A DNA stretch of 64,000 nt from Nostoc carneum NIES-2107. Its GTDB lineage: Bacteria; Cyanobacteriota; Cyanobacteriia; Cyanobacteriales; Nostocaceae. Every line of letters begins with the position of its first letter. The first letter of the stretch is position 1. The position numbers and the translations under genes were made by a program. A model generated the notes under the pieces. It had not been told where the DNA came from. It was given only the letters and a program-made list of their open reading frames with translations, and did not search any database. Shown piece by piece: positions 1 through 64,000 of this stretch. The stretch lies in NCBI GenBank assembly GCA_002368155.1, contig AP018180.1:682001-746000 (forward strand), in the 5' to 3' direction.

Positions 1-170
1 GAACACAGCGCGCGCAATTGTTCCAATAAATCCACCATTTTTTGCCCGCATTCTTGCTGGAGTACCGCCTCCCACAGTTCCTCAACTATTTGGAGACGAT
101 GGCGTAAAAATAACTCTGAGGCGGGGTAGATTTTCGCTGCCTGAGACAAAGAGTATAAAACAGAACTCAT
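1..170 (-). CDS. ppc: Phosphoenolpyruvate carboxylase, N-terminal fragment (cut by window edge)
   Basis: The minus strand reads from an ATG at 170 out of the window. The roughly 56 visible residues begin MSSVLYSLSQAAKIYPASEL and continue with LFLRHRLQIVEELWEAVL and QECGQKMVDLL. I recognise this as the N-terminus of cyanobacterial PEP carboxylase from memory of Nostoc/Anabaena proteins. The enzyme carboxylates phosphoenolpyruvate to oxaloacetate and refills the C4 pool in the cytoplasm. No catalytic residues are visible because they lie beyond the edge. Identification rests on sequence resemblance alone, but the match is distinctive. Confidence 0.85.
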   Translation of the reverse strand, partial: MSSVLYSLSQAAKIYPASELFLRHRLQIVEELWEAVLQQECGQKMVDLLEQLRALC

Positions 171-273
171 ATTTGCTATATTGTGCCAAAACGATTATTG
201 TTTAGAATTCTTTGTGGTGTAGTCCAAACTTCTGGCATCTGTCCAGAATGGAGCATTTTTTAGAGTAAAATTT

Positions 274-510
274 TTAACTGTGATTGAATTCGTTGTCTTC
301 TGGGAAGTCGAGTATGGGTAGGCGATCGCCCCGAAATAATTCTTCACTGGCTTGGCCCATAGCTTCTAGGGCTTTTACTGAGGCATTTCCTGCTGTACAC
401 AGCAGTAGTATAGACGCTGTACCTATTTGTAAAAGCAAAGATTGGGGAATGCTAAACAGCAACAGATTTAATTCTGAGTTAGGTGAAGGTTTTTGGGTTG
501 CAGGTGACAT
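274..510 (-). CDS. Small hypothetical membrane protein upstream of ppc
   Basis: This is a 78-residue protein read from an ATG at 510, on the same strand as ppc and about 100 bases upstream of it. It has one long hydrophobic segment (about residues 15-45, rich in Leu, Ile and Ala) and an acidic C-terminal tail containing ILDFPEDNEF. The composition is protein-like and suggests a single-pass membrane peptide. An overlapping plus-strand frame at 284-538 is Ser/Arg-rich and looks like its shadow. I do not recognise a family. No good ribosome-binding site is visible. The position suggests possible co-transcription with ppc, but function is unknown. Confidence 0.55.
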   Translation of the reverse strand: MSPATQKPSPNSELNLLLFSIPQSLLLQIGTASILLLCTAGNASVKALEAMGQASEELFRGDRLPILDFPEDNEFNHS

Positions 511-727
511 TGCTAATTTTCGTTTGTTTGCAGATTAGTAAAATAAACAAAAAATCAAACAGAGACGTTGCTCGCAACAAGACATCTAAAATCTTTGCCA
601 ATTTTGCAAGCGCATAAGGTAACAAAAGTGTTAAAACCAAACGTCAGGGTGTGATAAATGTATGGTTCTAGTTTACAAGCGCAGGCACTATCCCCCAATA
701 CTCGCTTTCTCTAAAAGTTAACTGCCC

Positions 728-3700
728 ATGAAAACAGCATTACTAGATCGCCAAAAATCCCTAGTGCAATGGGTAAGCCAAGCAACTGGGATTAGCACTT
801 TCGGGGTGAAAGTCCAGTTACGGGGAAATGACTTACATATCCTTTGTGAAGGCAAAGAGTGTCCAGGACGTTGGCGCACTTTATATGACTTGCTACAAGC
901 AATCCAGCAAACAGACTTGGATGTCCTCACAAATGGCGAACAACCCTCAATATACCAAGTATTTGTCTACGGCCGAAAAAAAGGCGATGGGCGACCCCAG
1001 TGGTGCCATCGAGTTTATTTAAATCAGCTCGAACGACATTTGGAAGAGGCGAAGCAGGGCTTATTAGAAGATAAGCTAAAATCGCAACCAGGCGGAGCGC
1101 TGATTTTATCTAACGAAAGTTTGGCAAGAAAAGGAAATCCCGATGCCATTGCCCGTTATCTCAGCGAAACTCTGAGTACTTTTGGTGTGGCTGTAGAAGT
1201 TAAAGTCAAACCGCAACCCAGCACAGAAAATAACCAAGTACAAGAACAACGCTTATGGATATTTTGTCAGTCGAGTTATAGTCCCGATCCTTCACTGTTG
1301 GCAGAGCCTATCGCCCAGAAGCTACGCAATCTGAAGTTGACAGGCTACCATGATGCGGTGATTTTTTCCCAGGTGAAGGGCGAAAATAAACCCGAGTGGC
1401 GATTGCGGGTGGATTTAACACCGCCCGAGGAGATGCTCAAGGAATGGGCACGTTGGGGGGATGTACAGTCTATTGCCAGGCTGTTAACTGAGGAGTTATC
1501 AAATGCCAATGTTGCTGTGCAAACTTCTCTGCAAGAATCAACTCTACATATTTTTTGTACTCCCAGTTCTGATGCTTCTTTAGAAGCAGCCCCAGAAAAA
1601 CAATTATGCTTACATAAAATCAAATCTAAATTAGAAGCGATCGCTCCCCAAGGGATCAAAGCTGCTACTGTCTACGGCCAAAAAATCGCCGACAAGCAGC
1701 CTGCTTGGATTGACTGGCTCACCTTACCAGCCGCCATACATGAACCTTTGGCCCCAACAGCCTTAGAATTGGCTAATTCGGGTGATGAATTTGCAATTAA
1801 TTATTTATTAGAACGGTTACTGAATCCTGATTTAGATTGGCGCTTGAAAACAGGCGGTGCCAAGATTACCCTGTTGCACAAAGGTGATTTGTTTCACGTC
1901 ATGTGTGATGCACCTGTCTGTCCATCCCGCAAGAAAGTGGCAAACAAAGTAGTAGAGTTGCTGCGCCAGTTCAAAATCCCTGGAGTGATGGGAGTCCGCG
2001 TCTATGGAAGACGTGCAGGGAACAAGGAACCTTCTTGGCATCACGGCGAAGATTTTCAGCCTCGCCAACGTTTAGTCCCAGAAGCTACTCCCGAATTTGC
2101 GGCTACATCTATCTACATTAACGACCTAGTCACTACTCCTACAGATGAACCAATCTTGCGTCCTGATTTGACGACAGAGGAAGTTCAAACTTTTATTACA
2201 GAAGTAGCGCGGGATTGGGTAACCACAACCAAGCTCACTTTCAAAAAATTACTGTTACAAACGCAACTATTTAGCGAAATTGACCAGCCCACAGAGTATA
2301 ACCCAGAAGCTCAAGGCATTAAGGTTGCTTTAGTCTGGGGAACGCTGGGATTATTACTCACTATGCAAACTGACTGGGTATTAGGGCAAATCGTTAACCG
2401 CAACCTACCAAGTTCTACACCGCAAGTAACCGCATCATCAACCCCTAAGGCTAAAGCATCTCCAAAGGCTGAGGGGAATCAAAGTCAGATGAGTGCATTC
2501 TTTGCTGATACCTCTAAAGCTAAACGTAAGCCTGGCAAGGGTTCGGTGTTCAATGATTCTGGCTTTACCCAAAATGATGACGACACCGAAACAGAAAACT
2601 TAAAAGCCGCACCTTTAAAAGGCAAAGCCACCGCCACCGCGATTTTATTAGCAGCGCGATCGCAAATGCCCAGTTTTAACGCACGGCAGTTAGACGAGCA
2701 AATTGCCTTGTATAAGCAACGGTTAGCCAAAATAGGTAGACCTCCCCATGTGTTGATTATAGGTTCCTCCCGTGCCCTCAGAGGAGTCGATCCGGCGGCA
2801 CTTTCACAAGCTTTAGCAACTCAGGGTTATCCCAATGTTGATGTATTTAACTTTGGGGTCAATGGTGCTACCGCCCAAGTTGTAGATTTTATTGTGCGCC
2901 GTGTCCTAGAACCAGCAGAACTGCCAAAACTAATTATTTGGGCAGATGGTTCCCGTGCCTTTAATAGTGGTCGCAAGGACATCACCTTTGCATCGATTGC
3001 TGCCTCACCAGGTTATAAACAGGTATTGCAAAAAGCGATCGCCACGGGTACAACTGATGAGTTGCTCAAAGATCCAGCAAAATCTTCAGACGCAACCAAA
3101 AACAAAGCTCAAAAGCCAGAAATGAGCAGCTATCAGATAGCTAATGAGTGGTTAAACCAGGCTGTAGCTAATATTTCCGCCAGCTACGCCAACCGCGCTC
3201 GTGTTAAAGAGTTATTGCAAAACCAGCTTAACTCGTTGCCTTTAATTAGCGATCGCAATCCTGGAAGTACATCATCTGGACAGTTAAGCAATGATGCTCC
3301 AGAAGAAGATACTTCTCAGATGTCTGTTGACTTTGATGGCTTTTTACCTTTATCAATCCGCTTTCATCCCACGAGGTACTATCAAAAACACCCCAAAGTT
3401 CCCGGAAATTACGACAACGACTATCAATCTTTTAAAGTTCAAGGAGAACAAGACACTGCTTTTCAAGCATTACTGAGTTTTACCCAAGCCAAAAAAATTC
3501 CTTTAGTCTTTGTCAATACACCTCTAACTACCGACTATCTGGATTCTGTGCGTCAACAATATGAGCAAGAATTTCAACAATATATGTCGCAGGTAAACAA
3601 TCCCAATTTTATCTACCGAGATTTAAGTCAGATTTGGCCAAAAAACCATAACTACTTTTCCGACCCGAGCCACCTCAATCGTTTCGGAGCCTACGAAGTC

Positions 3701-3748
3701 TCGAAAAAGCTGGCTCACGATCCCATGATTCCCTGGCCAGCAAAGTAG
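728..3748 (+). CDS. Multidomain SGNH-hydrolase-like protein with four N-terminal repeats (DUF1574-like)
   Basis: This 1006-residue protein has three parts. Residues 1-455 hold four diverged modules of about 95 residues, each ending in a motif such as VYGRKKGDGRPQW, VYGQKIADKQPAW or VYGRRAGNKEPSW. A hydrophobic segment follows at about 535-555, then a low-complexity linker rich in Lys, Ala and Pro. Residues 670-1000 resemble an SGNH/GDSL fold: GSSR at 679-682 (nucleophile probably S681), FNFGVNGA near 708, and a terminal DPSH at D979/H982. Such proteins pair with MBOAT acyltransferases in O-acetylation of cell-surface polysaccharides, as in AlgI/AlgJ/AlgX. The MBOAT gene follows directly. The fold and transfer role are inferred. 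The repeat modules look like ligand- or protein-binding units but I cannot name them. Confidence 0.75.
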   Translation: MKTALLDRQKSLVQWVSQATGISTFGVKVQLRGNDLHILCEGKECPGRWRTLYDLLQAIQQTDLDVLTNGEQPSIYQVFVYGRKKGDGRPQWCHRVYLNQLERHLEEAKQGLLEDKLKSQPGGALILSNESLARKGNPDAIARYLSETLSTFGVAVEVKVKPQPSTENNQVQEQRLWIFCQSSYSPDPSLLAEPIAQKLRNLKLTGYHDAVIFSQVKGENKPEWRLRVDLTPPEEMLKEWARWGDVQSIARLLTEELSNANVAVQTSLQESTLHIFCTPSSDASLEAAPEKQLCLHKIKSKLEAIAPQGIKAATVYGQKIADKQPAWIDWLTLPAAIHEPLAPTALELANSGDEFAINYLLERLLNPDLDWRLKTGGAKITLLHKGDLFHVMCDAPVCPSRKKVANKVVELLRQFKIPGVMGVRVYGRRAGNKEPSWHHGEDFQPRQRLVPEATPEFAATSIYINDLVTTPTDEPILRPDLTTEEVQTFITEVARDWVTTTKLTFKKLLLQTQLFSEIDQPTEYNPEAQGIKVALVWGTLGLLLTMQTDWVLGQIVNRNLPSSTPQVTASSTPKAKASPKAEGNQSQMSAFFADTSKAKRKPGKGSVFNDSGFTQNDDDTETENLKAAPLKGKATATAILLAARSQMPSFNARQLDEQIALYKQRLAKIGRPPHVLIIGSSRALRGVDPAALSQALATQGYPNVDVFNFGVNGATAQVVDFIVRRVLEPAELPKLIIWADGSRAFNSGRKDITFASIAASPGYKQVLQKAIATGTTDELLKDPAKSSDATKNKAQKPEMSSYQIANEWLNQAVANISASYANRARVKELLQNQLNSLPLISDRNPGSTSSGQLSNDAPEEDTSQMSVDFDGFLPLSIRFHPTRYYQKHPKVPGNYDNDYQSFKVQGEQDTAFQALLSFTQAKKIPLVFVNTPLTTDYLDSVRQQYEQEFQQYMSQVNNPNFIYRDLSQIWPKNHNYFSDPSHLNRFGAYEVSKKLAHDPMIPWPAK

Positions 3749-3823
3749 AGCGATGAGGGAGCAGGGGAGCAGAGGAAGCGGGGGAGAAAAGGGGATAAGG
3801 GAAAATGATCAAAACCCAACCCC

Positions 3824-3893
3824 AATTACCAATTACCAATTACCAATTACCAATTACCAATTACCAATTACCAATTACCAATTACCAATTACC
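3824..3893. repeat. Heptanucleotide tandem repeat (AATTACC), ten copies
   Basis: Ten head-to-tail copies of a 7-base unit lie between the SGNH gene and the MBOAT gene. This is the short tandemly repeated repetitive DNA typical of heterocystous cyanobacteria. It stays open in the MBOAT frame and would encode an ITNYQLP repeat, but it precedes the natural start codon and is probably not translated. The same unit recurs at 36754-36790 and 37934-37968. Confidence 0.95.
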
Positions 3894-3920
3894 AAACCCC
3901 AAACTCTAAATGACTACCAA

Positions 3921-5420
3921 ATGAACTTTATTTCAATTTTCTACGGACTCTTTTTGTTAAGTGTGCTGGGAATTTACTGGACTTTGTCCGAACAAAAGTT
4001 GCGTTTGTGGACAATTTTAATTGCCAGCCTGATATTTTATGCATCTTTAAATGCTCAGTACATACCTTTATTATTAGCGCTTACTTTTATTAATTTTCGC
4101 TTTGGTCTAGAAATTGGCAAAGATAACACTCCGAGAAAAAATTATTCTGATAGACGTATTGCTAATGAAGAATGGCAGTTCTACCAAGCTGACTGGAACC
4201 TTCGCCGCCGGAAGCTTTTGTGGCTAGGTGTTGGTTTAAATGTGGTACTGCTCTTAGGCTTTAAATATTTGCCCTTTATTATTAATGCTATTTTTCATAT
4301 ATCAATTACCTCACAAGATGCTGCTTTTAAATTTGTTGCACCTTTAGGAATTTCATTTTTTACATTTGAGTGTATTTCATATTTAATTGATGTCTATCGT
4401 GGTGCGCCTGCTACTGGTCAATTTCTGAAATTTGCTGCTTATAAATTATTCTTTGCTAAACTAATTTCTGGGCCAATTACTCGCTATCACAACCTAGCCA
4501 CCCAAATTAATACACTACAATTACCTACTCCCGATCAAGTAGCCGAAGGGCTGTGGTTAATTGCTAGAGGTGCAGTTAAAAAAGGCATATTGGCAGATCA
4601 TTTAGGTATTTTTGTTGATCTATGTTTTGGGAACTTGCAAAGAGCAGGTAGTACAGATCTGTGGCTAGCGATATTTGCCTACGGTTTACAGTTGTATTTA
4701 GATTTCAACGGTTATGTAGATATTGCCCGTGGTAGTGCTTTATTGTTTGGCTTAGTATTACCAGAGAATTTTGATTTTCCTTACTTCAGCACCAGTATTG
4801 CGGATTTTTGGCGACGCTGGCACATGACTTTAGGTGAATGGCTGCGTAACTACGTTTACTTTCCTTTGGGTGGTTCTCGTAAGGGTTTAGTACGCACCTG
4901 CTGGAATTTGATGATTGTCATGCTAATTGCTGGGATTTGGCATGGTTCCGTTTGGGGTTTTGTCGTCTGGGGTGCTTACCACGGTTTAGCTTTGATAGTT
5001 CACCGCCTAACAGATGCATTGAGCGATCGCTTTGAAAATCTAGAACATTTTTGGCAACACCCTATAGGTATTTTTTCTGCTTGGTTGCTAACCCAACTGA
5101 TGGTTTTCACTTCTTGGATATGGTTCAGATTACCCAATTTCCAAGATTCTTCTTTAGTATTTAGGCATTTATTGGGTTATCCGGCCGATATTCAGTTTGC
5201 TCAAAAGGTATATATAGAAGCTCTCAACATTAGCCAATCCCAAATGGCTGGCAGATTGCTACTTTTAGGTGTTTTGATGACCTTGGCTTATATGTTCAAG
5301 AGTCGGCTCAAATTGGAGTTTAATTGGCCTGTCAAGTTGGTATTTGTGCCTCTTTGTTTCTATGCAGTTTGGTTATTAGCTCCTGAAGGTAGCTTGCCAT
5401 ATATATACTTCGATTTTTGA
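3921..5420 (+). CDS. MBOAT family O-acyltransferase (AlgI-like)
   Basis: This 499-residue polytopic membrane protein starts MNFISIFYGLFLLSVLGIYW. It carries the membrane-bound O-acyltransferase signature: GPITRYHNL, DFNGYVDIARG, FWRRWHMTLGEWLRNYVYFPLGG split over residues of the central loop, and the catalytic His in AGIWHGSVWGF. AlgI-type enzymes pass acetyl groups across the membrane to an SGNH partner that acetylates exopolysaccharide. The preceding gene at 728-3748 supplies such a partner. The frame stays open upstream to 3753, but that stretch is repeat DNA translated as ITNYQLP units, so I place the start at the ATG at 3921. The polysaccharide acted on is unknown. Confidence 0.88.
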   Translation: MNFISIFYGLFLLSVLGIYWTLSEQKLRLWTILIASLIFYASLNAQYIPLLLALTFINFRFGLEIGKDNTPRKNYSDRRIANEEWQFYQADWNLRRRKLLWLGVGLNVVLLLGFKYLPFIINAIFHISITSQDAAFKFVAPLGISFFTFECISYLIDVYRGAPATGQFLKFAAYKLFFAKLISGPITRYHNLATQINTLQLPTPDQVAEGLWLIARGAVKKGILADHLGIFVDLCFGNLQRAGSTDLWLAIFAYGLQLYLDFNGYVDIARGSALLFGLVLPENFDFPYFSTSIADFWRRWHMTLGEWLRNYVYFPLGGSRKGLVRTCWNLMIVMLIAGIWHGSVWGFVVWGAYHGLALIVHRLTDALSDRFENLEHFWQHPIGIFSAWLLTQLMVFTSWIWFRLPNFQDSSLVFRHLLGYPADIQFAQKVYIEALNISQSQMAGRLLLLGVLMTLAYMFKSRLKLEFNWPVKLVFVPLCFYAVWLLAPEGSLPYIYFDF

Positions 5421-5545
5421 TTAGTTCTGATTGGTAGGGTAGGCACAAATCAATAATGTTGGCTCAAAACTTGATTTTTATTGGTAGTGCCTATCAGCAA
5501 ATTATTGCAAAGTAACAACAAGTTAAAAAAGAGAGTGACGGATAC

Positions 5546-5575
5546 ATAGGGGCGCAAAAATACTTGTGCCCCTAT
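5546..5575 (+). terminator. Hairpin after the MBOAT gene, possible terminator
   Basis: ATAGGGGC (5546-5553) and GCCCCTAT (5568-5575) form a perfect 8-bp inverted repeat with a 14-base loop, followed by TATTT. It lies 126 bases after the MBOAT stop. It could end that transcript, but related GGGGC/GCCCC hairpins are also dispersed intergenic repeats in these genomes. Confidence 0.45.
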
Positions 5576-5718
5576 TATTTATCGCAAACATTATTGCAGC
5601 TTATATCAAGCATTCTCTAAATAAGCAGACTCAGCAATATTGGAAGTAGATAATGTTGATTTATATTAAGTCTTGTCAAGCAATTCTTAATAAAAATATA
5701 AGAAAATAAATCACATGA

Positions 5719-5746
5719 TTACAGTAAATTCATGTAGAGTTGATAA
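5719..5746 (+). promoter_or_regulatory. Candidate psbA promoter
   Basis: TTACAG (5719-5724) and TGATAA (5741-5746) are separated by 16 bases and resemble a sigma-70-type -35/-10 pair. They would give a leader of about 55-60 bases before the psbA start at 5811. The rest of the 390-base gap from 5421 is AT-rich with no gene. The assignment is by eye only. Confidence 0.4.
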
Positions 5747-5810
5747 GTACGGGTGAAAATTAGTTCATCCAATTCCATAATTTTCCACAACTAATCGCAC
5801 TCATAAAACA

Positions 5811-6893
5811 ATGACAACAACCTTACAACGGCGCTCTGGCACCAGTGTATGGGATCGGTTTTGCGAGTGGATCACCAGCACCGAAAACCGGATTTACATC
5901 GGTTGGTTCGGCGTATTGATGATCCCCACCCTGCTAGCCGCTACCGCTTGCTTTGTAATCGCTTTCATCGCTGCTCCTCCAGTAGATATAGATGGTATCC
6001 GTGAACCTGTTGCAGGTTCCTTAATCTACGGAAACAACATCATCTCTGGTGCAGTTGTTCCTTCTTCCAACGCTATCGGGTTACACTTCTACCCCATCTG
6101 GGAAGCAGCTTCCTTAGATGAGTGGTTGTACAACGGTGGCCCTTACCAATTGGTAATTTTCCACTTCTTGCTAGGTTGCGCTTGCTACATGGGCCGCCAG
6201 TGGGAATTGTCTTACCGCTTGGGTATGCGTCCTTGGATCTGCGTAGCTTACTCTGCACCTTTGGCATCAGCTACCGCAGTATTCTTGATCTACCCCATTG
6301 GTCAAGGTTCCTTCTCCGATGGTATGCCTTTGGGTATCTCCGGTACCTTCAACTTCATGATCGTGTTCCAAGCTGAACACAACATTCTGTTGCACCCCTT
6401 CCACATGTTAGGTGTGGCTGGTGTGTTCGGAGGTTCTTTGTTCTCTGCAATGCACGGTTCTCTTGTAACCTCCTCCTTGGTGCGTGAAACCACCGAAACC
6501 GAATCTCAAAACTACGGTTACAAGTTCGGTCAAGAGGAAGAAACCTACAACATCGTAGCTGCTCACGGTTACTTTGGTCGTTTAATCTTCCAATACGCAT
6601 CCTTCAACAACAGCCGTTCTCTGCACTTCTTCTTGGCTGCATGGCCTGTAGTCGGTATTTGGTTTACCGCGTTGGGTATCAGCACAATGGCATTCAACTT
6701 GAACGGTTTCAACTTCAACCAATCAGTAATTGACTCTCAAGGTCGCGTGATTGCGACTTGGGCAGACGTAATCAACCGCGCTAACTTGGGTATGGAAGTT
6801 ATGCACGAGCGTAACGCTCACAACTTCCCCTTAGACTTAGCTGCTGGTGAAGTTGCTCCTGTTGCTTTGACTGCTCCTGCAATCAACGGCTAA
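5811..6893 (+). CDS. psbA: Photosystem II D1 protein, Q130 form
   Basis: This is full-length D1 (360 residues), the thylakoid reaction-centre subunit that binds P680, pheophytin, QB and much of the Mn4CaO5 cluster. All key residues are present: Y161 (YZ), D170, E189, H190, H198, H215, S264, H272, H332, E333, H337, D342 and A344. Residues 345-360 form the C-terminal extension normally removed by CtpA after A344. Position 130 is Gln, in CYMGRQ, which marks the low-light or standard D1 type rather than the E130 high-light type. The start ATGACAACAACC is typical of psbA. The gene is monocistronic, with its own candidate promoter and a strong terminator. Other psbA copies would be expected elsewhere in the genome. 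Confidence 0.99.
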
Positions 6894-6913
6894 TACTAAA
6901 GCTTTAGCTTCAT

Positions 6914-6946
6914 AAAAAAGCGCTTCCATTTTGGAAGCGCTTTTTT
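6914..6946 (+). terminator. Rho-independent terminator of psbA
   Basis: AAAAAAGCGCTTCCA (6914-6928) pairs with TGGAAGCGCTTTTTT (6932-6946) around a 3-base TTT loop. This GC-rich stem with a T-tract lies 20 bases after the psbA stop. It is one of the clearest terminators in the window. Confidence 0.95.
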
Positions 6947-7023
6947 ATTGCTTGGTCGATGTCATTGCTTCATTTCGCTCCCTTAGCTAAGTACCTAAAC
7001 AAAAATAAACAAAAATATTTACA

Positions 7024-7052
7024 GTCATTGCGAATGTAGCGTTCGCAATGAC
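7024..7052. repeat. Palindromic intergenic repeat
   Basis: GTCATTGCGAA (7024-7034) and TTCGCAATGAC (7042-7052) form a perfect 11-bp inverted repeat with a 7-base loop. It lies between the convergent psbA and the CHASE2-GGDEF-EAL gene. It looks like a dispersed cyanobacterial hairpin repeat and could also act as a bidirectional terminator. Confidence 0.7.
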
Positions 7053-7185
7053 ATTGTATAATTAATTTTGTGTAACTACTTATGACTGTAATTCATTTGG
7101 TTACTTAATTGCTGATGGCATTGGTTTTTCCCATTACCAATTACCAGCCTATGCCACAGTATAAGTCTTTAAGCGAACATCATAA

Positions 7186-9735
7186 TTATTTGTTAAATTG
7201 CTTATCTAGCAATGCAGTTGCAGTTTTTTTCTCTACAGGCTTAGAAAAGAAATAGCCTTGTCCATACTCACAACCTAAACTATGTAATTTGGCTTGCTGT
7301 GCAGCAGTTTCCACCCCTTCTGCAACTACATCCATACCCAATGCATGACTTAACATGATAATAGTTTGAACGATCGCAGCATCTTCGTCAGTATCTTCCA
7401 TGCGGCTGACAAAAGAACGATCTATTTTCAATGTGTTGACAGGAAAGCGATGTAAATAGCTTAAAGAAGAATAGCCTGTACCGAAATCATCAATACTTAA
7501 CCTGAGATTTAAAGTTCTTAGTCGCAGCATAATGCTAATTGCCGTTTCTACGTCATTCATAGCTACGGTTTCAGTAATTTCTAATTTTAAACTTTCGCCA
7601 TTTAATCCCGTCTCTTGGAGAGTTTGCTCAATATAGTCCACCAAATCGGATTGAGTTAGCTGATGTCCAGAAAGGTTAATGCTCATCATCAATGGCGGAT
7701 TTGTAGGAAATTGAGCTTGCCAAACAGCCAATTGTTGACAGGCTGCTTGCAAAATCCACTGTCCTAAAGGAATAATCAGCCCTGTTTCTTCAGCTACAGG
7801 AATAAACTCTGCAGGTGAAACAAAGCCATACTGAGGATTATTCCACCTCACAAGTGCTTCAAACCCAACTATTGTGTTGGTTGTTAAAGAAACTATTGAC
7901 TGATAGTAAAGCTCAAATTCCTGCTGTTCAATAGCTCGATGCAAGTCTATTTCCAACTGAAACCGCTTGACAATTTGAGTATGCATACCTGTAGCGAAGA
8001 CCTCATGACGGCCTTTACCCAAATCTTTAGCACGATACATAGCTGTATGAGCATCTCGCAGCAAAGCTATTGGTTCATAATCGAGTTCAGTCTGATTTAA
8101 AGCTATACCAACACTGATGCTAGTAAAAATTTCTTGTCCATTATTTTTAAAGGGTAAAGACATTTCCTGTTGTAGCTGGTCGGCTATAGCAGTTACTTCA
8201 CTACTATCATTGATATTTTTCAGTAGAATAGCGAACTCATCACCACCAACTCTGGCTAATATTCCTCTGTTTCCTAGGCAAGCTTTTAATCTTTGAGTGA
8301 CATTCACTAAAAATTGATCGCCAAATTGGTGCCCAAAGCTCTCATTAATAAATTTGAAGCGGTCAATGCCTAAAAACAGGATGGCAAATCGTGAGCCTTT
8401 AGGTAGTTTTGTTTCAGCAATTACCCATTCCAATTGCTTCAAAAACAAACTGCGATTGGGCAGGTCAGTAAGGGTATCATGCAATGTATTGTGTAATAGC
8501 TTATATGCCAGAACAGTGCCAGTGGCGATCGCTAATGCCAACATTGGCGCGACAAGCGGTATCCAGCCTGCTTGAGTGAAGATCCCAAAGCAAATAGCAA
8601 ATAGACCACCCAAAGAAATTACCCCAGCTACTCCTAAAGAGAGGGGATGACGAAGTCGCCATGCAAGTACACTCCCCACTAACGCCCATGTCCACACCCA
8701 GAGGAATTCTGCCCATTCTGGCCAGAACCAAAATACAGGTTGTTGATCTAAAGTTGTGTTAAGGATTTGGCCGACCAATTGCGCGTGGAGTAATACTCCT
8801 GGTAAACCTGGGTTTGCAGGTTTACCAGCACTATAAGGAGTAAAAAACAAATCTTTTAAGCTAGGGGCTGTTGTGCCAATCAGTACAACCTTGTCCTTAA
8901 TCCAGTTAGGGTCAAATTCACCTCGCAACACTTGCGTTAATGATAACTGTCGCGCTATGTTTTCAGGTGAACGGTAAGAAATCATCACTTGATAGCCTGC
9001 ACTATCAATATCGTGATACCCACCGGAATTATTATTTAAAGTAGGAAATACACCATTACCTAACAGCAAAGCCTCTGATTTGACTTTGAGAGTAGTTCCC
9101 TGCTTGGCAAGATACTTCAGGCTCAACTGCAAAGAAAATGAGTAGAATTTTTCCTCGCCTTGCTGGGCATAAATCAAATTTCGACGGACAACGCCATCTG
9201 GGTCGACCACAAAGTCATTAAAGCCTATTTGTTCTGGGGATAAACCCGAAATAGGAGATACTCCTTCTGCTTCTTGATCGCCGAGATAATTAATAGTAAT
9301 TACATTAGAAGCCCGAAGTTGCTGCATCAGCGCGTCACGACCTGGAGGTTGGGGGATATTACGATACAGGTCTAAACCAATAGCTGTAGGTTGAGCTTGT
9401 TGCAGCTTGGCTAATAGTTGAGCAAGGGCACTATCAGACAAAGGCCATTGTTTTTGTTCTTTGATATCAGCTTCTGTAATTGTTACTACCAACAGCCGTG
9501 GGTTATAACCAGCATCAGGTTCGAGGCGCATCATTTGGTCATAGCTGACCAATTCTAAAAGCTGCAACCACCCCAGTTGTTTCACACCCATTACCAATCC
9601 TGTAATCAAGATACTAGCAATGACAACCGATTGCTTTAAAGTCAGTGTGGTAATCGATGGGTTGAGCTGACAGTTAAGATACTTAGTAACTAAAGATACT
9701 GTTTTCCAAAACTTATGGGAGTATTTAGCAATCAC
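7186..9735 (-). CDS. CHASE2 sensor with GGDEF and EAL domains (cyclic-di-GMP synthase/phosphodiesterase)
   Basis: This 849-residue membrane protein has an N-terminal membrane anchor at about 34-55 and an extracytoplasmic CHASE2 domain to about 340 (VVLIGTTAPSLKDLFFTPY is typical). Three transmembrane helices follow at about 345-415, then GGDEF (about 425-580) and EAL (about 595-845). The GGDEF active site is intact (RVGGDEFAILL, about 497-501). The EAL domain keeps EALVRW, the Asn in SINLSGHQ, the Glu in EITETV, DDFGTGYS, the Lys in LKIDRSFV, AEGVET and the terminal GQGYFFSKP. Both activities are therefore possible. An upstream secreted DUF928 gene on the same strand probably belongs with it. 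The ligand sensed by CHASE2 is unknown. Confidence 0.93.
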   Translation of the reverse strand: MIAKYSHKFWKTVSLVTKYLNCQLNPSITTLTLKQSVVIASILITGLVMGVKQLGWLQLLELVSYDQMMRLEPDAGYNPRLLVVTITEADIKEQKQWPLSDSALAQLLAKLQQAQPTAIGLDLYRNIPQPPGRDALMQQLRASNVITINYLGDQEAEGVSPISGLSPEQIGFNDFVVDPDGVVRRNLIYAQQGEEKFYSFSLQLSLKYLAKQGTTLKVKSEALLLGNGVFPTLNNNSGGYHDIDSAGYQVMISYRSPENIARQLSLTQVLRGEFDPNWIKDKVVLIGTTAPSLKDLFFTPYSAGKPANPGLPGVLLHAQLVGQILNTTLDQQPVFWFWPEWAEFLWVWTWALVGSVLAWRLRHPLSLGVAGVISLGGLFAICFGIFTQAGWIPLVAPMLALAIATGTVLAYKLLHNTLHDTLTDLPNRSLFLKQLEWVIAETKLPKGSRFAILFLGIDRFKFINESFGHQFGDQFLVNVTQRLKACLGNRGILARVGGDEFAILLKNINDSSEVTAIADQLQQEMSLPFKNNGQEIFTSISVGIALNQTELDYEPIALLRDAHTAMYRAKDLGKGRHEVFATGMHTQIVKRFQLEIDLHRAIEQQEFELYYQSIVSLTTNTIVGFEALVRWNNPQYGFVSPAEFIPVAEETGLIIPLGQWILQAACQQLAVWQAQFPTNPPLMMSINLSGHQLTQSDLVDYIEQTLQETGLNGESLKLEITETVAMNDVETAISIMLRLRTLNLRLSIDDFGTGYSSLSYLHRFPVNTLKIDRSFVSRMEDTDEDAAIVQTIIMLSHALGMDVVAEGVETAAQQAKLHSLGCEYGQGYFFSKPVEKKTATALLDKQFNK

Positions 9736-9895
9736 AAAAGCTGTAGATTGATAGAGTTGGCTTTTGACAATAGATAAAGAGTTGAGTAAAAGACTACTTA
9801 AATTTTTATCTGCCAGATCTTATCTGTGTTTTAGTTTGTCTGGCAAGAAATATTTTTTCCAATTTGCTGTGGGATGAGAAAAGTACTTGATGTAA

Positions 9896-10630
9896 CTAGG
9901 GGCTGTTAGGGATTTGGATCTCCAAAAAAGGCTCCTGTGCGATCGCATCCAATTTTTCAGTTTTTAAGAGTTGTGTCCAATTAACAGCCAGTCTATAATC
10001 ATTCGGTTGAGTTGCCCGCAGTTCTGCTAATGTAGCTAATGCATCTTGCCAAAGTCCAGCTTTGGCATAAAGAGCTACAAGTCCTAAAGGTGATGTTGTT
10101 TGCTCTAATTGTTTATTTAAGTTTGAGTCTAGTTCTACTCTTTGAATCCAGCCATTGACCACAATATCGTTGGCTCTGTTTTCCGGATCGCAAATGAGTG
10201 ACACATACCAATTGTATTTTTTATTGATGCCTAGTGGAGGTAAGGAGCTAGATTCCGGCAAACTAAAATTGATAATTCCGCCAGCACTGCTTTTAGTAAA
10301 AGTAGTCTCATAAACCGATTGACGATTTTCATCTTGCAGTACAAATTCCACCATTGCTGATGTTGAGGTTGGTGGTAAATAGAATAAAATGTTGGGATAA
10401 GCTTTTTTGGTAAATCCTAAATTGTTTTCTGGTACCAAAGCCATTAAACGCCCAACACTACTAAAGCACTGACCGCGAGTTCCACCTCCCATTTTGCGTC
10501 CGGGTAAACCCTCTCTTGGTTTCTCGTCAGAACTTGCAAGTGCTTGTTGAGGAATCGCCCAAGAAAAAGTCAATAGCAATGCCAAACAGATAACAGTAAA
10601 TGCCCTGGTTTTAAAAGTTTTTTTTAGCAT
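9896..10630 (-). CDS. Secreted DUF928 family protein
   Basis: This 244-residue protein starts with a signal peptide (basic MLKKTFKTR, hydrophobic core, AIPQQALASS cleavage region). It has the DUF928 pattern: TRGQC near residue 53, a beta-rich middle with PNILFYLPPT, FVLQDENRQSVYETTF and KKYNWYVSLICDPENR, GWIQRVEL, and a helical C-terminus with LYAKAGLWQDALATLAELR like a degenerate TPR. Two Cys, in GQC and SLICD, could form a disulphide in the periplasm. It is followed on the same strand, 160 bases later, by the CHASE2-GGDEF-EAL gene. DUF928 proteins recur beside CHASE2 proteins in cyanobacteria, so a role as extracytoplasmic partner is likely but unproven. Confidence 0.85.
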   Translation of the reverse strand: MLKKTFKTRAFTVICLALLLTFSWAIPQQALASSDEKPREGLPGRKMGGGTRGQCFSSVGRLMALVPENNLGFTKKAYPNILFYLPPTSTSAMVEFVLQDENRQSVYETTFTKSSAGGIINFSLPESSSLPPLGINKKYNWYVSLICDPENRANDIVVNGWIQRVELDSNLNKQLEQTTSPLGLVALYAKAGLWQDALATLAELRATQPNDYRLAVNWTQLLKTEKLDAIAQEPFLEIQIPNSP

Positions 10631-11577
10631 GACACAGTATGATTCAGTGGTTTAATTTATAGGTTTCCTTATTCTATAGATACTCTAATTATTCAATAAA
10701 CAGTAGATGCAATTCAGTTAATTCATCTGATTTTTAAAAGGTATATTCTTTAAGTTGAATTACTGATGCCATCTCTAAAATAGTGAAATTAAACTATTAT
10801 TATATTGATATTGAACTAGGGAAAATTCAGAATATTCCGCAAAAATACTGTGGAAATCTCCATGAAAATTTTGTTTCAGCAAAATGCCTCAGTAATTTCC
10901 ATCCCATAGGATGTGTGGGCAGATAGCTAAAACTCCATCAACTGACAAACCATATTTTAGTTTTCTGATGAAGCTTTTGTAATTAACTGTTCTGTGGGGA
11001 TTAAAGTTAGGTACTTCCAGAAAATAAATTATTTAATTAACTCAGATATAGCGGTTGCTATATTGGTGAGGTACAGGAATAAAAAATTAACCGCTGTTCG
11101 CGTAGCGTTCCGCAGGAATGCAAGAGGATAAACGCAGATAAACAAGGCAGTGCGTCCTTGCGGTTAAGAGACTTGTACCGCTAACGCGGAACCCGCAGGG
11201 TAGCAACTGCTGTGCCGATAAATTTACTCCTGACTAGGCGAGGAAACGCCATAATAATTTTTCTTCTTTCCTTAATTCCCTGCTACCTACACAATAATGA
11301 AATATTTTTTGGGAATTAAAGTTAAGGTTGCACGCAAACAATTCGATGTTCTAAAAAAATGTTGCATATATAAAGCTCTATCTCATGATCGGGGATAGAG
11401 TACTTACCAATGCTTGAGATCCCAAGTCTGGGGATGGCAAAAAATTGAGTTGGAGGCTGAGTGTTGATCAATATCTTCAGCCGCGCTGATAATCAGATTT
11501 AAGTATATACCCTAAAGACATTAGGCATTAATAAAGTAAAAATTGATTCGTATTAAGCATCTGTAAACACTCCAGAG

Positions 11578-11624
11578 AACTCCAGAATGACTGAGAGTAA
11601 ATCTGGAGTTTATTTATTTTTATT
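11578..11624 (+). terminator. Orphan Rho-independent terminator
   Basis: AACTCCAGA (11578-11586) and TCTGGAGTT (11602-11610) form a perfect 9-bp stem with a 15-base loop, followed directly by TATTTATTTTTATT. No coding gene lies upstream on the plus strand for over 4 kb, so it may end a non-coding transcript that begins somewhere in 11250-11550. Confidence 0.6.
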
Positions 11625-11846
11625 AACAGCACTATAATTTTTTGTATAAAAAATATCTAAGTTTGAGATAGTAATTCAAAATGGATTTGTGTATAATTAT
11701 TATCTTGTAACCAAAGTATGGTATTGCATTCCTTAGCCAACCTGGGAAACTAGCCTAGATTCAGACTGTAGTCTCAATCGGTTGATTACTTCTAGCTAAA
11801 ATTCCAATTCTGATCCAGAAGACTGAAAAAAGGTTGATAGCACTTG

Positions 11847-11977
11847 TAGTTCCTAGTGGGTAAAGGAACTAATGGAGAAGGTTGCAATATAACAGTGACA
11901 AAGTATATGGCTGATGGTAGTAGTTGGTTTCTATAGTATCCCTCAAAGCAATTGGCAATTTAGCGTTGCCCTTTTTT
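11847..11977 (+). ncRNA. Candidate small structured RNA
   Basis: The stretch has an initial perfect 7-bp hairpin, TAGTTCC (11847-11853) with GGAACTA (11865-11871), and ends in a terminator-like hairpin, GGCAA (11954-11958) with TTGCC (11966-11970), followed by CTTTTTT. It contains no open frame. A transcript ending at 11977 would have the 5' hairpin, unstructured middle and terminator layout of a bacterial sRNA. It could instead be the leader of the exporter gene at 12632. No known RNA family was recognised. Confidence 0.3.
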
Positions 11978-12631
11978 GATGGTTAAAGCTTAACCAACTA
12001 ACAAACTTTTCTAAATCTTTTACCACTATTGTTCTCAGACAAGCCATAACAGTGGCAAACCTAGCAATTGATATGATCGCAGTTCTGCAAATAGGGAAAC
12101 AATTTGGAGCAGCAAGTGTTGTGCCGTTGCTGCTTGTAGAGATGATGACACAACTTCAATGTTCAAAGTTAGCACCACTATCTCAACTCAGTCATGACAC
12201 CAAGTACCAACTTTGGCTACAACACAATGGCGTTATGGGATATGAGATTGCAAGCCTCTGGCGGGAAACAAGAGGCTAGAGACTAGAGAAGAGAGTTTTT
12301 ACCGTGGATGGCTGAGTTGAAACTTGTGACATTGAGACTGCTCAAAAGCAGTGATTGCCAAAGTTGCCTCACTGATAGTGCTAGAGGTTGCTGAATAAGT
12401 AAATTATACCCAGTTAACTATCAGCACGAATCTCTGATGAGAATTAGCAAATCGATATCTAAAATGGCAAATATAGCAACTATATTAAGTAAAACTTCGC
12501 AATCAAAGTAACTTTTAAGCCGGATAATATACTATGTCATCGGCAACCCTCCTATGACTGAGTAACCAATTACCACTAGCTAATAACCAACAAACAATAC
12601 ATATATTTAGCGCTGATTACCATAACTAGGC

Positions 12632-15631
12632 ATGACATATATTAAAAACTCATTTCAAGAATTTCTTGGCTCTGTTGAAGGATTTGATCAACTACCTGAT
12701 GAGGAACTCGCCAACGTATCACAGCAACTGCAAGCTTGGCGCTACCGCATAGGCCAAAAAATTATTGGTAAAGAAATAATCCCCGAAAAATTAACAATTA
12801 TTTATGAAGGACAAGTGCGGTTGTTGGGATACGACCCTCAAACACAGATGCCAGTAACCTTAAGGTTATTGCAACCTGGGGAAATTCTGGGTGAGATTGG
12901 TTTTTTGCGTCAACTGGGCTGTGAGACTGCGATCGCTTCCACGGAAGTAGTATGTTTAACCTTAAGTGCAGTTGAATATTTACGCCTCCTTTCTTCCTAC
13001 CCGACTTTTGCTCATGTCCGCAAAAACCGCCCTCACATCATCGAAATTTTTGATGTCGTTGGGTCGGAATTAGAAAAGCAAGCTTTAGCTAGTGCTAATC
13101 TCAAAGAAATATCAGAACAAGCTTTACCACAAGCACAAGTAAATTACTTGAATCCGGGACGAAGCTCACTTAGCCAACTTGATAGCAATAGTATTTGGTT
13201 TGTGAGTGGTGGCGGTACAATCAAAAATCTCACCAATGGCTCGCGCTTAGATGTCAGTAATGGTGGCATAATTGAAGCCCAAGGGCCAAATTCTGTGCGT
13301 TTGATTGGTTTATCGCCATCTGATTTATTCTTTGTGGAAAAGAATGAACCAGTACAGCTGCAAGTGCGGGATAGCCAACCCCAAATTGCTGACGAACTAG
13401 ATATTCCCTACGCTACAGAAGAAGAATATCAACCAGCCACAACTGCAAAAGGTAAAGGTAAAAATCAGAAATACCCATTTTTCCGTGGTAATGGGGAAAT
13501 CAATGCCACCTTTGCTTGTTTTCAAATGCTCTCCAAGCACTTACAAATTCCGTTTCGCAAGGAAGTAGTGCGCCGCATTTTAACGGAGCAAATTAAACGA
13601 CAAGGTAATCTCTCGTTTCAACTTTGTGCTTATTTATCAGAATTAATTGGACTCAAAGTTCATCTGGTAGATATACCCGCTACTTCAATTACCCGCATTC
13701 CTACACCAGCATTAATTCGCTATGGCGAGAATTATGCAGTTTTATATGCAGCTGATGCCAATAGTGCAGTTGTGGGTGTACCCAGTCAAGGGATAGTGCG
13801 TTGCAAACCAGCGGAATTGGTAGCGAGATTAGAAGTTGATGAAAGTAAAATGCCACCTCAGGTGCGGGTATTGCTGGTTTCCACCACTAAAGAAACCCCT
13901 CAAGAACGCTTTGGGTTGCGATGGTTTATTCCTTATTTGTCACGCCACCGTCGGGTGTTAATTGAAGTTTTTATTGCTTCCTTTTTTGTCCAATTAGCAG
14001 CCTTAGCTAACCCGTTGGTTATTCAGCTAATTATTGATAAAGTCATTGTCCAAAATAGTATTAGTACGCTCAATGTTTTAGGCGTGTTGCTATTAGTAGT
14101 AGGCATATTTGAAGCAGTGCTCACAACATTGCGGACTTACTTATTTGTTGATACTACCAACCGCATTGATATGAGTTTGGGGTCACAAATTATTGACCAC
14201 CTACTCCGCCTACCACTACGCTATTTTGAAAAGCGACCAGTTGGGGAGTTATCAACTCGAATTAACGAACTAGAAAATATTCGGCAATTCCTCACAGGTA
14301 CAGCTTTAACTGTAGGTTTAGATGCAGTATTTTCGGTGGTTTATATCATCGTCATGCTGTTTTACAGTTGGCAACTTACCTTGGTAGGTTTGGGTACAAT
14401 CCCCGTATTTGTAATTCTGACATTAATTGCCTCTCCGACTGTACAAAGACAGTTACGCAGTAAAGCCGAACGGAACTCCGAAACACAATCTTATTTAGTC
14501 GAGGTGATGTCCGGGATTCAAACAGTGAAAGCGCAAAATATTGAATTGCGATCGCGCTTTTCTTGGCAAGAGCGTTATGCTCGCTATGTGGCTGCTGGGT
14601 TTAAAACTGTTGTGACTTCTACCTTGGCTAACTCAACTAGTAACTTTCTCAATAAATTGAGTAGTTTACTAGTATTGTGGGTGGGAGCTTATTTAGTACT
14701 CAAACAAGAATTAACCTTAGGGGAATTAATCGCCTTTAGAATTATCTCCGGTTACGTTACCAGTCCCATCTTGCGCTTAGCTCAACTGTGGCAAAGCTTC
14801 CAAGAAACAGCTTTATCTTTAGAGCGGTTAAGCGATATTGTCGATACACCAGAAGAAGCCGAAAGCAATCGCCAAAATATTCCCCTACCTGCAATTGTGG
14901 GAGCAGTGAAATATGAAAATGTTTCCTTCCGCTTTGCACCTAGTGGCCCCCTGCAACTTTCTAATGTCAGTGTAGAAATTCCGGCGGGAGAATTTGTCGG
15001 CATTGTCGGTCAGAGTGGCTCTGGTAAAAGTACGATGATGAAATTACTCCTGAGACTTTATGATGTGGAGTCTGGGCGGATTTTAATTGATGGTTATGAT
15101 ATTGGTAAAGTTGAACTTTATTCACTGCGGCGACAGATGGGGGTAGTTCCCCAAGATCCTTTGTTGTTTGACGGTACAGTTCAAGAAAATATTGCTTTGA
15201 CTAACCCAGATGCAACCACCGAAGAAATTATCGAAGCCGCTCGTGTCGCTGCTGCCCACGAATTTATTATGGGTTTACCCAACGGTTACAATACACGTGT
15301 GGGTGAACGGGGTGCAGGACTTTCCGGTGGACAAAGACAAAGAATTGCGATCGCACGTTCGGTGTTACAACGACCCAAATTATTAGTTTTAGATGAAGCA
15401 ACCAGCGCTCTAGATTACGTTACAGAGCGACAAGTCTGTCTGAATTTAGCTCAAGAGTTCAAAGGCAGTACAGTATTTTTTATTACTCACCGTCTCACTA
15501 CTGTGAGCCATGCAGATAGAATTATTGTCATGGATAGCGGCAGAATTACAGAACAAGGAAGCCATCAAGAGTTAATGGCTGCTAAAGGTCATTATCATTA
15601 CTTGTATCAGCAGCAAGAAATCAATCTTTAA
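12632..15631 (+). CDS. Type I secretion ABC exporter with cyclic-nucleotide-binding and inactive C39-like domains
   Basis: This 999-residue HlyB-type exporter has four parts. An N-terminal cNMP-binding fold lies at about 15-125 (GEILGEIGFLRQLG). A C39 peptidase-like domain lies at about 285-410, where the catalytic Cys and His positions appear lost (NATFACFQM in place of the usual DCG-ACL; ENYAVLY in place of HYVVL). The transmembrane domain is at about 430-720, and the nucleotide-binding domain at about 755-990. The latter has Walker A GQSGSGKST, signature LSGGQRQR, Walker B LLVLDEATSALD and the H-loop FFITHRL. Inactive C39-like domains usually hold the substrate rather than cut a leader, as in HlyB. 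The HlyD adaptor follows 102 bases later. RTX proteins such as the one at 62.8-64 kb are plausible cargo, but this is inference. Confidence 0.92.
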   Translation: MTYIKNSFQEFLGSVEGFDQLPDEELANVSQQLQAWRYRIGQKIIGKEIIPEKLTIIYEGQVRLLGYDPQTQMPVTLRLLQPGEILGEIGFLRQLGCETAIASTEVVCLTLSAVEYLRLLSSYPTFAHVRKNRPHIIEIFDVVGSELEKQALASANLKEISEQALPQAQVNYLNPGRSSLSQLDSNSIWFVSGGGTIKNLTNGSRLDVSNGGIIEAQGPNSVRLIGLSPSDLFFVEKNEPVQLQVRDSQPQIADELDIPYATEEEYQPATTAKGKGKNQKYPFFRGNGEINATFACFQMLSKHLQIPFRKEVVRRILTEQIKRQGNLSFQLCAYLSELIGLKVHLVDIPATSITRIPTPALIRYGENYAVLYAADANSAVVGVPSQGIVRCKPAELVARLEVDESKMPPQVRVLLVSTTKETPQERFGLRWFIPYLSRHRRVLIEVFIASFFVQLAALANPLVIQLIIDKVIVQNSISTLNVLGVLLLVVGIFEAVLTTLRTYLFVDTTNRIDMSLGSQIIDHLLRLPLRYFEKRPVGELSTRINELENIRQFLTGTALTVGLDAVFSVVYIIVMLFYSWQLTLVGLGTIPVFVILTLIASPTVQRQLRSKAERNSETQSYLVEVMSGIQTVKAQNIELRSRFSWQERYARYVAAGFKTVVTSTLANSTSNFLNKLSSLLVLWVGAYLVLKQELTLGELIAFRIISGYVTSPILRLAQLWQSFQETALSLERLSDIVDTPEEAESNRQNIPLPAIVGAVKYENVSFRFAPSGPLQLSNVSVEIPAGEFVGIVGQSGSGKSTMMKLLLRLYDVESGRILIDGYDIGKVELYSLRRQMGVVPQDPLLFDGTVQENIALTNPDATTEEIIEAARVAAAHEFIMGLPNGYNTRVGERGAGLSGGQRQRIAIARSVLQRPKLLVLDEATSALDYVTERQVCLNLAQEFKGSTVFFITHRLTTVSHADRIIVMDSGRITEQGSHQELMAAKGHYHYLYQQQEINL

Positions 15632-15733
15632 TGATGCTATGAGCAGTTATCAAGCCACAATTAATCATGGATAACTGCTCAGTGAGTAACTGAATCACTA
15701 AAAACAATTACTAATTCAAAATCTAAAATACCT

Positions 15734-17317
15734 ATGACTCAACTTAATGGTACTAACTTTAGTGATAGAAATGGTAACGGCAGGTATAACAACGAAGAAC
15801 CGACAGATTCACACGTAGCTACGTCTAGTAGTAAAACACCGAAACAATCTCCATTGAACTTTCAAGAAGTTAATTTTGAGCAAGCTGTCGTCTTGCGTCA
15901 ATCGCCAGTTTGGTCGCGGACAATTATGATTTCGCTGATGTGTTTAGCTTGTTTTGGTGTGGGTTGGGCTTATTATGCCAAAATTGAGCAAGTGGTACCC
16001 GCTGCAGGACAATTAAAGCCAGAAGGAACTAATAAGGAAGTTCAAGCTCCTGTGAATGGAGTTGTGAAAGCTGTTTATGTGAAAGATGGTCAAAAAGTCA
16101 AAGCTGGCGATTTACTATTAACTTTTGATTCTGTGGCTACCCGTGCAGAATTAAATTCTTTAAATAAAATTCGCGCTGCATTGATTCAAGAAAACCAAAT
16201 ATATCGCCGCTTGATGGAAGTAAGTACTGCTTCAGGAACAGAACTAGAATTCTTGCGGAGTCGCTTACCTCAAGAAACTTACTTTTTACTGAAAAGTCGC
16301 GCAGCATTAGTTTCTGAAAATGAATTATTGCGAAACCAATTAAAAAAATATAGTTCAGAAGCTGGATTAGGTACTGATGAGCAACAACGTTTAGCCGTTG
16401 CGAAAAAAGAATTAGAATCTAGGTCTTTAGCCGCACAATTAGAGGTTGAAAAAACCCGCAAACAACTTTCACAAACTCAAGTTAAAAAGCAAGATACAGA
16501 ATCGAGTTTAGCTATTCAGCAAAAGATTTTGAATAAACTCAAAATCCTTTCAGAAGAAGGTGGTATTTCCCAACTGCAATATCTCAATCAGCAACAACAA
16601 GTGCAAAATTTGAGTGCAGAAGTCGCTCAATTAGCTGAGGAAGAAAAACGTCTGCAATTTGATATTGAAAAAGGTCAGCAGCAGTTCACTAATACTGTAG
16701 CCGCTTCCGATAAAGGAATTTTAGAGAAAATTTCAGAAAACAAACAGCGGATTGCAGAAGTTGATACCCAATTTATGAAGGTGATTCTGGAGAACGAACA
16801 GCGTTTAGCAGATATCACTAGTAAAATTTCTCAAACGCAGATGAATGTTAGATATCAAGAATTGCGCGCTCCTGTGGCGGGAACAATTTTTGATTTGCAA
16901 GCGAAATATCCCGGCTTTGTAGCTAACCCTACTCAAAAACTGATGCAAATTGTTCCTAATGAAAAATACATTGCGGAAGTTTTTATTACTAACAAAGATA
17001 TTGGTTTCGTCCGGGAAGGGATGAATGTTGATGTCAGGATTGATTCTTTTCCTTTTAGCGAGTTTGGTGATATTAAAGGAAAAGTTATAGGTATTGGTTC
17101 TGATGCTTTACCCCCAGATCAAACACATCAGTTTTATCGCTTCCCCGCACGGGTGAGTTTAGATAAACAATATTTGGAAATTAAAGGTCATCCCGTCACA
17201 CTACAGTCGGGTATGTCGATCACGGCTAATATTAAAGTGCGCGAAGAACGCTCAGTGATGAGTCTGTTTACTGAGTTGTTCACGAAGCAAGTTGATAGCC
17301 TGAAAGAGGTGCGCTAG
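15734..17317 (+). CDS. HlyD family membrane fusion protein (type I secretion adaptor)
   Basis: This 527-residue protein has a cytoplasmic N-terminus of about 55 residues and one transmembrane helix at about 60-80 (TIMISLMCLACFGVGWAYY). A split lipoyl/barrel-sandwich half starts with VNGVVKAVYVKDGQKVKAGDLL. A long coiled coil covers about 130-370, with many Gln, Glu, Lys and Leu. The second lipoyl half (RAPVAGTIFDLQ) and a beta-barrel follow, ending in SGMSITANIKVREERSVMSLF, typical of HlyD. It bridges the inner-membrane ABC exporter to an outer-membrane TolC-type channel. It directly follows the exporter gene and is probably co-transcribed. No TolC gene is in the window. Confidence 0.93.
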   Translation: MTQLNGTNFSDRNGNGRYNNEEPTDSHVATSSSKTPKQSPLNFQEVNFEQAVVLRQSPVWSRTIMISLMCLACFGVGWAYYAKIEQVVPAAGQLKPEGTNKEVQAPVNGVVKAVYVKDGQKVKAGDLLLTFDSVATRAELNSLNKIRAALIQENQIYRRLMEVSTASGTELEFLRSRLPQETYFLLKSRAALVSENELLRNQLKKYSSEAGLGTDEQQRLAVAKKELESRSLAAQLEVEKTRKQLSQTQVKKQDTESSLAIQQKILNKLKILSEEGGISQLQYLNQQQQVQNLSAEVAQLAEEEKRLQFDIEKGQQQFTNTVAASDKGILEKISENKQRIAEVDTQFMKVILENEQRLADITSKISQTQMNVRYQELRAPVAGTIFDLQAKYPGFVANPTQKLMQIVPNEKYIAEVFITNKDIGFVREGMNVDVRIDSFPFSEFGDIKGKVIGIGSDALPPDQTHQFYRFPARVSLDKQYLEIKGHPVTLQSGMSITANIKVREERSVMSLFTELFTKQVDSLKEVR

Positions 17318-17348
17318 TACCGCTGCGCGGAAGTCAAAAGTTACCAGA

Positions 17349-17375
17349 GGTGCGTTACGCTATCGATAACGCACT
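17349..17375. repeat. Palindromic GGTGCGTTA repeat
   Basis: GGTGCGTTA (17349-17357) is followed after 9 bases by TAACGCACT, an imperfect inverted repeat. The same family is seen as GGTGCGTTA/TAACGCACC at 25987-26013. It is one of several dispersed hairpins between genes in this window. Confidence 0.75.
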
Positions 17376-17564
17376 CCACGCACGTAATTTCAAAAATCAA
17401 ATATCAGTAACAAAGCCAGCTTGGGGGATTCTCCCCCAAACCCCCGATTGGGTGACGGTTGCGTCCCCCAAACCCCCTCCAAAATTATTGTTCTGTTTTT
17501 TTGTTGAGTAACTAGTTTTTTGGTTTTGTTAGCAATTAATTTTCTTAACAGAACTGTATTTATT

Positions 17565-17703
17565 TAGGACTTATGTAAGTGTCACATTTTTTTCGTTTAG
17601 GTTGTCCAGGGTCAAGAGTGAAAAGTCCAAAAAACCTGAATTTTTGACCTTTGACTCTTGACTCTTAAACCAGAAGATGAGTGTGCCAGTTGCGTAAGTC
17701 CTA
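17565..17703. mobile_element. Probable MITE (139 bp) with imperfect terminal inverted repeats
   Basis: The left end, TAGGACTTATGTAAGTGTCACA, is split here as TAGGACTTATG plus TAAGTGTCACA (17565-17586). The right end read in reverse is TAGGACTTACG plus CAACTGGCACA. About 17 of 22 positions agree. The interior is non-coding and holds complementary GTCAAGAGT and ACTCTTGAC stretches, so the whole element could fold back. TATTTAT-like sequence flanks both sides, so a short AT-rich target duplication is possible. GGACTTACGCA-type ends recall insertion-sequence termini common in Nostoc. The family is not identified. Confidence 0.6.
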
Positions 17704-17761
17704 TTATTTATAAATAACCTCTTAAGTTTGGATTTCAGTTATAGGTATCTCCAAAAAAGAA

Positions 17762-17791
17762 TGTAGAGACGTTAGTTATAACGTCTCTACA
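17762..17791. repeat. Perfect GTAGAGACG palindrome
   Basis: TGTAGAGACGTTA (17762-17774) and TAACGTCTCTACA (17779-17791) form a perfect 13-bp inverted repeat with a 4-base loop. Related AGACGCGAT/ATCGCGTCT palindromes occur at 20954-20973 and 56071-56090. These are a dispersed hairpin family. Confidence 0.85.
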
Positions 17792-17832
17792 ATAGTTTTA
17801 GGGAAAGTTTGATTATTTTTTGGAGATGTCAG

Positions 17833-18003
17833 ATGAAATTTGAAGATAATACCAAATCAAACAAATCTTGGCAATACATACAAGATATACAGGAATCCGA
17901 TTTGATTTCTGAAAAAATCTCAGTAAGCCGTAACGCCAGAAAAGCTTTAGCACTGATGCGTAACGCTATCGCTAACGCATCCTACTTGACTGTTCACGGC
18001 TAA
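17833..18003 (+). CDS. Small hypothetical protein (56 aa)
   Basis: An ATG at 17833, 9 bases after TGGAGA, opens a 56-residue frame starting MKFEDNTKSNKSWQYIQDIQ. The N-terminal half is polar and acidic, like a leader or a short helical protein. The C-terminal end (ALMRNAIANASYLTVHG) is encoded partly by sequence resembling a dispersed CGCTAACGC repeat, so the gene may be truncated or extended by repeat insertion. It lies after the type I exporter pair, but there is no double-Gly leader motif, so I do not call it a bacteriocin. Function is unknown. Confidence 0.4.
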   Translation: MKFEDNTKSNKSWQYIQDIQESDLISEKISVSRNARKALALMRNAIANASYLTVHG

Positions 18004-18015
18004 TTTTCATTGATT

Positions 18016-18047
18016 TTGCATAAGTTCACCCTCCTCAGAAATATAAG
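18016..18047 (+). promoter_or_regulatory. Shared upstream motif, copy 1 (before the sigma-like operon)
   Basis: TTGCAT (18016-18021) and TATAAG (18042-18047) are 20 bases apart. The full element reads TTGCATAAGT, then TCACCCTCCT, then CAGAAA, then TATAAGGAA. The same arrangement with the same 20-base gap occurs before the second TpsA gene (28867) and the histidine kinase (36823). It may be a promoter or an activator site. Confidence 0.6.
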
Positions 18048-18117
18048 GAAATAGAGTCACAGATACTCAGCAAATTGCTTTTCCTGAAAGGAGGTGAAAA
18101 AATTGAGAGTAATTTAG
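18025..18117 (+). promoter_or_regulatory. Leader with sequesterable Shine-Dalgarno site and four-codon frame
   Basis: AAAGGAGGTGA (18087-18097) is a near-perfect Shine-Dalgarno sequence. It sits 8 bases before a TTG (18103) that is in frame with the downstream sigma-like gene but reaches TAG after four codons (18115-18117). TTCACC plus CTCCT (18025-18035) can pair with AGGAGGTGAA (18089-18098) with one bulge and would hide the site. The annotated GTG start at 18139 has no ribosome-binding site of its own. Translational coupling from the mini-frame or a structural switch is possible. Confidence 0.45.
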
Positions 18118-18138
18118 CTGCAATTAACGAAAAATCCC

Positions 18139-19554
18139 GTGGTTCAATCATCAAAATACTGGGAATTTGTCAAGTTAGATTCTACAAGTAAGCGCCGGGT
18201 GGAAATGATAGTAGCGGCTCAAACTTATTTTCAAAAAGAATTTGCCGGCAAGGGCGATGTTTCTGATGCGGCGATCGCACGTTATCTGTGGCAACAAATG
18301 CAACAAGATAAGGCGGGTGCTACTGAAGAAGCTAACTTAGCGGAAATTTGTTTGCGGTGCTATGTATCTCAGCAAATATATCGAGTTTGTCTGGATTTGA
18401 CGATGAAGTTTGGCAATCGCCACGGCTTTACTAGTGAGGATTTGTTGCCTTTTGTTTTAGATGACCAAGTCATAGAAGCAACTTCCGATAAACCCAGAGT
18501 CCGCAAATCCACTTATGAGTCTTTAGCTACCAAGCTTTTAAAAACATTCGATCCGGCTAAAGGTTCCTTAAATGCGTGGGTGAGTCGCTATGTGAAGCAG
18601 AATGCAGAAATCAAGCGATTTTTACTCCAGCATGGTGTATTTTTGATTAGCGATTGGGCGCTGTTGAATGATACGAACCCGAAGGAATTACAACGCATTC
18701 TCGCGGATATGTATCACTTAACGCCGATGGAGATTGAGCAAGTTTGCCAATTGTTAATCAGTTATCACGCAGTTTACCGTGAAGACCGCTTGCAACAAAA
18801 ACTGGCGGGGGTAAACCTACCCTGTCAAATCCCGACAGCAGAACAGTTAACTCGCATGATCAATGATTTGCAAAGCCGCACAAATCGCAAGCTGAGTCAG
18901 GAAGCGATGTTAAACCAATTGCAAGCAATGGCTAGCAAACTGAGACAATACCGGATTGCGGCGCAAGGCGGTTATGTTGCGTCAGTTGCTTACGATCAAC
19001 CGGAGATTCAACCGATTGTAGAGCGATCGCTCTTAACCGAGGAAGGGGATGACAAAGCTGATTTTATGAATTTATATCAAGAAGAATTTTTGACATCCTT
19101 AGACGCAGCTATTTCTCATGTGGTAGAGGTTGCTCTTGGTAAACTGCAAAGTAAGCGCAATACTAGTCAAGAAATAAAGCGATTATTTATGACTGGTTTA
19201 CATCTTTTTCATTGCCAAGGTCAACCGATGAGCCAAATCGCACCGCAATTGGGAATGAAGAAACAATATGAAGTTACCCGGTTATTAAAGTTAAATGAAC
19301 TACGCGCTGATATTCGCCAAAGTATGTTGCTGATTTTACGCGATCGCGTTTTACAAATAGCCAAAGATTTTACTAATGTTGAACGCTTGCAACTTTTAGA
19401 TCAACAGTTGGAATTAATTTTAGATGAACAAATTTCTGGAGTGATGCAAGAAGCTGAATCTGAAGTGAAAAACCCTGTACGCAATCAGCCTTTATCTGGT
19501 CTTTTAGCTCGTCGTCTTTGCCTTTATTTAGATAATAGAGAGGAGATAGGATAA
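18139..19554 (+). CDS. Sigma-70-like / HTH regulator heading the CHAT-CHASE2 operon
   Basis: This 471-residue cytoplasmic protein has a region resembling sigma region 2 (YESLATKLLKTFDPAKGSLN followed by AWVSRYVKQNAEIKRFL, about 133-165). It ends with a helix-turn-helix resembling region 4 (QPMSQIAPQLGMKKQYEVTR, about 363-382). The middle is Leu/Gln-rich and helical. Related proteins precede DUF1822 and CHAT genes in other cyanobacteria, from memory. The start is uncertain. GTG at 18139 lacks a ribosome-binding site. A TTG at 18103 with an excellent site is in frame but blocked by a TAG. The first internal ATG is near codon 24. It probably controls its own operon, but true sigma activity is not established. 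Confidence 0.6.
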   Translation: MVQSSKYWEFVKLDSTSKRRVEMIVAAQTYFQKEFAGKGDVSDAAIARYLWQQMQQDKAGATEEANLAEICLRCYVSQQIYRVCLDLTMKFGNRHGFTSEDLLPFVLDDQVIEATSDKPRVRKSTYESLATKLLKTFDPAKGSLNAWVSRYVKQNAEIKRFLLQHGVFLISDWALLNDTNPKELQRILADMYHLTPMEIEQVCQLLISYHAVYREDRLQQKLAGVNLPCQIPTAEQLTRMINDLQSRTNRKLSQEAMLNQLQAMASKLRQYRIAAQGGYVASVAYDQPEIQPIVERSLLTEEGDDKADFMNLYQEEFLTSLDAAISHVVEVALGKLQSKRNTSQEIKRLFMTGLHLFHCQGQPMSQIAPQLGMKKQYEVTRLLKLNELRADIRQSMLLILRDRVLQIAKDFTNVERLQLLDQQLELILDEQISGVMQEAESEVKNPVRNQPLSGLLARRLCLYLDNREEIG

Positions 19555-19624
19555 AGATTATTTAGACTCAAAAAATCAACATACAAATACTATATTTCCA
19601 TATCTTATTAATTTTATTTGTTAA

Positions 19625-19652
19625 CTTTTGACCCTTGACCCTTGACTCTTGA
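19625..19652. repeat. TTGACCC/TTGACTC heptanucleotide repeat
   Basis: About four 7-base units (TTGACCC, TTGACTC and variants) end directly at the DUF1822 start codon. Similar TTGACTC runs occur within 17644-17667 and at 49080-49110. The position is unusual, because the repeat occupies the place of a ribosome-binding site. Confidence 0.8.
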
Positions 19653-19654
19653 CC

Positions 19655-20953
19655 ATGATTAACCAACCTACCTCATATTTAGATTTCACAGATTACCCTG
19701 ATTGGTATTCGCTTAACGAAACTCGCACGGAATTATTACCAGAACATTTTCAACGCGCTGCAAGTTTAAGCCAATCAATTCATTTTTCTCAACAACGCTG
19801 GCAAGTCTATCTATGTGCGTTAGGTGTTCTAGGATTTGAACAATGGCTAAAACAACGCGCATCTGATTTAGAAGTTAATATTAATTCTGCTTCTATTTGG
19901 CAAGCAGCAACAGCAGATTTATTATCAGCAGCTTGTAATATTCAAGTGGGCACTTTCAAAATTTGTATTATCACTGCTAGCGTTTTAACAGATGAACATC
20001 GGGTTCCTAATGCAGTTTTTGATATTCCCAATTTTGCTGCTCATTTTTATGTGCTGATGCAGGTAGAAGAGGAACAAAATCAGGTAGCTGTATCTGGTTT
20101 TATGAACTATGAGCAATACCAAAGATATCAAGCTACTGCACAGTTACCTGTAGCAGAAGATTGGACTTATACTTTACCACAACTCTGGTTTAATCCAGAT
20201 GCTAACGATTTATTACTTAATTTACGCTGTTTAAATTCAGACGCTATTAAACTACCTCTAACATCACGACCAACTAATTCCACACCTTTAAAACAAAAGT
20301 TAACAACCATAAAACCACAACTGCAAAAACAGCAGCCTTGGGAATTACTCACGGTGGGTGAAGGGATAACGTTATTGAGTAATCCAGAATTAATAAATTG
20401 GGTTCACAAAGCTGCTAATCCTTCCTTAATTCAACCATTAATTAATGTCTGTTTATGGTTAAATAATCAAATAGACCAAGCTGCTCAAGAGTTGGGATGG
20501 ATGCTGATGCCATTACCCGCATTTTCGCAATTACGCTCTTCACAATTACGCTCTTTGCAAGATGATTTCGAGCAAATTCGTGCCGGATTAGAACAGCAAG
20601 GTGTTTATATTCCTAACACTGCGCGGGGTGCATTTCGTGATTTGGATTGTGAAGAAGGGAGTTTGCGATTATATGCAATTATGTGGGTGTTATCGGAAGA
20701 TTCTGCTAACCCCGAATGGATGTTGTTAGTTGCTGTAGGTTCTCAACCAGAAAGACCTATGCCACATACATTAACATTAGAGGTACGTGATGAAACACAG
20801 ATATTATTTGATGAAACTTTACCAGATACCAGCTTAGGAATTCTTTACGCTCAAGTTATTGGCGATTGGAACGAAAAATTTTGGGTAACCGTCGTTACTG
20901 ATGAGGTTGTCTTTGAAATTCCACCTTTTGGTTTGGAATTACAAACCCTGTAG
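19655..20953 (+). CDS. DUF1822 family protein
   Basis: This 432-residue protein is read from an ATG at 19655. A TTG two codons earlier is also possible. The N-terminal part has QRAASLSQSIHFSQQRWQVY, LCALGVLGFEQWLKQR and SACNIQVGTFKICII, the pattern I know for DUF1822. The C-terminal third is beta-rich (ELGWMLMPLPAF, RAFRDLDCEEG-like stretch, LEVRDETQILFDE) and resembles a small sandwich domain. No signal peptide or transmembrane helix is visible, so it is probably cytoplasmic. It lies between the sigma-like gene and the CHAT-CHASE2 gene on the same strand, a conserved order in cyanobacteria. Its biochemical role is unknown. Confidence 0.8.
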   Translation: MINQPTSYLDFTDYPDWYSLNETRTELLPEHFQRAASLSQSIHFSQQRWQVYLCALGVLGFEQWLKQRASDLEVNINSASIWQAATADLLSAACNIQVGTFKICIITASVLTDEHRVPNAVFDIPNFAAHFYVLMQVEEEQNQVAVSGFMNYEQYQRYQATAQLPVAEDWTYTLPQLWFNPDANDLLLNLRCLNSDAIKLPLTSRPTNSTPLKQKLTTIKPQLQKQQPWELLTVGEGITLLSNPELINWVHKAANPSLIQPLINVCLWLNNQIDQAAQELGWMLMPLPAFSQLRSSQLRSLQDDFEQIRAGLEQQGVYIPNTARGAFRDLDCEEGSLRLYAIMWVLSEDSANPEWMLLVAVGSQPERPMPHTLTLEVRDETQILFDETLPDTSLGILYAQVIGDWNEKFWVTVVTDEVVFEIPPFGLELQTL

Positions 20954-20973
20954 AGACGCGATGAATCGCGTCT
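20954..20973. repeat. AGACGCGAT palindrome after DUF1822
   Basis: AGACGCGAT (20954-20962) and ATCGCGTCT (20965-20973) form a 9-bp inverted repeat with a 2-base loop, directly after the DUF1822 stop codon. It belongs to the same family as 17762-17791 and 56071-56090. It could reduce read-through to the CHAT-CHASE2 gene. Confidence 0.85.
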
Positions 20974-21089
20974 AATATTCTCGAATTTTGCGCCTCTATT
21001 AATTAAGAATTAACATTTTTAATTGACAAAAACTGAGTTTTTGTGTTCTGGTTTTTCGCCTTGTTGCGAAAAAAGTAAATTAGCTAAAT

Positions 21090-23504
21090 ATGAAACTTAA
21101 CTCTGATATTTTTAATCTAAAAGTTCAAAAAATCGAGCAAATTTGTTTATTTGAACTATCTTGGGGCAAAGGGCAAAGATTAACTGCACAGGTTAATTAT
21201 CCTTCTGCCCTTGGTCAGTTGTATCAAGACTGGCGACGGGCATATTTAAACTTTTATCGTTCCGATCAAATGCGCGGACGGGCGGTTGATGGTGGTATTG
21301 CGAGGCTGGGGATAGATTGGCACGCGGAACTGGTAAAGGCGGAAACTAAATTAATGTACGAGTTTCATCGCTGGTTACGCAGTGCTGAATTATATGAAAT
21401 TCGCGCCCAAATTGCTCAAGTTAGCCAACAACTAGTAAAGGAAAATCCCGAAACGGATGAGGCGGTGCAAGTATTTCTGACCTGTGCGCCTGTGGAATTG
21501 GATCGTTTTCCTTGGGAAGCTTGGGAATTAGGAACTGAATTTGCCACAACTGGGGCGATTCAATTTATCCGCACTCCCTTAAATATTTCACAGGAAACAA
21601 ATTCACATCATCCTGATAAACGTCAAGGACGCACCCGGATTCTGGCAATTTTAGGTGATGACACCGGGTTAGATTTTCAAGAAGAAAAGAAGACTTTAAA
21701 TTCGCTGTTCCGGATTGCTGATATGGAGTTTGTCAGTTGGAAGCTAGAAGAAACACCCACGGAAATTATCGAGAAAATTGCCGATGCGATCGCAGATGAA
21801 CGCGGTTGGGATGTGTTATTTTTCGCGGGACACAGCAACGAAACGGAAATGACAGGCGGAGAATTGGGGATTGCGCCTGGCGTGTCCATTTCCATTAGCG
21901 AAATTGCATCGCAACTCAGCGCCGCCAGAAAACGCGGACTGCAAGTAGCAATTTTTAATTCCTGTAGCGGGTTAAATCTGGCAGAATCCTTAATTGACTT
22001 AGGTTTTGGGCAAGTTGTGGTGATGCGCGAACCAATTCACAACCGCGTCGCCCAAGATTTTTTAGTGAGGTTTTTGCAAGGGTTAGGCAAACACCAGAAT
22101 GTCTACGAAGCGGTGATTGCGGCTAGGCAATATTTACGCATGGATAAAAGCCACACCTACCCCTCAGCCTACCTTTTACCTTCATTATTCTGTCATCCAG
22201 GCGCTCACCTCTACCGCATTCCCCCCTTCCATTGGCGACAACGTCTGCGTCAAAGTATACCTAACCGCTTAGAGGCGATCGCCTTAACGGTGGGTGTCTT
22301 GTGTAGTGTGCTAACACCCATGCAATCACTGCTATTAGATGGACGCACCTATACTCAGGCAGTTTACCGCAGTGCTACTGGCCAAGTTGATGCGGAAGAA
22401 GCCCCACCCGTGGCTTTGGTGCAAATTGATACCGAATCAATCTATCGCGCCCAGTTGCCAAATTCCCAACTATTCCCCATGAACCGCAGTTATCTTGCCA
22501 AACTGCTGGATAGTACACGCAAATTAAATGCTTCAGTTGTCGGGTTAGATTTTATTTTTGATACACCCCAAACCGATCCGCCAAAGGCTGATGCAGATTT
22601 AGCTACAGCAGTGCGTCAGGCGGTGGATGCGAAGACATGGTTAATGTTTGCGGCGGTACAAGAACCCAAAAGAGAAGTGGGGACAAACGAAGCATTAGGG
22701 ATTAACAAGTGGAATTGGACATTGCAAGGATACATTGATGCTTACCCCGACTTACTAGAATTCCCAGAAGCCGACAGCGATTGTCGTCAAGTTTGTCCCT
22801 TTGCATATTTGCTATCGCTGGTACAGCTAGCTAAGCAAGAAATCACCGATTTACCCCAACCGCAAACCAACCGCGAGCAAAATTTACGAGCTGAATTCTT
22901 GGATGTGGTGCAGCAGCATTCAACAAAAGGGAACTTATCAAAATTATGGCAATGGAAAGCACCATTTAATATTCAACCAATTCTCGATTACTCAATTCCT
23001 CCCAGCCAAGTTTATACAACAATTCCCGCTTGGCAATTAATCGAAAATCCCGATATCAACAAATTTCCTTTAGTGTCCAAACAGGTAGTTTTGATTGCGG
23101 TGGGTAACGATGACAGGTTAGGAATAGCACCAGGACAACCAGATCGTTCCCCAGCGCCAGCTGCATACAGTTATTGGACACAACAGCCTTGGCTGACAGG
23201 CGGTGAAACATTGGCATATATGATTCACCATTTTGTTAGCAATCGTTTGGTAATTCCCATCCCCAGCATTTTGCTGATTGGGATTGCCATGATTCTTGGT
23301 AAAATCACGGTCTTCGTGATTAAAAGCCAATCGCGTTTAAGTCTCACGCGTCGTCGGCAAATCACCTTCGGCGCAGTCGGTGCTGTAATTTTATATGGTT
23401 TAGTGGGACTGCAAATTTATATAACAGCCGCAATTTTACTACCCTGGTTTTTACCCTCGTCGGTGTTTTTAGCCTACGTTTTACCAGCTACAAGGAGAAA
23501 ATAA
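21090..23504 (+). CDS. Membrane CHAT-CHASE2 caspase-like protein
   Basis: This 804-residue protein has an N-terminal region (1-130), then a CHAT peptidase domain (about 135-380) with the His-Cys pair H248 in FFAGHSNE and C292 in FNSCSGLN. A transmembrane segment lies at about 397-415, followed by a CHASE2 domain at about 425-715 (VALVQIDTESIYRAQLPNSQ, VVGLDFIFDTP, KQVVLIAVGNDD). Two or more transmembrane helices lie at about 730-800. The likely topology puts the caspase-like domain in the cytoplasm and CHASE2 outside, so an external signal may gate proteolysis. The DUF928-like gene starts 2 bases after the stop, implying translational coupling. Substrate and ligand are unknown. Confidence 0.88.
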   Translation: MKLNSDIFNLKVQKIEQICLFELSWGKGQRLTAQVNYPSALGQLYQDWRRAYLNFYRSDQMRGRAVDGGIARLGIDWHAELVKAETKLMYEFHRWLRSAELYEIRAQIAQVSQQLVKENPETDEAVQVFLTCAPVELDRFPWEAWELGTEFATTGAIQFIRTPLNISQETNSHHPDKRQGRTRILAILGDDTGLDFQEEKKTLNSLFRIADMEFVSWKLEETPTEIIEKIADAIADERGWDVLFFAGHSNETEMTGGELGIAPGVSISISEIASQLSAARKRGLQVAIFNSCSGLNLAESLIDLGFGQVVVMREPIHNRVAQDFLVRFLQGLGKHQNVYEAVIAARQYLRMDKSHTYPSAYLLPSLFCHPGAHLYRIPPFHWRQRLRQSIPNRLEAIALTVGVLCSVLTPMQSLLLDGRTYTQAVYRSATGQVDAEEAPPVALVQIDTESIYRAQLPNSQLFPMNRSYLAKLLDSTRKLNASVVGLDFIFDTPQTDPPKADADLATAVRQAVDAKTWLMFAAVQEPKREVGTNEALGINKWNWTLQGYIDAYPDLLEFPEADSDCRQVCPFAYLLSLVQLAKQEITDLPQPQTNREQNLRAEFLDVVQQHSTKGNLSKLWQWKAPFNIQPILDYSIPPSQVYTTIPAWQLIENPDINKFPLVSKQVVLIAVGNDDRLGIAPGQPDRSPAPAAYSYWTQQPWLTGGETLAYMIHHFVSNRLVIPIPSILLIGIAMILGKITVFVIKSQSRLSLTRRRQITFGAVGAVILYGLVGLQIYITAAILLPWFLPSSVFLAYVLPATRRK

Positions 23505-23506
23505 TC

Positions 23507-24262
23507 ATGTTTAAAATTAATAATCGCAAGTCACTTTTGGGCTTTGCACTCATTCCTTTAGCGATCGCTTCCGGTAGTATCGTCAGTGAAAACCTTGCCA
23601 ACGCTCAAAATATTCGGCAAACACAACAAACCATCGCGCAATCTGTCGATTGGGTAGGCTTATTTTGGCAACGTCGCCCCAAAAAACGCCTAGCCTCTAG
23701 AGGTGTAGTGCAACCAGTCTGTGCAATTTCTCCTGGTTTAGTAGAAACATATAAATTGTGGAGCGATCGCCCTTTATTTTTATGGCACAGTCCTGGTAAT
23801 AATCAAGATGCTCAAGTAGTTGTCCGCGATTACGAAACTGAAAAAGTAGTTTGGCAAAAATCCGTCAAAATCGCCGATCAACAAGCTACTTACGATGCTG
23901 AAAAGCCTTTAGAACCAGGCAAATTCTACCAATGGCAACTATCCGGTAGCAACAACTGGACAACATTTCAGGTAATGGAAGCAAGCGATCGCCAAAAAAT
24001 TCAAAGCGGATTGCAAGCATTAGAACAACAGCTGAAATCAGCTAAAGCCTCACCAGAAGAAATCGCTTTGAAAAAAGCTGATTTCTTTATCAACTACGAA
24101 ATTCAACACACAACTGAAACGGGAACATTTCACCCTTGGTCTGATGCTTTCCAAATTCTTTACCAAGTAGAAAAACCTTCTACATCTTTTGTGAAACAAC
24201 GTGCTGACTTTGTTTCTAATGTCTGTAAACCAGCATCAGCAGCGCGAAATCAAGCTAAATAA
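23507..24262 (+). CDS. Secreted DUF928-like protein coupled to CHAT-CHASE2
   Basis: This 251-residue protein has a signal peptide (FALIPLAIASGSIVSENLANAQ). The middle (about 60-160) is beta-rich, with RGVVQPVCAISPGLVETYKL, RPLFLWHSPG, VVWQKSVKI and PGKFYQWQLSG. It resembles the DUF928 protein at 9896-10630 in layout: Cys, then P-x-FLW/FY, then a Y-x-W strand. The C-terminal part is helical (QALEQQLKSAKASPEEIALK). The gene follows CHAT-CHASE2 with a 2-base gap and an AAGGAGAAAAT ribosome-binding site inside the previous gene's end. It probably works with the extracytoplasmic CHASE2 domain. Assignment to DUF928 itself is uncertain because overall identity looks low. Confidence 0.6.
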   Translation: MFKINNRKSLLGFALIPLAIASGSIVSENLANAQNIRQTQQTIAQSVDWVGLFWQRRPKKRLASRGVVQPVCAISPGLVETYKLWSDRPLFLWHSPGNNQDAQVVVRDYETEKVVWQKSVKIADQQATYDAEKPLEPGKFYQWQLSGSNNWTTFQVMEASDRQKIQSGLQALEQQLKSAKASPEEIALKKADFFINYEIQHTTETGTFHPWSDAFQILYQVEKPSTSFVKQRADFVSNVCKPASAARNQAK

Positions 24263-24950
24263 TGCATAATTCGTAATTCGTAATTAACTTTAGTGATATC
24301 TCATCGTTCGCGTAATCGATTCTGAAAATAAAGAATTCATCAAAATGCTTAAAAGGCTTACAACAAAAGGATTAATCGCATCAAACTTTTATCCATATAC
24401 CCTGTAGACGCGTGCTTAGTCCACAGTGCGATGACGGTGCGATCGCACCGATACATTCAGATTCCTACTGAAATCTTTGAGGGAAATCGGGTAAGTGTAA
24501 GCTTTCTATTCTGATTACCAACGCCAAAGCTATATATAGTAGGAATTTCATGGTTTTTTGGGAATTAATTATTTCCGATTTGGATTACGCGAATGGTGAG
24601 TGATATATCTAAACTATGTTTAATTGCTAATTACAAATATTTTCTCCAGAAAAATTCTCTTATTAGGACACAGCAATGCTGTGTCCTATTTTGATCATGA
24701 ATGGTTTACAAATTTAATAAACCTGAATAATTAGGAATCATTGCACCTCTGACTATTTATTAAGTATGCAAATTAATTATATGCTTACCAAGTTGGCTAA
24801 AAAAATTTTTAAAGTAATTATCAAGCTAAAATCATCATTTATTTAAAACCCATATATTATTTTTATGAAATTATTATGAATTACTAGTATTAATACTGGC
24901 ATAGCTATATATTATTTATAGTTTTCTGTAATTTACCAGTATTAATAAAA
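24263..24950. other. Intergenic region of 688 bases
   Basis: No coding frame is convincing here. The region is AT-rich, particularly after 24700, and contains the terminator at 24664-24692. The GCGATCGCACC around 24430-24450 is part of a short palindromic stretch. Promoter elements for the gene at 24951 probably lie in the AT-rich part but I cannot assign them. Confidence 0.6.
24664..24692 (+). terminator. Rho-independent terminator after the CHAT-CHASE2 operon
   Basis: TAGGACACAGC (24664-24674) and GCTGTGTCCTA (24678-24688) form a perfect 11-bp stem with a 3-base loop, followed by TTTT. It lies about 400 bases after the DUF928-like stop and would end the sigma-DUF1822-CHAT-DUF928 transcript. 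Confidence 0.7.
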
Positions 24951-25898
24951 ATGAAAAAGATTGCAGCAGTATTTTCTCTTGCAGTGGGTTTATTGTGTTT
25001 ATTTTCAGAGAATGCTCAAGCTCAAAGAAGACCAGTTAATGTCTATTCTCAAATGGGACAAAATAAGCAAGAAATTTACGAGCAATTTAATTTAGTAGAT
25101 ACAACCATAGATGGCAATAGTATAAACGATACTAATGATTCTCAAAATATAGGCCTTTTTCGAGGAGCAATAGAACAATATAGAAGCCGTAAGCTTAATA
25201 GCGTTCTGGGAATAGCTTGTTCTAAAAGCCTTGTAGATAACTTTCTACCCGAAAATCCAGATGAATGGACAGATACCTTCAAAAACTCAACTTGTGGAAA
25301 AGCTATAATCAATAACATTAAAAAGCCAGAATATTACTTTGATAATTCTGGCTTTCTTATCACCTTAAAACCAAATGAAGTTGATGATCTTCGTGATAGT
25401 CTTCCTGATAGTCTTAAAACTCAATTTCCTACCGTTGATCTTGAGTCTGAATATATAGGTGATGGAGATTTAGAAGCTAGATTTATTTCCGGTAATACGT
25501 TAGACAATACCACGGATACTATAGTTTATAGTCTTTTAATAAAAGGCCAAACCATTCCTTCGTTTACTCTTCAGTATAAATTAGACCTTTCTACTGACTT
25601 TGGTTTTAACATAGACGAAGACTTTGTTGTCAATGCTGTCAATAATTTGGAATTTATTTTAGACAAAGATTTGTTAAGTAAAGTTGTATCAGACCCAGAA
25701 AATCCCGCTATAGTACCAGACCCAAAAAATCCCACTATAGTTTCTCCAAGAAGCACTTTATTAATACAAAACTTCTTTGAAAAAGATATAAAAAGCGTAC
25801 CCGAATCTCCCTTAACACCTAATGTATTTGCGACAGTAGTATTGGGTGTAATTTTGTTCATAAAAAAGCGCAAAATGTCAGCAAATCAGAGTCTTTGA
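24951..25898 (+). CDS. Secreted hypothetical protein with probable PEP-CTERM sorting signal
   Basis: This 315-residue protein has a signal peptide (MKKIAAVFSLAVGLLCLFSE with ENAQAQ cleavage). The body is acidic and rich in Asp, Asn and Ser, with two Cys near 84 and 105. A short repeat, VSDPENPAIVPDPKNPTIV, lies before the tail. The C-terminus has the three-part layout of a PEP-CTERM signal: VPES, a hydrophobic segment (NVFATVVLGVILFI) and the basic KKRKM. The motif is PES rather than PEP, so it is a variant. Exosortase would then process it for surface delivery. It sits between the CHAT operon and the TpsA genes. The body matches no family I know. Confidence 0.65.
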   Translation: MKKIAAVFSLAVGLLCLFSENAQAQRRPVNVYSQMGQNKQEIYEQFNLVDTTIDGNSINDTNDSQNIGLFRGAIEQYRSRKLNSVLGIACSKSLVDNFLPENPDEWTDTFKNSTCGKAIINNIKKPEYYFDNSGFLITLKPNEVDDLRDSLPDSLKTQFPTVDLESEYIGDGDLEARFISGNTLDNTTDTIVYSLLIKGQTIPSFTLQYKLDLSTDFGFNIDEDFVVNAVNNLEFILDKDLLSKVVSDPENPAIVPDPKNPTIVSPRSTLLIQNFFEKDIKSVPESPLTPNVFATVVLGVILFIKKRKMSANQSL

Positions 25899-25986
25899 TC
25901 AAGTAATTATCAAATAGGTAGGTTACGGCTCTGCCAGGATTTAAAAGTTTAGAAAGCGAAGATTAGCCGTAACGAGACCTTTTTTC

Positions 25987-26013
25987 GGTGCGTTAAGCGT
26001 TGCTATAACGCAC
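25987..26013. repeat. GGTGCGTTA palindromic repeat
   Basis: GGTGCGTTA (25987-25995) and TAACGCACC (26005-26013) form a perfect 9-bp inverted repeat with a 9-base loop, 43 bases before the first TpsA gene. A GGTTACGGCT/AGCCGTAAC pair lies just upstream (about 25920-25975). They are dispersed repeats and may also act as a terminator for the preceding gene. Confidence 0.8.
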
Positions 26014-26056
26014 CCTACAATTTAGAAATTACTCCATAACATATTTCTCTTACAAT

Positions 26057-28792
26057 ATGTATTGTTTTTTGACAAGGCTGTGCTTGTTTAGCAGTGCAAT
26101 TTCCTTTTGTTTTATTGCTACTATACCAGTAGTAGCGCAAATTGTTCCTGATAACACATTACCCAATAACTCGGTTGTAAGTCCTGATTGTGTCAACTGT
26201 GAAATTACTGGCGGGACTCAGGTTGGCAATAATCTCTTTCACAGCTTTGAAAAATTTTCTATTCCTACCAATAGTTCTGCATATTTCAATAATGACGCGA
26301 ACATTCAAAATATCATTACTCGCGTCACAGGTTCTTCTAGCTCATTTATTGATGGATTAATTCGCACTAATGATCTAGCTAACTTATTTTTAATTAATCC
26401 TAATGGGATTATTTTTGGAAATAACGCTTTACTTAATGTTGGTGGTTCATTTATTGCCAGTACAGCCAATAAACTAAAATTTGCTGATGGGACAGAGTTT
26501 CTAGCTACAGCAACTCAAGTAAAACCTCTACTAACTATTAGTACCCCCATTGGTTTAGGTTTTGGAGAACTACCAGGCAAAATTGTTAATCAATCCATTA
26601 CATTAGATGAGTTTGGAAATCCTATTGGTCTGCAAGTTCCCTCTGGTAAAACCTTAGCACTTGTTGGTGGGCAAGTAGCTTTAGAAGGAGGATTTTTAAC
26701 AACACCAGGAGGAAGAATAGAGTTAGGTAGTGTCTCAGATAATAGTTTCGTTAACCTAACATCTACAGATAAAGGTTGGGTTTTAGGTTACGAAGGTGTG
26801 CAAAACTTTGAAGATATTAGGATATCTCAAGCAGCTTTTCTAGGCTCGGCTGATTTCAAGGGAGTTGATATTCAAATGCAAGGAAGGCTGATTACCATAA
26901 CTGAAGGTAGTCAGGTAAGTTCTGTAGCTGGAACTGATGGACAAGCAGCTGATTTCAAAATACGAGCTTCCGAAAAACTAGAGTTATTGGGAACACCAGA
27001 AGATTTGTTCGCAACAGGTATATTCAATGAAGTTGAAGCGGAAACCACAGGAGAAGGAAAGATTCTTTCTATTGAAACTAAAAATTTAGTTTTACAAGGA
27101 GGCGCACAGATATCTACTTCTACCTTTGGTACAGGTAGAGCAGCAGACTTGTACGTCAAAGCATCGGAATCAATAGAAATATTGGGTAACTCACCTGTGT
27201 TTAATGCCCCTAGTGGTTTATTTGCCAGAGTGAATCAAGGTGCTACAGGTGATGGTGGAATATTAACTCTTGATACTGCAAATTTACTGCTTCAGGGAGG
27301 CGCACAAGTGTCAACTGATACTTTTGGCGCTGGTAAGGCTGGAGAATTGAGGGTTATAGCTTCTGATTCCATCAGACTTGAGGGCAGAACACCAGATGGT
27401 TTAATAGGTAGTGGTTTGTTTGCTCAGGTTAATCAAGATGCTACGGGTGATGGTGGCAATTTATTTATTAGCACTCAAAAGCTAAATATTTTGGGTGGGG
27501 CGCAAGTTTCCACATCTGCACGCAGTGAAGGAAAAGGAGGAAATTTAACTATCGATGCGACTGATTCTATTTTAGTGAGTGGAACAGGTGCGATCGCAGA
27601 TGATTTGAGTAGAAGCAATATTCTAGTTTCTGCTGAATCGGGAGCTATCAAGGATGCAGGAGAACTGAAAATAACCACCCAAACTTTGACTGTAGAAAAT
27701 GGAGGGAGAATCTCCGCCGACAACTTTGGTTCAGGTAAGGGAGGAACTGCAACTATAGATGTTAGACAATTGTTGATTCGTAATGGTGGCGAAGTTCGGG
27801 CTGGCTCATTTAGTGAGGGTTCTGGTGGCACTTTAAATGTTAATGCCACAGAGTCTGTAGATGTAATCGGCACTGGCACAGTTGGTTCTAACACTGTAGT
27901 TAGCACTTTATTTAGCCAAGCACAAGCATCAGGTAAGGCAGGTAATCTGAATATCAACACCCCTGAACTCAATGTTCAAGATGGTGCAGAAATTACAGTA
28001 AGTGCCAAAGGTACTGGTACTGCTGGTAATTTAACAATTACAAGTAACACTATTCGTTTGAACAGAGGTAATCTGACAGCTGAGACTAATTTTGGAGAAG
28101 GCGCAAACATTACATTGCAAAATCTTGACTTGTTGATTTTGCGAAATCAAAGTTTGATATCTGCCACAGCTTTTAACAACGCTGATGGTGGCAATATTAA
28201 TATTGATGCTAGTAAAGGTTTTATTGCCGCTATACCTAACGAAAACAGTGACATCACTGCCAATGCTTTCGCTGGTAAAGGAGGTAATGTTAATATCAGC
28301 ACTCAAGCTATATTTGGTATCGAACCCCGTCCCCAGCAGACAAATCAAAGCGATATTACTGCCAGTTCTGAATTAGGCTTACAGGGACAAATCACTATCA
28401 CTCAACCACAAGTCCAACCTCCACAAAAACTGATTGAACTACCTTCAGGATTAGTTGACGCTAGTACAAAATTTGCCCAAATTTGCCCCAACGGACGCAA
28501 TGCTAAACCCTTAGGTAGCTTTGTCATTACTGGACGCGGTAGTTTACCACCCAATACGTTGGAACCATTAACAGGTACAACTAGCCTCAGTCCTTTAGCT
28601 AGTTTGGATGGGGAAAGTTTCACCAATGTATCTCATGTATCCCCAACAGCAAATCTATCGCATACTTCGCGAATTGTTGAGGCGCAGGGTTGGGTGAAAA
28701 CTGCTGACGGTAAGATCATGCTGGTTGCCGAAGCGCCAACAGCAACACCTATGGCTACCAGTAGTTCTGCGATGTGTCCCGGATCTGAGTAG
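26057..28792 (+). CDS. Two-partner-secretion exoprotein TpsA1 (filamentous haemagglutinin type)
   Basis: This 911-residue protein has a Sec signal (FSSAISFCFIATIPVVAQ), then a TPS secretion domain at about 30-150: QIVPDNTLPNNS, a VGNNLFHSFEKFSI strand, RVTGSSSSFIDG, and the conserved NLFLINPNGIIFG. The remainder is a right-handed beta-helix of repeating GGAQVSTSTFGTGKAG-type rungs. The C-terminal 110 residues are almost identical to those of the next gene (PRPQQTNQSDITASSEL, QICP, MCPGSE). Such proteins cross the outer membrane through a TpsB pore and act as adhesins or matrix proteins. No TpsB gene is in this window. It is the first of a tandem pair. Confidence 0.92.
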   Translation: MYCFLTRLCLFSSAISFCFIATIPVVAQIVPDNTLPNNSVVSPDCVNCEITGGTQVGNNLFHSFEKFSIPTNSSAYFNNDANIQNIITRVTGSSSSFIDGLIRTNDLANLFLINPNGIIFGNNALLNVGGSFIASTANKLKFADGTEFLATATQVKPLLTISTPIGLGFGELPGKIVNQSITLDEFGNPIGLQVPSGKTLALVGGQVALEGGFLTTPGGRIELGSVSDNSFVNLTSTDKGWVLGYEGVQNFEDIRISQAAFLGSADFKGVDIQMQGRLITITEGSQVSSVAGTDGQAADFKIRASEKLELLGTPEDLFATGIFNEVEAETTGEGKILSIETKNLVLQGGAQISTSTFGTGRAADLYVKASESIEILGNSPVFNAPSGLFARVNQGATGDGGILTLDTANLLLQGGAQVSTDTFGAGKAGELRVIASDSIRLEGRTPDGLIGSGLFAQVNQDATGDGGNLFISTQKLNILGGAQVSTSARSEGKGGNLTIDATDSILVSGTGAIADDLSRSNILVSAESGAIKDAGELKITTQTLTVENGGRISADNFGSGKGGTATIDVRQLLIRNGGEVRAGSFSEGSGGTLNVNATESVDVIGTGTVGSNTVVSTLFSQAQASGKAGNLNINTPELNVQDGAEITVSAKGTGTAGNLTITSNTIRLNRGNLTAETNFGEGANITLQNLDLLILRNQSLISATAFNNADGGNINIDASKGFIAAIPNENSDITANAFAGKGGNVNISTQAIFGIEPRPQQTNQSDITASSELGLQGQITITQPQVQPPQKLIELPSGLVDASTKFAQICPNGRNAKPLGSFVITGRGSLPPNTLEPLTGTTSLSPLASLDGESFTNVSHVSPTANLSHTSRIVEAQGWVKTADGKIMLVAEAPTATPMATSSSAMCPGSE

Positions 28793-28866
28793 TCAATTCA
28801 TTCCTCATTTCTTTGTTTGCTGTGCGATCGCAAAAACGAAGAATCTTCTGCAAATTATTGCGACTA

Positions 28867-28898
28867 CTGCATAAGTTACACCTCCTCAGAAATACTGA
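28867..28898 (+). promoter_or_regulatory. Shared upstream motif, copy 2 (before TpsA2)
   Basis: CTGCAT (28867-28872) is followed after exactly 20 bases by TACTGA (28893-28898). Between them are AAGTTACACCTCCT and CAGAAA, nearly identical to the copy at 18016. It lies 73 bases before the TpsA2 start. Its absence before TpsA1 suggests the two exoprotein genes are controlled differently. Confidence 0.6.
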
Positions 28899-28939
28899 TA
28901 GTGTGAGTTCTATGTAGCCTATAACCCCAGCAATCAGCG

Positions 28940-31900
28940 ATGAATCAGATACAGAACTGGCTCCAAGGTAATTGTGTCCTAGTGAAACGACGTAGAATAA
29001 AGCGAGCTAATTGCGATCGCACTTCCTTTCATGAGGGCTTTTGGCGAATATTGGCAACAATCAGTCTGCAACCAAAGCTCATATTATGCAGCCTCATCTT
29101 CTTCAGTAGCGCCCCAGCCTACAGCCAAATCAACCCCGATAATACTTTAGGCGCAGAAAGTTCTCGCGTCACACCCAATGTTTTAATTAATGGTGCAAAC
29201 GCCGACAAAATTGATGGCGGCGCTGTACGTGGTAGTAATCTTTTTCACAGTTTTAGCGAGTTTAATATTAATGATGGGCAACGAGTATATTTTGGTAACC
29301 CTGCTGGCGTGCAAAATATTCTCACGCGGGTGACGGGTGGACAAGCTTCAAATATTTTGGGCACTTTAGGAGTTGATGGCATTGCCAATTTATTTTTAAT
29401 TAATCCCAACGGCATTTTATTTGGGCAAAATGCGCGCTTAGATATACATGGTTCATTTGTGGGAACTACCGCCAATGCTTTGCAATTGGGTAATCAAGGA
29501 ATTTTCAGCGCCACAAATCCTGAAGCACCACCGTTATTAACTGTTAATCCTTCGGCGTTGTTGTTTAATCAAATTAATCCCAATAGCATTACCAATCGTT
29601 CCCGCTTCAGTGAAACGAATGCTGCAAATACTGCCTTATTTTCGCCAGAACAAGGAAGCCGTTTTTTAGTAGGTGGAAATATCATCTTTGATGGTGGTCA
29701 ACTAGGTGTGCTAAACAATCGCCTAGAATTGGGCGGACTAGCAGCAGTGGGATCTGTTGAACTGATTGGTAGCGGTAATGAGATGCAGTTAAGTTTCCCA
29801 GAAAATGTATCTAAAGCAGATATTACCTTTCAAAATAATGCTGCTGCCGTCACAACTGGGGGTAGTCCAATTACTGTTAATGCTCACAACTTGAGCTTGT
29901 CTAATAATAGTTTAATTGCCATATTTCTTGCAGAAGGACAAGGAAAAGTAGATATTACATCAGGTGAATTAATAATTAATGCTAGAGGTACTGTTTCTCT
30001 GGATGATAAAAGTTATCTTGTAAACCTTGGGTTACAAAATTCTTTGGGTGACACGGGAAATATCGCTATCAATGCTAAGTCAATTCGTCTAAGTAATGGT
30101 AGCCAAATCTCTACAGATGGTGAAAGAAATCAGGGAAATATTCGCTTAAATGCGCTTGAGGATATCACACTCGATAGTAATAGCTTTGTTAGTACCTTTG
30201 GCAGTCAGGACTCAATTGGCAAAACTGGCGATATCACAGTTAATGCCAGAAAGATAAACTTGAGCAACCGAGCGGCGATTAATTCTGGCAACATTGGTCA
30301 AGGGCAAGGTGGGAAGATAATTTTGCAAGCCCATGATTCTATCTCACTATCTAGTCGTGCTGGTATTTTTAGTTCTTCTGGTGCATCTATATTTGGTGGG
30401 GTGAATAACCAACCTAGTGGTGATATTGAAATTAGAGCTAGAACTCTTTCCCTGGATGGTGAATACACTACAATTAGTTCTAGGAATTTTGATGAGGGTC
30501 AAGCTGGTAATATTCAGATTATTACTGACGATTCAATTTCCCTGAATGGATATGCTATTGTTACCTCTTCCGTCACTGGTCAAGGAAATGGGGGTGATAT
30601 TCAACTGCAAACGCGAGCATTAACACTCTCCAATGGCGGCCGGATTGATACTTTGACATCAGGAGGGGGTAATAGTGGCAATTTATTGATTAACGCCTCA
30701 GATTCTGTTGCTTTAAGTGGGACAACAACAGTGGTTAATCCCCGAACCGGAGAGAGTTTCATTACAGGAAGCTGGCTAGGGACAAATTCTCAAGGTTCTG
30801 GAAACAGTGGAAAATTAACTATTAACACTGGACGATTGAGCATCCGCGACGGAGGAGATATTACCACGAACTCATTTGTGGATCAGTCTGGTAGGGGAGG
30901 AGACTTAACAATTAATGCCAGAGATTCAGTAGAAGTCGTTGGCAATACACCCGATGGTCGTGCTAGTAGTAAGATTAGGAGTTCAACTTTTGGCTCTGGC
31001 GATGCTGGAAATATGACCATTACTACTCCCCGTTTGAGTATGAGAGAAGGGGGAAGCGTGAGTGCAGGAGCATTCAGCACTGGACGGGGCGGTAATTTAA
31101 CTATTAATGCCTCAGACTTAGTTGAAGTAGTCGGAGTTTCACCCGATGGTCAAGTATTCAGCGATATATTTGCTGGTACTACAGGATCTGGGGATGCTGG
31201 AAATATGACTATTAACACAAACCGTCTAATTATTAGCGGTGGTGCATTGGTAGGTACTGATACTCGTACATCAAGTACGGGACAGGGTGGTAATTTAACA
31301 GTTAATGCTTCAGATTCAGTTGAGGTTGTAGGCACTAGTCCAGATAGTAAAATCTTTAGTCGACTAACAGCATCAACTAGTGGGGCTGGTAATGCTGGAA
31401 ATATGACTATTAATACGAATACTATGAGTATTCGCGATGGCGCATTAGTAGGCACTAATACTTTTTTAGCAAGTCAGGGACAGGGAGGTAATTTAACTGT
31501 CAATGCTTTAAATTCAGTTGAGGTTGTGGGTACTAGCTCAAATGATCAATTTTCCAGTATCCTAACAACATCAACTGGTGGGTCAGGAAATGCGGGTAAC
31601 CTGATTATAAATACTCGCTTTCTCAGTATTCGTGATTTGGGAATTGTATCAGCAACAGCAATTTCAGGAAGCACAGGAAACGGTGGTAATTTAACTGTTA
31701 ACGCTTCCGATTCAGTAGATGTGATTGGTGTTTCTGCCGACGGTGAATTCAGTACGGTTCTGACAACTGCGACATCTGGAACTGGCAATGCAGGAGATTT
31801 AAATATCAATACTCGCCGCCTTAGTATTCTTGATGGGGGATTTGTCTCCACAGCTGCTGCTGAAAAAATTACAGGTCAAGGGGGAAATTTGACAATTAAT

Positions 31901-33172
31901 TCCTCAGATTTAGTGGAAATTGTTGGTCGATCTTCAGATGATTTATTTGGTAGCTTTCTAACAACTGGGACATCGGGATCTGGCAATGCTGGAAATTTAA
32001 GCATTACAACTCATCGCCTCAGCCTCAGCAATGGGGGATATATTAATACAACTACAGGTGGTGCAGGGCGAGGCGGTAATATTGATATCAACGCCACCAA
32101 CTCTGTGGAAATCTTGGCAAACCCAGCAGACATAGATTTAGCTGATGGCATATTTACATCAACTGGTGGTGCTGGTAATGCTGGAGACGTAACAATTCGC
32201 ACCCAAAGCCTCAGCATCCAAAATGGAGGGGTAGTTAGTGCAAGTACAGCCCCAGAAAGCACAGGGCAAGGTGGTAATGTTACTATTAATGCTTCTGATG
32301 CCGTTGAAGTTGTTGGGATTTCAAATGATGGTCTTCTTCCCAGCTTCATCTCAGTTCGTAGCCGAGGTGCGGGACAAGCCGGAGATATCACAGTAAATTC
32401 ACCACTCATCAGTTTGAAAGATCAGGGTGCAATTAATGCAGAATCTTTTGCTAATGATGGTGGGAATATTAGCCTGAATACTAATCTCTTGTTGCTGCGC
32501 CGTGGTGGTAATATTTCTGCAACCGCAGGTAATCAACAAGCTGGTGGCAATGGCGGTAATATCACTATCAATTCACCCTTTATTGTCGCTTTACTTAATG
32601 AAAACAGCGATATTAGCGCTAATGCCTTCACTGGTAAAGGTGGTAATGTTAATATTAATGTGCAAAATATTTTTGGAACTGAAGCACGTCCCCAGCAGAC
32701 AAATCAAAGTGATATCACTGCAAGTTCTGAATTAGGCGTACAGGGACAAATCACTATTTCTCAGCCAGATATTCAGCCGCCACAAAAACTGCTGGAACTT
32801 CCTACAGGATTAATTGACGCTACTACTCAATTTGCTCAAATTTGCCCTAGAGACTACAATGCAAAACCTTTGGGTTCATTTGTCGTTACTGGACGCGGTA
32901 ATTTACCACCTAATGTTTTGGAACCACTGGCTTTGACAACTAGCCTTAGTCCCTTAGCTAGTTTGGATGGGGAAAACGCTGATACTAAATTGCAGCGAGT
33001 TGTAGAGACTGACGCAGAGATGCGAGTCAAGGAAGATTTGGGAAATTCTTCACAAATTGTTGAGGCGCAAGGGTTAGTGAAAACGGCTGACGGTAATATT
33101 ATGCTGGTTGCCGAAGTACCAACAGCAACACCTGCTGGTATTAGTAGTTCTGCGATGTGTCCAAAATCTTAG
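28940..33172 (+). CDS. Two-partner-secretion exoprotein TpsA2 (filamentous haemagglutinin type)
   Basis: This 1410-residue protein has an extended basic N-terminus (VKRRRIKRANCDR) before a signal peptide core (ILCSLIFFSSAPAYSQ), like the extended signal region of type V proteins. The TPS domain follows: INPDNTLGAESSRVTPNVL, NLFHSFSEFNI, NLFLINPNGILFG. The body is a beta-helix with about eight long repeats of roughly 75 residues, each carrying GQGGNLTVNASDSVEVVG and related text. The C-terminus matches TpsA1 (RPQQTNQSDITASSEL, QICPRDYNAKPLG, SAMCPKS). It is probably exported to the cell surface by a TpsB encoded elsewhere. It carries its own copy of the shared upstream motif and is followed convergently by a toxin-antitoxin pair. 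Confidence 0.92.
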   Translation: MNQIQNWLQGNCVLVKRRRIKRANCDRTSFHEGFWRILATISLQPKLILCSLIFFSSAPAYSQINPDNTLGAESSRVTPNVLINGANADKIDGGAVRGSNLFHSFSEFNINDGQRVYFGNPAGVQNILTRVTGGQASNILGTLGVDGIANLFLINPNGILFGQNARLDIHGSFVGTTANALQLGNQGIFSATNPEAPPLLTVNPSALLFNQINPNSITNRSRFSETNAANTALFSPEQGSRFLVGGNIIFDGGQLGVLNNRLELGGLAAVGSVELIGSGNEMQLSFPENVSKADITFQNNAAAVTTGGSPITVNAHNLSLSNNSLIAIFLAEGQGKVDITSGELIINARGTVSLDDKSYLVNLGLQNSLGDTGNIAINAKSIRLSNGSQISTDGERNQGNIRLNALEDITLDSNSFVSTFGSQDSIGKTGDITVNARKINLSNRAAINSGNIGQGQGGKIILQAHDSISLSSRAGIFSSSGASIFGGVNNQPSGDIEIRARTLSLDGEYTTISSRNFDEGQAGNIQIITDDSISLNGYAIVTSSVTGQGNGGDIQLQTRALTLSNGGRIDTLTSGGGNSGNLLINASDSVALSGTTTVVNPRTGESFITGSWLGTNSQGSGNSGKLTINTGRLSIRDGGDITTNSFVDQSGRGGDLTINARDSVEVVGNTPDGRASSKIRSSTFGSGDAGNMTITTPRLSMREGGSVSAGAFSTGRGGNLTINASDLVEVVGVSPDGQVFSDIFAGTTGSGDAGNMTINTNRLIISGGALVGTDTRTSSTGQGGNLTVNASDSVEVVGTSPDSKIFSRLTASTSGAGNAGNMTINTNTMSIRDGALVGTNTFLASQGQGGNLTVNALNSVEVVGTSSNDQFSSILTTSTGGSGNAGNLIINTRFLSIRDLGIVSATAISGSTGNGGNLTVNASDSVDVIGVSADGEFSTVLTTATSGTGNAGDLNINTRRLSILDGGFVSTAAAEKITGQGGNLTINSSDLVEIVGRSSDDLFGSFLTTGTSGSGNAGNLSITTHRLSLSNGGYINTTTGGAGRGGNIDINATNSVEILANPADIDLADGIFTSTGGAGNAGDVTIRTQSLSIQNGGVVSASTAPESTGQGGNVTINASDAVEVVGISNDGLLPSFISVRSRGAGQAGDITVNSPLISLKDQGAINAESFANDGGNISLNTNLLLLRRGGNISATAGNQQAGGNGGNITINSPFIVALLNENSDISANAFTGKGGNVNINVQNIFGTEARPQQTNQSDITASSELGVQGQITISQPDIQPPQKLLELPTGLIDATTQFAQICPRDYNAKPLGSFVVTGRGNLPPNVLEPLALTTSLSPLASLDGENADTKLQRVVETDAEMRVKEDLGNSSQIVEAQGLVKTADGNIMLVAEVPTATPAGISSSAMCPKS

Positions 33173-33187
33173 TAAGTGTTCCCTAGT

Positions 33188-33493
33188 TTATTCATCATCT
33201 GAATCAGAAAATAACGATTCTAAATCTTGATAACCACTAACTACATGAACAATATCAATTCCATCTTCTCTAGGGTAATAAAATATCAGGTAGTCTTGAA
33301 AAACAATACCTCTTAAATTAGGTGCAAGCCTTGCGTAACTTTTTCCCATATTGGGGAGATCAGCAACTAATTTACATTTTTGACGAATCTGATCAAAAAT
33401 CTTGCTGGCAGCTTTAGGGTTATTGCGAGCAATATATTCACAAATTTCTTCTAAATCTTGGATAGCTTCATCTGAAAATGAATAGTTACCCAT
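33188..33493 (-). CDS. ParE/RelE-superfamily toxin
   Basis: This 101-residue protein starts MGNYSFSDEAIQDLEEICEY and contains NPKAASKIFDQIRQKC, LPNMGKSYARLAPNLRGIVF and YLIFYYPREDGIDIVHVVSG, the typical ParE pattern with a conserved Arg before the last strands. ParE toxins poison DNA gyrase, while RelE relatives cut mRNA on the ribosome. ParE is more likely here because the partner is ParD-like. The antitoxin gene lies upstream with a 2-base gap. The gene ends 15 bases from TpsA2 on the other strand. An acidic tail (SDSDDE) is unusual. Confidence 0.88.
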   Translation of the reverse strand: MGNYSFSDEAIQDLEEICEYIARNNPKAASKIFDQIRQKCKLVADLPNMGKSYARLAPNLRGIVFQDYLIFYYPREDGIDIVHVVSGYQDLESLFSDSDDE

Positions 33494-33495
33494 TC

Positions 33496-33747
33496 TTAAG
33501 ATTCCTCAGTAATAACGCGAATCTTTTCTTGCAATCTAGCAAATACTATTTCACCATCTGTTACCTGTCCGTTGGCAATTTGTTCAGTTCCTAATGCTAT
33601 TTTATGGCGTAATTGTTCTAGCCTATTAACTTGTATTTCTAACAACTTAATGGCTTCATTCATGACTTCATCAACACTATCAAATTGTCCACTAGCAATT
33701 TGCGCTTGAATAAACTGTTCGTATTCTGGCTTTAAGTTAACGTTCAT
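33496..33747 (-). CDS. ParD-like antitoxin
   Basis: This 83-residue protein begins MNVNLKPEYEQFIQAQIASG and QFDSVDEVMNEAIKLLE, the ribbon-helix-helix pattern of ParD antitoxins, with a charged helical C-terminal part that would bind the toxin. It precedes the ParE-like gene with a 2-base gap, forming a type II module that is probably autoregulated at the promoter between 33747 and 33842. It is divergent from the TPR-CHAT gene, so the two promoters share about 95 bases. Confidence 0.88.
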   Translation of the reverse strand: MNVNLKPEYEQFIQAQIASGQFDSVDEVMNEAIKLLEIQVNRLEQLRHKIALGTEQIANGQVTDGEIVFARLQEKIRVITEES

Positions 33748-33841
33748 ATTTCAATTTGAAAATATAACTACAATGTCAATTTTATCAAAACTGATTTCAT
33801 GTTTTTATCTCACGCAGAGGCGCAGAGGCGCAGAGAGGAGT

Positions 33842-36478
33842 ATGAGGAAGATTAAAAAGTTTGTGGTGTTGATGGCGATCGCAGTTTTATTATCCGTGAC
33901 ATCGCCAGGGTTAGCGCAAGTGATAAATATTGCTCAAGTTCCTAGTTTATCTGTGGAACAGCAGGCGCGAAATTCCTACGCTAAAGGGCAGTTTGCAGAG
34001 GCGGCGCAGTTATTTCAACAAGCAGCTAAAGGTTATCAAGCAGCTAAAGAACCCATCCTGCAAGCGTTGAGTTTGAGTAATCTATCGCTGTGTTATCAAC
34101 AGTTGGGACAGTGGGATGATGCGAACCGGGCAATTACAGAAAGTGTTGATATTTTAAATACTATAAAAGATGCAAAAGCTGAGAAATCATTGGCTTTAGC
34201 TCAAGCTTTAGATATTCGAGGTGGGTTACAATTAGCACGCGGTCAAGCTGAGGCGGCTTTGAAATCGTGGGAGGGTGCGACATCTTTATATAGTCAGTTG
34301 CAAAAACCAAGTAAGGCACTGACAAGTCAAGTTAACCAAGCACAGGCTTTCCAAAATTTAGGTCTTTATAAAAAAGCAATTTCTCTACTAGAAACAGCGT
34401 TAAAGTTACCGCAGATTTCTAATAGTAAGACTGAACAAATCAAACCTTTATTAGAAAAAGTAGCTGCAACACCAGAAACAGCAACAGCATTGCGAACTTT
34501 GGGTGAGTCGCTGCGGGTTGTGGGGAATTTCCCCCAAGCAAATTTAATTTTGTCACGCAGTTTAGCGATCGCACAGCAGTTAAAGTTAGCTGAAATCGTT
34601 ACTCTCAACCAAATCAGCCTCGGTAATCTCACCCGCGCGCAAATCAGCTTGAATAAGGCTAACAAGACTGAGATTGATCCTCAGACTGCAATCAATTACT
34701 ACCAACAAGCTGCCGCATCTGGAATCCCAGATTTAAAAGTGCAAGCGCAAGTAAATCAACTCAGCTTGCTGGTGGAGACGAAGCAGTTAGATGCAGCCAA
34801 AGCATTGTTACCACAAGTACAACAACAAATTGCAGCGCTACCTGCTAGTCGGAGTGCGATCGCCTCACGGGTAAATTTGGCGCAAACAATGATCCAAATG
34901 CAAAAGCAAGCGGTTGAGCAGATTAATTGGGAAGAAGTCGCTAAACTGCTGGCAATAGCGGTACAACAAGCTAAAGATTTGGGAGATGTACGGATACAAG
35001 CTGATGCCATAGGTAGCTTAGGTCACCTTTACGAACAAACAAAACAATGGGCAGATGCAGAAAAATTAACTCAACGAGCAGTGCAATTAGGGCAACAAAT
35101 TAACGCCGGAGATATCGCCTATCGTTGGCAATGGCAATTAGGTAGAGTGTTGGCAGCCCAAGGGAAAAATAATAGTGCGATCGCAGCTTACAAAGAAGCT
35201 GTGAGTACCATTAAATCCCTGCGTGCAGACTTAGCCGCCGCTAATCCCGATTTGCAATTTTCCTTCCGCGAAGCAGTTGAACCAATTCACCGTCAACTCG
35301 TCGCCTTACTTGTAGACTCCAATCAAAAAGATAATTTAAAGACAGCGCGAGATGTCATTGAAGGATTGCAATTAGTCGAACTCGATAACTTTTTCCGAGA
35401 AGCTTGTCTCAACGGTAACCCTGCACAAGTAGATCAGGTTGATACAAAAGCCGCAGTCATTTACCCGATTATTTTAGAAAATCAACTAGCGATTATTGCC
35501 AGCTTACCCAATTCCCAAAACAAAGCCGAAACGAAAGATAGCCGTGATTTTCGCTATTATAAAACCCCTATCAGCAGGAAAGATATTGAGACGCGAGCAT
35601 CTGACCTCCGCAGAAGTCTGAACGAAAACACAGTTATGGATCTGGCGCTGCCCAGACTGCAAAAAATGTATGATTTAGTAGTTCGTCCAGCAGCAGACGA
35701 CTTAGCCGCCAGTAAGGTAGAGACATTGGTATTTGTCTTAGATGGAGTGTTGCGGAATATTCCCATAGCAGCGCTGCATGATGGTAAACAATACCTTGTA
35801 GAGAAATACAGCATAGCCCTGACACCAGGACTACAATTATTAGCACCGCGATCGCTCAAACAAGAACGCTTAGGAGCCTTGGTAGGTGGACTGAGTGAAG
35901 GGCGTTCGGGATTTGAAGCCCTACCCAATGTTGAGCAAGAAGTCGAAAAAATTCAATCGGAACTACCTTCTCAAGTCCTGATTAACGAAAATTTTACTAG
36001 TTCTGGTTTCCAGTCGAAAATTTCTGCTGTTTCCTTCCCCATTGTCCACTTAGCAACCCACGGACAATTTAGTTCCCAAGCCGATGAAACATTTATTCTC
36101 ACCTGGGATGGCAAAATTAAAGTTAACGAACTCAGCGGTGTATTAAAAACAGTCGAAGTATCTCGCAGCAACTCCTTGGAACTCCTAGTACTCAGCGCTT
36201 GCGAAACAGCCGCAGGTGATGATCGTTCCGCCCTAGGATTAGCCGGTGTAGCAGTACGTTCTGGCGCACGCAGTACAGTAGCAACACTCTGGCGCGTTGA
36301 CGATGAAGCCACAGCCAAACTCATGAGCAACTTTTACGATCAACTAGTGAAAGCCAAGGAAACAGGTATTTCCAAAGCCGAAGCCCTACGACTTGCCCAA
36401 GTTGCCATTTTAAAGAACCCAGACTATCAATCACCCTACTTCTGGGGAGCTTTTGTATTGCTAGGGAATTGGACTTAA
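33842..36478 (+). CDS. Exported TPR-CHAT caspase-like protease
   Basis: I take the ATG at 33842, preceded by AGAGAGGAG, giving 878 residues. The frame stays open to 33773, but that part reads through a CGCAGAGG repeat. The N-terminus is a clear signal peptide (MRKIKKFVVLMAIAVLLSV, then GLAQ). TPR-type helices fill about 35-480, including NSYAKGQFAEAAQLFQQAAK and LYEQTKQWADAEKLTQRAVQ. The CHAT domain (about 590-875) has catalytic H740 in VHLATHGQF and C787 in LLVLSACETAAGDD, and SYFWGAFVL-like QSPYFWGAFVLLG at the end. An exported caspase-like protease next to TpsA genes suggests it acts on surface or periplasmic proteins, though the target is unknown. Confidence 0.9.
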   Translation: MRKIKKFVVLMAIAVLLSVTSPGLAQVINIAQVPSLSVEQQARNSYAKGQFAEAAQLFQQAAKGYQAAKEPILQALSLSNLSLCYQQLGQWDDANRAITESVDILNTIKDAKAEKSLALAQALDIRGGLQLARGQAEAALKSWEGATSLYSQLQKPSKALTSQVNQAQAFQNLGLYKKAISLLETALKLPQISNSKTEQIKPLLEKVAATPETATALRTLGESLRVVGNFPQANLILSRSLAIAQQLKLAEIVTLNQISLGNLTRAQISLNKANKTEIDPQTAINYYQQAAASGIPDLKVQAQVNQLSLLVETKQLDAAKALLPQVQQQIAALPASRSAIASRVNLAQTMIQMQKQAVEQINWEEVAKLLAIAVQQAKDLGDVRIQADAIGSLGHLYEQTKQWADAEKLTQRAVQLGQQINAGDIAYRWQWQLGRVLAAQGKNNSAIAAYKEAVSTIKSLRADLAAANPDLQFSFREAVEPIHRQLVALLVDSNQKDNLKTARDVIEGLQLVELDNFFREACLNGNPAQVDQVDTKAAVIYPIILENQLAIIASLPNSQNKAETKDSRDFRYYKTPISRKDIETRASDLRRSLNENTVMDLALPRLQKMYDLVVRPAADDLAASKVETLVFVLDGVLRNIPIAALHDGKQYLVEKYSIALTPGLQLLAPRSLKQERLGALVGGLSEGRSGFEALPNVEQEVEKIQSELPSQVLINENFTSSGFQSKISAVSFPIVHLATHGQFSSQADETFILTWDGKIKVNELSGVLKTVEVSRSNSLELLVLSACETAAGDDRSALGLAGVAVRSGARSTVATLWRVDDEATAKLMSNFYDQLVKAKETGISKAEALRLAQVAILKNPDYQSPYFWGAFVLLGNWT

Positions 36479-36494
36479 TCGTCATTGCATCGCG

Positions 36495-36674
36495 TACATT
36501 AACAATGTGACCCCATACAATCGCAATGTATGTCGATACATTAACAATGTGACCCCATACAATCACAATGTAAATCGATACATTAACAATGTGACCCTAT
36601 ACAATTGCTATGTAAATCGATGCATTAACAATGTTACGCGATACAATCGCAATGTAAGTCGATACATTAACATT
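36495..36674. repeat. Tandem repeat, 42-bp unit, four full copies and a part
   Basis: TACATTAAC or a one-base variant recurs at 36495, 36537, 36579, 36621 and 36663, always 42 bases apart. Each unit also holds CAATGTGACCCCATACAAT and CAATGTAA-type sequence, with ACATT/AATGT arms that can fold. Units differ by a few bases. It starts 16 bases after the TPR-CHAT stop codon. 42 bases is 14 codons, so the minus strand has a repeating frame, but no gene is evident. Confidence 0.95.
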
Positions 36675-36753
36675 GCAGGCTAATATTCCCGGATAAGGAC
36701 GCAGGGGAGCAGAGGAAGCAGAGGAGCAGGGAGCAGGGAGCAGGGGGAGAATA

Positions 36754-36790
36754 AATTACCAATTACCAATTACCAATTACCCATTACCAA
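36754..36790. repeat. TTACCAA heptanucleotide repeat
   Basis: About five copies of the 7-base AATTACC unit, preceded by GGGAGCA heptamers (about 36725-36748). This is the same short-repeat family as 3824-3893. It separates the 42-bp array from the histidine kinase promoter region. Confidence 0.9.
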
Positions 36791-36822
36791 ACACCCAATG
36801 CCCCATGCCCCATTCCCCAATA

Positions 36823-36854
36823 TTGCATAAGTCTCCCCCACCCAGAACTATAAG
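36823..36854 (+). promoter_or_regulatory. Shared upstream motif, copy 3 (before the histidine kinase)
   Basis: TTGCAT (36823-36828) and TATAAG (36849-36854) are 20 bases apart, with AAGTCTCCCCCACC and CAGAAC between. TATAAGGAA and TTAG follow, as in copy 1 at 18016. It lies 62 bases before the TTG start at 36885, which has a GGAGGG site (36873-36878). Confidence 0.6.
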
Positions 36855-36884
36855 GAATTAGCTGAAAGTTACGGAGGGATTACC

Positions 36885-37823
36885 TTGTTAGAAGATTTGT
36901 ATACACCGGAACAACTCAGTCAGATGCATCAGCAGTTGTGGCAGTGCGTCTTGGAATTTGCTAATCTTTCAGCCGCGCAAGAACGTAACCGCATTGCGCG
37001 AGAGTTACATGATTCTCTCGGACACGCCCTCACAGCACTGAACATTCAATTACAAACAGCCAGTAAACTTTGCAAACCCGATCCCAATCAAGCCCAAGAG
37101 TTTCTGGATGAAGCACATAAATTAGTTGCGATCGCAACTCAAGAAGTTCGCCAATCTGTGAAAGCTTTACGCAGCGATCCTCTAGCTGGCAAATCTCTCG
37201 AAACCCTGATTGAATCTTTAGTACGGGATTTTCATCTAACCACTGGGATTGTACCGGAAGTGGAGATGAATTTAGCGATCGCTTTATTACCTCAGTTTAC
37301 TGCTCCCCTTTATCGCATTATCCAAGAAGCACTCAACAATATTCGTAAATATGCCCAAGCAACGGCAGTACAAATTCATCTTTCCACAACAGCAAATGGA
37401 GTTTATTTAACCATTCAAGATAACGGACGGGGATTTGATGCCCAAAAAGTAGCCAATGGTTACGGATTGCGGGGAATGCAAGAACGCATCGCCGTTTTAC
37501 AAGGACATTTTCAATTAGTATCGCAGCCTGGAGCAGGTTGTTGCATAACCGTTGAAATCCCTATGCAAATATATAATATCCACGACATAACTAATAATTT
37601 AGGTGCAATTCGGGAACTACCACAACTCCCACAAATGCCTCATACATTAAATGAAATACCCGAAATACCACAAATACCTCAAATACAAGAAATATCAAAC
37701 ATATCACTAATACCTGAAATATCCATTCCCCAAGAACCCAAGCCAATACTCCAATACCAGCAAGTAACAATTGGTGAATGGCAACCGCTCAATTTACATG
37801 AATGGCTAGAAGATAGGGGGTAG
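36885..37823 (+). CDS. Soluble NarL-type (HisKA_3) histidine kinase
   Basis: This 312-residue kinase starts at TTG with GGAGGG six bases upstream. The dimerisation domain carries the phospho-acceptor H42 in RIARELHDSLGHALTALNIQ. The ATPase domain has the N-box (QEALNNIRKYAQA) and G-boxes (QDNGRGF, NGYGLRGMQERI). There is no transmembrane segment or sensor domain before the His, so the input must come from a partner. After the catalytic core (about residue 230) an unusual tail repeats IPEIPQIPQIQEIS-like text. A membrane protein resembling only the dimerisation domain (38132-38587) and a NarL-type response regulator (38646-39299) follow, probably forming one circuit. Confidence 0.9.
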   Translation: MLEDLYTPEQLSQMHQQLWQCVLEFANLSAAQERNRIARELHDSLGHALTALNIQLQTASKLCKPDPNQAQEFLDEAHKLVAIATQEVRQSVKALRSDPLAGKSLETLIESLVRDFHLTTGIVPEVEMNLAIALLPQFTAPLYRIIQEALNNIRKYAQATAVQIHLSTTANGVYLTIQDNGRGFDAQKVANGYGLRGMQERIAVLQGHFQLVSQPGAGCCITVEIPMQIYNIHDITNNLGAIRELPQLPQMPHTLNEIPEIPQIPQIQEISNISLIPEISIPQEPKPILQYQQVTIGEWQPLNLHEWLEDRG

Positions 37824-37853
37824 GGACTGGGGATTGGGGACTGGGGACTGGGG

Positions 37854-37968
37854 AATGAGTAATGAGTAATGAGTAATGAGTAATGAGTAATGAGTAATGA
37901 GTAATGAGTAATGAGTAATGGGAAAAATCTCTATTACCAATTACCAATTACCAATTACCAATTACCAA
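37854..37968. repeat. Heptanucleotide repeats (AATGAGT, then TTACCAA)
   Basis: Nine and a half copies of AATGAGT (37854-37920) are followed by about five copies of TTACCAA (37934-37968), after a run of GGGGACT-type heptamers (37825-37850). These fill most of the 308-base gap between the histidine kinase and the kinase-like membrane gene, and no gene is seen there. Confidence 0.95.
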
Positions 37969-38131
37969 CCTACAACTTTGGTCTGACTCCCACAGATAAC
38001 CTCATACTTTTTATCTATACCAGCGATTGACTCTCAACTAAAGTAGGAAAAACTTAACAACAGATAGTCAAATAATTAAAATCAGGTTTTAATAATGCAT
38101 ATAACCTTTTGTCAACCAAAGCGCCAAATAT

Positions 38132-38587
38132 ATGATTCCTGTTCTGTTGTTGACCCTAGGGTGCTTGATACTAGTTTGCCAATTAGTAAACGCACTATCA
38201 ATATATCGAGAGAAATCTCAACAATTAGTTTTAATTAAAGATAAGAATTATGAATTAATTAATTTGTATAAAGGCTTAGGTCAGTCGATGATGGCTTTAA
38301 ATATCCAACTGCAAGCAGCGCAGAAATTATGGACAGTCAAGCCAATAGAAGCACAAGAATCGCTGACTGAAGCTTACCAATTAAGTGGAGAATTGATGCG
38401 AGAAGTCCGACAAATTGTCAGAAGCATGGATACAGTAAATACTGTAGTTTGCTTAGAGTCAAACCCAAGCCAAAACATCCAAAATTGTTGGACTTACTTT
38501 ATTCAACCCACCTATGAAAAATCTGATATACTGCCCAATATCAGGCTTTTAGTCTCAGAAAAAAAGAAAATTACCCATGACCAATAA
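38132..38587 (+). CDS. Membrane-anchored histidine-kinase-like dimerisation protein lacking the His
   Basis: This 151-residue protein has an N-terminal transmembrane helix (MIPVLLLTLGCLILVCQLVN). Residues 41-100 align with the dimerisation domain of the kinase at 36885: INLYKGLGQSMMALNIQLQ against RELHDSLGHALTALNIQLQ, and EVRQIVRSM against EVRQSVKAL. Tyr46 takes the place of the phospho-acceptor His, and the adjacent Asp is Lys. There is no ATP-binding domain; the tail is short and unlike HATPase. It is therefore unlikely to be a kinase. It could recruit the soluble kinase to the membrane as a heterodimer or block it, or it could be a decaying paralogue. The open frame and neat spacing to the response regulator (58 bases) favour a working protein. 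Confidence 0.7.
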   Translation: MIPVLLLTLGCLILVCQLVNALSIYREKSQQLVLIKDKNYELINLYKGLGQSMMALNIQLQAAQKLWTVKPIEAQESLTEAYQLSGELMREVRQIVRSMDTVNTVVCLESNPSQNIQNCWTYFIQPTYEKSDILPNIRLLVSEKKKITHDQ

Positions 38588-38645
38588 CAAAATATTTAAC
38601 TTTTGTAATTGGTCTCTACAATCTTAAAACCCAAAATCCAAAATT

Positions 38646-39299
38646 ATGATGATTCGCTTATTACTTGTAGATGACCAAAGTTTAGTTCGCCAAGGTCTGA
38701 AAGCAATGCTGAGTTTAGAATCAGACTTAGAAATTGTGGGTATGGCAGAAAATGGAGAAGAGGCAATTGCACAAGTTGAAAAATTACAACCAGATGTTGT
38801 ATTAATGGATGTGCGAATGCCAGTAATGAATGGTGCTACTGCTACCCGCATCATCTGCGAAAAATTTCCTCAAGTCAAAGTTTTAGTTTTAAGTACTTAC
38901 GATGATGACCATGATGTGAATGAAGCCATTCGCTCTGGTGCAAAAGGTTATCTTTTAAAAGATATGCCTTCAGAAGAACTTGTTAACGCGATTCGCAGCG
39001 TTCATCGCGGATATGCACAACTCGCACCCGGGCTTTTAGAACGAGTGATTATGCAAAAACAAGCCCAACCAACGCCACCTCAACCTGTTCACCCAGCATT
39101 AACTTCATTAACACCAAGAGAATTAGATGTAGCGAAGTTAGTTGCAGTTGGTGCAACGAATCAAGAAATCGCTCAACAGCTATTTATTTCAGAAAGTACA
39201 GTAAAAACCCATATTAATAGCATTTTTAATCGTCTAAATATTAAGAATCGCGCTCAACTAGCGATTTATGCCAATTCTGTTTGTTCACCTGGCTTATAA
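38646..39299 (+). CDS. NarL/FixJ family response regulator
   Basis: This 217-residue protein has a receiver domain (1-120) with acidic D9/D10, phospho-acceptor D55 in VVLMDVRMP, the conserved Thr/Ser in VLVLSTYDDD and the Lys in GYLLKDM. A linker with Gln and Pro follows, then a LuxR-type helix-turn-helix (LTPRELDVAKLVAVGATNQE, ISESTVKTHINSIFNRL). It is a DNA-binding transcription factor and the natural partner of the HisKA_3 kinase two genes upstream. The shared upstream motif before three nearby genes is a candidate target, but no binding data support this. Confidence 0.95.
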   Translation: MMIRLLLVDDQSLVRQGLKAMLSLESDLEIVGMAENGEEAIAQVEKLQPDVVLMDVRMPVMNGATATRIICEKFPQVKVLVLSTYDDDHDVNEAIRSGAKGYLLKDMPSEELVNAIRSVHRGYAQLAPGLLERVIMQKQAQPTPPQPVHPALTSLTPRELDVAKLVAVGATNQEIAQQLFISESTVKTHINSIFNRLNIKNRAQLAIYANSVCSPGL

Positions 39300-39825
39300 G
39301 AATTTTCTATCAAAACTATTCAAAAATATTTGCGATTAGTGACTGAGTACTGGTATATTCAGGGAAAAGGTTTGGCTAATTACCAAACCTTATGAATAGA
39401 AGTGAAAGACTCAAGTCAATTAAATCATTCTTACCATTGCGAGTAAATCTACCTTAAGGATGTATGCAGATAAGGTAGATACTGTTATTGAAATGTGGCA
39501 GCATAATTTAACAATATGGGCATGGGGCATTGGGCATTGGGCATTGGGCATTGGGCATTGAAAAGACAGATTTTTATGCTGGGTTATGCGAAAACTTTTT
39601 GGGCTTTTGAAGGCTAGTTCTTTCAACAGAGGGAACCTCCGCACAAATTTCCATCTCCCAGTTAAAACCTTAGATAAGGCAGTAGCGATTTGTGATTGGC
39701 TAATTAGTTGTGAAAAATCAGATACTCGACTTTTTAAAGGAGTCAGGTATCTGACGCTTTCAATTCTTACAAATCAAATGGGATCTGTATATATTTAAGC
39801 AGTATCACAAATTGCTATAGAGCTT
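39300..39825. other. Intergenic region with GGGCATT repeat
   Basis: The region between the response regulator and the DUF732-like gene has a run of GGGCATT heptamers at 39518-39560. A plus-strand frame at 39586-39798 (70 residues) has no recognisable features and no ribosome-binding site, so I do not call it a gene. Nothing else is evident. Confidence 0.6.
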
Positions 39826-40203
39826 TTATGAGTCTGGTGTTAAAATCTGTTGTCTATATTGCGGACAATAAAAAGCCACACCCCCACCAGTTATAGTTGC
39901 GATATAGGATGCGATATATTTTGCATCCCGTTGTGATAGATTGCTATCTGCAAGACTCTCGATAATGTACTCAGCAATTTCATTGACTGTTGAACCGCTA
40001 TTAAGCGCACTACAAACTGATATGCCATGTTCAATTTTCTTATCGTTTGGAATCATAGACAAAGGATTGCCATCATCTATTAACTTATTGTTAACAGCTT
40101 GAAGAAATATATCATTAGATGAGGACTTATATTGAGCGTTAGCTGGTAGAGATGAAACCATACTAAAAATTGCAACAAAAGGAATAACTAGAAGCTTGTT
40201 CAT
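39826..40203 (-). CDS. Small secreted DUF732-like protein
   Basis: This 125-residue protein has a signal peptide (MNKLLVIPFVAIFSMVSSLP, then ANAQ). The mature part resembles DUF732: SVCSALNSGSTVNEIAEYII, SQRDAKYIASYIATI and a terminal VAFYCPQYRQQI. The two Cys, in SVCSAL and FYCPQ, would form a disulphide. The family is small, exported and of unknown function. A GGAGGTG ribosome-binding site (from CACCTCC at 40210-40216 on the plus strand) precedes the start well. It is divergent from the NB-ARC gene. Confidence 0.75.
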   Translation of the reverse strand: MNKLLVIPFVAIFSMVSSLPANAQYKSSSNDIFLQAVNNKLIDDGNPLSMIPNDKKIEHGISVCSALNSGSTVNEIAEYIIESLADSNLSQRDAKYIASYIATITGGGVAFYCPQYRQQILTPDS

Positions 40204-40308
40204 TGCAACACCTCCAAAAAATGATGTGAGTTATTTACATACTTAAAAGCTGATAGGCTTCCCGCCGATGAGAGAATATTAAGTCTTGTAGTCCATTTAA
40301 GGTAAGCC

Positions 40309-40351
40309 CCAGAATGGGTCACTTTGGAGTATCCAGAATGGGTCACTTTGG
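40309..40351. repeat. Two 19-bp direct repeats before the NB-ARC gene
   Basis: CCAGAATGGGTCACTTTGG occurs exactly at 40309-40327 and 40333-40351, a spacing of 24 bases. It lies in the 234-base divergent intergenic region between the DUF732-like gene and the NB-ARC gene. It could be an operator with two sites, or a trace of a mobile element end. Confidence 0.9.
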
Positions 40352-40437
40352 GTCTGTTTTTAAACCTTATTCAGATACTTTCCGAGCCAACTGTGGTCAT
40401 ATAATATAATGGGCGCAGACTTTTATATTTAAGATAT

Positions 40438-41709
40438 ATGGGTTTAAAAGCATCTGAGGAAGGCAAGCGCAAAATTTGGAAAGCTCTTGCAGATAAGGGG
40501 TTGCAACGTACAAGTAAAGAAACTTTGAATAGGATAGAATCGGAACTTTATTATATATCAGACAAAACTTGGAAACGTTTTGTGTATGCAGAGCGTCCTA
40601 TTAGAGATAAAACCTTTAAGGACTGTTGCGAGTTTTTAGGTTTAAATTCGGAAGAAATTGTTGATTCTTCGCAACCATCACAACCATCGAAATATGATTG
40701 GGATTCAGCCCCATCAGCTGAAATTTATTTTTATGGGCGTGATGAGGATATGAAAAAATTAGAAAAATGGGTACTAGATGAACACTACCGTTGGATTATT
40801 CTTTATGGTTTTGGTGGAATAGGTAAAACTCAGTTAGCAGTAAAACTGGCAGAACAGGTAGAAAAACAAAATAAATTTGACAAATTAATTTGGCAACAGA
40901 TATCTTATAGTACTCCTAAAGACCAGCTAGTCAGTGAATTGCTAGATCGCTTATTACCCAATAGCGAGCAAATAATTAGTAATGTAGAAAAAAAGTTTTT
41001 GGAAGAGTTAAAACGCCAAAAGATATTAATAATTTTGAATGAACACGAATTATTTGAAAAGGAAGAACAGGCTAATGATAACCGGGACAGCTACAAACAT
41101 TATTGTAATTTTTTACGTCAGTTAAGCTGGGAACGTCATCAAAGTTGTATTATATTGACCACTCGTGAAAAACCTAATAATCTTGATGCAGTCACAAGTT
41201 TTGTCAAAGCTCATGAGCTTAAAGGATTAGATGTAAATGCAGGTTGCCAACTTTTGAGTGATGGTATTGGCTATCCCAAGAATCTAACATCTGATGAACA
41301 AGCTAGAAAAGAGCTAGTACATAGATATGATGGAAATCCTTTAGCGCTAAAACTCGTAGCTGGTTTGATTCGCGAGCATTATAGTAACGAACGAAAGTTT
41401 GTTGATATACATAACAAAAGTCTGGTTGTACCAGAGGAAATTGAAACTATCCTCGCGTCGGTCACTAAAGACTTAAATACATTCCAAAAAAAGATTTTGT
41501 GCTACTTAGCTAAAGTATCTGATCCAATTTCTCGCGACGAACTAGATAGCAATTTGCCTAATGGAATGCATGGTTCAGAACTTCCAAGAGTTTTGGAAAC
41601 TCTAAAACAGCGATCGCTAATACTATTAGTACAGGTGTCTGAGAGCAATGAATATTTTTATACATTGCAACCAATGGTCAGAAAGTTTGTTCTGCGACAA
41701 CTGACATAA
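40438..41709 (+). CDS. Short NB-ARC (STAND) ATPase with N-terminal HTH-like domain
   Basis: This 423-residue protein has a cyanobacterial N-terminal domain (1-75, ISDKTWKRFVYAERPIRD and CCEFLGLNSEEIVD), which I take as an HTH-like or protein-interaction module. NB-ARC covers about 90-400: Walker A GFGGIGKTQLA (124-134), Walker B-like ILIILNEHE (196-204), sensor ILTTRE and GNPLALKL. The Walker B Asp is replaced by Asn201-Glu202, so ATP hydrolysis may be altered. No WD40, TPR or other repeats follow, which is unusual for STAND proteins. A Ser/Thr kinase gene starts 263 bases later on the same strand. Role is unknown; NB-ARC proteins act as inducible switches in signalling or defence. Confidence 0.8.
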   Translation: MGLKASEEGKRKIWKALADKGLQRTSKETLNRIESELYYISDKTWKRFVYAERPIRDKTFKDCCEFLGLNSEEIVDSSQPSQPSKYDWDSAPSAEIYFYGRDEDMKKLEKWVLDEHYRWIILYGFGGIGKTQLAVKLAEQVEKQNKFDKLIWQQISYSTPKDQLVSELLDRLLPNSEQIISNVEKKFLEELKRQKILIILNEHELFEKEEQANDNRDSYKHYCNFLRQLSWERHQSCIILTTREKPNNLDAVTSFVKAHELKGLDVNAGCQLLSDGIGYPKNLTSDEQARKELVHRYDGNPLALKLVAGLIREHYSNERKFVDIHNKSLVVPEEIETILASVTKDLNTFQKKILCYLAKVSDPISRDELDSNLPNGMHGSELPRVLETLKQRSLILLVQVSESNEYFYTLQPMVRKFVLRQLT

Positions 41710-41972
41710 AAATCTAGTCATCTGCCAAGCATAATTATGGCAGGTTATGGGAGTTAGTACTATGATTTTTATTCCTTAGAAGTATTTATAAAGTAAATAA
41801 TAAAGTTAATCTAGCATCCTATCATAAAATATTAATAGCTGAAATAATATTTATAATTCCACATTTTTTAATAGTGCGGGGTTCTAAATCTAAGTTTGAT
41901 TATTATTTTGTGCGTTCTTATGGCAAACTAAAGGATGATAGCTGAAATAAGCTTAGTTTGTCATTTTATTTT

Positions 41973-44504
41973 ATGATTTACTGCATAAATCCTTGGTGTC
42001 CAGGCGAGGAGCATCGGCTCAATTTAATAGATGCTTCTTCATGCCAATATTGCGGAACTAATTTATTAATTAACGGGCGCTTCCACTTGCTAGAACCATT
42101 AAGGCAGCTTTCTCGGGATGATAACTATCAGATATTTAAAATTAAAGATACAACTAATAATGAGCGAAGAGTTTTAAAAACTCAGATAAGACGTGACCCT
42201 ACTCTTGATAGACTATTTAATCAAGAAAAAAATTTACTATTAAATATGAATGAACGTACCTTACCCAGAGGTATAGATAGTTTTTCTGTAAACATTTCCA
42301 ACCCAGAACGCCGCGAACTCCCCTGTTTCGTGATGGAATATATTGATGGTAAAAATCTGGAAGATTGGATAAGAGAAAATGGAAAAATTGGTTCTAATCA
42401 ATCATCTCTAGAAGCTAAAAGTCTAGCTTTAGATTTACTGAAACAATTAACTAATATATTGAGCTACATTCACGAACAAGGTGTTATCCATCGGGATATT
42501 AAACCATCTAATATAATGCTGAGATCTAATGTCGAAGGGAAACAAGAACCAGTACTAATCGACTTTGGTATAGCTAAAAAATATGTTCCTGGTGTTACAG
42601 CAACCAATGTATACGGTGTTTGGGGTTATACTCCTTCAGAAGTGCAGAATGGTAAACCTGTTTTTCAATCAGATTTTTATGCTCTTGGCAGAACTTTTGT
42701 TTATCTTCTCACCAAGAAGCACCCTCATGAGTATGGAAATCAACTACAAGTTTGGCATAAAGATACCGTATTTCCTTATTCTGGTATCATCAAATTGATT
42801 AATGACCTAATAAGAGAACGCCCTGAAGACCGCCCTCAATCAACAAACGAGATACTGCAAAGAATAGAGGAAATCCGTAACAGGGAATTGCAACGCAGAA
42901 CTATATTACCTCTAAATTTTTGGCTCTATGATATTTTCGCTGTAATTGGTCTAGTTGCAACAGTTGCTGTTTTAGGTTATCTACTTTTTATTGCCCTTAC
43001 TGATCAAAGAACGCAACCTCAGGCTCCAGTAGGTGTAACTCCATCATCCCCTCCTAAAACACCCTCGCCCTCTCCTATTCCAACAAAACCTGCTGATGAG
43101 CTAATTAGTTGGGGAGAAAAATCAATTTATGATGATCCAAATCTTAAAGAGGATAATAGAAGGTTAAAAGCTGAAGGAATTGAAGCATTTAAACAAGATT
43201 CTACTGAAGGTTATCAAGATGCTGTAAATAAATTCGAGGAAATTATAAATAATGGGGGTAAAGATCCAGAAGTTCAGATTTTCCTAAATAATGCAAAAAT
43301 AAGGCAAAATAACAAAAATAAACCAATCTATACTATTGCTGTTGTTGCTCCTATAACTAATGTGAATTCTCAGAACCAAGAAAATTTTTTTGCTCCAGGA
43401 CAACAAATTTTATTTGGTGTGGCTCAAGCACAAACTAAAGCAATAGAAGAACAAGGAATTAATCTAGAAGTAGTAATTGCAAACGATCGCAACTTTAAAG
43501 AGCAAGCCCAATCTGTTGCACAAGAAATAAGTAAAATGACAGTTAAAAATCGCTCCATTATTGCTGTGATTGGTAACTATACTAGTGATGTTACTTGTGC
43601 TGCACTACAAAAATATGACCAAAACCTAGTTGTAATTTCCCCAAGCAGTTCACGTAGTAACCTCCGAACTGATTGTAACCATCAAGCATTCTTCAGAACA
43701 ACTTCGTCTGTTAAAATTGAGGCACAGTCTTTGGCTAATCATCTAGTAAAATGGATAGATAATTCTAAGTTAAACAGACCGAAAATAGCTGTTTTATACA
43801 ACAAAGATGATAAATACAGTCTGGAGCTATTTAATGAATTTACGTCAAAGGTAAGCTCAAAACTACAAGTTGAAATTTCTGGGATTAATTTAAATGATAG
43901 AAATTTAAATGATATTGATATTCCAACTAAGGTCGGCGATTCTAATATACTTGCTCTGTTTCCTGATGGTAGTACAAATAAATATACTGCATATAAAAAT
44001 GCTATAGCTGTGCTGAATAATATAGATAGGTTCAACACAGTACAAAAAATTATAGGCTCAAATCCTCTCCTTCAGTTTGAAGCAATTACCAATAGAGATA
44101 AATTATCGACAAAAAAATTTGTACTTGCGACAGACTGGGATTTTAATTGCGGTAATAAAAGTTTTACAAATCCTGCATATAAGAAATGGGGAGGTGCAGT
44201 AAATCGACTAACTGCTTTATCGTATGAAGCAGTGCAAGTGTTATTTCCTATTTTTCAGTTACAACAACCACTTTATAGAGAGACTATTTTTCAAAAACTT
44301 GAACAACAGAATTATGTTACAAGTGATGTGTTTGACCCTAAAAATGGTATCAACAAGATTAGTTTTGATTTGAGTAATGGTGATCGCAAAGAAATTAAGA
44401 ATCGGTTATTAGTTACTCCAGACACAAGTACAATTCCTAAGAATAAACAGTTTATATTGCTTGGAGATGAAGAGAGACAATGTAACCAAGGGACTTCCAA
44501 TTAA
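41973..44504 (+). CDS. Transmembrane Ser/Thr protein kinase fused to a periplasmic binding-protein domain
   Basis: I choose the ATG at 41973 (843 residues) over a TTG at 41958. Residues 1-30 form a Cys4 zinc ribbon (C4, C9, C24, C27: CINPWC and CQYCG). The kinase domain (about 36-300) has the ATP-binding Lys in RRVLKTQ, HRDIKPSNIML, DFGIAKK and a SDFYALGRTF helix. A transmembrane helix lies at about 318-343, then a Pro-rich stretch and a helical linker. Residues 450-840 resemble a type I periplasmic binding protein (Leu/Ile/Val receptor type): YTIAVVAPIT, VIANDRNFKEQ, IIAVIGNYTSDVT, LVVISPSSSRS and KIAVLYNKDD. It should therefore sense a small ligand outside and phosphorylate proteins inside. 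Confidence 0.9.
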   Translation: MIYCINPWCPGEEHRLNLIDASSCQYCGTNLLINGRFHLLEPLRQLSRDDNYQIFKIKDTTNNERRVLKTQIRRDPTLDRLFNQEKNLLLNMNERTLPRGIDSFSVNISNPERRELPCFVMEYIDGKNLEDWIRENGKIGSNQSSLEAKSLALDLLKQLTNILSYIHEQGVIHRDIKPSNIMLRSNVEGKQEPVLIDFGIAKKYVPGVTATNVYGVWGYTPSEVQNGKPVFQSDFYALGRTFVYLLTKKHPHEYGNQLQVWHKDTVFPYSGIIKLINDLIRERPEDRPQSTNEILQRIEEIRNRELQRRTILPLNFWLYDIFAVIGLVATVAVLGYLLFIALTDQRTQPQAPVGVTPSSPPKTPSPSPIPTKPADELISWGEKSIYDDPNLKEDNRRLKAEGIEAFKQDSTEGYQDAVNKFEEIINNGGKDPEVQIFLNNAKIRQNNKNKPIYTIAVVAPITNVNSQNQENFFAPGQQILFGVAQAQTKAIEEQGINLEVVIANDRNFKEQAQSVAQEISKMTVKNRSIIAVIGNYTSDVTCAALQKYDQNLVVISPSSSRSNLRTDCNHQAFFRTTSSVKIEAQSLANHLVKWIDNSKLNRPKIAVLYNKDDKYSLELFNEFTSKVSSKLQVEISGINLNDRNLNDIDIPTKVGDSNILALFPDGSTNKYTAYKNAIAVLNNIDRFNTVQKIIGSNPLLQFEAITNRDKLSTKKFVLATDWDFNCGNKSFTNPAYKKWGGAVNRLTALSYEAVQVLFPIFQLQQPLYRETIFQKLEQQNYVTSDVFDPKNGINKISFDLSNGDRKEIKNRLLVTPDTSTIPKNKQFILLGDEERQCNQGTSN

Positions 44505-44527
44505 AAAAGAGCGTTGCATATTTGTAG

Positions 44528-44797
44528 GATGAAGTCAAACTTTTAGACAAAGCTGAAAGTCGATTCTTTGCACCTTTGCGTGAGGAAAAAATCATCCCAT
44601 TAATCAGCAACGCCAATGAAATTGATTTTTGCTATTGCACTAAATTAGCTGTGTCAGTCCAGTACGTTAGCTATCGAGTAACGCACCGAGAAAAATGGTT
44701 CCCTGCGCCTCATTCTCATTCTTTTAAATTCCAGAATCCTTGCACAGATGTAACACAACGCCACTTGTTACAACGCGGGAAACCCGACGATAGTTAA
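44528..44797 (+). pseudogene. Possible gene remnant interrupted by repeat sequence
   Basis: Just after a TAG at 44525-44527 the frame reads DEVKLLDKAESRFFAPLREE and continues IIPLISNANEIDFCYC, which looks like a genuine coding stretch without a start codon. From about 44660 the sequence becomes GTACGTTAGC and CGAGTAACGCACCG, like the dispersed GGTGCGTTA repeat family, and the translation loses protein character. I therefore suspect a truncated gene end fused to repeat DNA. The parent family is not recognised. Confidence 0.25.
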
Positions 44798-44937
44798 TAG
44801 GCTATGAGTCCGCCTTTTGATTAAAAGTCCTTCCCTAACCAAGCTAACTACTTTTGGATACACACAATTACAAAGCGAGTAGCTATACTAGCAACACATA
44901 GCCTAGATAGGCCTGAACGTGAAATTCTATTCGCTAA

Positions 44938-46992
<2,055 letters not shown>

Positions 46993-47067
46993 TTATCTTG
47001 CTTTCAAACAGAAAAACATCTTGCATAATAGAAGGAATCTATTCACTATCAAACTGAGAGTTTGGGA

Positions 47068-48138
47068 ATGGCAAATCATAGATTCCGACAGCTAAAAAAG
47101 CTGATTTTCATGATGCTTGTATTGCTTGGCATCACAATCAGCTTGCTGTTATCCCATCAGCAGCAACTAGATGCCCGTAACTCTATGAATTTGGCTCAGA
47201 GGGGAGAAACGACTACAACGCCAGTGCTATTGGGAATTTATACCCGTAACTATTTAGGCAATCAGGATGCGATCGATAGCGAACTAAATCAAATTAATGA
47301 ATGGGCAGGAAAACGCCACTCTCTAGCAGGGATTTTCATGAATATTGAAGATTCCCATCCAGAGTACAACATTCCCATGATTTTAGAAAGTTTGCATCGG
47401 AATGGATACACTGGGTTTATTAATCTGCAATCAAAACGCACCGCCAAGGAAATTGCCCAAGGTGATTTTGATACAGCCGTACAAAGATTTGCTCGTGCCT
47501 ATGAGAAATGGTCAAGCCAAGGTGAAAGTAGAATGGCATTTATCGCACCATTTCCAGAGATGAATATTCCTGGAGAAAAATATCACAGTGATGCCGCTAA
47601 TTTTCAGCTGATATACGACAGAATTCAAAATATATTTAGTGATGCAGGCGTAGACAAAAATGCAGTCCGTTGGGTATTTGCTCCTAATGGTTGGACTGGA
47701 AATAGTACAAATACATTTACCAGTTATTATCCCGGTGATGACAAAGTTGATGTAGTAGCATTTAGTGCTTATAACTGGGGTTATTGTCGCAACGCTAGTT
47801 GGAAAAATTGGCAAATAGCAGAAGAAGTGTTTGCACCATATATTCAGCAAATGCAAACAATGGCTCCAAATAAGCCAATTTTTATTGCACAGACAGCGAC
47901 AACCAGCACCCAGCAAAATGGTCAAGAAGATGATGCTAAAAATGAATGGTTGCGTGATGCTTATACCTATCTAGGGAATCATGGTATCTCAGCAGTTCTA
48001 TACTTCAATCTTGACAAAGAGTGCGATTGGGCATTCTATTCAGGTAGCAATCAACGCTATTCTTCTGGTTACAAAGATGGCGTACAAAATTCTGCATTTG
48101 GCTATCTTGGGCCAGCAGAACTAGCTGAAAAATTCTAA
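47068..48138 (+). CDS. Secreted GH26-like (mannanase-type) glycoside hydrolase fold protein
   Basis: I choose the ATG at 47068 (356 residues); the frame also opens at TTG 47062. An N-terminal membrane or signal segment (LIFMMLVLLGITISLLL) is followed by a TIM-barrel protein resembling GH26 endo-mannanases: GIYTRNYLG, FIAPFPEMN (acid/base Glu), WVFAPNGW and VDVVAFSAYNWG. At the strand where the nucleophile Glu is expected the sequence reads KPIFIAQTATT, with Gln in place of Glu. It may therefore be inactive, bind rather than cut sugars, or use another residue. Two Cys pairs (YCRN, KECDW) could be oxidised outside the cell. Family assignment is by motif only. Confidence 0.6.
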   Translation: MANHRFRQLKKLIFMMLVLLGITISLLLSHQQQLDARNSMNLAQRGETTTTPVLLGIYTRNYLGNQDAIDSELNQINEWAGKRHSLAGIFMNIEDSHPEYNIPMILESLHRNGYTGFINLQSKRTAKEIAQGDFDTAVQRFARAYEKWSSQGESRMAFIAPFPEMNIPGEKYHSDAANFQLIYDRIQNIFSDAGVDKNAVRWVFAPNGWTGNSTNTFTSYYPGDDKVDVVAFSAYNWGYCRNASWKNWQIAEEVFAPYIQQMQTMAPNKPIFIAQTATTSTQQNGQEDDAKNEWLRDAYTYLGNHGISAVLYFNLDKECDWAFYSGSNQRYSSGYKDGVQNSAFGYLGPAELAEKF

Positions 48139-48394
48139 TTTTGGTGATGTCAAAACCAGTAAAAGTCTCTCAGAGCAATAGTTAGACAATTTTTCTCTGG
48201 TAAACGTTCAGTTTAAGATACCTTATATTTGTGATGTAAGTAGGGCGGTGCATTTAAAGATAACTAGTCAGGGCTGTCCTTTGTCATTGGTAAGGGTTTC
48301 AAGCCTATTTACGTTTCGTAACATAGTTTTGTTTATTTACACTGACTTACTTATGTAGTCTCAAGACAACATATACCTGATGACATAAGTTCCT

Positions 48395-49027
48395 ATGGCT
48401 GCAAATCGGTGCCCTAATCCAAATTGCGAATATTTTAACCGCGCCTTGCCCAACAATGCGAAAGTTTGTCCTTGGTGTTCTACTCCTTTGGCTAATTTAA
48501 TTACCCCTACACCAAGTAGACCTACTGCAGCGCCGCCACTACCACCGCCACCACCACCACCGCCACCGCTACCTGTACAACCCGTAGTTAATCCACCTTA
48601 TCAACCCCCTGTTAATCGCCCCAAGGATGATCAACAACCGATTAATCCCCCTGTCCCAGCAGTACAACCTGTCTATACCCCACCGCCAACCAGATTACCT
48701 ATTATCCAACTGATTCATACCACAGGTAGAGAGTTTCAATGGTCTGGAGAAGTCGGTTTTATTGGTCGCCGCAGTCAAAGCATGACCATTCCCCCAGAAA
48801 TTGATTTAACTGGTTTGCCTCACGAAGGTATAGTTTCTCGTCGTCATGCACGCATCTATTGGGACTGGCAGCAAAATACTTACATGATTGTTGATATGAG
48901 TACAAATGGTATTTATTTAAATAACAAGCTCTTAAATCCTGGTATGCAATATAGTCTACGCAATGAAGATTCATTGCAGTTTGGTCAGGATAATCTCGTG
49001 CGATTTACAGCTTATATTATGTTTTAA
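48395..49027 (+). CDS. Zinc-ribbon / proline-rich / FHA-domain protein
   Basis: This 210-residue protein has an N-terminal Cys4 zinc ribbon (CPNPNCEYFN, KVCPWCSTPL), then a Pro-rich linker (about 42-105, with an unbroken run of nine Pro). A C-terminal FHA domain lies at about 108-210: GFIGRRSQ, GIVSRRHARIYWD and MSTNGIYLNN, the standard phosphothreonine-binding residues. It probably reads phosphorylation by Ser/Thr kinases such as the zinc-ribbon kinase at 41973-44504. There is no signal peptide, so it is cytoplasmic. The partner kinase is an inference from the shared ribbon type. Confidence 0.9.
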   Translation: MAANRCPNPNCEYFNRALPNNAKVCPWCSTPLANLITPTPSRPTAAPPLPPPPPPPPPLPVQPVVNPPYQPPVNRPKDDQQPINPPVPAVQPVYTPPPTRLPIIQLIHTTGREFQWSGEVGFIGRRSQSMTIPPEIDLTGLPHEGIVSRRHARIYWDWQQNTYMIVDMSTNGIYLNNKLLNPGMQYSLRNEDSLQFGQDNLVRFTAYIMF

Positions 49028-49112
49028 AAATGAACGTTAAGGATGTGAAAAATTAGAGGAGACATTATAAATTACACTTGACATTTGACTCTTGACTCTT
49101 GACTCTTGACCA

Positions 49113-52100
49113 TTAAATCACAATTTTAGATTTTTGTGTTAAAGGAATTGTAATTACAAATTTAGTGCCTTGTCCTGGCTGTGAAATACATTCCAAAGAA
49201 CCACCATGTTTTTTGGTAATAATTTGATAGCTAATAGCAAGTCCCATACCTGTACCTTTGCCAACAGGTTTAGTGGTGAAGAAAGGGTCAAATATTCGCT
49301 GTTTAATATTATCTGGAATTCCTCCACCATTATCAGCAATACTAATTTTTACTTGATGATTGTCTAGAAATTCGGTTTGGATATGAATTTGGGGATTGTT
49401 TATAGATAATAATTCTGCCGTTGACAAGTGATTATTGATAACGGCATCTTCTAATACATCGATCGCATTCGCTAAAATATTCATTAATACTTGGTTTAAC
49501 TGCCCAGAGTAACATTCAACTAAGGGTAGGTTGCCATATTCTTTGATCACAGTGATGTTTGGTACTTGATTGTTAGCCTTGAGCCGGCTTTGCAGAATCA
49601 TCAGCGTACTATCTATTCCCTGATGAATATCAACTTCTTTCATGTCAGCTTCATCCAAACGTGAGAAAGTTCGCAGCGAAAGTACAATTTCCCGAATGCG
49701 GTTAGCGCCAATTTCCATAGATTTCAGGATTTGGGGAAAATCTGACTTGAGAAAATCCAGTTCTATCAGTTCCACAAAATCCTCAATTTCTGGTACAGGT
49801 TGGGGATAGTATTTTTGATAGAGTTCTAATAGCGTTAGTAAATCTTTACTATATGTATTGGCATGGTTGAGATTGCCATAGATAAAATTCACCGGGTTGT
49901 TAATTTCGTGAGCGACACCTGCAACTAATTGTCCCAAGCTAGACATCTTTTCACTTTGAACTAACTGGGTTTGGGTTTGTTGTAGTTCCCGCAATGCAGC
50001 TTGGAGTTGTTGTGCTTGTTGTCGTAGTCGTGCTTCTGAGTTTAGCAGTGCTGCTTCAGCTTGCTTGCGTTCGGTAATGTCGCGGAAATACCAAATTCTG
50101 CCGTAACAGTCACCCGCAGGCGATCGCACTGGTGCGGAATAGCGATCGAAAATCCGTCCCGATTTGAGTAAAATTTCATCAAGGCTATATTCTTCGGGAT
50201 GGTGATACAGATACTCAACTTTGGTTAAAAATTCTGTGGGATTCTTTAATTGATCTAGTACCCATTCTAAAAGTTGGCGATCGTCACCTGTTTCTAATAT
50301 CTCTAGGGGAATTTGCCATAAGTCGGCAAAATTTTGATTATATGATGCGACTAAGCGATTTTCATCAATAATCAGAATGCCGTCAATTGAAGCTTCTTGT
50401 TGCGCTTGCAATATAGCATGACTGCGGAGTAAGGCTTGTTCTGCTTGCTTATGTTGCGTAATGTTAGTAGCTGTACCAGTTGTGCCGATAATATTCCCGG
50501 CTTCATTTCGCAATAAGCAAGCATTACATAACAAATTTAACCGCCTACCATCTTTAGCCAGAACAACAGCTTCATAGTGAAAAACTGACTCCTCACTTAG
50601 TGTTTGAGGCACAATATTGAGGCCTTGATGAATTTGTTCTGGTGGCTCAAACTGGCTATAGTGACGACCAATCATTTCTTCTGGTTCATAACCATAGATA
50701 GTTTTCACCGCCTGGTTGACAAAGATAAAGTATCCTTTGTCATCCACCGACCAAATCATGTCTTGAGAAGTTTCAACTAAATGACGATACTTACCTTCAC
50801 TTTTTTGTAAAGCTTCCTCAGCTTGCAGACGCTTGATACCTAATGCAATCTCATTAGCGCTTAATTTCAAAGCATCCAAGGTTAATTCTGTTAGCGGATG
50901 ACGGGCAAACATTGCGATCACGCCAACCAGATTCCCGTCTAAAATTAAAGGATATCCCGCGAAAGCCACCATTCCTTCACGCTTTGCCCATTCTTTATCC
51001 CCTACACGCGGATCTTCTAAAACTGCATTAGTTAAGTGAGGTTGACGTTCTTCGGCAATTAATCCAATTTTAAACATACCTACAGGAACACGCCTGTGTG
51101 GCCCCTCTATATGGGTATACATTCCCGAACTAGCTTGTAGTTCCAGTACGTTTTCTTGAGCATTCAACGTCCAGATGCGAGCAAAAGCAGCATTCAAATG
51201 TTTGACTATAGCATCAGTACAACCTTTCAAACATTCCTTGAGTGTAGAGCTTTGAGTAATAGCATTATTAACTGCTACATGAAATGCTGCTAAAGATACT
51301 TTTTCTGCAAGTGCTAATTCTGCTTCTTTACGCGCAGTAATATCTTGACAAGTAACTAAAATGCCAATGAAATTGCTTTGCTCATCTTTTAAGGGAATTT
51401 TATTAGTTTCTAACCATAGTTGTTTGCCATCCGTTTTTATATAGCGTTGGACAACACCATACTCTGGTTTTTGGAATTCTATAACTTGGAAATCTGACTC
51501 CCAAAATAAGTTGACATTGTCTTGGTATTTCATTAGGTCATAGTCAGTTTTGCCAATAATCTGATTTGGGCAATCTATACCCATAATTTCCGCAAATTGT
51601 TGATTACAACCTAAATAAACAGAGTTAAAATCTTTCCAATAAGTTGCGAGAGGAATATTATTTATTACTTGTTCTAAGACTTGTTTTGATGAGCAGAGTT
51701 TTGCTGACTGCAATTTCTCTTTACTAATATCACGAATAATACCAACTAAAAAATAATTACCAAATTCATCTTCAAACCGAGATTTTTTAATTAAGAAAAA
51801 ACGAGTAAAGCCATCAGAATTGGTCAAACATTCTTCTGTTTCCTGAACTATGCCAGTATTAAATACTAATTCATCTTTCTGATACAGCCTATCTGCTTGT
51901 TTTTTAGGAAAGATGTCATATTCTGACTTACCAATTAATTCTGATTCATGAAATCCAATCAAACGACAATAGGCATTATTAAGGAATACCCAGTGATGTT
52001 GGCGGTCTTTAACAAATACTGGATCGGATATACCATGAAGGATCTGAAGTAGAAACTCTGGATATAAACTCATTTCTTGCATATTATCTTGATGTTGCTC

Positions 52101-52163
52101 ATCTTCTAATAATGTGTTAATAATCACATGACTAGTTAGACAAAAATTCTTGTCGTACAACAT
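49113..52163 (-). CDS. Multi-PAS/GAF hybrid-type sensor histidine kinase (no receiver)
   Basis: This 1016-residue cytoplasmic kinase carries PAS domains at about 35-155 and 165-285, a GAF domain at about 305-450, and PAS domains at about 460-580 and 590-715. A coiled coil ([20 protein letters not shown]) precedes the HisKA domain with the phospho-acceptor His near 750 in [17 protein letters not shown]. HATPase_c is at about 875-1010 with the N-box ([12 protein letters not shown]), G1 (IADNGGGIP), F-box ([17 protein letters not shown]) and G2. PAS/GAF ligands cannot be read from the sequence. The PATAN-REC gene lies 157 bases upstream on the same strand and is the likely partner. Confidence 0.93.
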
Positions 52164-52320
52164 ATATGTTTAGTCGTATATAGGCTCTAAATATATACAC
52201 TATACATACAAGTAAAATTGAATATTAAATATTGCAGATTATTTTATATAAAAAATATATTTACTTTCACAAACTAGTGGCAAAACCTAAGATAAATATA
52301 TTTTTTAATGAATTACCCAG

Positions 52321-53523
52321 CTAGATATTACTGGAGCATAGCTTTACCTTATTGATATTATCTCCTATTTTTTTAGTTAGTAAGTATTTATCAACTATAC
52401 CCATAACTTTATCAGTTGTTATCGGTTTATTGATAAAATAAGTTGCACCATAAACAGTTGATCGCACTTTATCGAAAGAACCGTTACTGCTGGTTAAAAT
52501 GACCAAAGGTGTGTTAGCAAAACTCGATATTTTACGTAATTTAGTACAAAGCTCATAACCATTAATTCCTGGCATCAGCAAATCTATAAAAATGAAATCT
52601 GGTTGATTTTGAATCAAAATTGGTAGAGCTTGTACTGGGTCTTGAATACCGATAAACTTTAGACCATGATAAGTAATAATTTTTTCTATAGCTTTACATA
52701 CTTGGGGACTATCATCTACACAAGCTATTAAAGGAGTCTTCTGTTTATTGAGTGAAGTATTAGGAGAGTTGCTAGTGCGTAATATAGCTGGTAAAGGTAA
52801 ATCAGGGACTTCTACAAGTTCTGTAATACCTTTACGAATATAAGGTAGTAAAGATTGGGTAAACGGTAATAAATTCTGCTTTAATCTCACAGCTAAATCT
52901 AAAAGAGTATATTTGCCGTTAATGATATTTACAAAATTCTTATAAATAGCAGGGCTGACTTCCTGTTGCAGTTGTGCTGGTTTACATAAAACTGGTGCGA
53001 GATGAGGAGAAATACTCGTTAATCCAGATGTTGTCCAATGATTCCATGAGTCTTGCATTTGTTGTAGAGGTGTTTTATTACTCGTGGTAATCACAGGAAT
53101 TTTTGGCATTACTTCTGGTTTGAGTTCATAACTCAGAGGTGCAATATATATTTGTTGAGCTAAATCAAATAATATTTCTGCCAATGTATTTTCTATAATA
53201 CTGTCAATAAGTTTTTGATTCTTTTGTTGCTGATATAAATATTCTAAAAAAATATAGTCCCAATAATCTTTAGCTATATCTGGGATTTGTAACTGAATTT
53301 TATTAATATCAATTTGAGGAAAATTTGAGGCGATATGTCTATAAAAACGCCGACAGGTATGAGTTCCTCCTGTTGCCCAAATTAGCTGTCCAAACCGATA
53401 ATAAAAACTCCATTGAATACCTTGCCGATTTTGAATAATTAATTCCCCATTGTATTGATAATTCCGATAATTGGGCATTTCTTGTAAAAGATTATTTAAG
53501 CTACTTATTTTTAAAATTTTCAT
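52321..53523 (-). CDS. PATAN-REC (PatA-like) response regulator
   Basis: This 400-residue protein has an N-terminal PATAN/DUF4388-type domain (YNGELIIQNRQGIQWSFYYR, FGQLIWATGG; about 1-180), a central helical part, and a C-terminal receiver (about 268-390). The receiver has ACVDDSP, phospho-acceptor Asp in FIFIDLLMPGINGYELC, Thr/Ser in LVILTSSNG, and Lys in FINKPIT. PatA family proteins in Nostoc control heterocyst pattern or phototaxis-type outputs. PatA itself is one of several paralogues, so I give no gene name. It has no DNA-binding domain, so output is through protein contact. It is co-oriented with the kinase downstream. Confidence 0.88.
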   Translation of the reverse strand: MKILKISSLNNLLQEMPNYRNYQYNGELIIQNRQGIQWSFYYRFGQLIWATGGTHTCRRFYRHIASNFPQIDINKIQLQIPDIAKDYWDYIFLEYLYQQQKNQKLIDSIIENTLAEILFDLAQQIYIAPLSYELKPEVMPKIPVITTSNKTPLQQMQDSWNHWTTSGLTSISPHLAPVLCKPAQLQQEVSPAIYKNFVNIINGKYTLLDLAVRLKQNLLPFTQSLLPYIRKGITELVEVPDLPLPAILRTSNSPNTSLNKQKTPLIACVDDSPQVCKAIEKIITYHGLKFIGIQDPVQALPILIQNQPDFIFIDLLMPGINGYELCTKLRKISSFANTPLVILTSSNGSFDKVRSTVYGATYFINKPITTDKVMGIVDKYLLTKKIGDNINKVKLCSSNI

Positions 53524-53917
53524 AGTCTGATGTATATATAACCAAGTAATAACTTTATATATGTAAATAGTATTAAATGCTACATTTTTCTAGATGTAGC
53601 ACTTTGATGCCTATTTAAGCGAGAGTATATAAAAAATTTTTGAGGAATCTGTGAGTAAGCAGATTTTTGAAGCCTACAGCTTTTTGCAGAAGCGATTTAC
53701 ATTACTTAATAAATATATACTTCGTTGCTTTTACTTAACTTAATTAATAAATAATGTATTATAAGTTACTTTGATTACTGTGGTGTAACTGCAAGGTTCC
53801 CTGACAAGGTGCTAATTTAGACTACATTTTTGGCTAATTAAGCTTTTCTGAACCAAAATGCTCTATTTACAAACTTCCAAAAATTAAATTATTGAATTTA
53901 GAGCGCTTACCAGTCCC
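53524..53917. other. Intergenic region of 394 bases
   Basis: It is AT-rich with no coding frame, hairpin or repeat that stands out. It separates the PATAN-REC gene from the multi-receiver regulator and presumably carries the promoter of the former on the minus strand. Confidence 0.6.
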
Positions 53918-55786
53918 TTAGCGTTGCTCTAGTCGATTGCGTACACGGGTTAAGAGTTCTGCTGCAATTACAGGTTTATGAAGAAAATCATCTCCACCAG
54001 CAGCAAAGCATTGCTGTACAATTTCGGACTCTGTATGGGCTGATAAAAATAAAATAGGCAATTTCTGCCAGCGAAAATCATTACGAATTACCTGACACAA
54101 ATCAATTCCGCTGATGCTTGACAATGGAGAATCAGTTGAGTCAGATAGTTCGATATCTAAAATCAACAAATCGGGATCTGTTTGCTCCAAAGTTGTCCAA
54201 AAACTTTGTGGTGAATCGAGTAGCGTCAGATGATAACCCCAAGGTTGCAAAAGGTGACGCAAAAGATGCGACATTTGCCGATCATCTTCCATAATCAGCA
54301 GTTTTTGCGGAATTGGGCTGGACTGTTGCAGTACTTGAGTAACAGCTTTTAAAACTTGATTCACAGCAATTGGTTTTTGCAAGAATAACTTACTGCCTAA
54401 TCTAGCCGCTTCTAAACGATGAGCAAAATTTTCCTTTGCTGTTAAAACCAGAACTGGCAGGTGAGGATGCTGATTGTACAATTTGGCGAGAAAATTTAAA
54501 CCGCTAGCTGGGGCACCAGGAAAGTTGAGATCCAGTAAAATCACGTCTGGAAGCTTGTCAGCCAAAAAACTTTCGGCTTGCTGCAGATGTGTTGCGACTT
54601 CTACGAAAATTCCTTGCATTGCGGCTTTCGTGGCTAGATGCCTTGCAAGTACTGCATCGTCATCTACAATGAGCAAGGTTGTTCCATGAACAACCTTTGA
54701 GCCACTTGTCTGTGCTGGATTGGTTCCAGCTGCAGCTGATTGCATTTCCTGCTGTAATGCACTTACCAAATGAACTAGTTGCTGGATTTGTGATGCAGAA
54801 ATGGATTCTGTTTGTGTGAGGATCTGCTGAATTTGTCGTGATAGTCGGGAAGCTTCGCCTAAACCAAAACTACCCAGTGAACCAATCAGAGTGTGCGCTT
54901 CATATTCTGCCGCCTGCTGCAATTCTGGGGAAATTTGACCATTTTTCAATGCTGCTACAGCTTGTTGAATAATTATGAGGCGATCGCAATAAGTTTCGCG
55001 CATCTCTTCCCACACATCTGAAATAAATGTGGTAAGGGATGATGGGGTCAAAATTGGGGAAGTCGCAGATTGTTCTTGGGGGCTTTCCTGTTCTCTGCGT
55101 TTGAGGCGATATCCTAGTTTGTAAATCGTTTCAAAAATTTCTCCTACGCCAGCTTTTTTTAATTTATTCCGCAAGCCTTTGACATGTGTTCGTACAGCCC
55201 ACTCGCTGGGCGCTTCATCACTTGTCCATAGCCGATCGATTAATAAACTAGCACTGAAGATATGGTCTGGATTTCTTAAAAACAGTTCTAAGATGGCATA
55301 CTCTTTGGCTGTGAAGAGAATAGGCTGCCCTTGATAAGTGACTTGGCAATTATTAGGATTGAGGGATAATTCACCCCATTCCAACAGAGGCGATCGCGTA
55401 ATGTAACTACGCCGCAGTAGCGATCGCACCCTAGCCATAAATTCATCGAGATTCACTGGTTTCACCATATAGTCATCAGCACCAGCATCTAAGCCAATGA
55501 CTTTATTCATCACGCTGTCGAGTGCAGTTAACAACAAGATGGGCGTATTTTGATTTGGCGATCGCGCAACATTGCCATTTTTTAGCCGGATGCGTTTACA
55601 GAAATTGATCCCATCGAGCTTGGGTAAAATTAAATCCAGTACAATCAGGTCATAAACAGAACTTTGCGCCAGATCCCAACCTTGTTGACCATCTGGTGCT
55701 AATTCTACCTGGTAGTTCTGAGCAATGAGAGTGGCTCTGAGCAATTGGGCAAGACTTTCATCATCCTCTATCAATAACAATTTCAC
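53918..55786 (-). CDS. Multidomain response regulator REC-wHTH-Hpt-REC-REC
   Basis: The reading frame opens at a TTG at 55831, but I favour GTG at 55786 (MKLLLIEDDE, 622 residues), with GAGGAT upstream. Domains in order are: REC (about 1-120, LIVLDLILPKLDG); an OmpR-type winged helix (about 130-230, GELSLNPNNCQVTYQGQPIL, RTHVKGLRNKLKKAG); an Hpt-like helical domain (about 260-345, phosphate His in YEAHTLIGSLGSFGL); a second REC (about 370-490, VILLDLNFPG); and a third REC (about 500-620, LLILDIELSDSTDS). It combines phosphorelay and DNA binding in one chain. Its kinase may be the multi-PAS kinase or one encoded elsewhere. Confidence 0.9.
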   Translation of the reverse strand: MKLLLIEDDESLAQLLRATLIAQNYQVELAPDGQQGWDLAQSSVYDLIVLDLILPKLDGINFCKRIRLKNGNVARSPNQNTPILLLTALDSVMNKVIGLDAGADDYMVKPVNLDEFMARVRSLLRRSYITRSPLLEWGELSLNPNNCQVTYQGQPILFTAKEYAILELFLRNPDHIFSASLLIDRLWTSDEAPSEWAVRTHVKGLRNKLKKAGVGEIFETIYKLGYRLKRREQESPQEQSATSPILTPSSLTTFISDVWEEMRETYCDRLIIIQQAVAALKNGQISPELQQAAEYEAHTLIGSLGSFGLGEASRLSRQIQQILTQTESISASQIQQLVHLVSALQQEMQSAAAGTNPAQTSGSKVVHGTTLLIVDDDAVLARHLATKAAMQGIFVEVATHLQQAESFLADKLPDVILLDLNFPGAPASGLNFLAKLYNQHPHLPVLVLTAKENFAHRLEAARLGSKLFLQKPIAVNQVLKAVTQVLQQSSPIPQKLLIMEDDRQMSHLLRHLLQPWGYHLTLLDSPQSFWTTLEQTDPDLLILDIELSDSTDSPLSSISGIDLCQVIRNDFRWQKLPILFLSAHTESEIVQQCFAAGGDDFLHKPVIAAELLTRVRNRLEQR

Positions 55787-55831
55787 ACCGACTCTATCCT
55801 CAAAGCTGTTAGAGGTTGCTAGCGATCGCAA

Positions 55832-56377
55832 TCTGACAAAAAATTTACTTTAGCTTTTTTGATTTAACACAAAATAGCTAGTGATTACATTGATTTCCTA
55901 CTGAATTTAGATTTCCCAAAAAAAATTAGCCACTAACAAAAATCTGCGATTTTTCCAGTTTTCTGAGCCAACAGTAAACATGGAACAGGGCTTAATTTTG
56001 AATTATTTGTCTTCCTCATCTGCCAATACAGTGCCGTTAAGAAGTTTTCGTCATGATTTTGGGGTTGGAAAGACGCGATTTATCGCGTCTCTACAGGATT
56101 TAATCGTCAATCGATTAGTCTTATCCGCACCGGATTGCATCATCTACCTCATATCCCTCATCCCCCTATCTTCCTCATCCTTTCCCAGTTAGCCATTTAT
56201 CTGGAGAGTTCTGGAATTAGACTTTACAAACAGATATTTGGACGAAACCTTAATGGTAAGGTAAGCGTCAATAGCGTCAGCATTTATGCGAAATTAGTCC
56301 AGATGCTATTTTTTACTGTTGGATAAAGTAGTTGAGATAATTAAAATACAAGCTAAAACTCTAAATTGTAAATTGCT
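55832..56377. other. Intergenic region of 545 bases before lptA
   Basis: The region contains the palindrome AGACGCGAT/ATCGCGTCT at 56071-56090, one of the dispersed hairpin family also seen at 17762 and 20954. Two short plus-strand frames (from 55980 and 56135) run through that repeat and pyrimidine-rich sequence and do not look like proteins. The divergent promoters of the response regulator and lptA must lie here. Confidence 0.6.
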
Positions 56378-56875
56378 ATGATACTGTCCTATAAATTTCC
56401 GCGATCGCAAATCCGGCGCTTACTCTTAGCCTTGGTGTTACCTGCTACAATCTTTGGCGCAGTAGCTTTTCCTTCCCAAGTCCAAACCGTTACTGCTCAA
56501 ACATCCACCGGAAATCGCCCGTTGACGATTCGCTCAGATGTTCAAGAGTATGATGCCAAAAGTCAAGTAGTAACTGCTCGTGGCAATGTGCAAATGTTGT
56601 ATCCTTCGCGTCAGATTCAAGCCACAGCTTCCCAAGCACAATACTTTAGCAAGGAACGCCGCATAGATTTCAGTGGCAATGTCTATATTTTGCAACAGGG
56701 TGGCAATAGTATTCGCGCAGAGAAGGTGACATATTTGATTGATGAGGGAAGATTTGTGGCTTTACCGCAATCTAACCGTCAGGTAGAGTCAATTTATATG
56801 GTACAGGACGGTGAAATTGGCGGACAATCTGCCAGACCTGCCCCAAAAACCCCACCTCTCAAAGGTTCTAATTAG
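56378..56875 (+). CDS. lptA: LptA-like periplasmic lipopolysaccharide transport protein (OstA domain)
   Basis: This 165-residue protein has a signal peptide (RLLLALVLPATIFGAVAFPS) and one OstA/LptA jelly-roll unit: PLTIRSDVQEYDAKSQVVTA, RGNVQMLYPSRQIQATASQA, RIDFSGNVYILQQGGNSIRA and EKVTYLIDEGRF. LptA bridges the inner and outer membranes and carries lipopolysaccharide. The C-terminal tail is Pro-rich. The lptB-like gene follows after 30 bases, and an lptF/G-like gene comes next, which supports the call. A short LptA is usual in cyanobacteria. Confidence 0.92.
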   Translation: MILSYKFPRSQIRRLLLALVLPATIFGAVAFPSQVQTVTAQTSTGNRPLTIRSDVQEYDAKSQVVTARGNVQMLYPSRQIQATASQAQYFSKERRIDFSGNVYILQQGGNSIRAEKVTYLIDEGRFVALPQSNRQVESIYMVQDGEIGGQSARPAPKTPPLKGSN

Positions 56876-56905
56876 TAGTAGTTACTCTCAAGGGGCATCT
56901 CTAGC

Positions 56906-57634
56906 GTGAAAATTGTCTTAGAGAACATCCATAAATCTTACGGCAAGCGCCAGATTGTCAATCGTGTTAGTCTTTCTGTTGCCCAAGGAGAAATTGTTGG
57001 GTTACTAGGCCCAAATGGCGCTGGTAAAACCACAACCTTTTATATTGCTACAGGTTTAGAAAAACCAAATCAAGGAAAAGTTTGGCTAGATAATTTGGAT
57101 ATTACAGCGCTACCAATGCACAAAAGGGCAAGATTGGGCATTGGCTATCTAGCCCAGGAAGCGAGTGTGTTTCGCCAGCTGACAGTACGAGACAATCTAC
57201 TTCTAGTTTTGGAACAAACTAATGTGCCAAACTGGGAATGGTCGGGACGGGTACAAAATTTACTGCGAGAATTTCGCTTAGAAAAAGTGGCAAACAGTAA
57301 AGGAATTCAACTTTCTGGTGGGGAACGACGGCGGACTGAATTAGCTAGAGCTTTAGCATCTGGTAGAGAAGGGCCAAAGTTTTTATTTTTAGATGAACCC
57401 TTTGCGGGAGTCGATCCCATTGCTGTTTCGGAAATTCAGCAAATTGTAGCCCGGCTACGCGATCGCGGTATGGGTATTTTAATCACAGATCACAATGTCC
57501 GCGAAACCCTAGCAATTACTGACCGTGCTTATATCATGCGCGAAGGACAAATTCTGGCGTTTGGTAATGCGAATGAGCTTTATACCAACCCCCTCGTGCG
57601 TCAATATTATTTGGGGGATAACTTCCAAGTTTAA
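56906..57634 (+). CDS. lptB: LptB lipopolysaccharide export ATPase
   Basis: This 242-residue ABC ATPase, starting at GTG, has LptB features: Walker A GPNGAGKTTTFY, Q-loop GYLAQEASVFRQLTV, signature LSGGERRRTELARAL, Walker B FLFLDEPFAGVDP, and the H-switch LITDHNVRETL. LptB drives lipopolysaccharide extraction with LptF and LptG. It follows lptA after 30 bases and precedes the membrane gene, matching the standard order. No separate LptC was recognised here. Confidence 0.96.
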   Translation: MKIVLENIHKSYGKRQIVNRVSLSVAQGEIVGLLGPNGAGKTTTFYIATGLEKPNQGKVWLDNLDITALPMHKRARLGIGYLAQEASVFRQLTVRDNLLLVLEQTNVPNWEWSGRVQNLLREFRLEKVANSKGIQLSGGERRRTELARALASGREGPKFLFLDEPFAGVDPIAVSEIQQIVARLRDRGMGILITDHNVRETLAITDRAYIMREGQILAFGNANELYTNPLVRQYYLGDNFQV

Positions 57635-57782
57635 AATGATAGATATTAAATAATAGTTGATCAAAAATTTTTCGTCTTAATGATTTAGTGCCCATTTAGA
57701 GTTTTAGTGAATTTAAATATCAATCCTAAATCATCAATATTAAATGCCCAATGACATAAATATTTCATTCTCCAGTTAGTCT

Positions 57783-58958
57783 ATGGTATCAAAAAAGCTC
57801 ACATCTTTTTATAGCCTCAATTCGCTGATGCCTTTTACGCTCATGGATCGCTATCTGACCAGCGAATTGCTACCGCCATTTTTATTTGGTGTAGGGGCTT
57901 TTTCGTCAATTGGTGTGACAATTGATGCCGTATTTGACTTAGTTAGAAAAATTGTAGAATCCGGTCTACCAATAGATATTGCTCTTCAGGTTTTTTTATT
58001 AAAACTACCAACTTTCATTGTTTTAGCCTTTCCTATGTCCACCCTCTTAGCTACTTTGATGACTTATAGTCGTCTTTCTAGCGAGAGTGAATTAATTGCT
58101 CTACGTGGCTGTGGGGTAAGTGTTTATCGCATGGTTTTGACTGCTGTAATGTTAAGTTTGGTAGTGACAGGCTTGACATTTTTGTTTAATGAGCAAATCG
58201 CACCAGCTGCTAGTTATCAAGCAAATATGACTTTACAGAATGCTTTAAAGTCAGATAAGCCAATCTTGAAACAGCAGAATATTTTTTATCCCGAATATCG
58301 GGATGTAAAAGAGCGAGATGGTACTAATACCAGGATACTGACACGCTTATTCTATGCTGACCAATTTGATGGTCAACAGATGAAAGGTTTAACAATTATT
58401 GATCGTTCCGAAGAAGGTTTAAACCAAATTGTCGTCGCAGAATCAGGCAGATGGAACGGTTCGCAAAACGTTTGGGATTTTTATAACGGCACTATTTATT
58501 TAGTATCTCCCGATCGCTCTTATCGCAACATTTTACGGTTTGAACACCAACAACTGCGACTTCCCCGCACACCATTAAGTTTGGCAGAAAAAAGCCGTGA
58601 CTACGGCGAGATGAATATTTCCGAAGCTGTAGAACAGCTAGCTGTAGAACGTCTCGGTGGCGATCGCCAAAAAATTCGGAAATTGGAAGTGCGGATTCAG
58701 CAGAAAATCGCCTTACCCTTTGTTTGTGTAGTTTTTGGCTTAGTAGGCGCAGCAATGGGCAGTATACCCCAGCGCACGGGACGCGGCACCAGTTTTGGTA
58801 TTAGCGTAATTGTAATTTTCTCCTATTACTTTCTCAGCTTTATTACTGGCGCATTAGGACAAGCCAATGTCCTATCTCCCTTTATGGGAGCTTGGCTACC
58901 CAACTTTATCGGCTTAGGAACAGGGTTATTTTTATTAATGCGAGTTGCTCAAAGGTAG
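57783..58958 (+). CDS. LptF/LptG family permease (YjgP/YjgQ)
   Basis: This 391-residue protein starts with a long N-terminal stretch; MDRYLTSELLPPFLFGVGAF is the family's usual beginning, so an internal ATG at 57831 or 57846 is also possible. It has three helices near the N-terminus (FSSIGVTIDAVFDL, LKLPTFIVLAFPMSTLLATL, MVLTAVMLSLVVTGLTF), a periplasmic beta-jelly-roll domain (about 140-270), and three C-terminal helices (LPFVCVVFGLVGAAMGSIPQ). It forms the lipopolysaccharide transporter with LptB. Cyanobacteria often have one such protein acting as a homodimer, so I avoid choosing F or G. Confidence 0.93.
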   Translation: MVSKKLTSFYSLNSLMPFTLMDRYLTSELLPPFLFGVGAFSSIGVTIDAVFDLVRKIVESGLPIDIALQVFLLKLPTFIVLAFPMSTLLATLMTYSRLSSESELIALRGCGVSVYRMVLTAVMLSLVVTGLTFLFNEQIAPAASYQANMTLQNALKSDKPILKQQNIFYPEYRDVKERDGTNTRILTRLFYADQFDGQQMKGLTIIDRSEEGLNQIVVAESGRWNGSQNVWDFYNGTIYLVSPDRSYRNILRFEHQQLRLPRTPLSLAEKSRDYGEMNISEAVEQLAVERLGGDRQKIRKLEVRIQQKIALPFVCVVFGLVGAAMGSIPQRTGRGTSFGISVIVIFSYYFLSFITGALGQANVLSPFMGAWLPNFIGLGTGLFLLMRVAQR

Positions 58959-58962
58959 GAAA

Positions 58963-59085
58963 TAGGGCATAGGGCATAGGGCATGGGGCATGGGTAATTG
59001 GTAATCTCTCCTTGTCTCCCAATCCCCATTACCCCTTATCCCCAGAGGGGGCCCCGAGTTCCCCAATCCCCAATCCCCAATCCCC
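58963..59085. repeat. Heptanucleotide repeats after the permease gene
   Basis: AGGGCAT units (58963-58992) and a CCCCAAT run (59061-59085) fill the short convergent gap between the LptF/G-like gene and the CBS-CP12 gene. An AGAGGGGGCCCC stretch near 59045-59056 is palindromic. They are short tandem repeats, with no gene. Confidence 0.9.
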
Positions 59086-59709
59086 TCAAGCCTTATACTG
59101 CCGCCTACATTCCGGTGCTTCGGGATTGTCTTTACAGTATTCTTCAAAAGAGTGTTTGGCTGACTCCATACCTTCGGCTTTTTGGTGAGCTGCTTCGGCT
59201 TGGAGTTCTTCAACTTCATCCCAAGCGGCGGCACAGGCTTTAGAATAGGCTCCTTGTTCAGTACAAATACCACGAGCTTGTGCGATCGCTTGTTGAATTC
59301 TCTCTTCTAAGACTATGGCTTTGGGAGATTCGACAAAGTCACTTTTTGTCAGAATATCGGTAATCGAGATAATCCCTAATAACTTACCTTGAATCACAGG
59401 TGCCCTACGAATCCCAGTATTAGCAAACAACCGCGCTACATATTCCACACTCAACTCAGGATTGACGATAATGCAGGGCTTAGTCATGATTTCGTAAATC
59501 CTGACCTGTTTTGGATCTTTACCGTAAGCTGTAACTTTATAAACAATATCCGTTTCTGTGACTATGCCATAGGCATCATGCTCATGACGACGATCCACAA
59601 CCAAAGCGCGCAATCCTTTATCCTTCATTAGCCCCACCGCTTCAGCAACAGTCGCCGAACCGCGAATGGTAATTACGTTCCTGGTCATGATATCTTCAGC
59701 TTTCATCAT
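59086..59709 (-). CDS. CBS-CP12 fusion regulator of the Calvin cycle
   Basis: I choose the ATG at 59709, which follows AGGAG by 10 bases; the open frame goes back to 59766. The 207-residue protein has two CBS motifs (MTRNVITIRGSATVAEAVGL, MTKPCIIVNPELSVEYVARL; about 1-125). A C-terminal CP12 domain (about 135-207) has two Cys pairs, GICTEQGAYSKAC and EEYCKDNPEAPEC, and the signature AWDEVEELQAEAAHQKAEG. CP12 inhibits phosphoribulokinase and GAPDH. CBS-CP12 fusions, known in cyanobacteria, bind adenosine nucleotides at the CBS pair and act on phosphoribulokinase. All four Cys are kept, so redox control is possible. It is single on its strand. Confidence 0.93.
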   Translation of the reverse strand: MMKAEDIMTRNVITIRGSATVAEAVGLMKDKGLRALVVDRRHEHDAYGIVTETDIVYKVTAYGKDPKQVRIYEIMTKPCIIVNPELSVEYVARLFANTGIRRAPVIQGKLLGIISITDILTKSDFVESPKAIVLEERIQQAIAQARGICTEQGAYSKACAAAWDEVEELQAEAAHQKAEGMESAKHSFEEYCKDNPEAPECRRQYKA

Positions 59710-60368
59710 TGCTGTAGTCTCCTGGTAAATAGTAATGCGATGCAAGCGCCAGGCGACAGCGCACACAATATTGCTAAGTAATCAGTGCTGTAGACGCTTC
59801 TGCAACTTCCCGCAGGGTGGAGCCACTGCGCTCTTACGGGTTTCCCGGCTTCAAGCAAGTGGTGTTGCTGAGTGGTGAGTAATTCTTACACTTAAACTTT
59901 GAACTCAGCAGTCTTTTAGGCAGCTACAACAATAACCTTAGACTAGCTTTCAACTCCTGATGATATCGAAAGTGACCGAAGAAAGGCATGAGCCAGATTG
60001 TAGAGTGCAGAAGGTTGAAGAAAATAATTTTTTCCTTTACCAATAAGGTTTCAAGCCCCTCAATTTATTTATGAAAAAAAACGAAAGATTTCTTTTACCC
60101 TTTCTCCTGATTTACTTTTCCCCTTAACCAAATATTGTCAAGCTCTCTGTTTATTTGCTACTCCCTCATAACTCAGATGAGCAGAAGGTAAATTTTTAAC
60201 GAATAATTGTCCAGCACTAATGACTCATAAAGATTGAACAGTTAGGATGAAATCATCCTTAAACTTTGTTTGAATTTTCTTTTAAAGCAGAACTTCCCCG
60301 CAGCAGCACTACTGACAAAATACGCAAAGCGCGATCGCTGATTCAGTAAATTTACTATATCCAAACAT
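59710..60368. other. Intergenic region of 659 bases
   Basis: The stretch between the CBS-CP12 start and the gene at 60369 has no trusted coding frame. It contains short GC-rich repeat pieces around 59790-59870 (CCCGCAGGGTGGAGC, TTACGGGTTTCCCGGC), like those near 11100-11215. The remaining DNA is AT-rich. Divergent promoters for both neighbours are expected here but not assigned. Confidence 0.6.
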
Positions 60369-61535
60369 ATGCAAAACCGAAATTATCCCCCGGCATACTT
60401 ACGTTATCTGAAAGCCAGGTTACGGAATCTCAGCAGACCTAGCTTTTGGGGTACAGGAGTTTTTTTAGTTGTGTTTGGGATAGGAATGTGGCAATACTTG
60501 TCCAATCCAAATGTTTTGGCTAGTAAGTCAAAATCAGAAGTAGCATCGCCAAAAGTTTCTGACTCAGCACTGTCAGATGAAGACAGAGCTATGGTTGCAG
60601 ACATTGATAATTTTCCCGTGTTAATTAAAGACTATGAACAAGCTATTTTGGCAGCAACTTTAAGTCTCCCACCGGAAAAATCACCAGCCCAAAATAGCCC
60701 CAGCCTGTTTGAGGATGTCATCAGTAAACAACCTTCTACCGCCAATGAAGCTAAATCAAATCCAGTTTTGCCAATAGTAAATGACACATCTGCACCAAAG
60801 AATAATAATCCCTTTGTTGTACAAACCGAAAATTTATTGCAGATGAAGTCTGGTTATGGTGGTAGTCATTTGTTAGGTGCTAAATCTGTAACTACACCCT
60901 TAGAAGAAACAGCAAGCGTCACAACTCCTTTGAATCAAGGGATGGGATTAGTTAATCAAAGCGAAAAAAATCAAAATCCTGCTACTATCAGCCCTTTACA
61001 AACTGCTATTAATCAATCCCCAACTCAAAATCTCTCTGGTTACAACAACACAGTTTCCAGTTCCACAAATATTATGGGAACTGCTTCCTACAGCAATTTC
61101 ACATCAACCAATCAAAATCTCACTGGTGCTGCTAATCCTACAAGTATGATGGGGAGTGGCTCTAACAATAATGCAACACCAGCTACTAACAATATATATA
61201 ATCAGCCTTTACCTGCTAACAATAACTTAAATACAGGTACAGTTTACTCTCAACCAACAGCCACAAACTTACCCCAAAATTCTTACGCTAACTTTAATAA
61301 CAGTCAGACATTAACCAATGGAATACAAACAACATCAGTGACACCATCCGTTACTTCGTCTGCAACCAACAACATTTCACCATACTCTACGCCATCTCAA
61401 CTTCCTAATGTTGTCAATAATTCAACCCCGTCAGTATATGGCAATGATGGTGTACAGCAGTCTAGGATATCTCTTCCTCGCCCCACACCCGGGCCTTATG
61501 GTGGAGTGCAGATTAACGGCTACACATATCCTTAA
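60369..61535 (+). CDS. Membrane-anchored Asn/Thr/Ser-rich hypothetical protein
   Basis: This 388-residue protein has a basic N-terminus (YLRYLKARLRNLSR), one transmembrane helix at about 29-45 (FWGTGVFLVVFGIGMWQY) and a long low-complexity region rich in Asn, Thr, Ser, Gln and Pro. The short conserved-looking part is about 60-95 (DEDRAMVADIDNFPVLIKDY). It ends with PTPGPYGGVQINGYTYP. The composition suggests an extended, surface-facing or periplasmic tail. I do not recognise the family. It is on the same strand as the AraC-OGT gene but 94 bases apart, and no functional link is evident. Confidence 0.7.
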   Translation: MQNRNYPPAYLRYLKARLRNLSRPSFWGTGVFLVVFGIGMWQYLSNPNVLASKSKSEVASPKVSDSALSDEDRAMVADIDNFPVLIKDYEQAILAATLSLPPEKSPAQNSPSLFEDVISKQPSTANEAKSNPVLPIVNDTSAPKNNNPFVVQTENLLQMKSGYGGSHLLGAKSVTTPLEETASVTTPLNQGMGLVNQSEKNQNPATISPLQTAINQSPTQNLSGYNNTVSSSTNIMGTASYSNFTSTNQNLTGAANPTSMMGSGSNNNATPATNNIYNQPLPANNNLNTGTVYSQPTATNLPQNSYANFNNSQTLTNGIQTTSVTPSVTSSATNNISPYSTPSQLPNVVNNSTPSVYGNDGVQQSRISLPRPTPGPYGGVQINGYTYP

Positions 61536-61629
61536 AAATATTACCCATATCAACCGCAAGAAACGGGTGGCTTTAGATCTACAACATCGGTAAATTGAAG
61601 AATGCCAATAGTTCTTTAATTCAGCCTAG

Positions 61630-62505
61630 ATGATTGCGATGAAGACTGTAACTGCCCATGACAGCGGAGATTATCAGCGGATTGCTCAGGCGATCGCATT
61701 TATGCGCCAATCCCATCTCCACCAGCCGGATCTGGCTACAGTTGCCCAGCACATAGGTTTAAGTGAGTATCATTTCCAACGGATGTTTACTCAGTGGGTT
61801 GGCATAAGCCCTAAGCGATTTTTGCAATATCTCACAGTGGAATATGCTAAATCACAAATTACCCGAACCAAAAGCTTACTAGATTTAACTTTAGATGTCG
61901 GCTTGTCGAGTCCAGGAAGATTGCATGACTTATTTGTGAACCTAGAAGCAATGTCCCCTGGTGAATTTAAAGCAGCCGGAGCAGGTTTGCAAATTCGCTA
62001 TGGTATTCATCAAACGTTGTTTGGCAAAGCTCTGATCGCCACGAGCGATCGCGGTATTTGCAATCTGTATTTTTTAAATGGCACAGATGAGCAAAATGTC
62101 CAACAAACACTTCAGCAAGAATGGCCAAAAGCTGAGATTATCCGCGATCAACAAGTAACTCAACCATTACATGACTTGATTTTTGAGTCAGTGAGCTTCA
62201 CAGAACAAAAACCTTTAACGCTTTTGCTTAAAGGCACTAATTTTCAGATTCAAGTTTGGCGCGCACTTTTGAGAATCCCGTTTGGGGGTATGACAACTTA
62301 CCAAAGTATTGCGGAAATGATTGGTCTTCCAACTGCTGCGCGAGCCGTTGGCAATGCTGTAGGCAAAAATCCCATCTCCTACCTCATCCCTTGCCATCGT
62401 GTGATTCGCGAGTCTGGAGAACTTGGTGGCTATCGTTGGGGTTTGGAGCGAAAGACTATTCTGTTAGCTTGGGAAGCTAGCCGTACAGTTGTTGAAAATT
62501 TCTAG
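61630..62505 (+). CDS. AraC-type HTH fused to O6-methylguanine-DNA methyltransferase (Ada-like)
   Basis: This 291-residue protein has an AraC-type double helix-turn-helix at about 10-115 (LATVAQHIGLSEYHFQRMFT, ISPKRFLQYLTVEYAKSQI). A methyltransferase domain covers about 125-285, with acceptor C255 in LIPCHRVIRESG and FQIQVWRALLRIPFGGMTTY before it. It should remove O6-methyl groups from guanine and act on transcription. The Ada N-terminal zinc domain, which takes methylphosphotriester damage, is missing, so it is AdaB/Ogt fused to the HTH rather than full Ada. The start is at ATG 61630 or three codons later. Confidence 0.93.
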   Translation: MIAMKTVTAHDSGDYQRIAQAIAFMRQSHLHQPDLATVAQHIGLSEYHFQRMFTQWVGISPKRFLQYLTVEYAKSQITRTKSLLDLTLDVGLSSPGRLHDLFVNLEAMSPGEFKAAGAGLQIRYGIHQTLFGKALIATSDRGICNLYFLNGTDEQNVQQTLQQEWPKAEIIRDQQVTQPLHDLIFESVSFTEQKPLTLLLKGTNFQIQVWRALLRIPFGGMTTYQSIAEMIGLPTAARAVGNAVGKNPISYLIPCHRVIRESGELGGYRWGLERKTILLAWEASRTVVENF

Positions 62506-62578
62506 GACAAAGAGAACAAGATTTTGAAAAAATCCTGTTTTTAATACCAATTTTAAAAAATCATGCGAAAGATTGTAG

Positions 62579-62599
62579 GGGCAAGGCACTGCCTTGCCC
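62579..62599. repeat. GGGCAAGGCA palindrome
   Basis: GGGCAAGGCA (62579-62588) and TGCCTTGCCC (62590-62599) form a perfect 10-bp inverted repeat with a single base between them. It is about 75 bases after the AraC-OGT stop and is one of several dispersed hairpin repeats in the window. A terminator role is possible. Confidence 0.8.
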
Positions 62600-62740
62600 T
62601 CTAGAATATATTGATATGTTGCAAATATTATTTGATTTGGTGTTAATTCCTATAAAAACAAAAAATAGGGCACAACATTGTTAGTTATACCCATACATCA
62701 AATCCCTACTCAATGCCCTGAAACAGAGCTATAAAATATT

Positions 62741-62781
62741 AGAAAAACAGGGGTAATGAGTGAGAATTAAAATTACCCCTG
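62741..62781 (-). terminator. Rho-independent terminator of the RTX gene
   Basis: CAGGGGTAAT (62748-62757) and ATTACCCCTG (62772-62781) form a 10-bp stem. Read on the minus strand it is followed by TTTTTCT, directly after the stop codon of the RTX gene at 62789. Confidence 0.85.
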
Positions 62782-62788
62782 AGATAAT

Positions 62789-64000
62789 TTATGAGACGTA
62801 AACAAAAGAAGAGCTTGTGAGGCTCACGTTGGTAGTAGTTCCCTGCACAACTGCAATCAACTCATCACTAGAGTTAAACAGTTTATCGCTATTGGTATCT
62901 AAGTAAATGCCAACACCTGCAAGTTTATCAACAGTGGTACCTAGCACATAAGAATTGGCATTACCGCTTAACTGAATGATGTCTTCTGCACTATTGAAAT
63001 CTGTAATCAAGGCATAATCTTGCAATCCAGCAGTGTTATTATCACCGTCATTGTAGAAGGCTTGTTTTTCGCCTAAAACAAATTTATCCTTGCCCAGACC
63101 GCCTGTGAAGACATCAATAGTACCTACACCAAACTCAGTAACGTTATCTACACCAAGTAAGTAATCATTACCAGCGCCACCATCGAGTTGGTCATTGCCG
63201 ATGCCACCATAAAGGTTGTCATCGCCGACTTCCCCAAATATTGTGTCATTTCCTGCACTACCATACAGCAAGTCATTACCAATGTCGCCAAATAGGCTGT
63301 CATCGCCGACTTCCGCGTATAAGATATCATTACCTGCACCGCCATACAGGGAGTCGTTGCCATTACCGCCAAACAGTTGGTTACTGCCATCGCTACCCAT
63401 GAGTGCGTCATCGCCATTGCCACCAAACAAGGTGTCATCACCAACTTCCGCATATACTGTGTCGTTACCGTCACCACCATACAGCTTGTCATTGCCATTG
63501 CCACCAAATAAGGTGTCATCGCCAGCTTCACCATATAGGATGTCGTTGCCATCACCACCGTATAGCTTATCGTAGCCGTCGCCAGCAGTTAAGGTGTCAT
63601 CACCAGCACCACCGTACAACAGATCGTCGCCAAGACCACCTTCTAGGTAGTCGTTACCGCTACCGCTATTGAGTATATCGTTGCCAGCGCCACCTTTGAG
63701 GGTATCATTACTGTCGCTACTTTCTAAGTAGTCATTGCCATCACCACCGTCAAAAATACTGATGCCAACGCCACCAAAGATAGTATCGTTACCAGCACCA
63801 CCTAATAGAGTATCGTTACCAACACCACCATCTAAGTAGTCATCACCCAGACCGCCATCTAAACTGTCATTACCCAGACCCCCATCTAGGCTGTCATTAA
63901 AGGCACCACCGACTAAGGTATCATCGCCAGCTTCACCGTATAGTTTGTTGTTGCCGTCAGCACCATAGAGTTTGTCATTGCCAGTACCACCATATAAGGT
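62789..64000 (-). CDS. RTX repeat (haemolysin-type calcium-binding) protein, C-terminal part
   Basis: The minus-strand frame is open from the window edge to the stop at 62789, giving 403 residues. The upstream two-thirds is a long run of nonapeptide repeats such as GGAGNDTLYG and GGDGNDILYG, the beta-roll that binds calcium. The final 120 residues are not repeats: VFTGGLGKDKFVLGEKQAFY, DYALITDFNSAEDIIQLSGN, and a hydroxyl-rich end (SLTSSSFVYVS) typical of a type I secretion signal. The start lies beyond 64000. Export through the ABC/HlyD pair at 12.6-17.3 kb is plausible. Function depends on the missing N-terminus. Confidence 0.92.
   Translation of the reverse strand, partial: TLYGGTGNDKLYGADGNNKLYGEAGDDTLVGGAFNDSLDGGLGNDSLDGGLGDDYLDGGVGNDTLLGGAGNDTIFGGVGISIFDGGDGNDYLESSDSNDTLKGGAGNDILNSGSGNDYLEGGLGDDLLYGGAGDDTLTAGDGYDKLYGGDGNDILYGEAGDDTLFGGNGNDKLYGGDGNDTVYAEVGDDTLFGGNGDDALMGSDGSNQLFGGNGNDSLYGGAGNDILYAEVGDDSLFGDIGNDLLYGSAGNDTIFGEVGDDNLYGGIGNDQLDGGAGNDYLLGVDNVTEFGVGTIDVFTGGLGKDKFVLGEKQAFYNDGDNNTAGLQDYALITDFNSAEDIIQLSGNANSYVLGTTVDKLAGVGIYLDTNSDKLFNSSDELIAVVQGTTTNVSLTSSSFVYVS

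Follow-up and report, generated by a model that had tools for sequence, protein, structure and literature searches.

Several described systems resemble parts of the locus that we analyze here. As far as the available text describes them, the EACC2-caspase systems (eLife 2021, PMC8195603) share with it a sigma-like gene, DUF1822, and a caspase-like protein with a C-terminal CHASE2 domain. Unlike them, our locus is tied to TPS exoproteins, an exported TPR-CHAT protein, a two-component operon, and a common promoter-like element; a word search of the article found neither "hemagglutinin" nor "two-partner." Two-partner secretion is represented by proteins that match Pfam's TPS family, and in several relatives a TpsB gene adjoins the TPS and TPR-CHAT genes. 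However, the cluster itself lacks TpsB, an exported CHAT protein is an extra partner, and one protein elsewhere fuses TPS to CHAT. HetF of Anabaena (PMC8406250, available part) is also a membrane protein with a CHAT domain from a filamentous cyanobacterium, and is described as having CHAT, one transmembrane segment, and TPR. We rejected HetF as the identity of our CHAT-CHASE2 protein because the latter contains CHASE2 and has no TPR match in Pfam. The Trichodesmium protein (PMC3501461) likewise combines an extracellular CHASE2 with a caspase-like domain on the cytoplasmic side, but the accessible portion of that article describes a metacaspase and a single protein, and mentions no regulon. Finally, the SigJ J-Box regulon of Nostoc punctiforme pairs an alternative sigma factor with a -10-type element of its own, which differs from ours in sequence and distribution, to judge from the sections of PMC6495340 at hand.

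In the literature, we found nothing linking the CHAT domain with two-partner secretion in cyanobacteria (broader searches gave the same result among the matches listed, by titles and the starts of abstracts), and no paper on CHASE2 together with the CHAT domain. To our knowledge, the cleavage targets of CHAT proteins in cyanobacteria are largely unknown.

The window is a stretch of 64,000 nt from Nostoc carneum NIES-2107 (GCA_002368155.1, contig AP018180.1, positions 682,001–746,000), and all coordinates below are window positions. The region under study is 18016–39299 (Table 1); its first base is also the first base of element copy 1. A sequence-only reading of this DNA had proposed a single system of surface exoproteins and caspase-like proteases under shared, two-component control. 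The open reading frames and Pfam domains largely agree with its gene list. Most of its domain names stand, while the DUF928 match falls under the Pfam cut-off and the sigma fold is weakly supported. The main new result is a common element at the heads of three blocks of genes.

Table 1. Features of the region, in window positions.
Feature	Position	Strand	Evidence
Element copy 1, TTGCATAAGT-N12-GAAATA, heads sigma-like operon, 91 bp before start codon	18016..18048	+	motif search
Sigma-like regulator, 471 aa, GTG start	18139..19554	+	ORF; AF2 and Foldseek
DUF1822 protein	19649..20953	+	Pfam PF08852, E 1.3e-39, 136.8 bits
CHAT-CHASE2 membrane protein retaining His and Cys	21090..23504	+	Pfam CHAT E 1.6e-11, CHASE2 E 3.6e-18
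DUF928-like exported protein, 2 bp after CHAT-CHASE2 gene	23507..24262	+	Pfam 24.8 bits, cut-off 26
Terminator-like hairpin, 11 pairs, closes block 1	24664..24688	+	hairpin scan
PEP-CTERM-like exported protein	24951..25898	+	sequence
TPS exoprotein 1 (TPS1)	26057..28792	+	Pfam TPS E 3.1e-64
Element copy 2, CTGCATAAGT...GAAATACT, 41 bp before TPS2	28867..28899	+	matrix and pattern search
TPS exoprotein 2 (TPS2)	28940..33172	+	Pfam TPS E 1.5e-45
Toxin-antitoxin-like pair, named by eye, between TPS2 and TPR-CHAT	33188-33747	-	
Exported TPR-CHAT protease-like protein	33842..36478	+	Pfam CHAT E 4.3e-59, 200.8 bits
Element copy 3, 30 bp before kinase gene	36823..36855	+	matrix and pattern search
Soluble HisKA_3 and HATPase histidine kinase, C-terminal peptide IGEWQPL[ND]L	36885..37823	+	Pfam
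Membrane DHp-only kinase-like protein, short HisKA_3, phosphoacceptor His replaced by Tyr	38132..38587	+	orthologue alignment
NarL-type response regulator	38646..39299	+	domain match

Both CHAT proteins had been said to retain their catalytic His and Cys, and an alignment confirms this. These residues are present in all 64 aligned TPR-CHAT-type domains and in 26 of 27 CHASE2-CHAT domains; the one exception is a fragment. Five duplicate loci were excluded from these counts, as were matches that were short or scored low. The CHAT-CHASE2 protein is one polypeptide with CHAT at 102–375 and CHASE2 at 404–735. The EACC2-caspase features present here are this caspase-like domain with a CHASE2 C-terminus and the neighboring DUF1822; no EACC2 model was among the protein's library matches, and its AF2 model (pLDDT 49.5) is too poor to use. 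CHAT is common in this 9.36-Mb genome, with 44 matches. The longest open reading frame of TPR-CHAT starts at 33773, and the starts of its orthologues correspond to 33842; the latter is probably the true start, with a predicted signal peptide. We rejected the idea that this gene is broken in two relatives (G152 and G154), as the reported in-frame stops fall outside 879-aa open frames there.

The two TPS proteins both contain the N-terminal TPS secretion domain PF05860 (217.8 and 156.6 bits), and TIGR01901 was matched in TPS1, the one of the two that the NCBIfam scan covered. There are seven matches to ShlB (TpsB) in the genome and none in the window. In other genomes, TPS genes lie near 25 of 37 TPR-CHAT genes, versus 1 of 20 controls, and the protein that fuses TPS to CHAT adjoins a TpsB. 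We considered whether a C-terminal domain of the TPS proteins might be a CHAT-specific sorting signal and dropped this, as it also occurs on TPS proteins from islands without CHAT. We did not find the PEP-CTERM-like gene in the stretches that we fetched from 10 related genomes.

The claim of a His-less kinase-like protein also held up: all 10 orthologues have Tyr at the place of the His (a position assigned by eye, using the Pfam match), and Pfam gave no ATPase domain match. The gene seemed strain-specific at first because that sample contained no genome of the same genus. We rejected a pseudogene, as the gene is kept at 10/10 orthologous loci.

A comparison of gene neighborhoods found that the blocks are jointly kept in related genomes, beyond this strain. 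The cluster is kept in seven genomes of the same genus (two span contig breaks and one is cut at DUF1822) and in one genome of another genus. In G172 the cluster is split. All of the regulators and TPR-CHAT are present, the sigma-like and kinase genes are about 400 kb apart and each still has the element, and we saw no TPS neighbor at either the front module or TPR-CHAT. G165 has only the front module, including the sigma-like gene with its element, and we found no close orthologue of the kinase. The blocks are linked though reordered in a Rhizonema MAG, where just a 102-aa piece of the sigma-like ORF is present, and the front module adjoins TPS genes in a Leptolyngbya MAG. More broadly, neighborhoods of TPS, TPR-CHAT, CHASE2, and DUF928 genes recur in other genomes.

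Each of the three blocks in the window is headed by the bipartite element YTGCATRAGT-N12-GAAMTA. Its layout is promoter-like: a -35-like TGCATRAGT, 11 nt, and a -10-like AGAAATA. The TPS1, PEP-CTERM-like, and TPR-CHAT genes of the window have no copy of their own that we could find. Likeness among the three copies stops at the boundary of the element, so we rejected a mobile repeat. The element also precedes the sigma-like gene in the same-genus genomes, in G174, G172, and G165, and in L125, L127, L128, and L129; in L123, it is found 1.4 kb upstream, ahead of a small ORF and thus not directly before the sigma-like gene. The short string WTTGCATAAG alone occurs twice in the window, and 21 of 100 shuffles had as many, so it is not significant. 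Significance in the window belongs only to the whole bipartite element.

There are just four exact copies in the genome: the three in the cluster and one other. Allowing one mismatch gives seven sites (including those four), versus one for the reversed pattern. A matrix trained on 12 sites at sigma-like and kinase genes, with the TPS sites left out, recovers promoter-like sites at TPS genes that were absent from its training set, and no score of at least 13 bits arose in 20 control stretches. Across 58 genomes, the element is present in 14 and the reversed pattern in none. All 11 genomes with a close module have the element, versus 3 of the 47 others (Fisher 1.6e-9, with phylogeny left uncorrected). 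By our reading, 56 of 59 sites precede genes for cluster-type regulators, TPS proteins, exported TPR or TPR-CHAT proteins, exporters, or other secreted proteins; the other three (L194, L195, and L200) have no fitting gene. Some of the sites are at genes unlinked to the cluster. When we searched the literature for the element's letter strings, no title among the matches listed concerned cyanobacteria (such a search would miss strings that lie within longer letter runs). Because the order is kept in relatives and the element is far above controls, the arrangement exceeds chance. This suggests that surface-protein, caspase-like, and regulator genes are switched on as one program via a common and otherwise uncommon promoter-like element. 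Joint retention, the recurrent neighborhoods, the TPS-CHAT fusion, and the element support the proposal of one system under shared control: the adjacency extends beyond this strain, and the sequences point to shared regulation. The terminator-like hairpins add little, as 20 in the region is near the shuffle mean of 16.9, so the one at 24664 is weak evidence by number.

Which protein reads the element? The product of 18139–19554 has no match in Pfam or NCBIfam. Its AF2 model is all-helical, and the best four Foldseek matches are sigma chains (E 3.6e-3 to 0.71), which is weak: the top match has E 3.6e-3 at a TM of 0.18, and none reaches 0.001. These include the 9a50 and chain-F matches, which we take to be sigma. 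Sigma70_r4 was weakly matched in 3 of 22 members of the family, profile searches against solved structures gave no sigma match, and an hhalign comparison with a protein resembling ECF sigma was negative. From these models and searches, a sigma fold is weakly supported. Still, the sigma-like protein appears to be a better candidate reader than the two-component branch, because G165 has both of them, the sigma-like gene and its element, yet no close kinase orthologue. As for the proposed two-component control, the kinase-NarL operon is there, but it can be only part of the control, since that operon itself bears the element.

Alternatively, the element could be the operator or promoter of another regulator, such as the cluster's NarL-type regulator or a sigma factor such as SigJ, and the sigma-like gene would merely be a target. 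The NarL gene's operon does bear the element, and the second half of the element is similar to the J-Box's -10 portion, GGGaAtacT, as given in the available part of PMC6495340. We think this unlikely, as G165 has the element without a close kinase orthologue, and the sigma-like paralogues have their own element variants. Also, in the same source the GGG of the J-Box is conserved and its -35 is weak, whereas our element has no GGG and a strong first half; none of the element sites that we inspected by eye has the GGGaAtacT form. Further, sigJ is described there as widely distributed, versus 14 of 58 genomes for the element.

It is more improbable that the locus is a counter-invader or cell-death module of the EACC2-caspase type, with the exoproteins incidental. 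According to the accessible text of PMC8195603, EACC2-caspase proteins have variable C-termini, CHASE2 among them, and are often accompanied by DUF1822 and an ECF sigma factor; its authors propose that a signal activates the autopeptidase within networks of apoptosis and immunity. However, PADLOC gave no relevant match for 10 of 11 window proteins (TPS2 was outside the scan), most of the genes that the element precedes encode exported proteins or exporters, and the neighborhoods of TPS with TPR-CHAT are recurrent. Least probable is that these genes are neighbors only by common ancestry within one genus, with no functional link. It is true that, of the 9 other genomes in which the kinase and TPR-CHAT have orthologues, 7 belong to this genus, that the ABC-HlyD genes upstream of the cluster are also in G149 and G153 and partly in G150, and that the blocks are split in G172 and the front module is alone in G165. 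But in G148, G154, and G174 the cluster is kept while its upstream neighbors differ, the Rhizonema MAG has the blocks linked in another order, and the Leptolyngbya MAG has the front module beside TPS genes. The common element, which is also at unlinked genes, already contradicts descent alone.

We favor, at roughly 60%, the view that these genes make up the core of a secretome regulon read by the sigma-like protein, perhaps with CHAT gating and TpsA maturation. The sigma-like protein would read the bipartite promoter before its own operon, and the same promoter would drive the TpsA-type exoproteins with the exported TPR-CHAT, and the operon for the kinase, the phospho-dead DHp protein, and NarL. 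An outside signal at CHASE2 might activate the cytoplasmic CHAT domain, which might free or activate the sigma-like protein, perhaps via DUF1822. A TpsB encoded outside the cluster would let the TpsA proteins out, and the exported TPR-CHAT made alongside them might trim or anchor them, either in the periplasm or on the cell surface. The kinase-NarL branch may provide feedback. The element turns guesses from gene neighborhoods into a list of putative targets (regulators, TpsA, exported TPR-CHAT, and peptide exporters). It also names candidates: a sigma-like regulator, pairs of protease and substrate, and, as partner of the soluble kinase, a conserved membrane protein that is phospho-dead. This gives a direct handle on the role of bacterial caspase-like proteins.

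More speculatively, and with considerable doubt, a divergent family of sigma-like proteins, each with its own TGCATA...AGAAATA variant, might run separate exoprotein programs in cyanobacteria, with CHAT-CHASE2 gating the sigma-like protein by proteolysis upon an outside signal and the exported TPR-CHAT maturing TpsA. Caspase-like enzymes would then act at both ends of the pathway. Also in favor of the main view, distant paralogues of the sigma-like protein are often preceded by their own variant of the element: TGCATAAG is upstream of 8 of 20 on the forward strand versus 0 of 20 on the reverse strand. TGCATA alone is also on the reverse strand in 5 of the 20, and 7 of the 20 have neither TGCATA nor TGCATC upstream. 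Among the 10 variants that we set out by eye, nine have the same spacing, and the second half differs.

The genes from 18016 to 39299 had been read from the sequence alone as a candidate surface-exoprotein and caspase-like protease system under two-component control, in a window that lies at C1:682001-746000 (C1 is contig AP018180.1) of the 9.36-Mb genome of Nostoc carneum. ORFs and Pfam domains agree with the proposed gene list, apart from DUF928, whose match is below the Pfam cut-off, and the sigma-like protein, which has no match in Pfam or NCBIfam. Also, both CHAT proteins were said to keep their His and Cys. After excluding low-score or short matches and five duplicate loci, we found these residues in 64/64 TPR-CHAT-type domains and in 26/27 CHASE2-CHAT domains (the 27th is a fragment).

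Features of the cluster and of related loci (window positions unless a contig, C, or fetched locus, L, is named)
Feature	Position	Strand	Remark
Element copy	18016		
Sigma-like gene	18139-19554		
CHAT-CHASE2 gene	21090-23504		
Element copy	28867		before TPS2
Toxin-antitoxin-like pair	33188-33747	minus	between TPS2 and TPR-CHAT; ParE/RelE-like 101 aa and 83-aa partner, named by eye
TPR-CHAT start	33842		probable, from signal peptide and orthologue starts
42-bp tandem repeats	36495-36672		between TPR-CHAT and kinase genes
Element copy	36823		
Soluble kinase gene	36885-37823		
DHp-only gene	38132-38587		
NB-ARC protein, then Ser/Thr kinase with periplasmic-binding-like domain	40438-44504		directly beyond the cluster
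TPS-CHAT fusion, 2005 aa	L058:3433-9450	minus	N. carneum
TPS array	C1:2837757-2881263		N. carneum (L066-L068)
Caspase-like gene	L201:9969-11000		Peptidase_C14 by Pfam
Caspase-like gene	L202:5000-6604		by resemblance alone

Among 58 genomes, N. carneum included, close orthologues of CHAT-CHASE2 (at least 63% identity; the next is 47%) are found in 11, and those of TPR-CHAT (at least 60%) and of the kinase (at least 65%) are found in 10 each. These 10 genomes are identical and all lie within the 11; genome G165 has the front module (sigma-like, DUF1822, and CHAT-CHASE2 genes) alone. We placed the window's proteins on 19 stretches of these relatives (a 20th, L058, is from N. carneum itself). The proposed joint retention of the blocks was borne out: the order sigma, DUF1822, CHAT-CHASE2, DUF928-like, TPS, TPR-CHAT, kinase, DHp-only, NarL is present in 7/7 same-genus genomes, spanning contig breaks in G150 and G154 and with the contig starting at DUF1822 in G152. 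G174, from another genus, has the same order with inserts. Calothrix sp. NIES-3974 (G172, L126) has the front module, TPR-CHAT, and kinase operon at separate places, and we saw no TPS gene next to either the front module or TPR-CHAT. Between the conserved frames, both the number and the identity of the TPS genes differ among genomes. Upstream, G149 and G153 retain the ABC-HlyD pair and G150 retains part of it; the pair was not seen in G148, G154, or G174. In G149 and G150, the gap from TPS to TPR-CHAT is merely ~76 bp.

The closest named relatives that we found with CHAT-CHASE2 are Nostoc and Calothrix. TPS is within the examined stretch at 8 of 11 named loci found via this protein; five of these loci are contigs of genomes already counted, and the other six have TPS in 5/6 cases. 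In a Rhizonema MAG (L127), the blocks are linked in a different order and the sigma-like protein is a 102-aa piece; in a Leptolyngbya MAG (L128), the front module is followed by TPS genes.

The blocks also share a promoter-like element. Alignments of orthologues' upstream regions revealed a block ahead of the sigma-like gene, with a near-identical one ahead of the kinase gene. A matrix built from 12 of these sites and run over the window plus 1.95 Mb of fetched loci had 51 matches of at least 13 bits (the lowest was 16.7, and some are one site under two loci) and none at this threshold in 20 control stretches. The matches mostly precede sigma-like, kinase, or TPS genes, and the TPS-upstream sites were recovered even though they were outside the training set. 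Among the exceptions are sites that precede a 482-aa ORF (L124), a 106-aa ORF (L129), and, in L123, a 148-aa ORF that lies 1.4 kb ahead of the sigma-like gene. With a refined matrix, we found 58 matches of at least 19 bits, exactly three of them in the window, and below these merely scattered matches under 17 bits. The window copies are 61-79% identical within the element and 23-33% identical outside it, so they are not a longer repeat.

Exact copies of YTGCATRAGT-N12-GAAMTA number 4 in the whole N. carneum genome, of which 3 are in the cluster, and 59 across the 58 genomes, in 14 of them; the reversed pattern has 0. The element is present in 11/11 genomes with the close module versus 3/47 others (Fisher P = 1.6e-9, treating genomes as independent). 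Those three (G158, G160, and G164) have distant sigma-like homologues only, and 12 more genomes of that kind have no exact copy. G172 retains the element ahead of both the sigma-like and the kinase gene, despite their ~400 kb separation.

We classified the 59 sites by reading the downstream genes ("exported" and "double-glycine" by eye, with Pfam on a few). They precede the sigma-like operon (7), the kinase operon (10), TPS genes (14, of which an insertion interrupts one), TPR or TPR-CHAT genes for exported proteins (16), genes for double-glycine-type peptides or C39-type exporters (8), and the gene of another secreted protein (1); no fitting gene follows the other 3 (L194, L195, and L200). 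A CHAT domain was seen in 12 of the 16 exported TPR or TPR-CHAT proteins (one frameshifted), and the N-terminal TPR-type part alone in the remaining 4. Caspase-like genes lie near element-bearing exporter genes at two loci (see table).

Which protein reads the element? NarL is one candidate, but G165, which has no close orthologue of the kinase, retains both the element and the sigma-like gene, and this speaks against NarL. We infer that the sigma-like protein is the likelier reader. Among 20 distant sigma-like matches (fetched out of 45 listed; 31-44% identity), of which several are near-duplicates so that the independent number is below 20, TGCATAAG occurs within 250 bp upstream in 8/20 on the forward strand and 0/20 on the reverse, TGCATA in 12/20 versus 5/20, and neither TGCATA nor TGCATC in 7/20. 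When ten of these sites were aligned side by side (omitting three near-duplicates), the spacing was kept in 9, by eye, and the second half differed among paralogue groups. A sigma-type factor that regulates its own gene would leave such a pattern. Speaking against this reading, the protein's own sequence offers weak evidence of a sigma factor, and the best match of its AF2 model (pLDDT 67, pTM 0.43) to sigma chains has E = 3.6e-3 and a TM-score of 0.18; no structure match reached E = 0.001.

TPS and CHAT genes are associated more generally. N. carneum has 44 CHAT and 30 TPS matches; 10/44 CHATs have a TPS domain no more than 8 kb away, always on the same strand; these 10 include the window's CHAT-CHASE2 and one CHAT in the same protein as TPS. 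A 2005-aa protein of N. carneum (see table) combines a TPS secretion domain with Big_1 repeats and a CHAT domain at its C-terminus, and its gene adjoins a TpsB gene. A CHAT lies within 8 kb at 9/18 TPS islands, and rotating the contig-1 CHATs reached 9 in 29/20,000 trials. Elsewhere in this genome, 12 TPS genes form a one-direction array that is headed by a TpsB gene and closes with TPR-CHAT, DUF928, and CHASE2 kinase genes.

In 35 other genomes, we sampled 37 TPR-CHAT neighbourhoods, picked among the matches listed (mostly the best per genome) and leaving out direct orthologues. Counting either strand anywhere in the stretch, several of which are cut by contig ends, and with a selection by similarity that favours the window protein's own subfamily, TPS is present in 25/37, DUF928 in 24, CHASE2 in 22, TpsB in 10, CHASE2-CHAT in 10, and DUF1822 in 8. 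Among 20 arbitrary 19-kb control stretches from 13 of the 58 genomes, one contained both TPS and DUF928, and none contained CHASE2, TpsB, CHASE2-CHAT, or DUF1822. In another genus (L097), DUF1822, CHAT-CHASE2, DUF928, TPS, and TPR-CHAT all run in one direction. The TPS-free genomes (4/58) all lack TPR-CHATs of this class, which is absent from 14/58 (P = 0.0024, treating genomes as independent).

The front module is close to a known kind: EACC2 domain aside, it is similar to the EACC2-caspase-CHASE2 systems that occur with ECF sigma and DUF1822 (PMC8195603), and a metacaspase-CHASE2 topology was reported in 2012 (PMC3501461). What is new is the regulon-level link: judging from listings of the open literature, we found no publication linking these caspase-CHASE2 modules to two-partner secretion. 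The analysis establishes the element, where it occurs, and the gene associations; in the proposed reading built on them, the CHAT-CHASE2 protein would act as a gate, and the exported TPR-CHAT would mature TpsA.

The 151-aa DHp-only protein combines a membrane segment with a HisKA_3-like hairpin and has no ATPase domain match; its phosphoacceptor His is replaced by Tyr in 10/10 orthologues. Caulobacter DivL also carries Tyr at this position. By analogy, the protein may form mixed dimers with the soluble kinase and in this way tether or inhibit it. The soluble kinase ends in IGEWQPL[ND]L, behind a variable linker, in 10/10 orthologues; this is possibly a docking motif. GEWQP followed by L, I, or V was found in no other ORF above 100 aa in the scanned loci.
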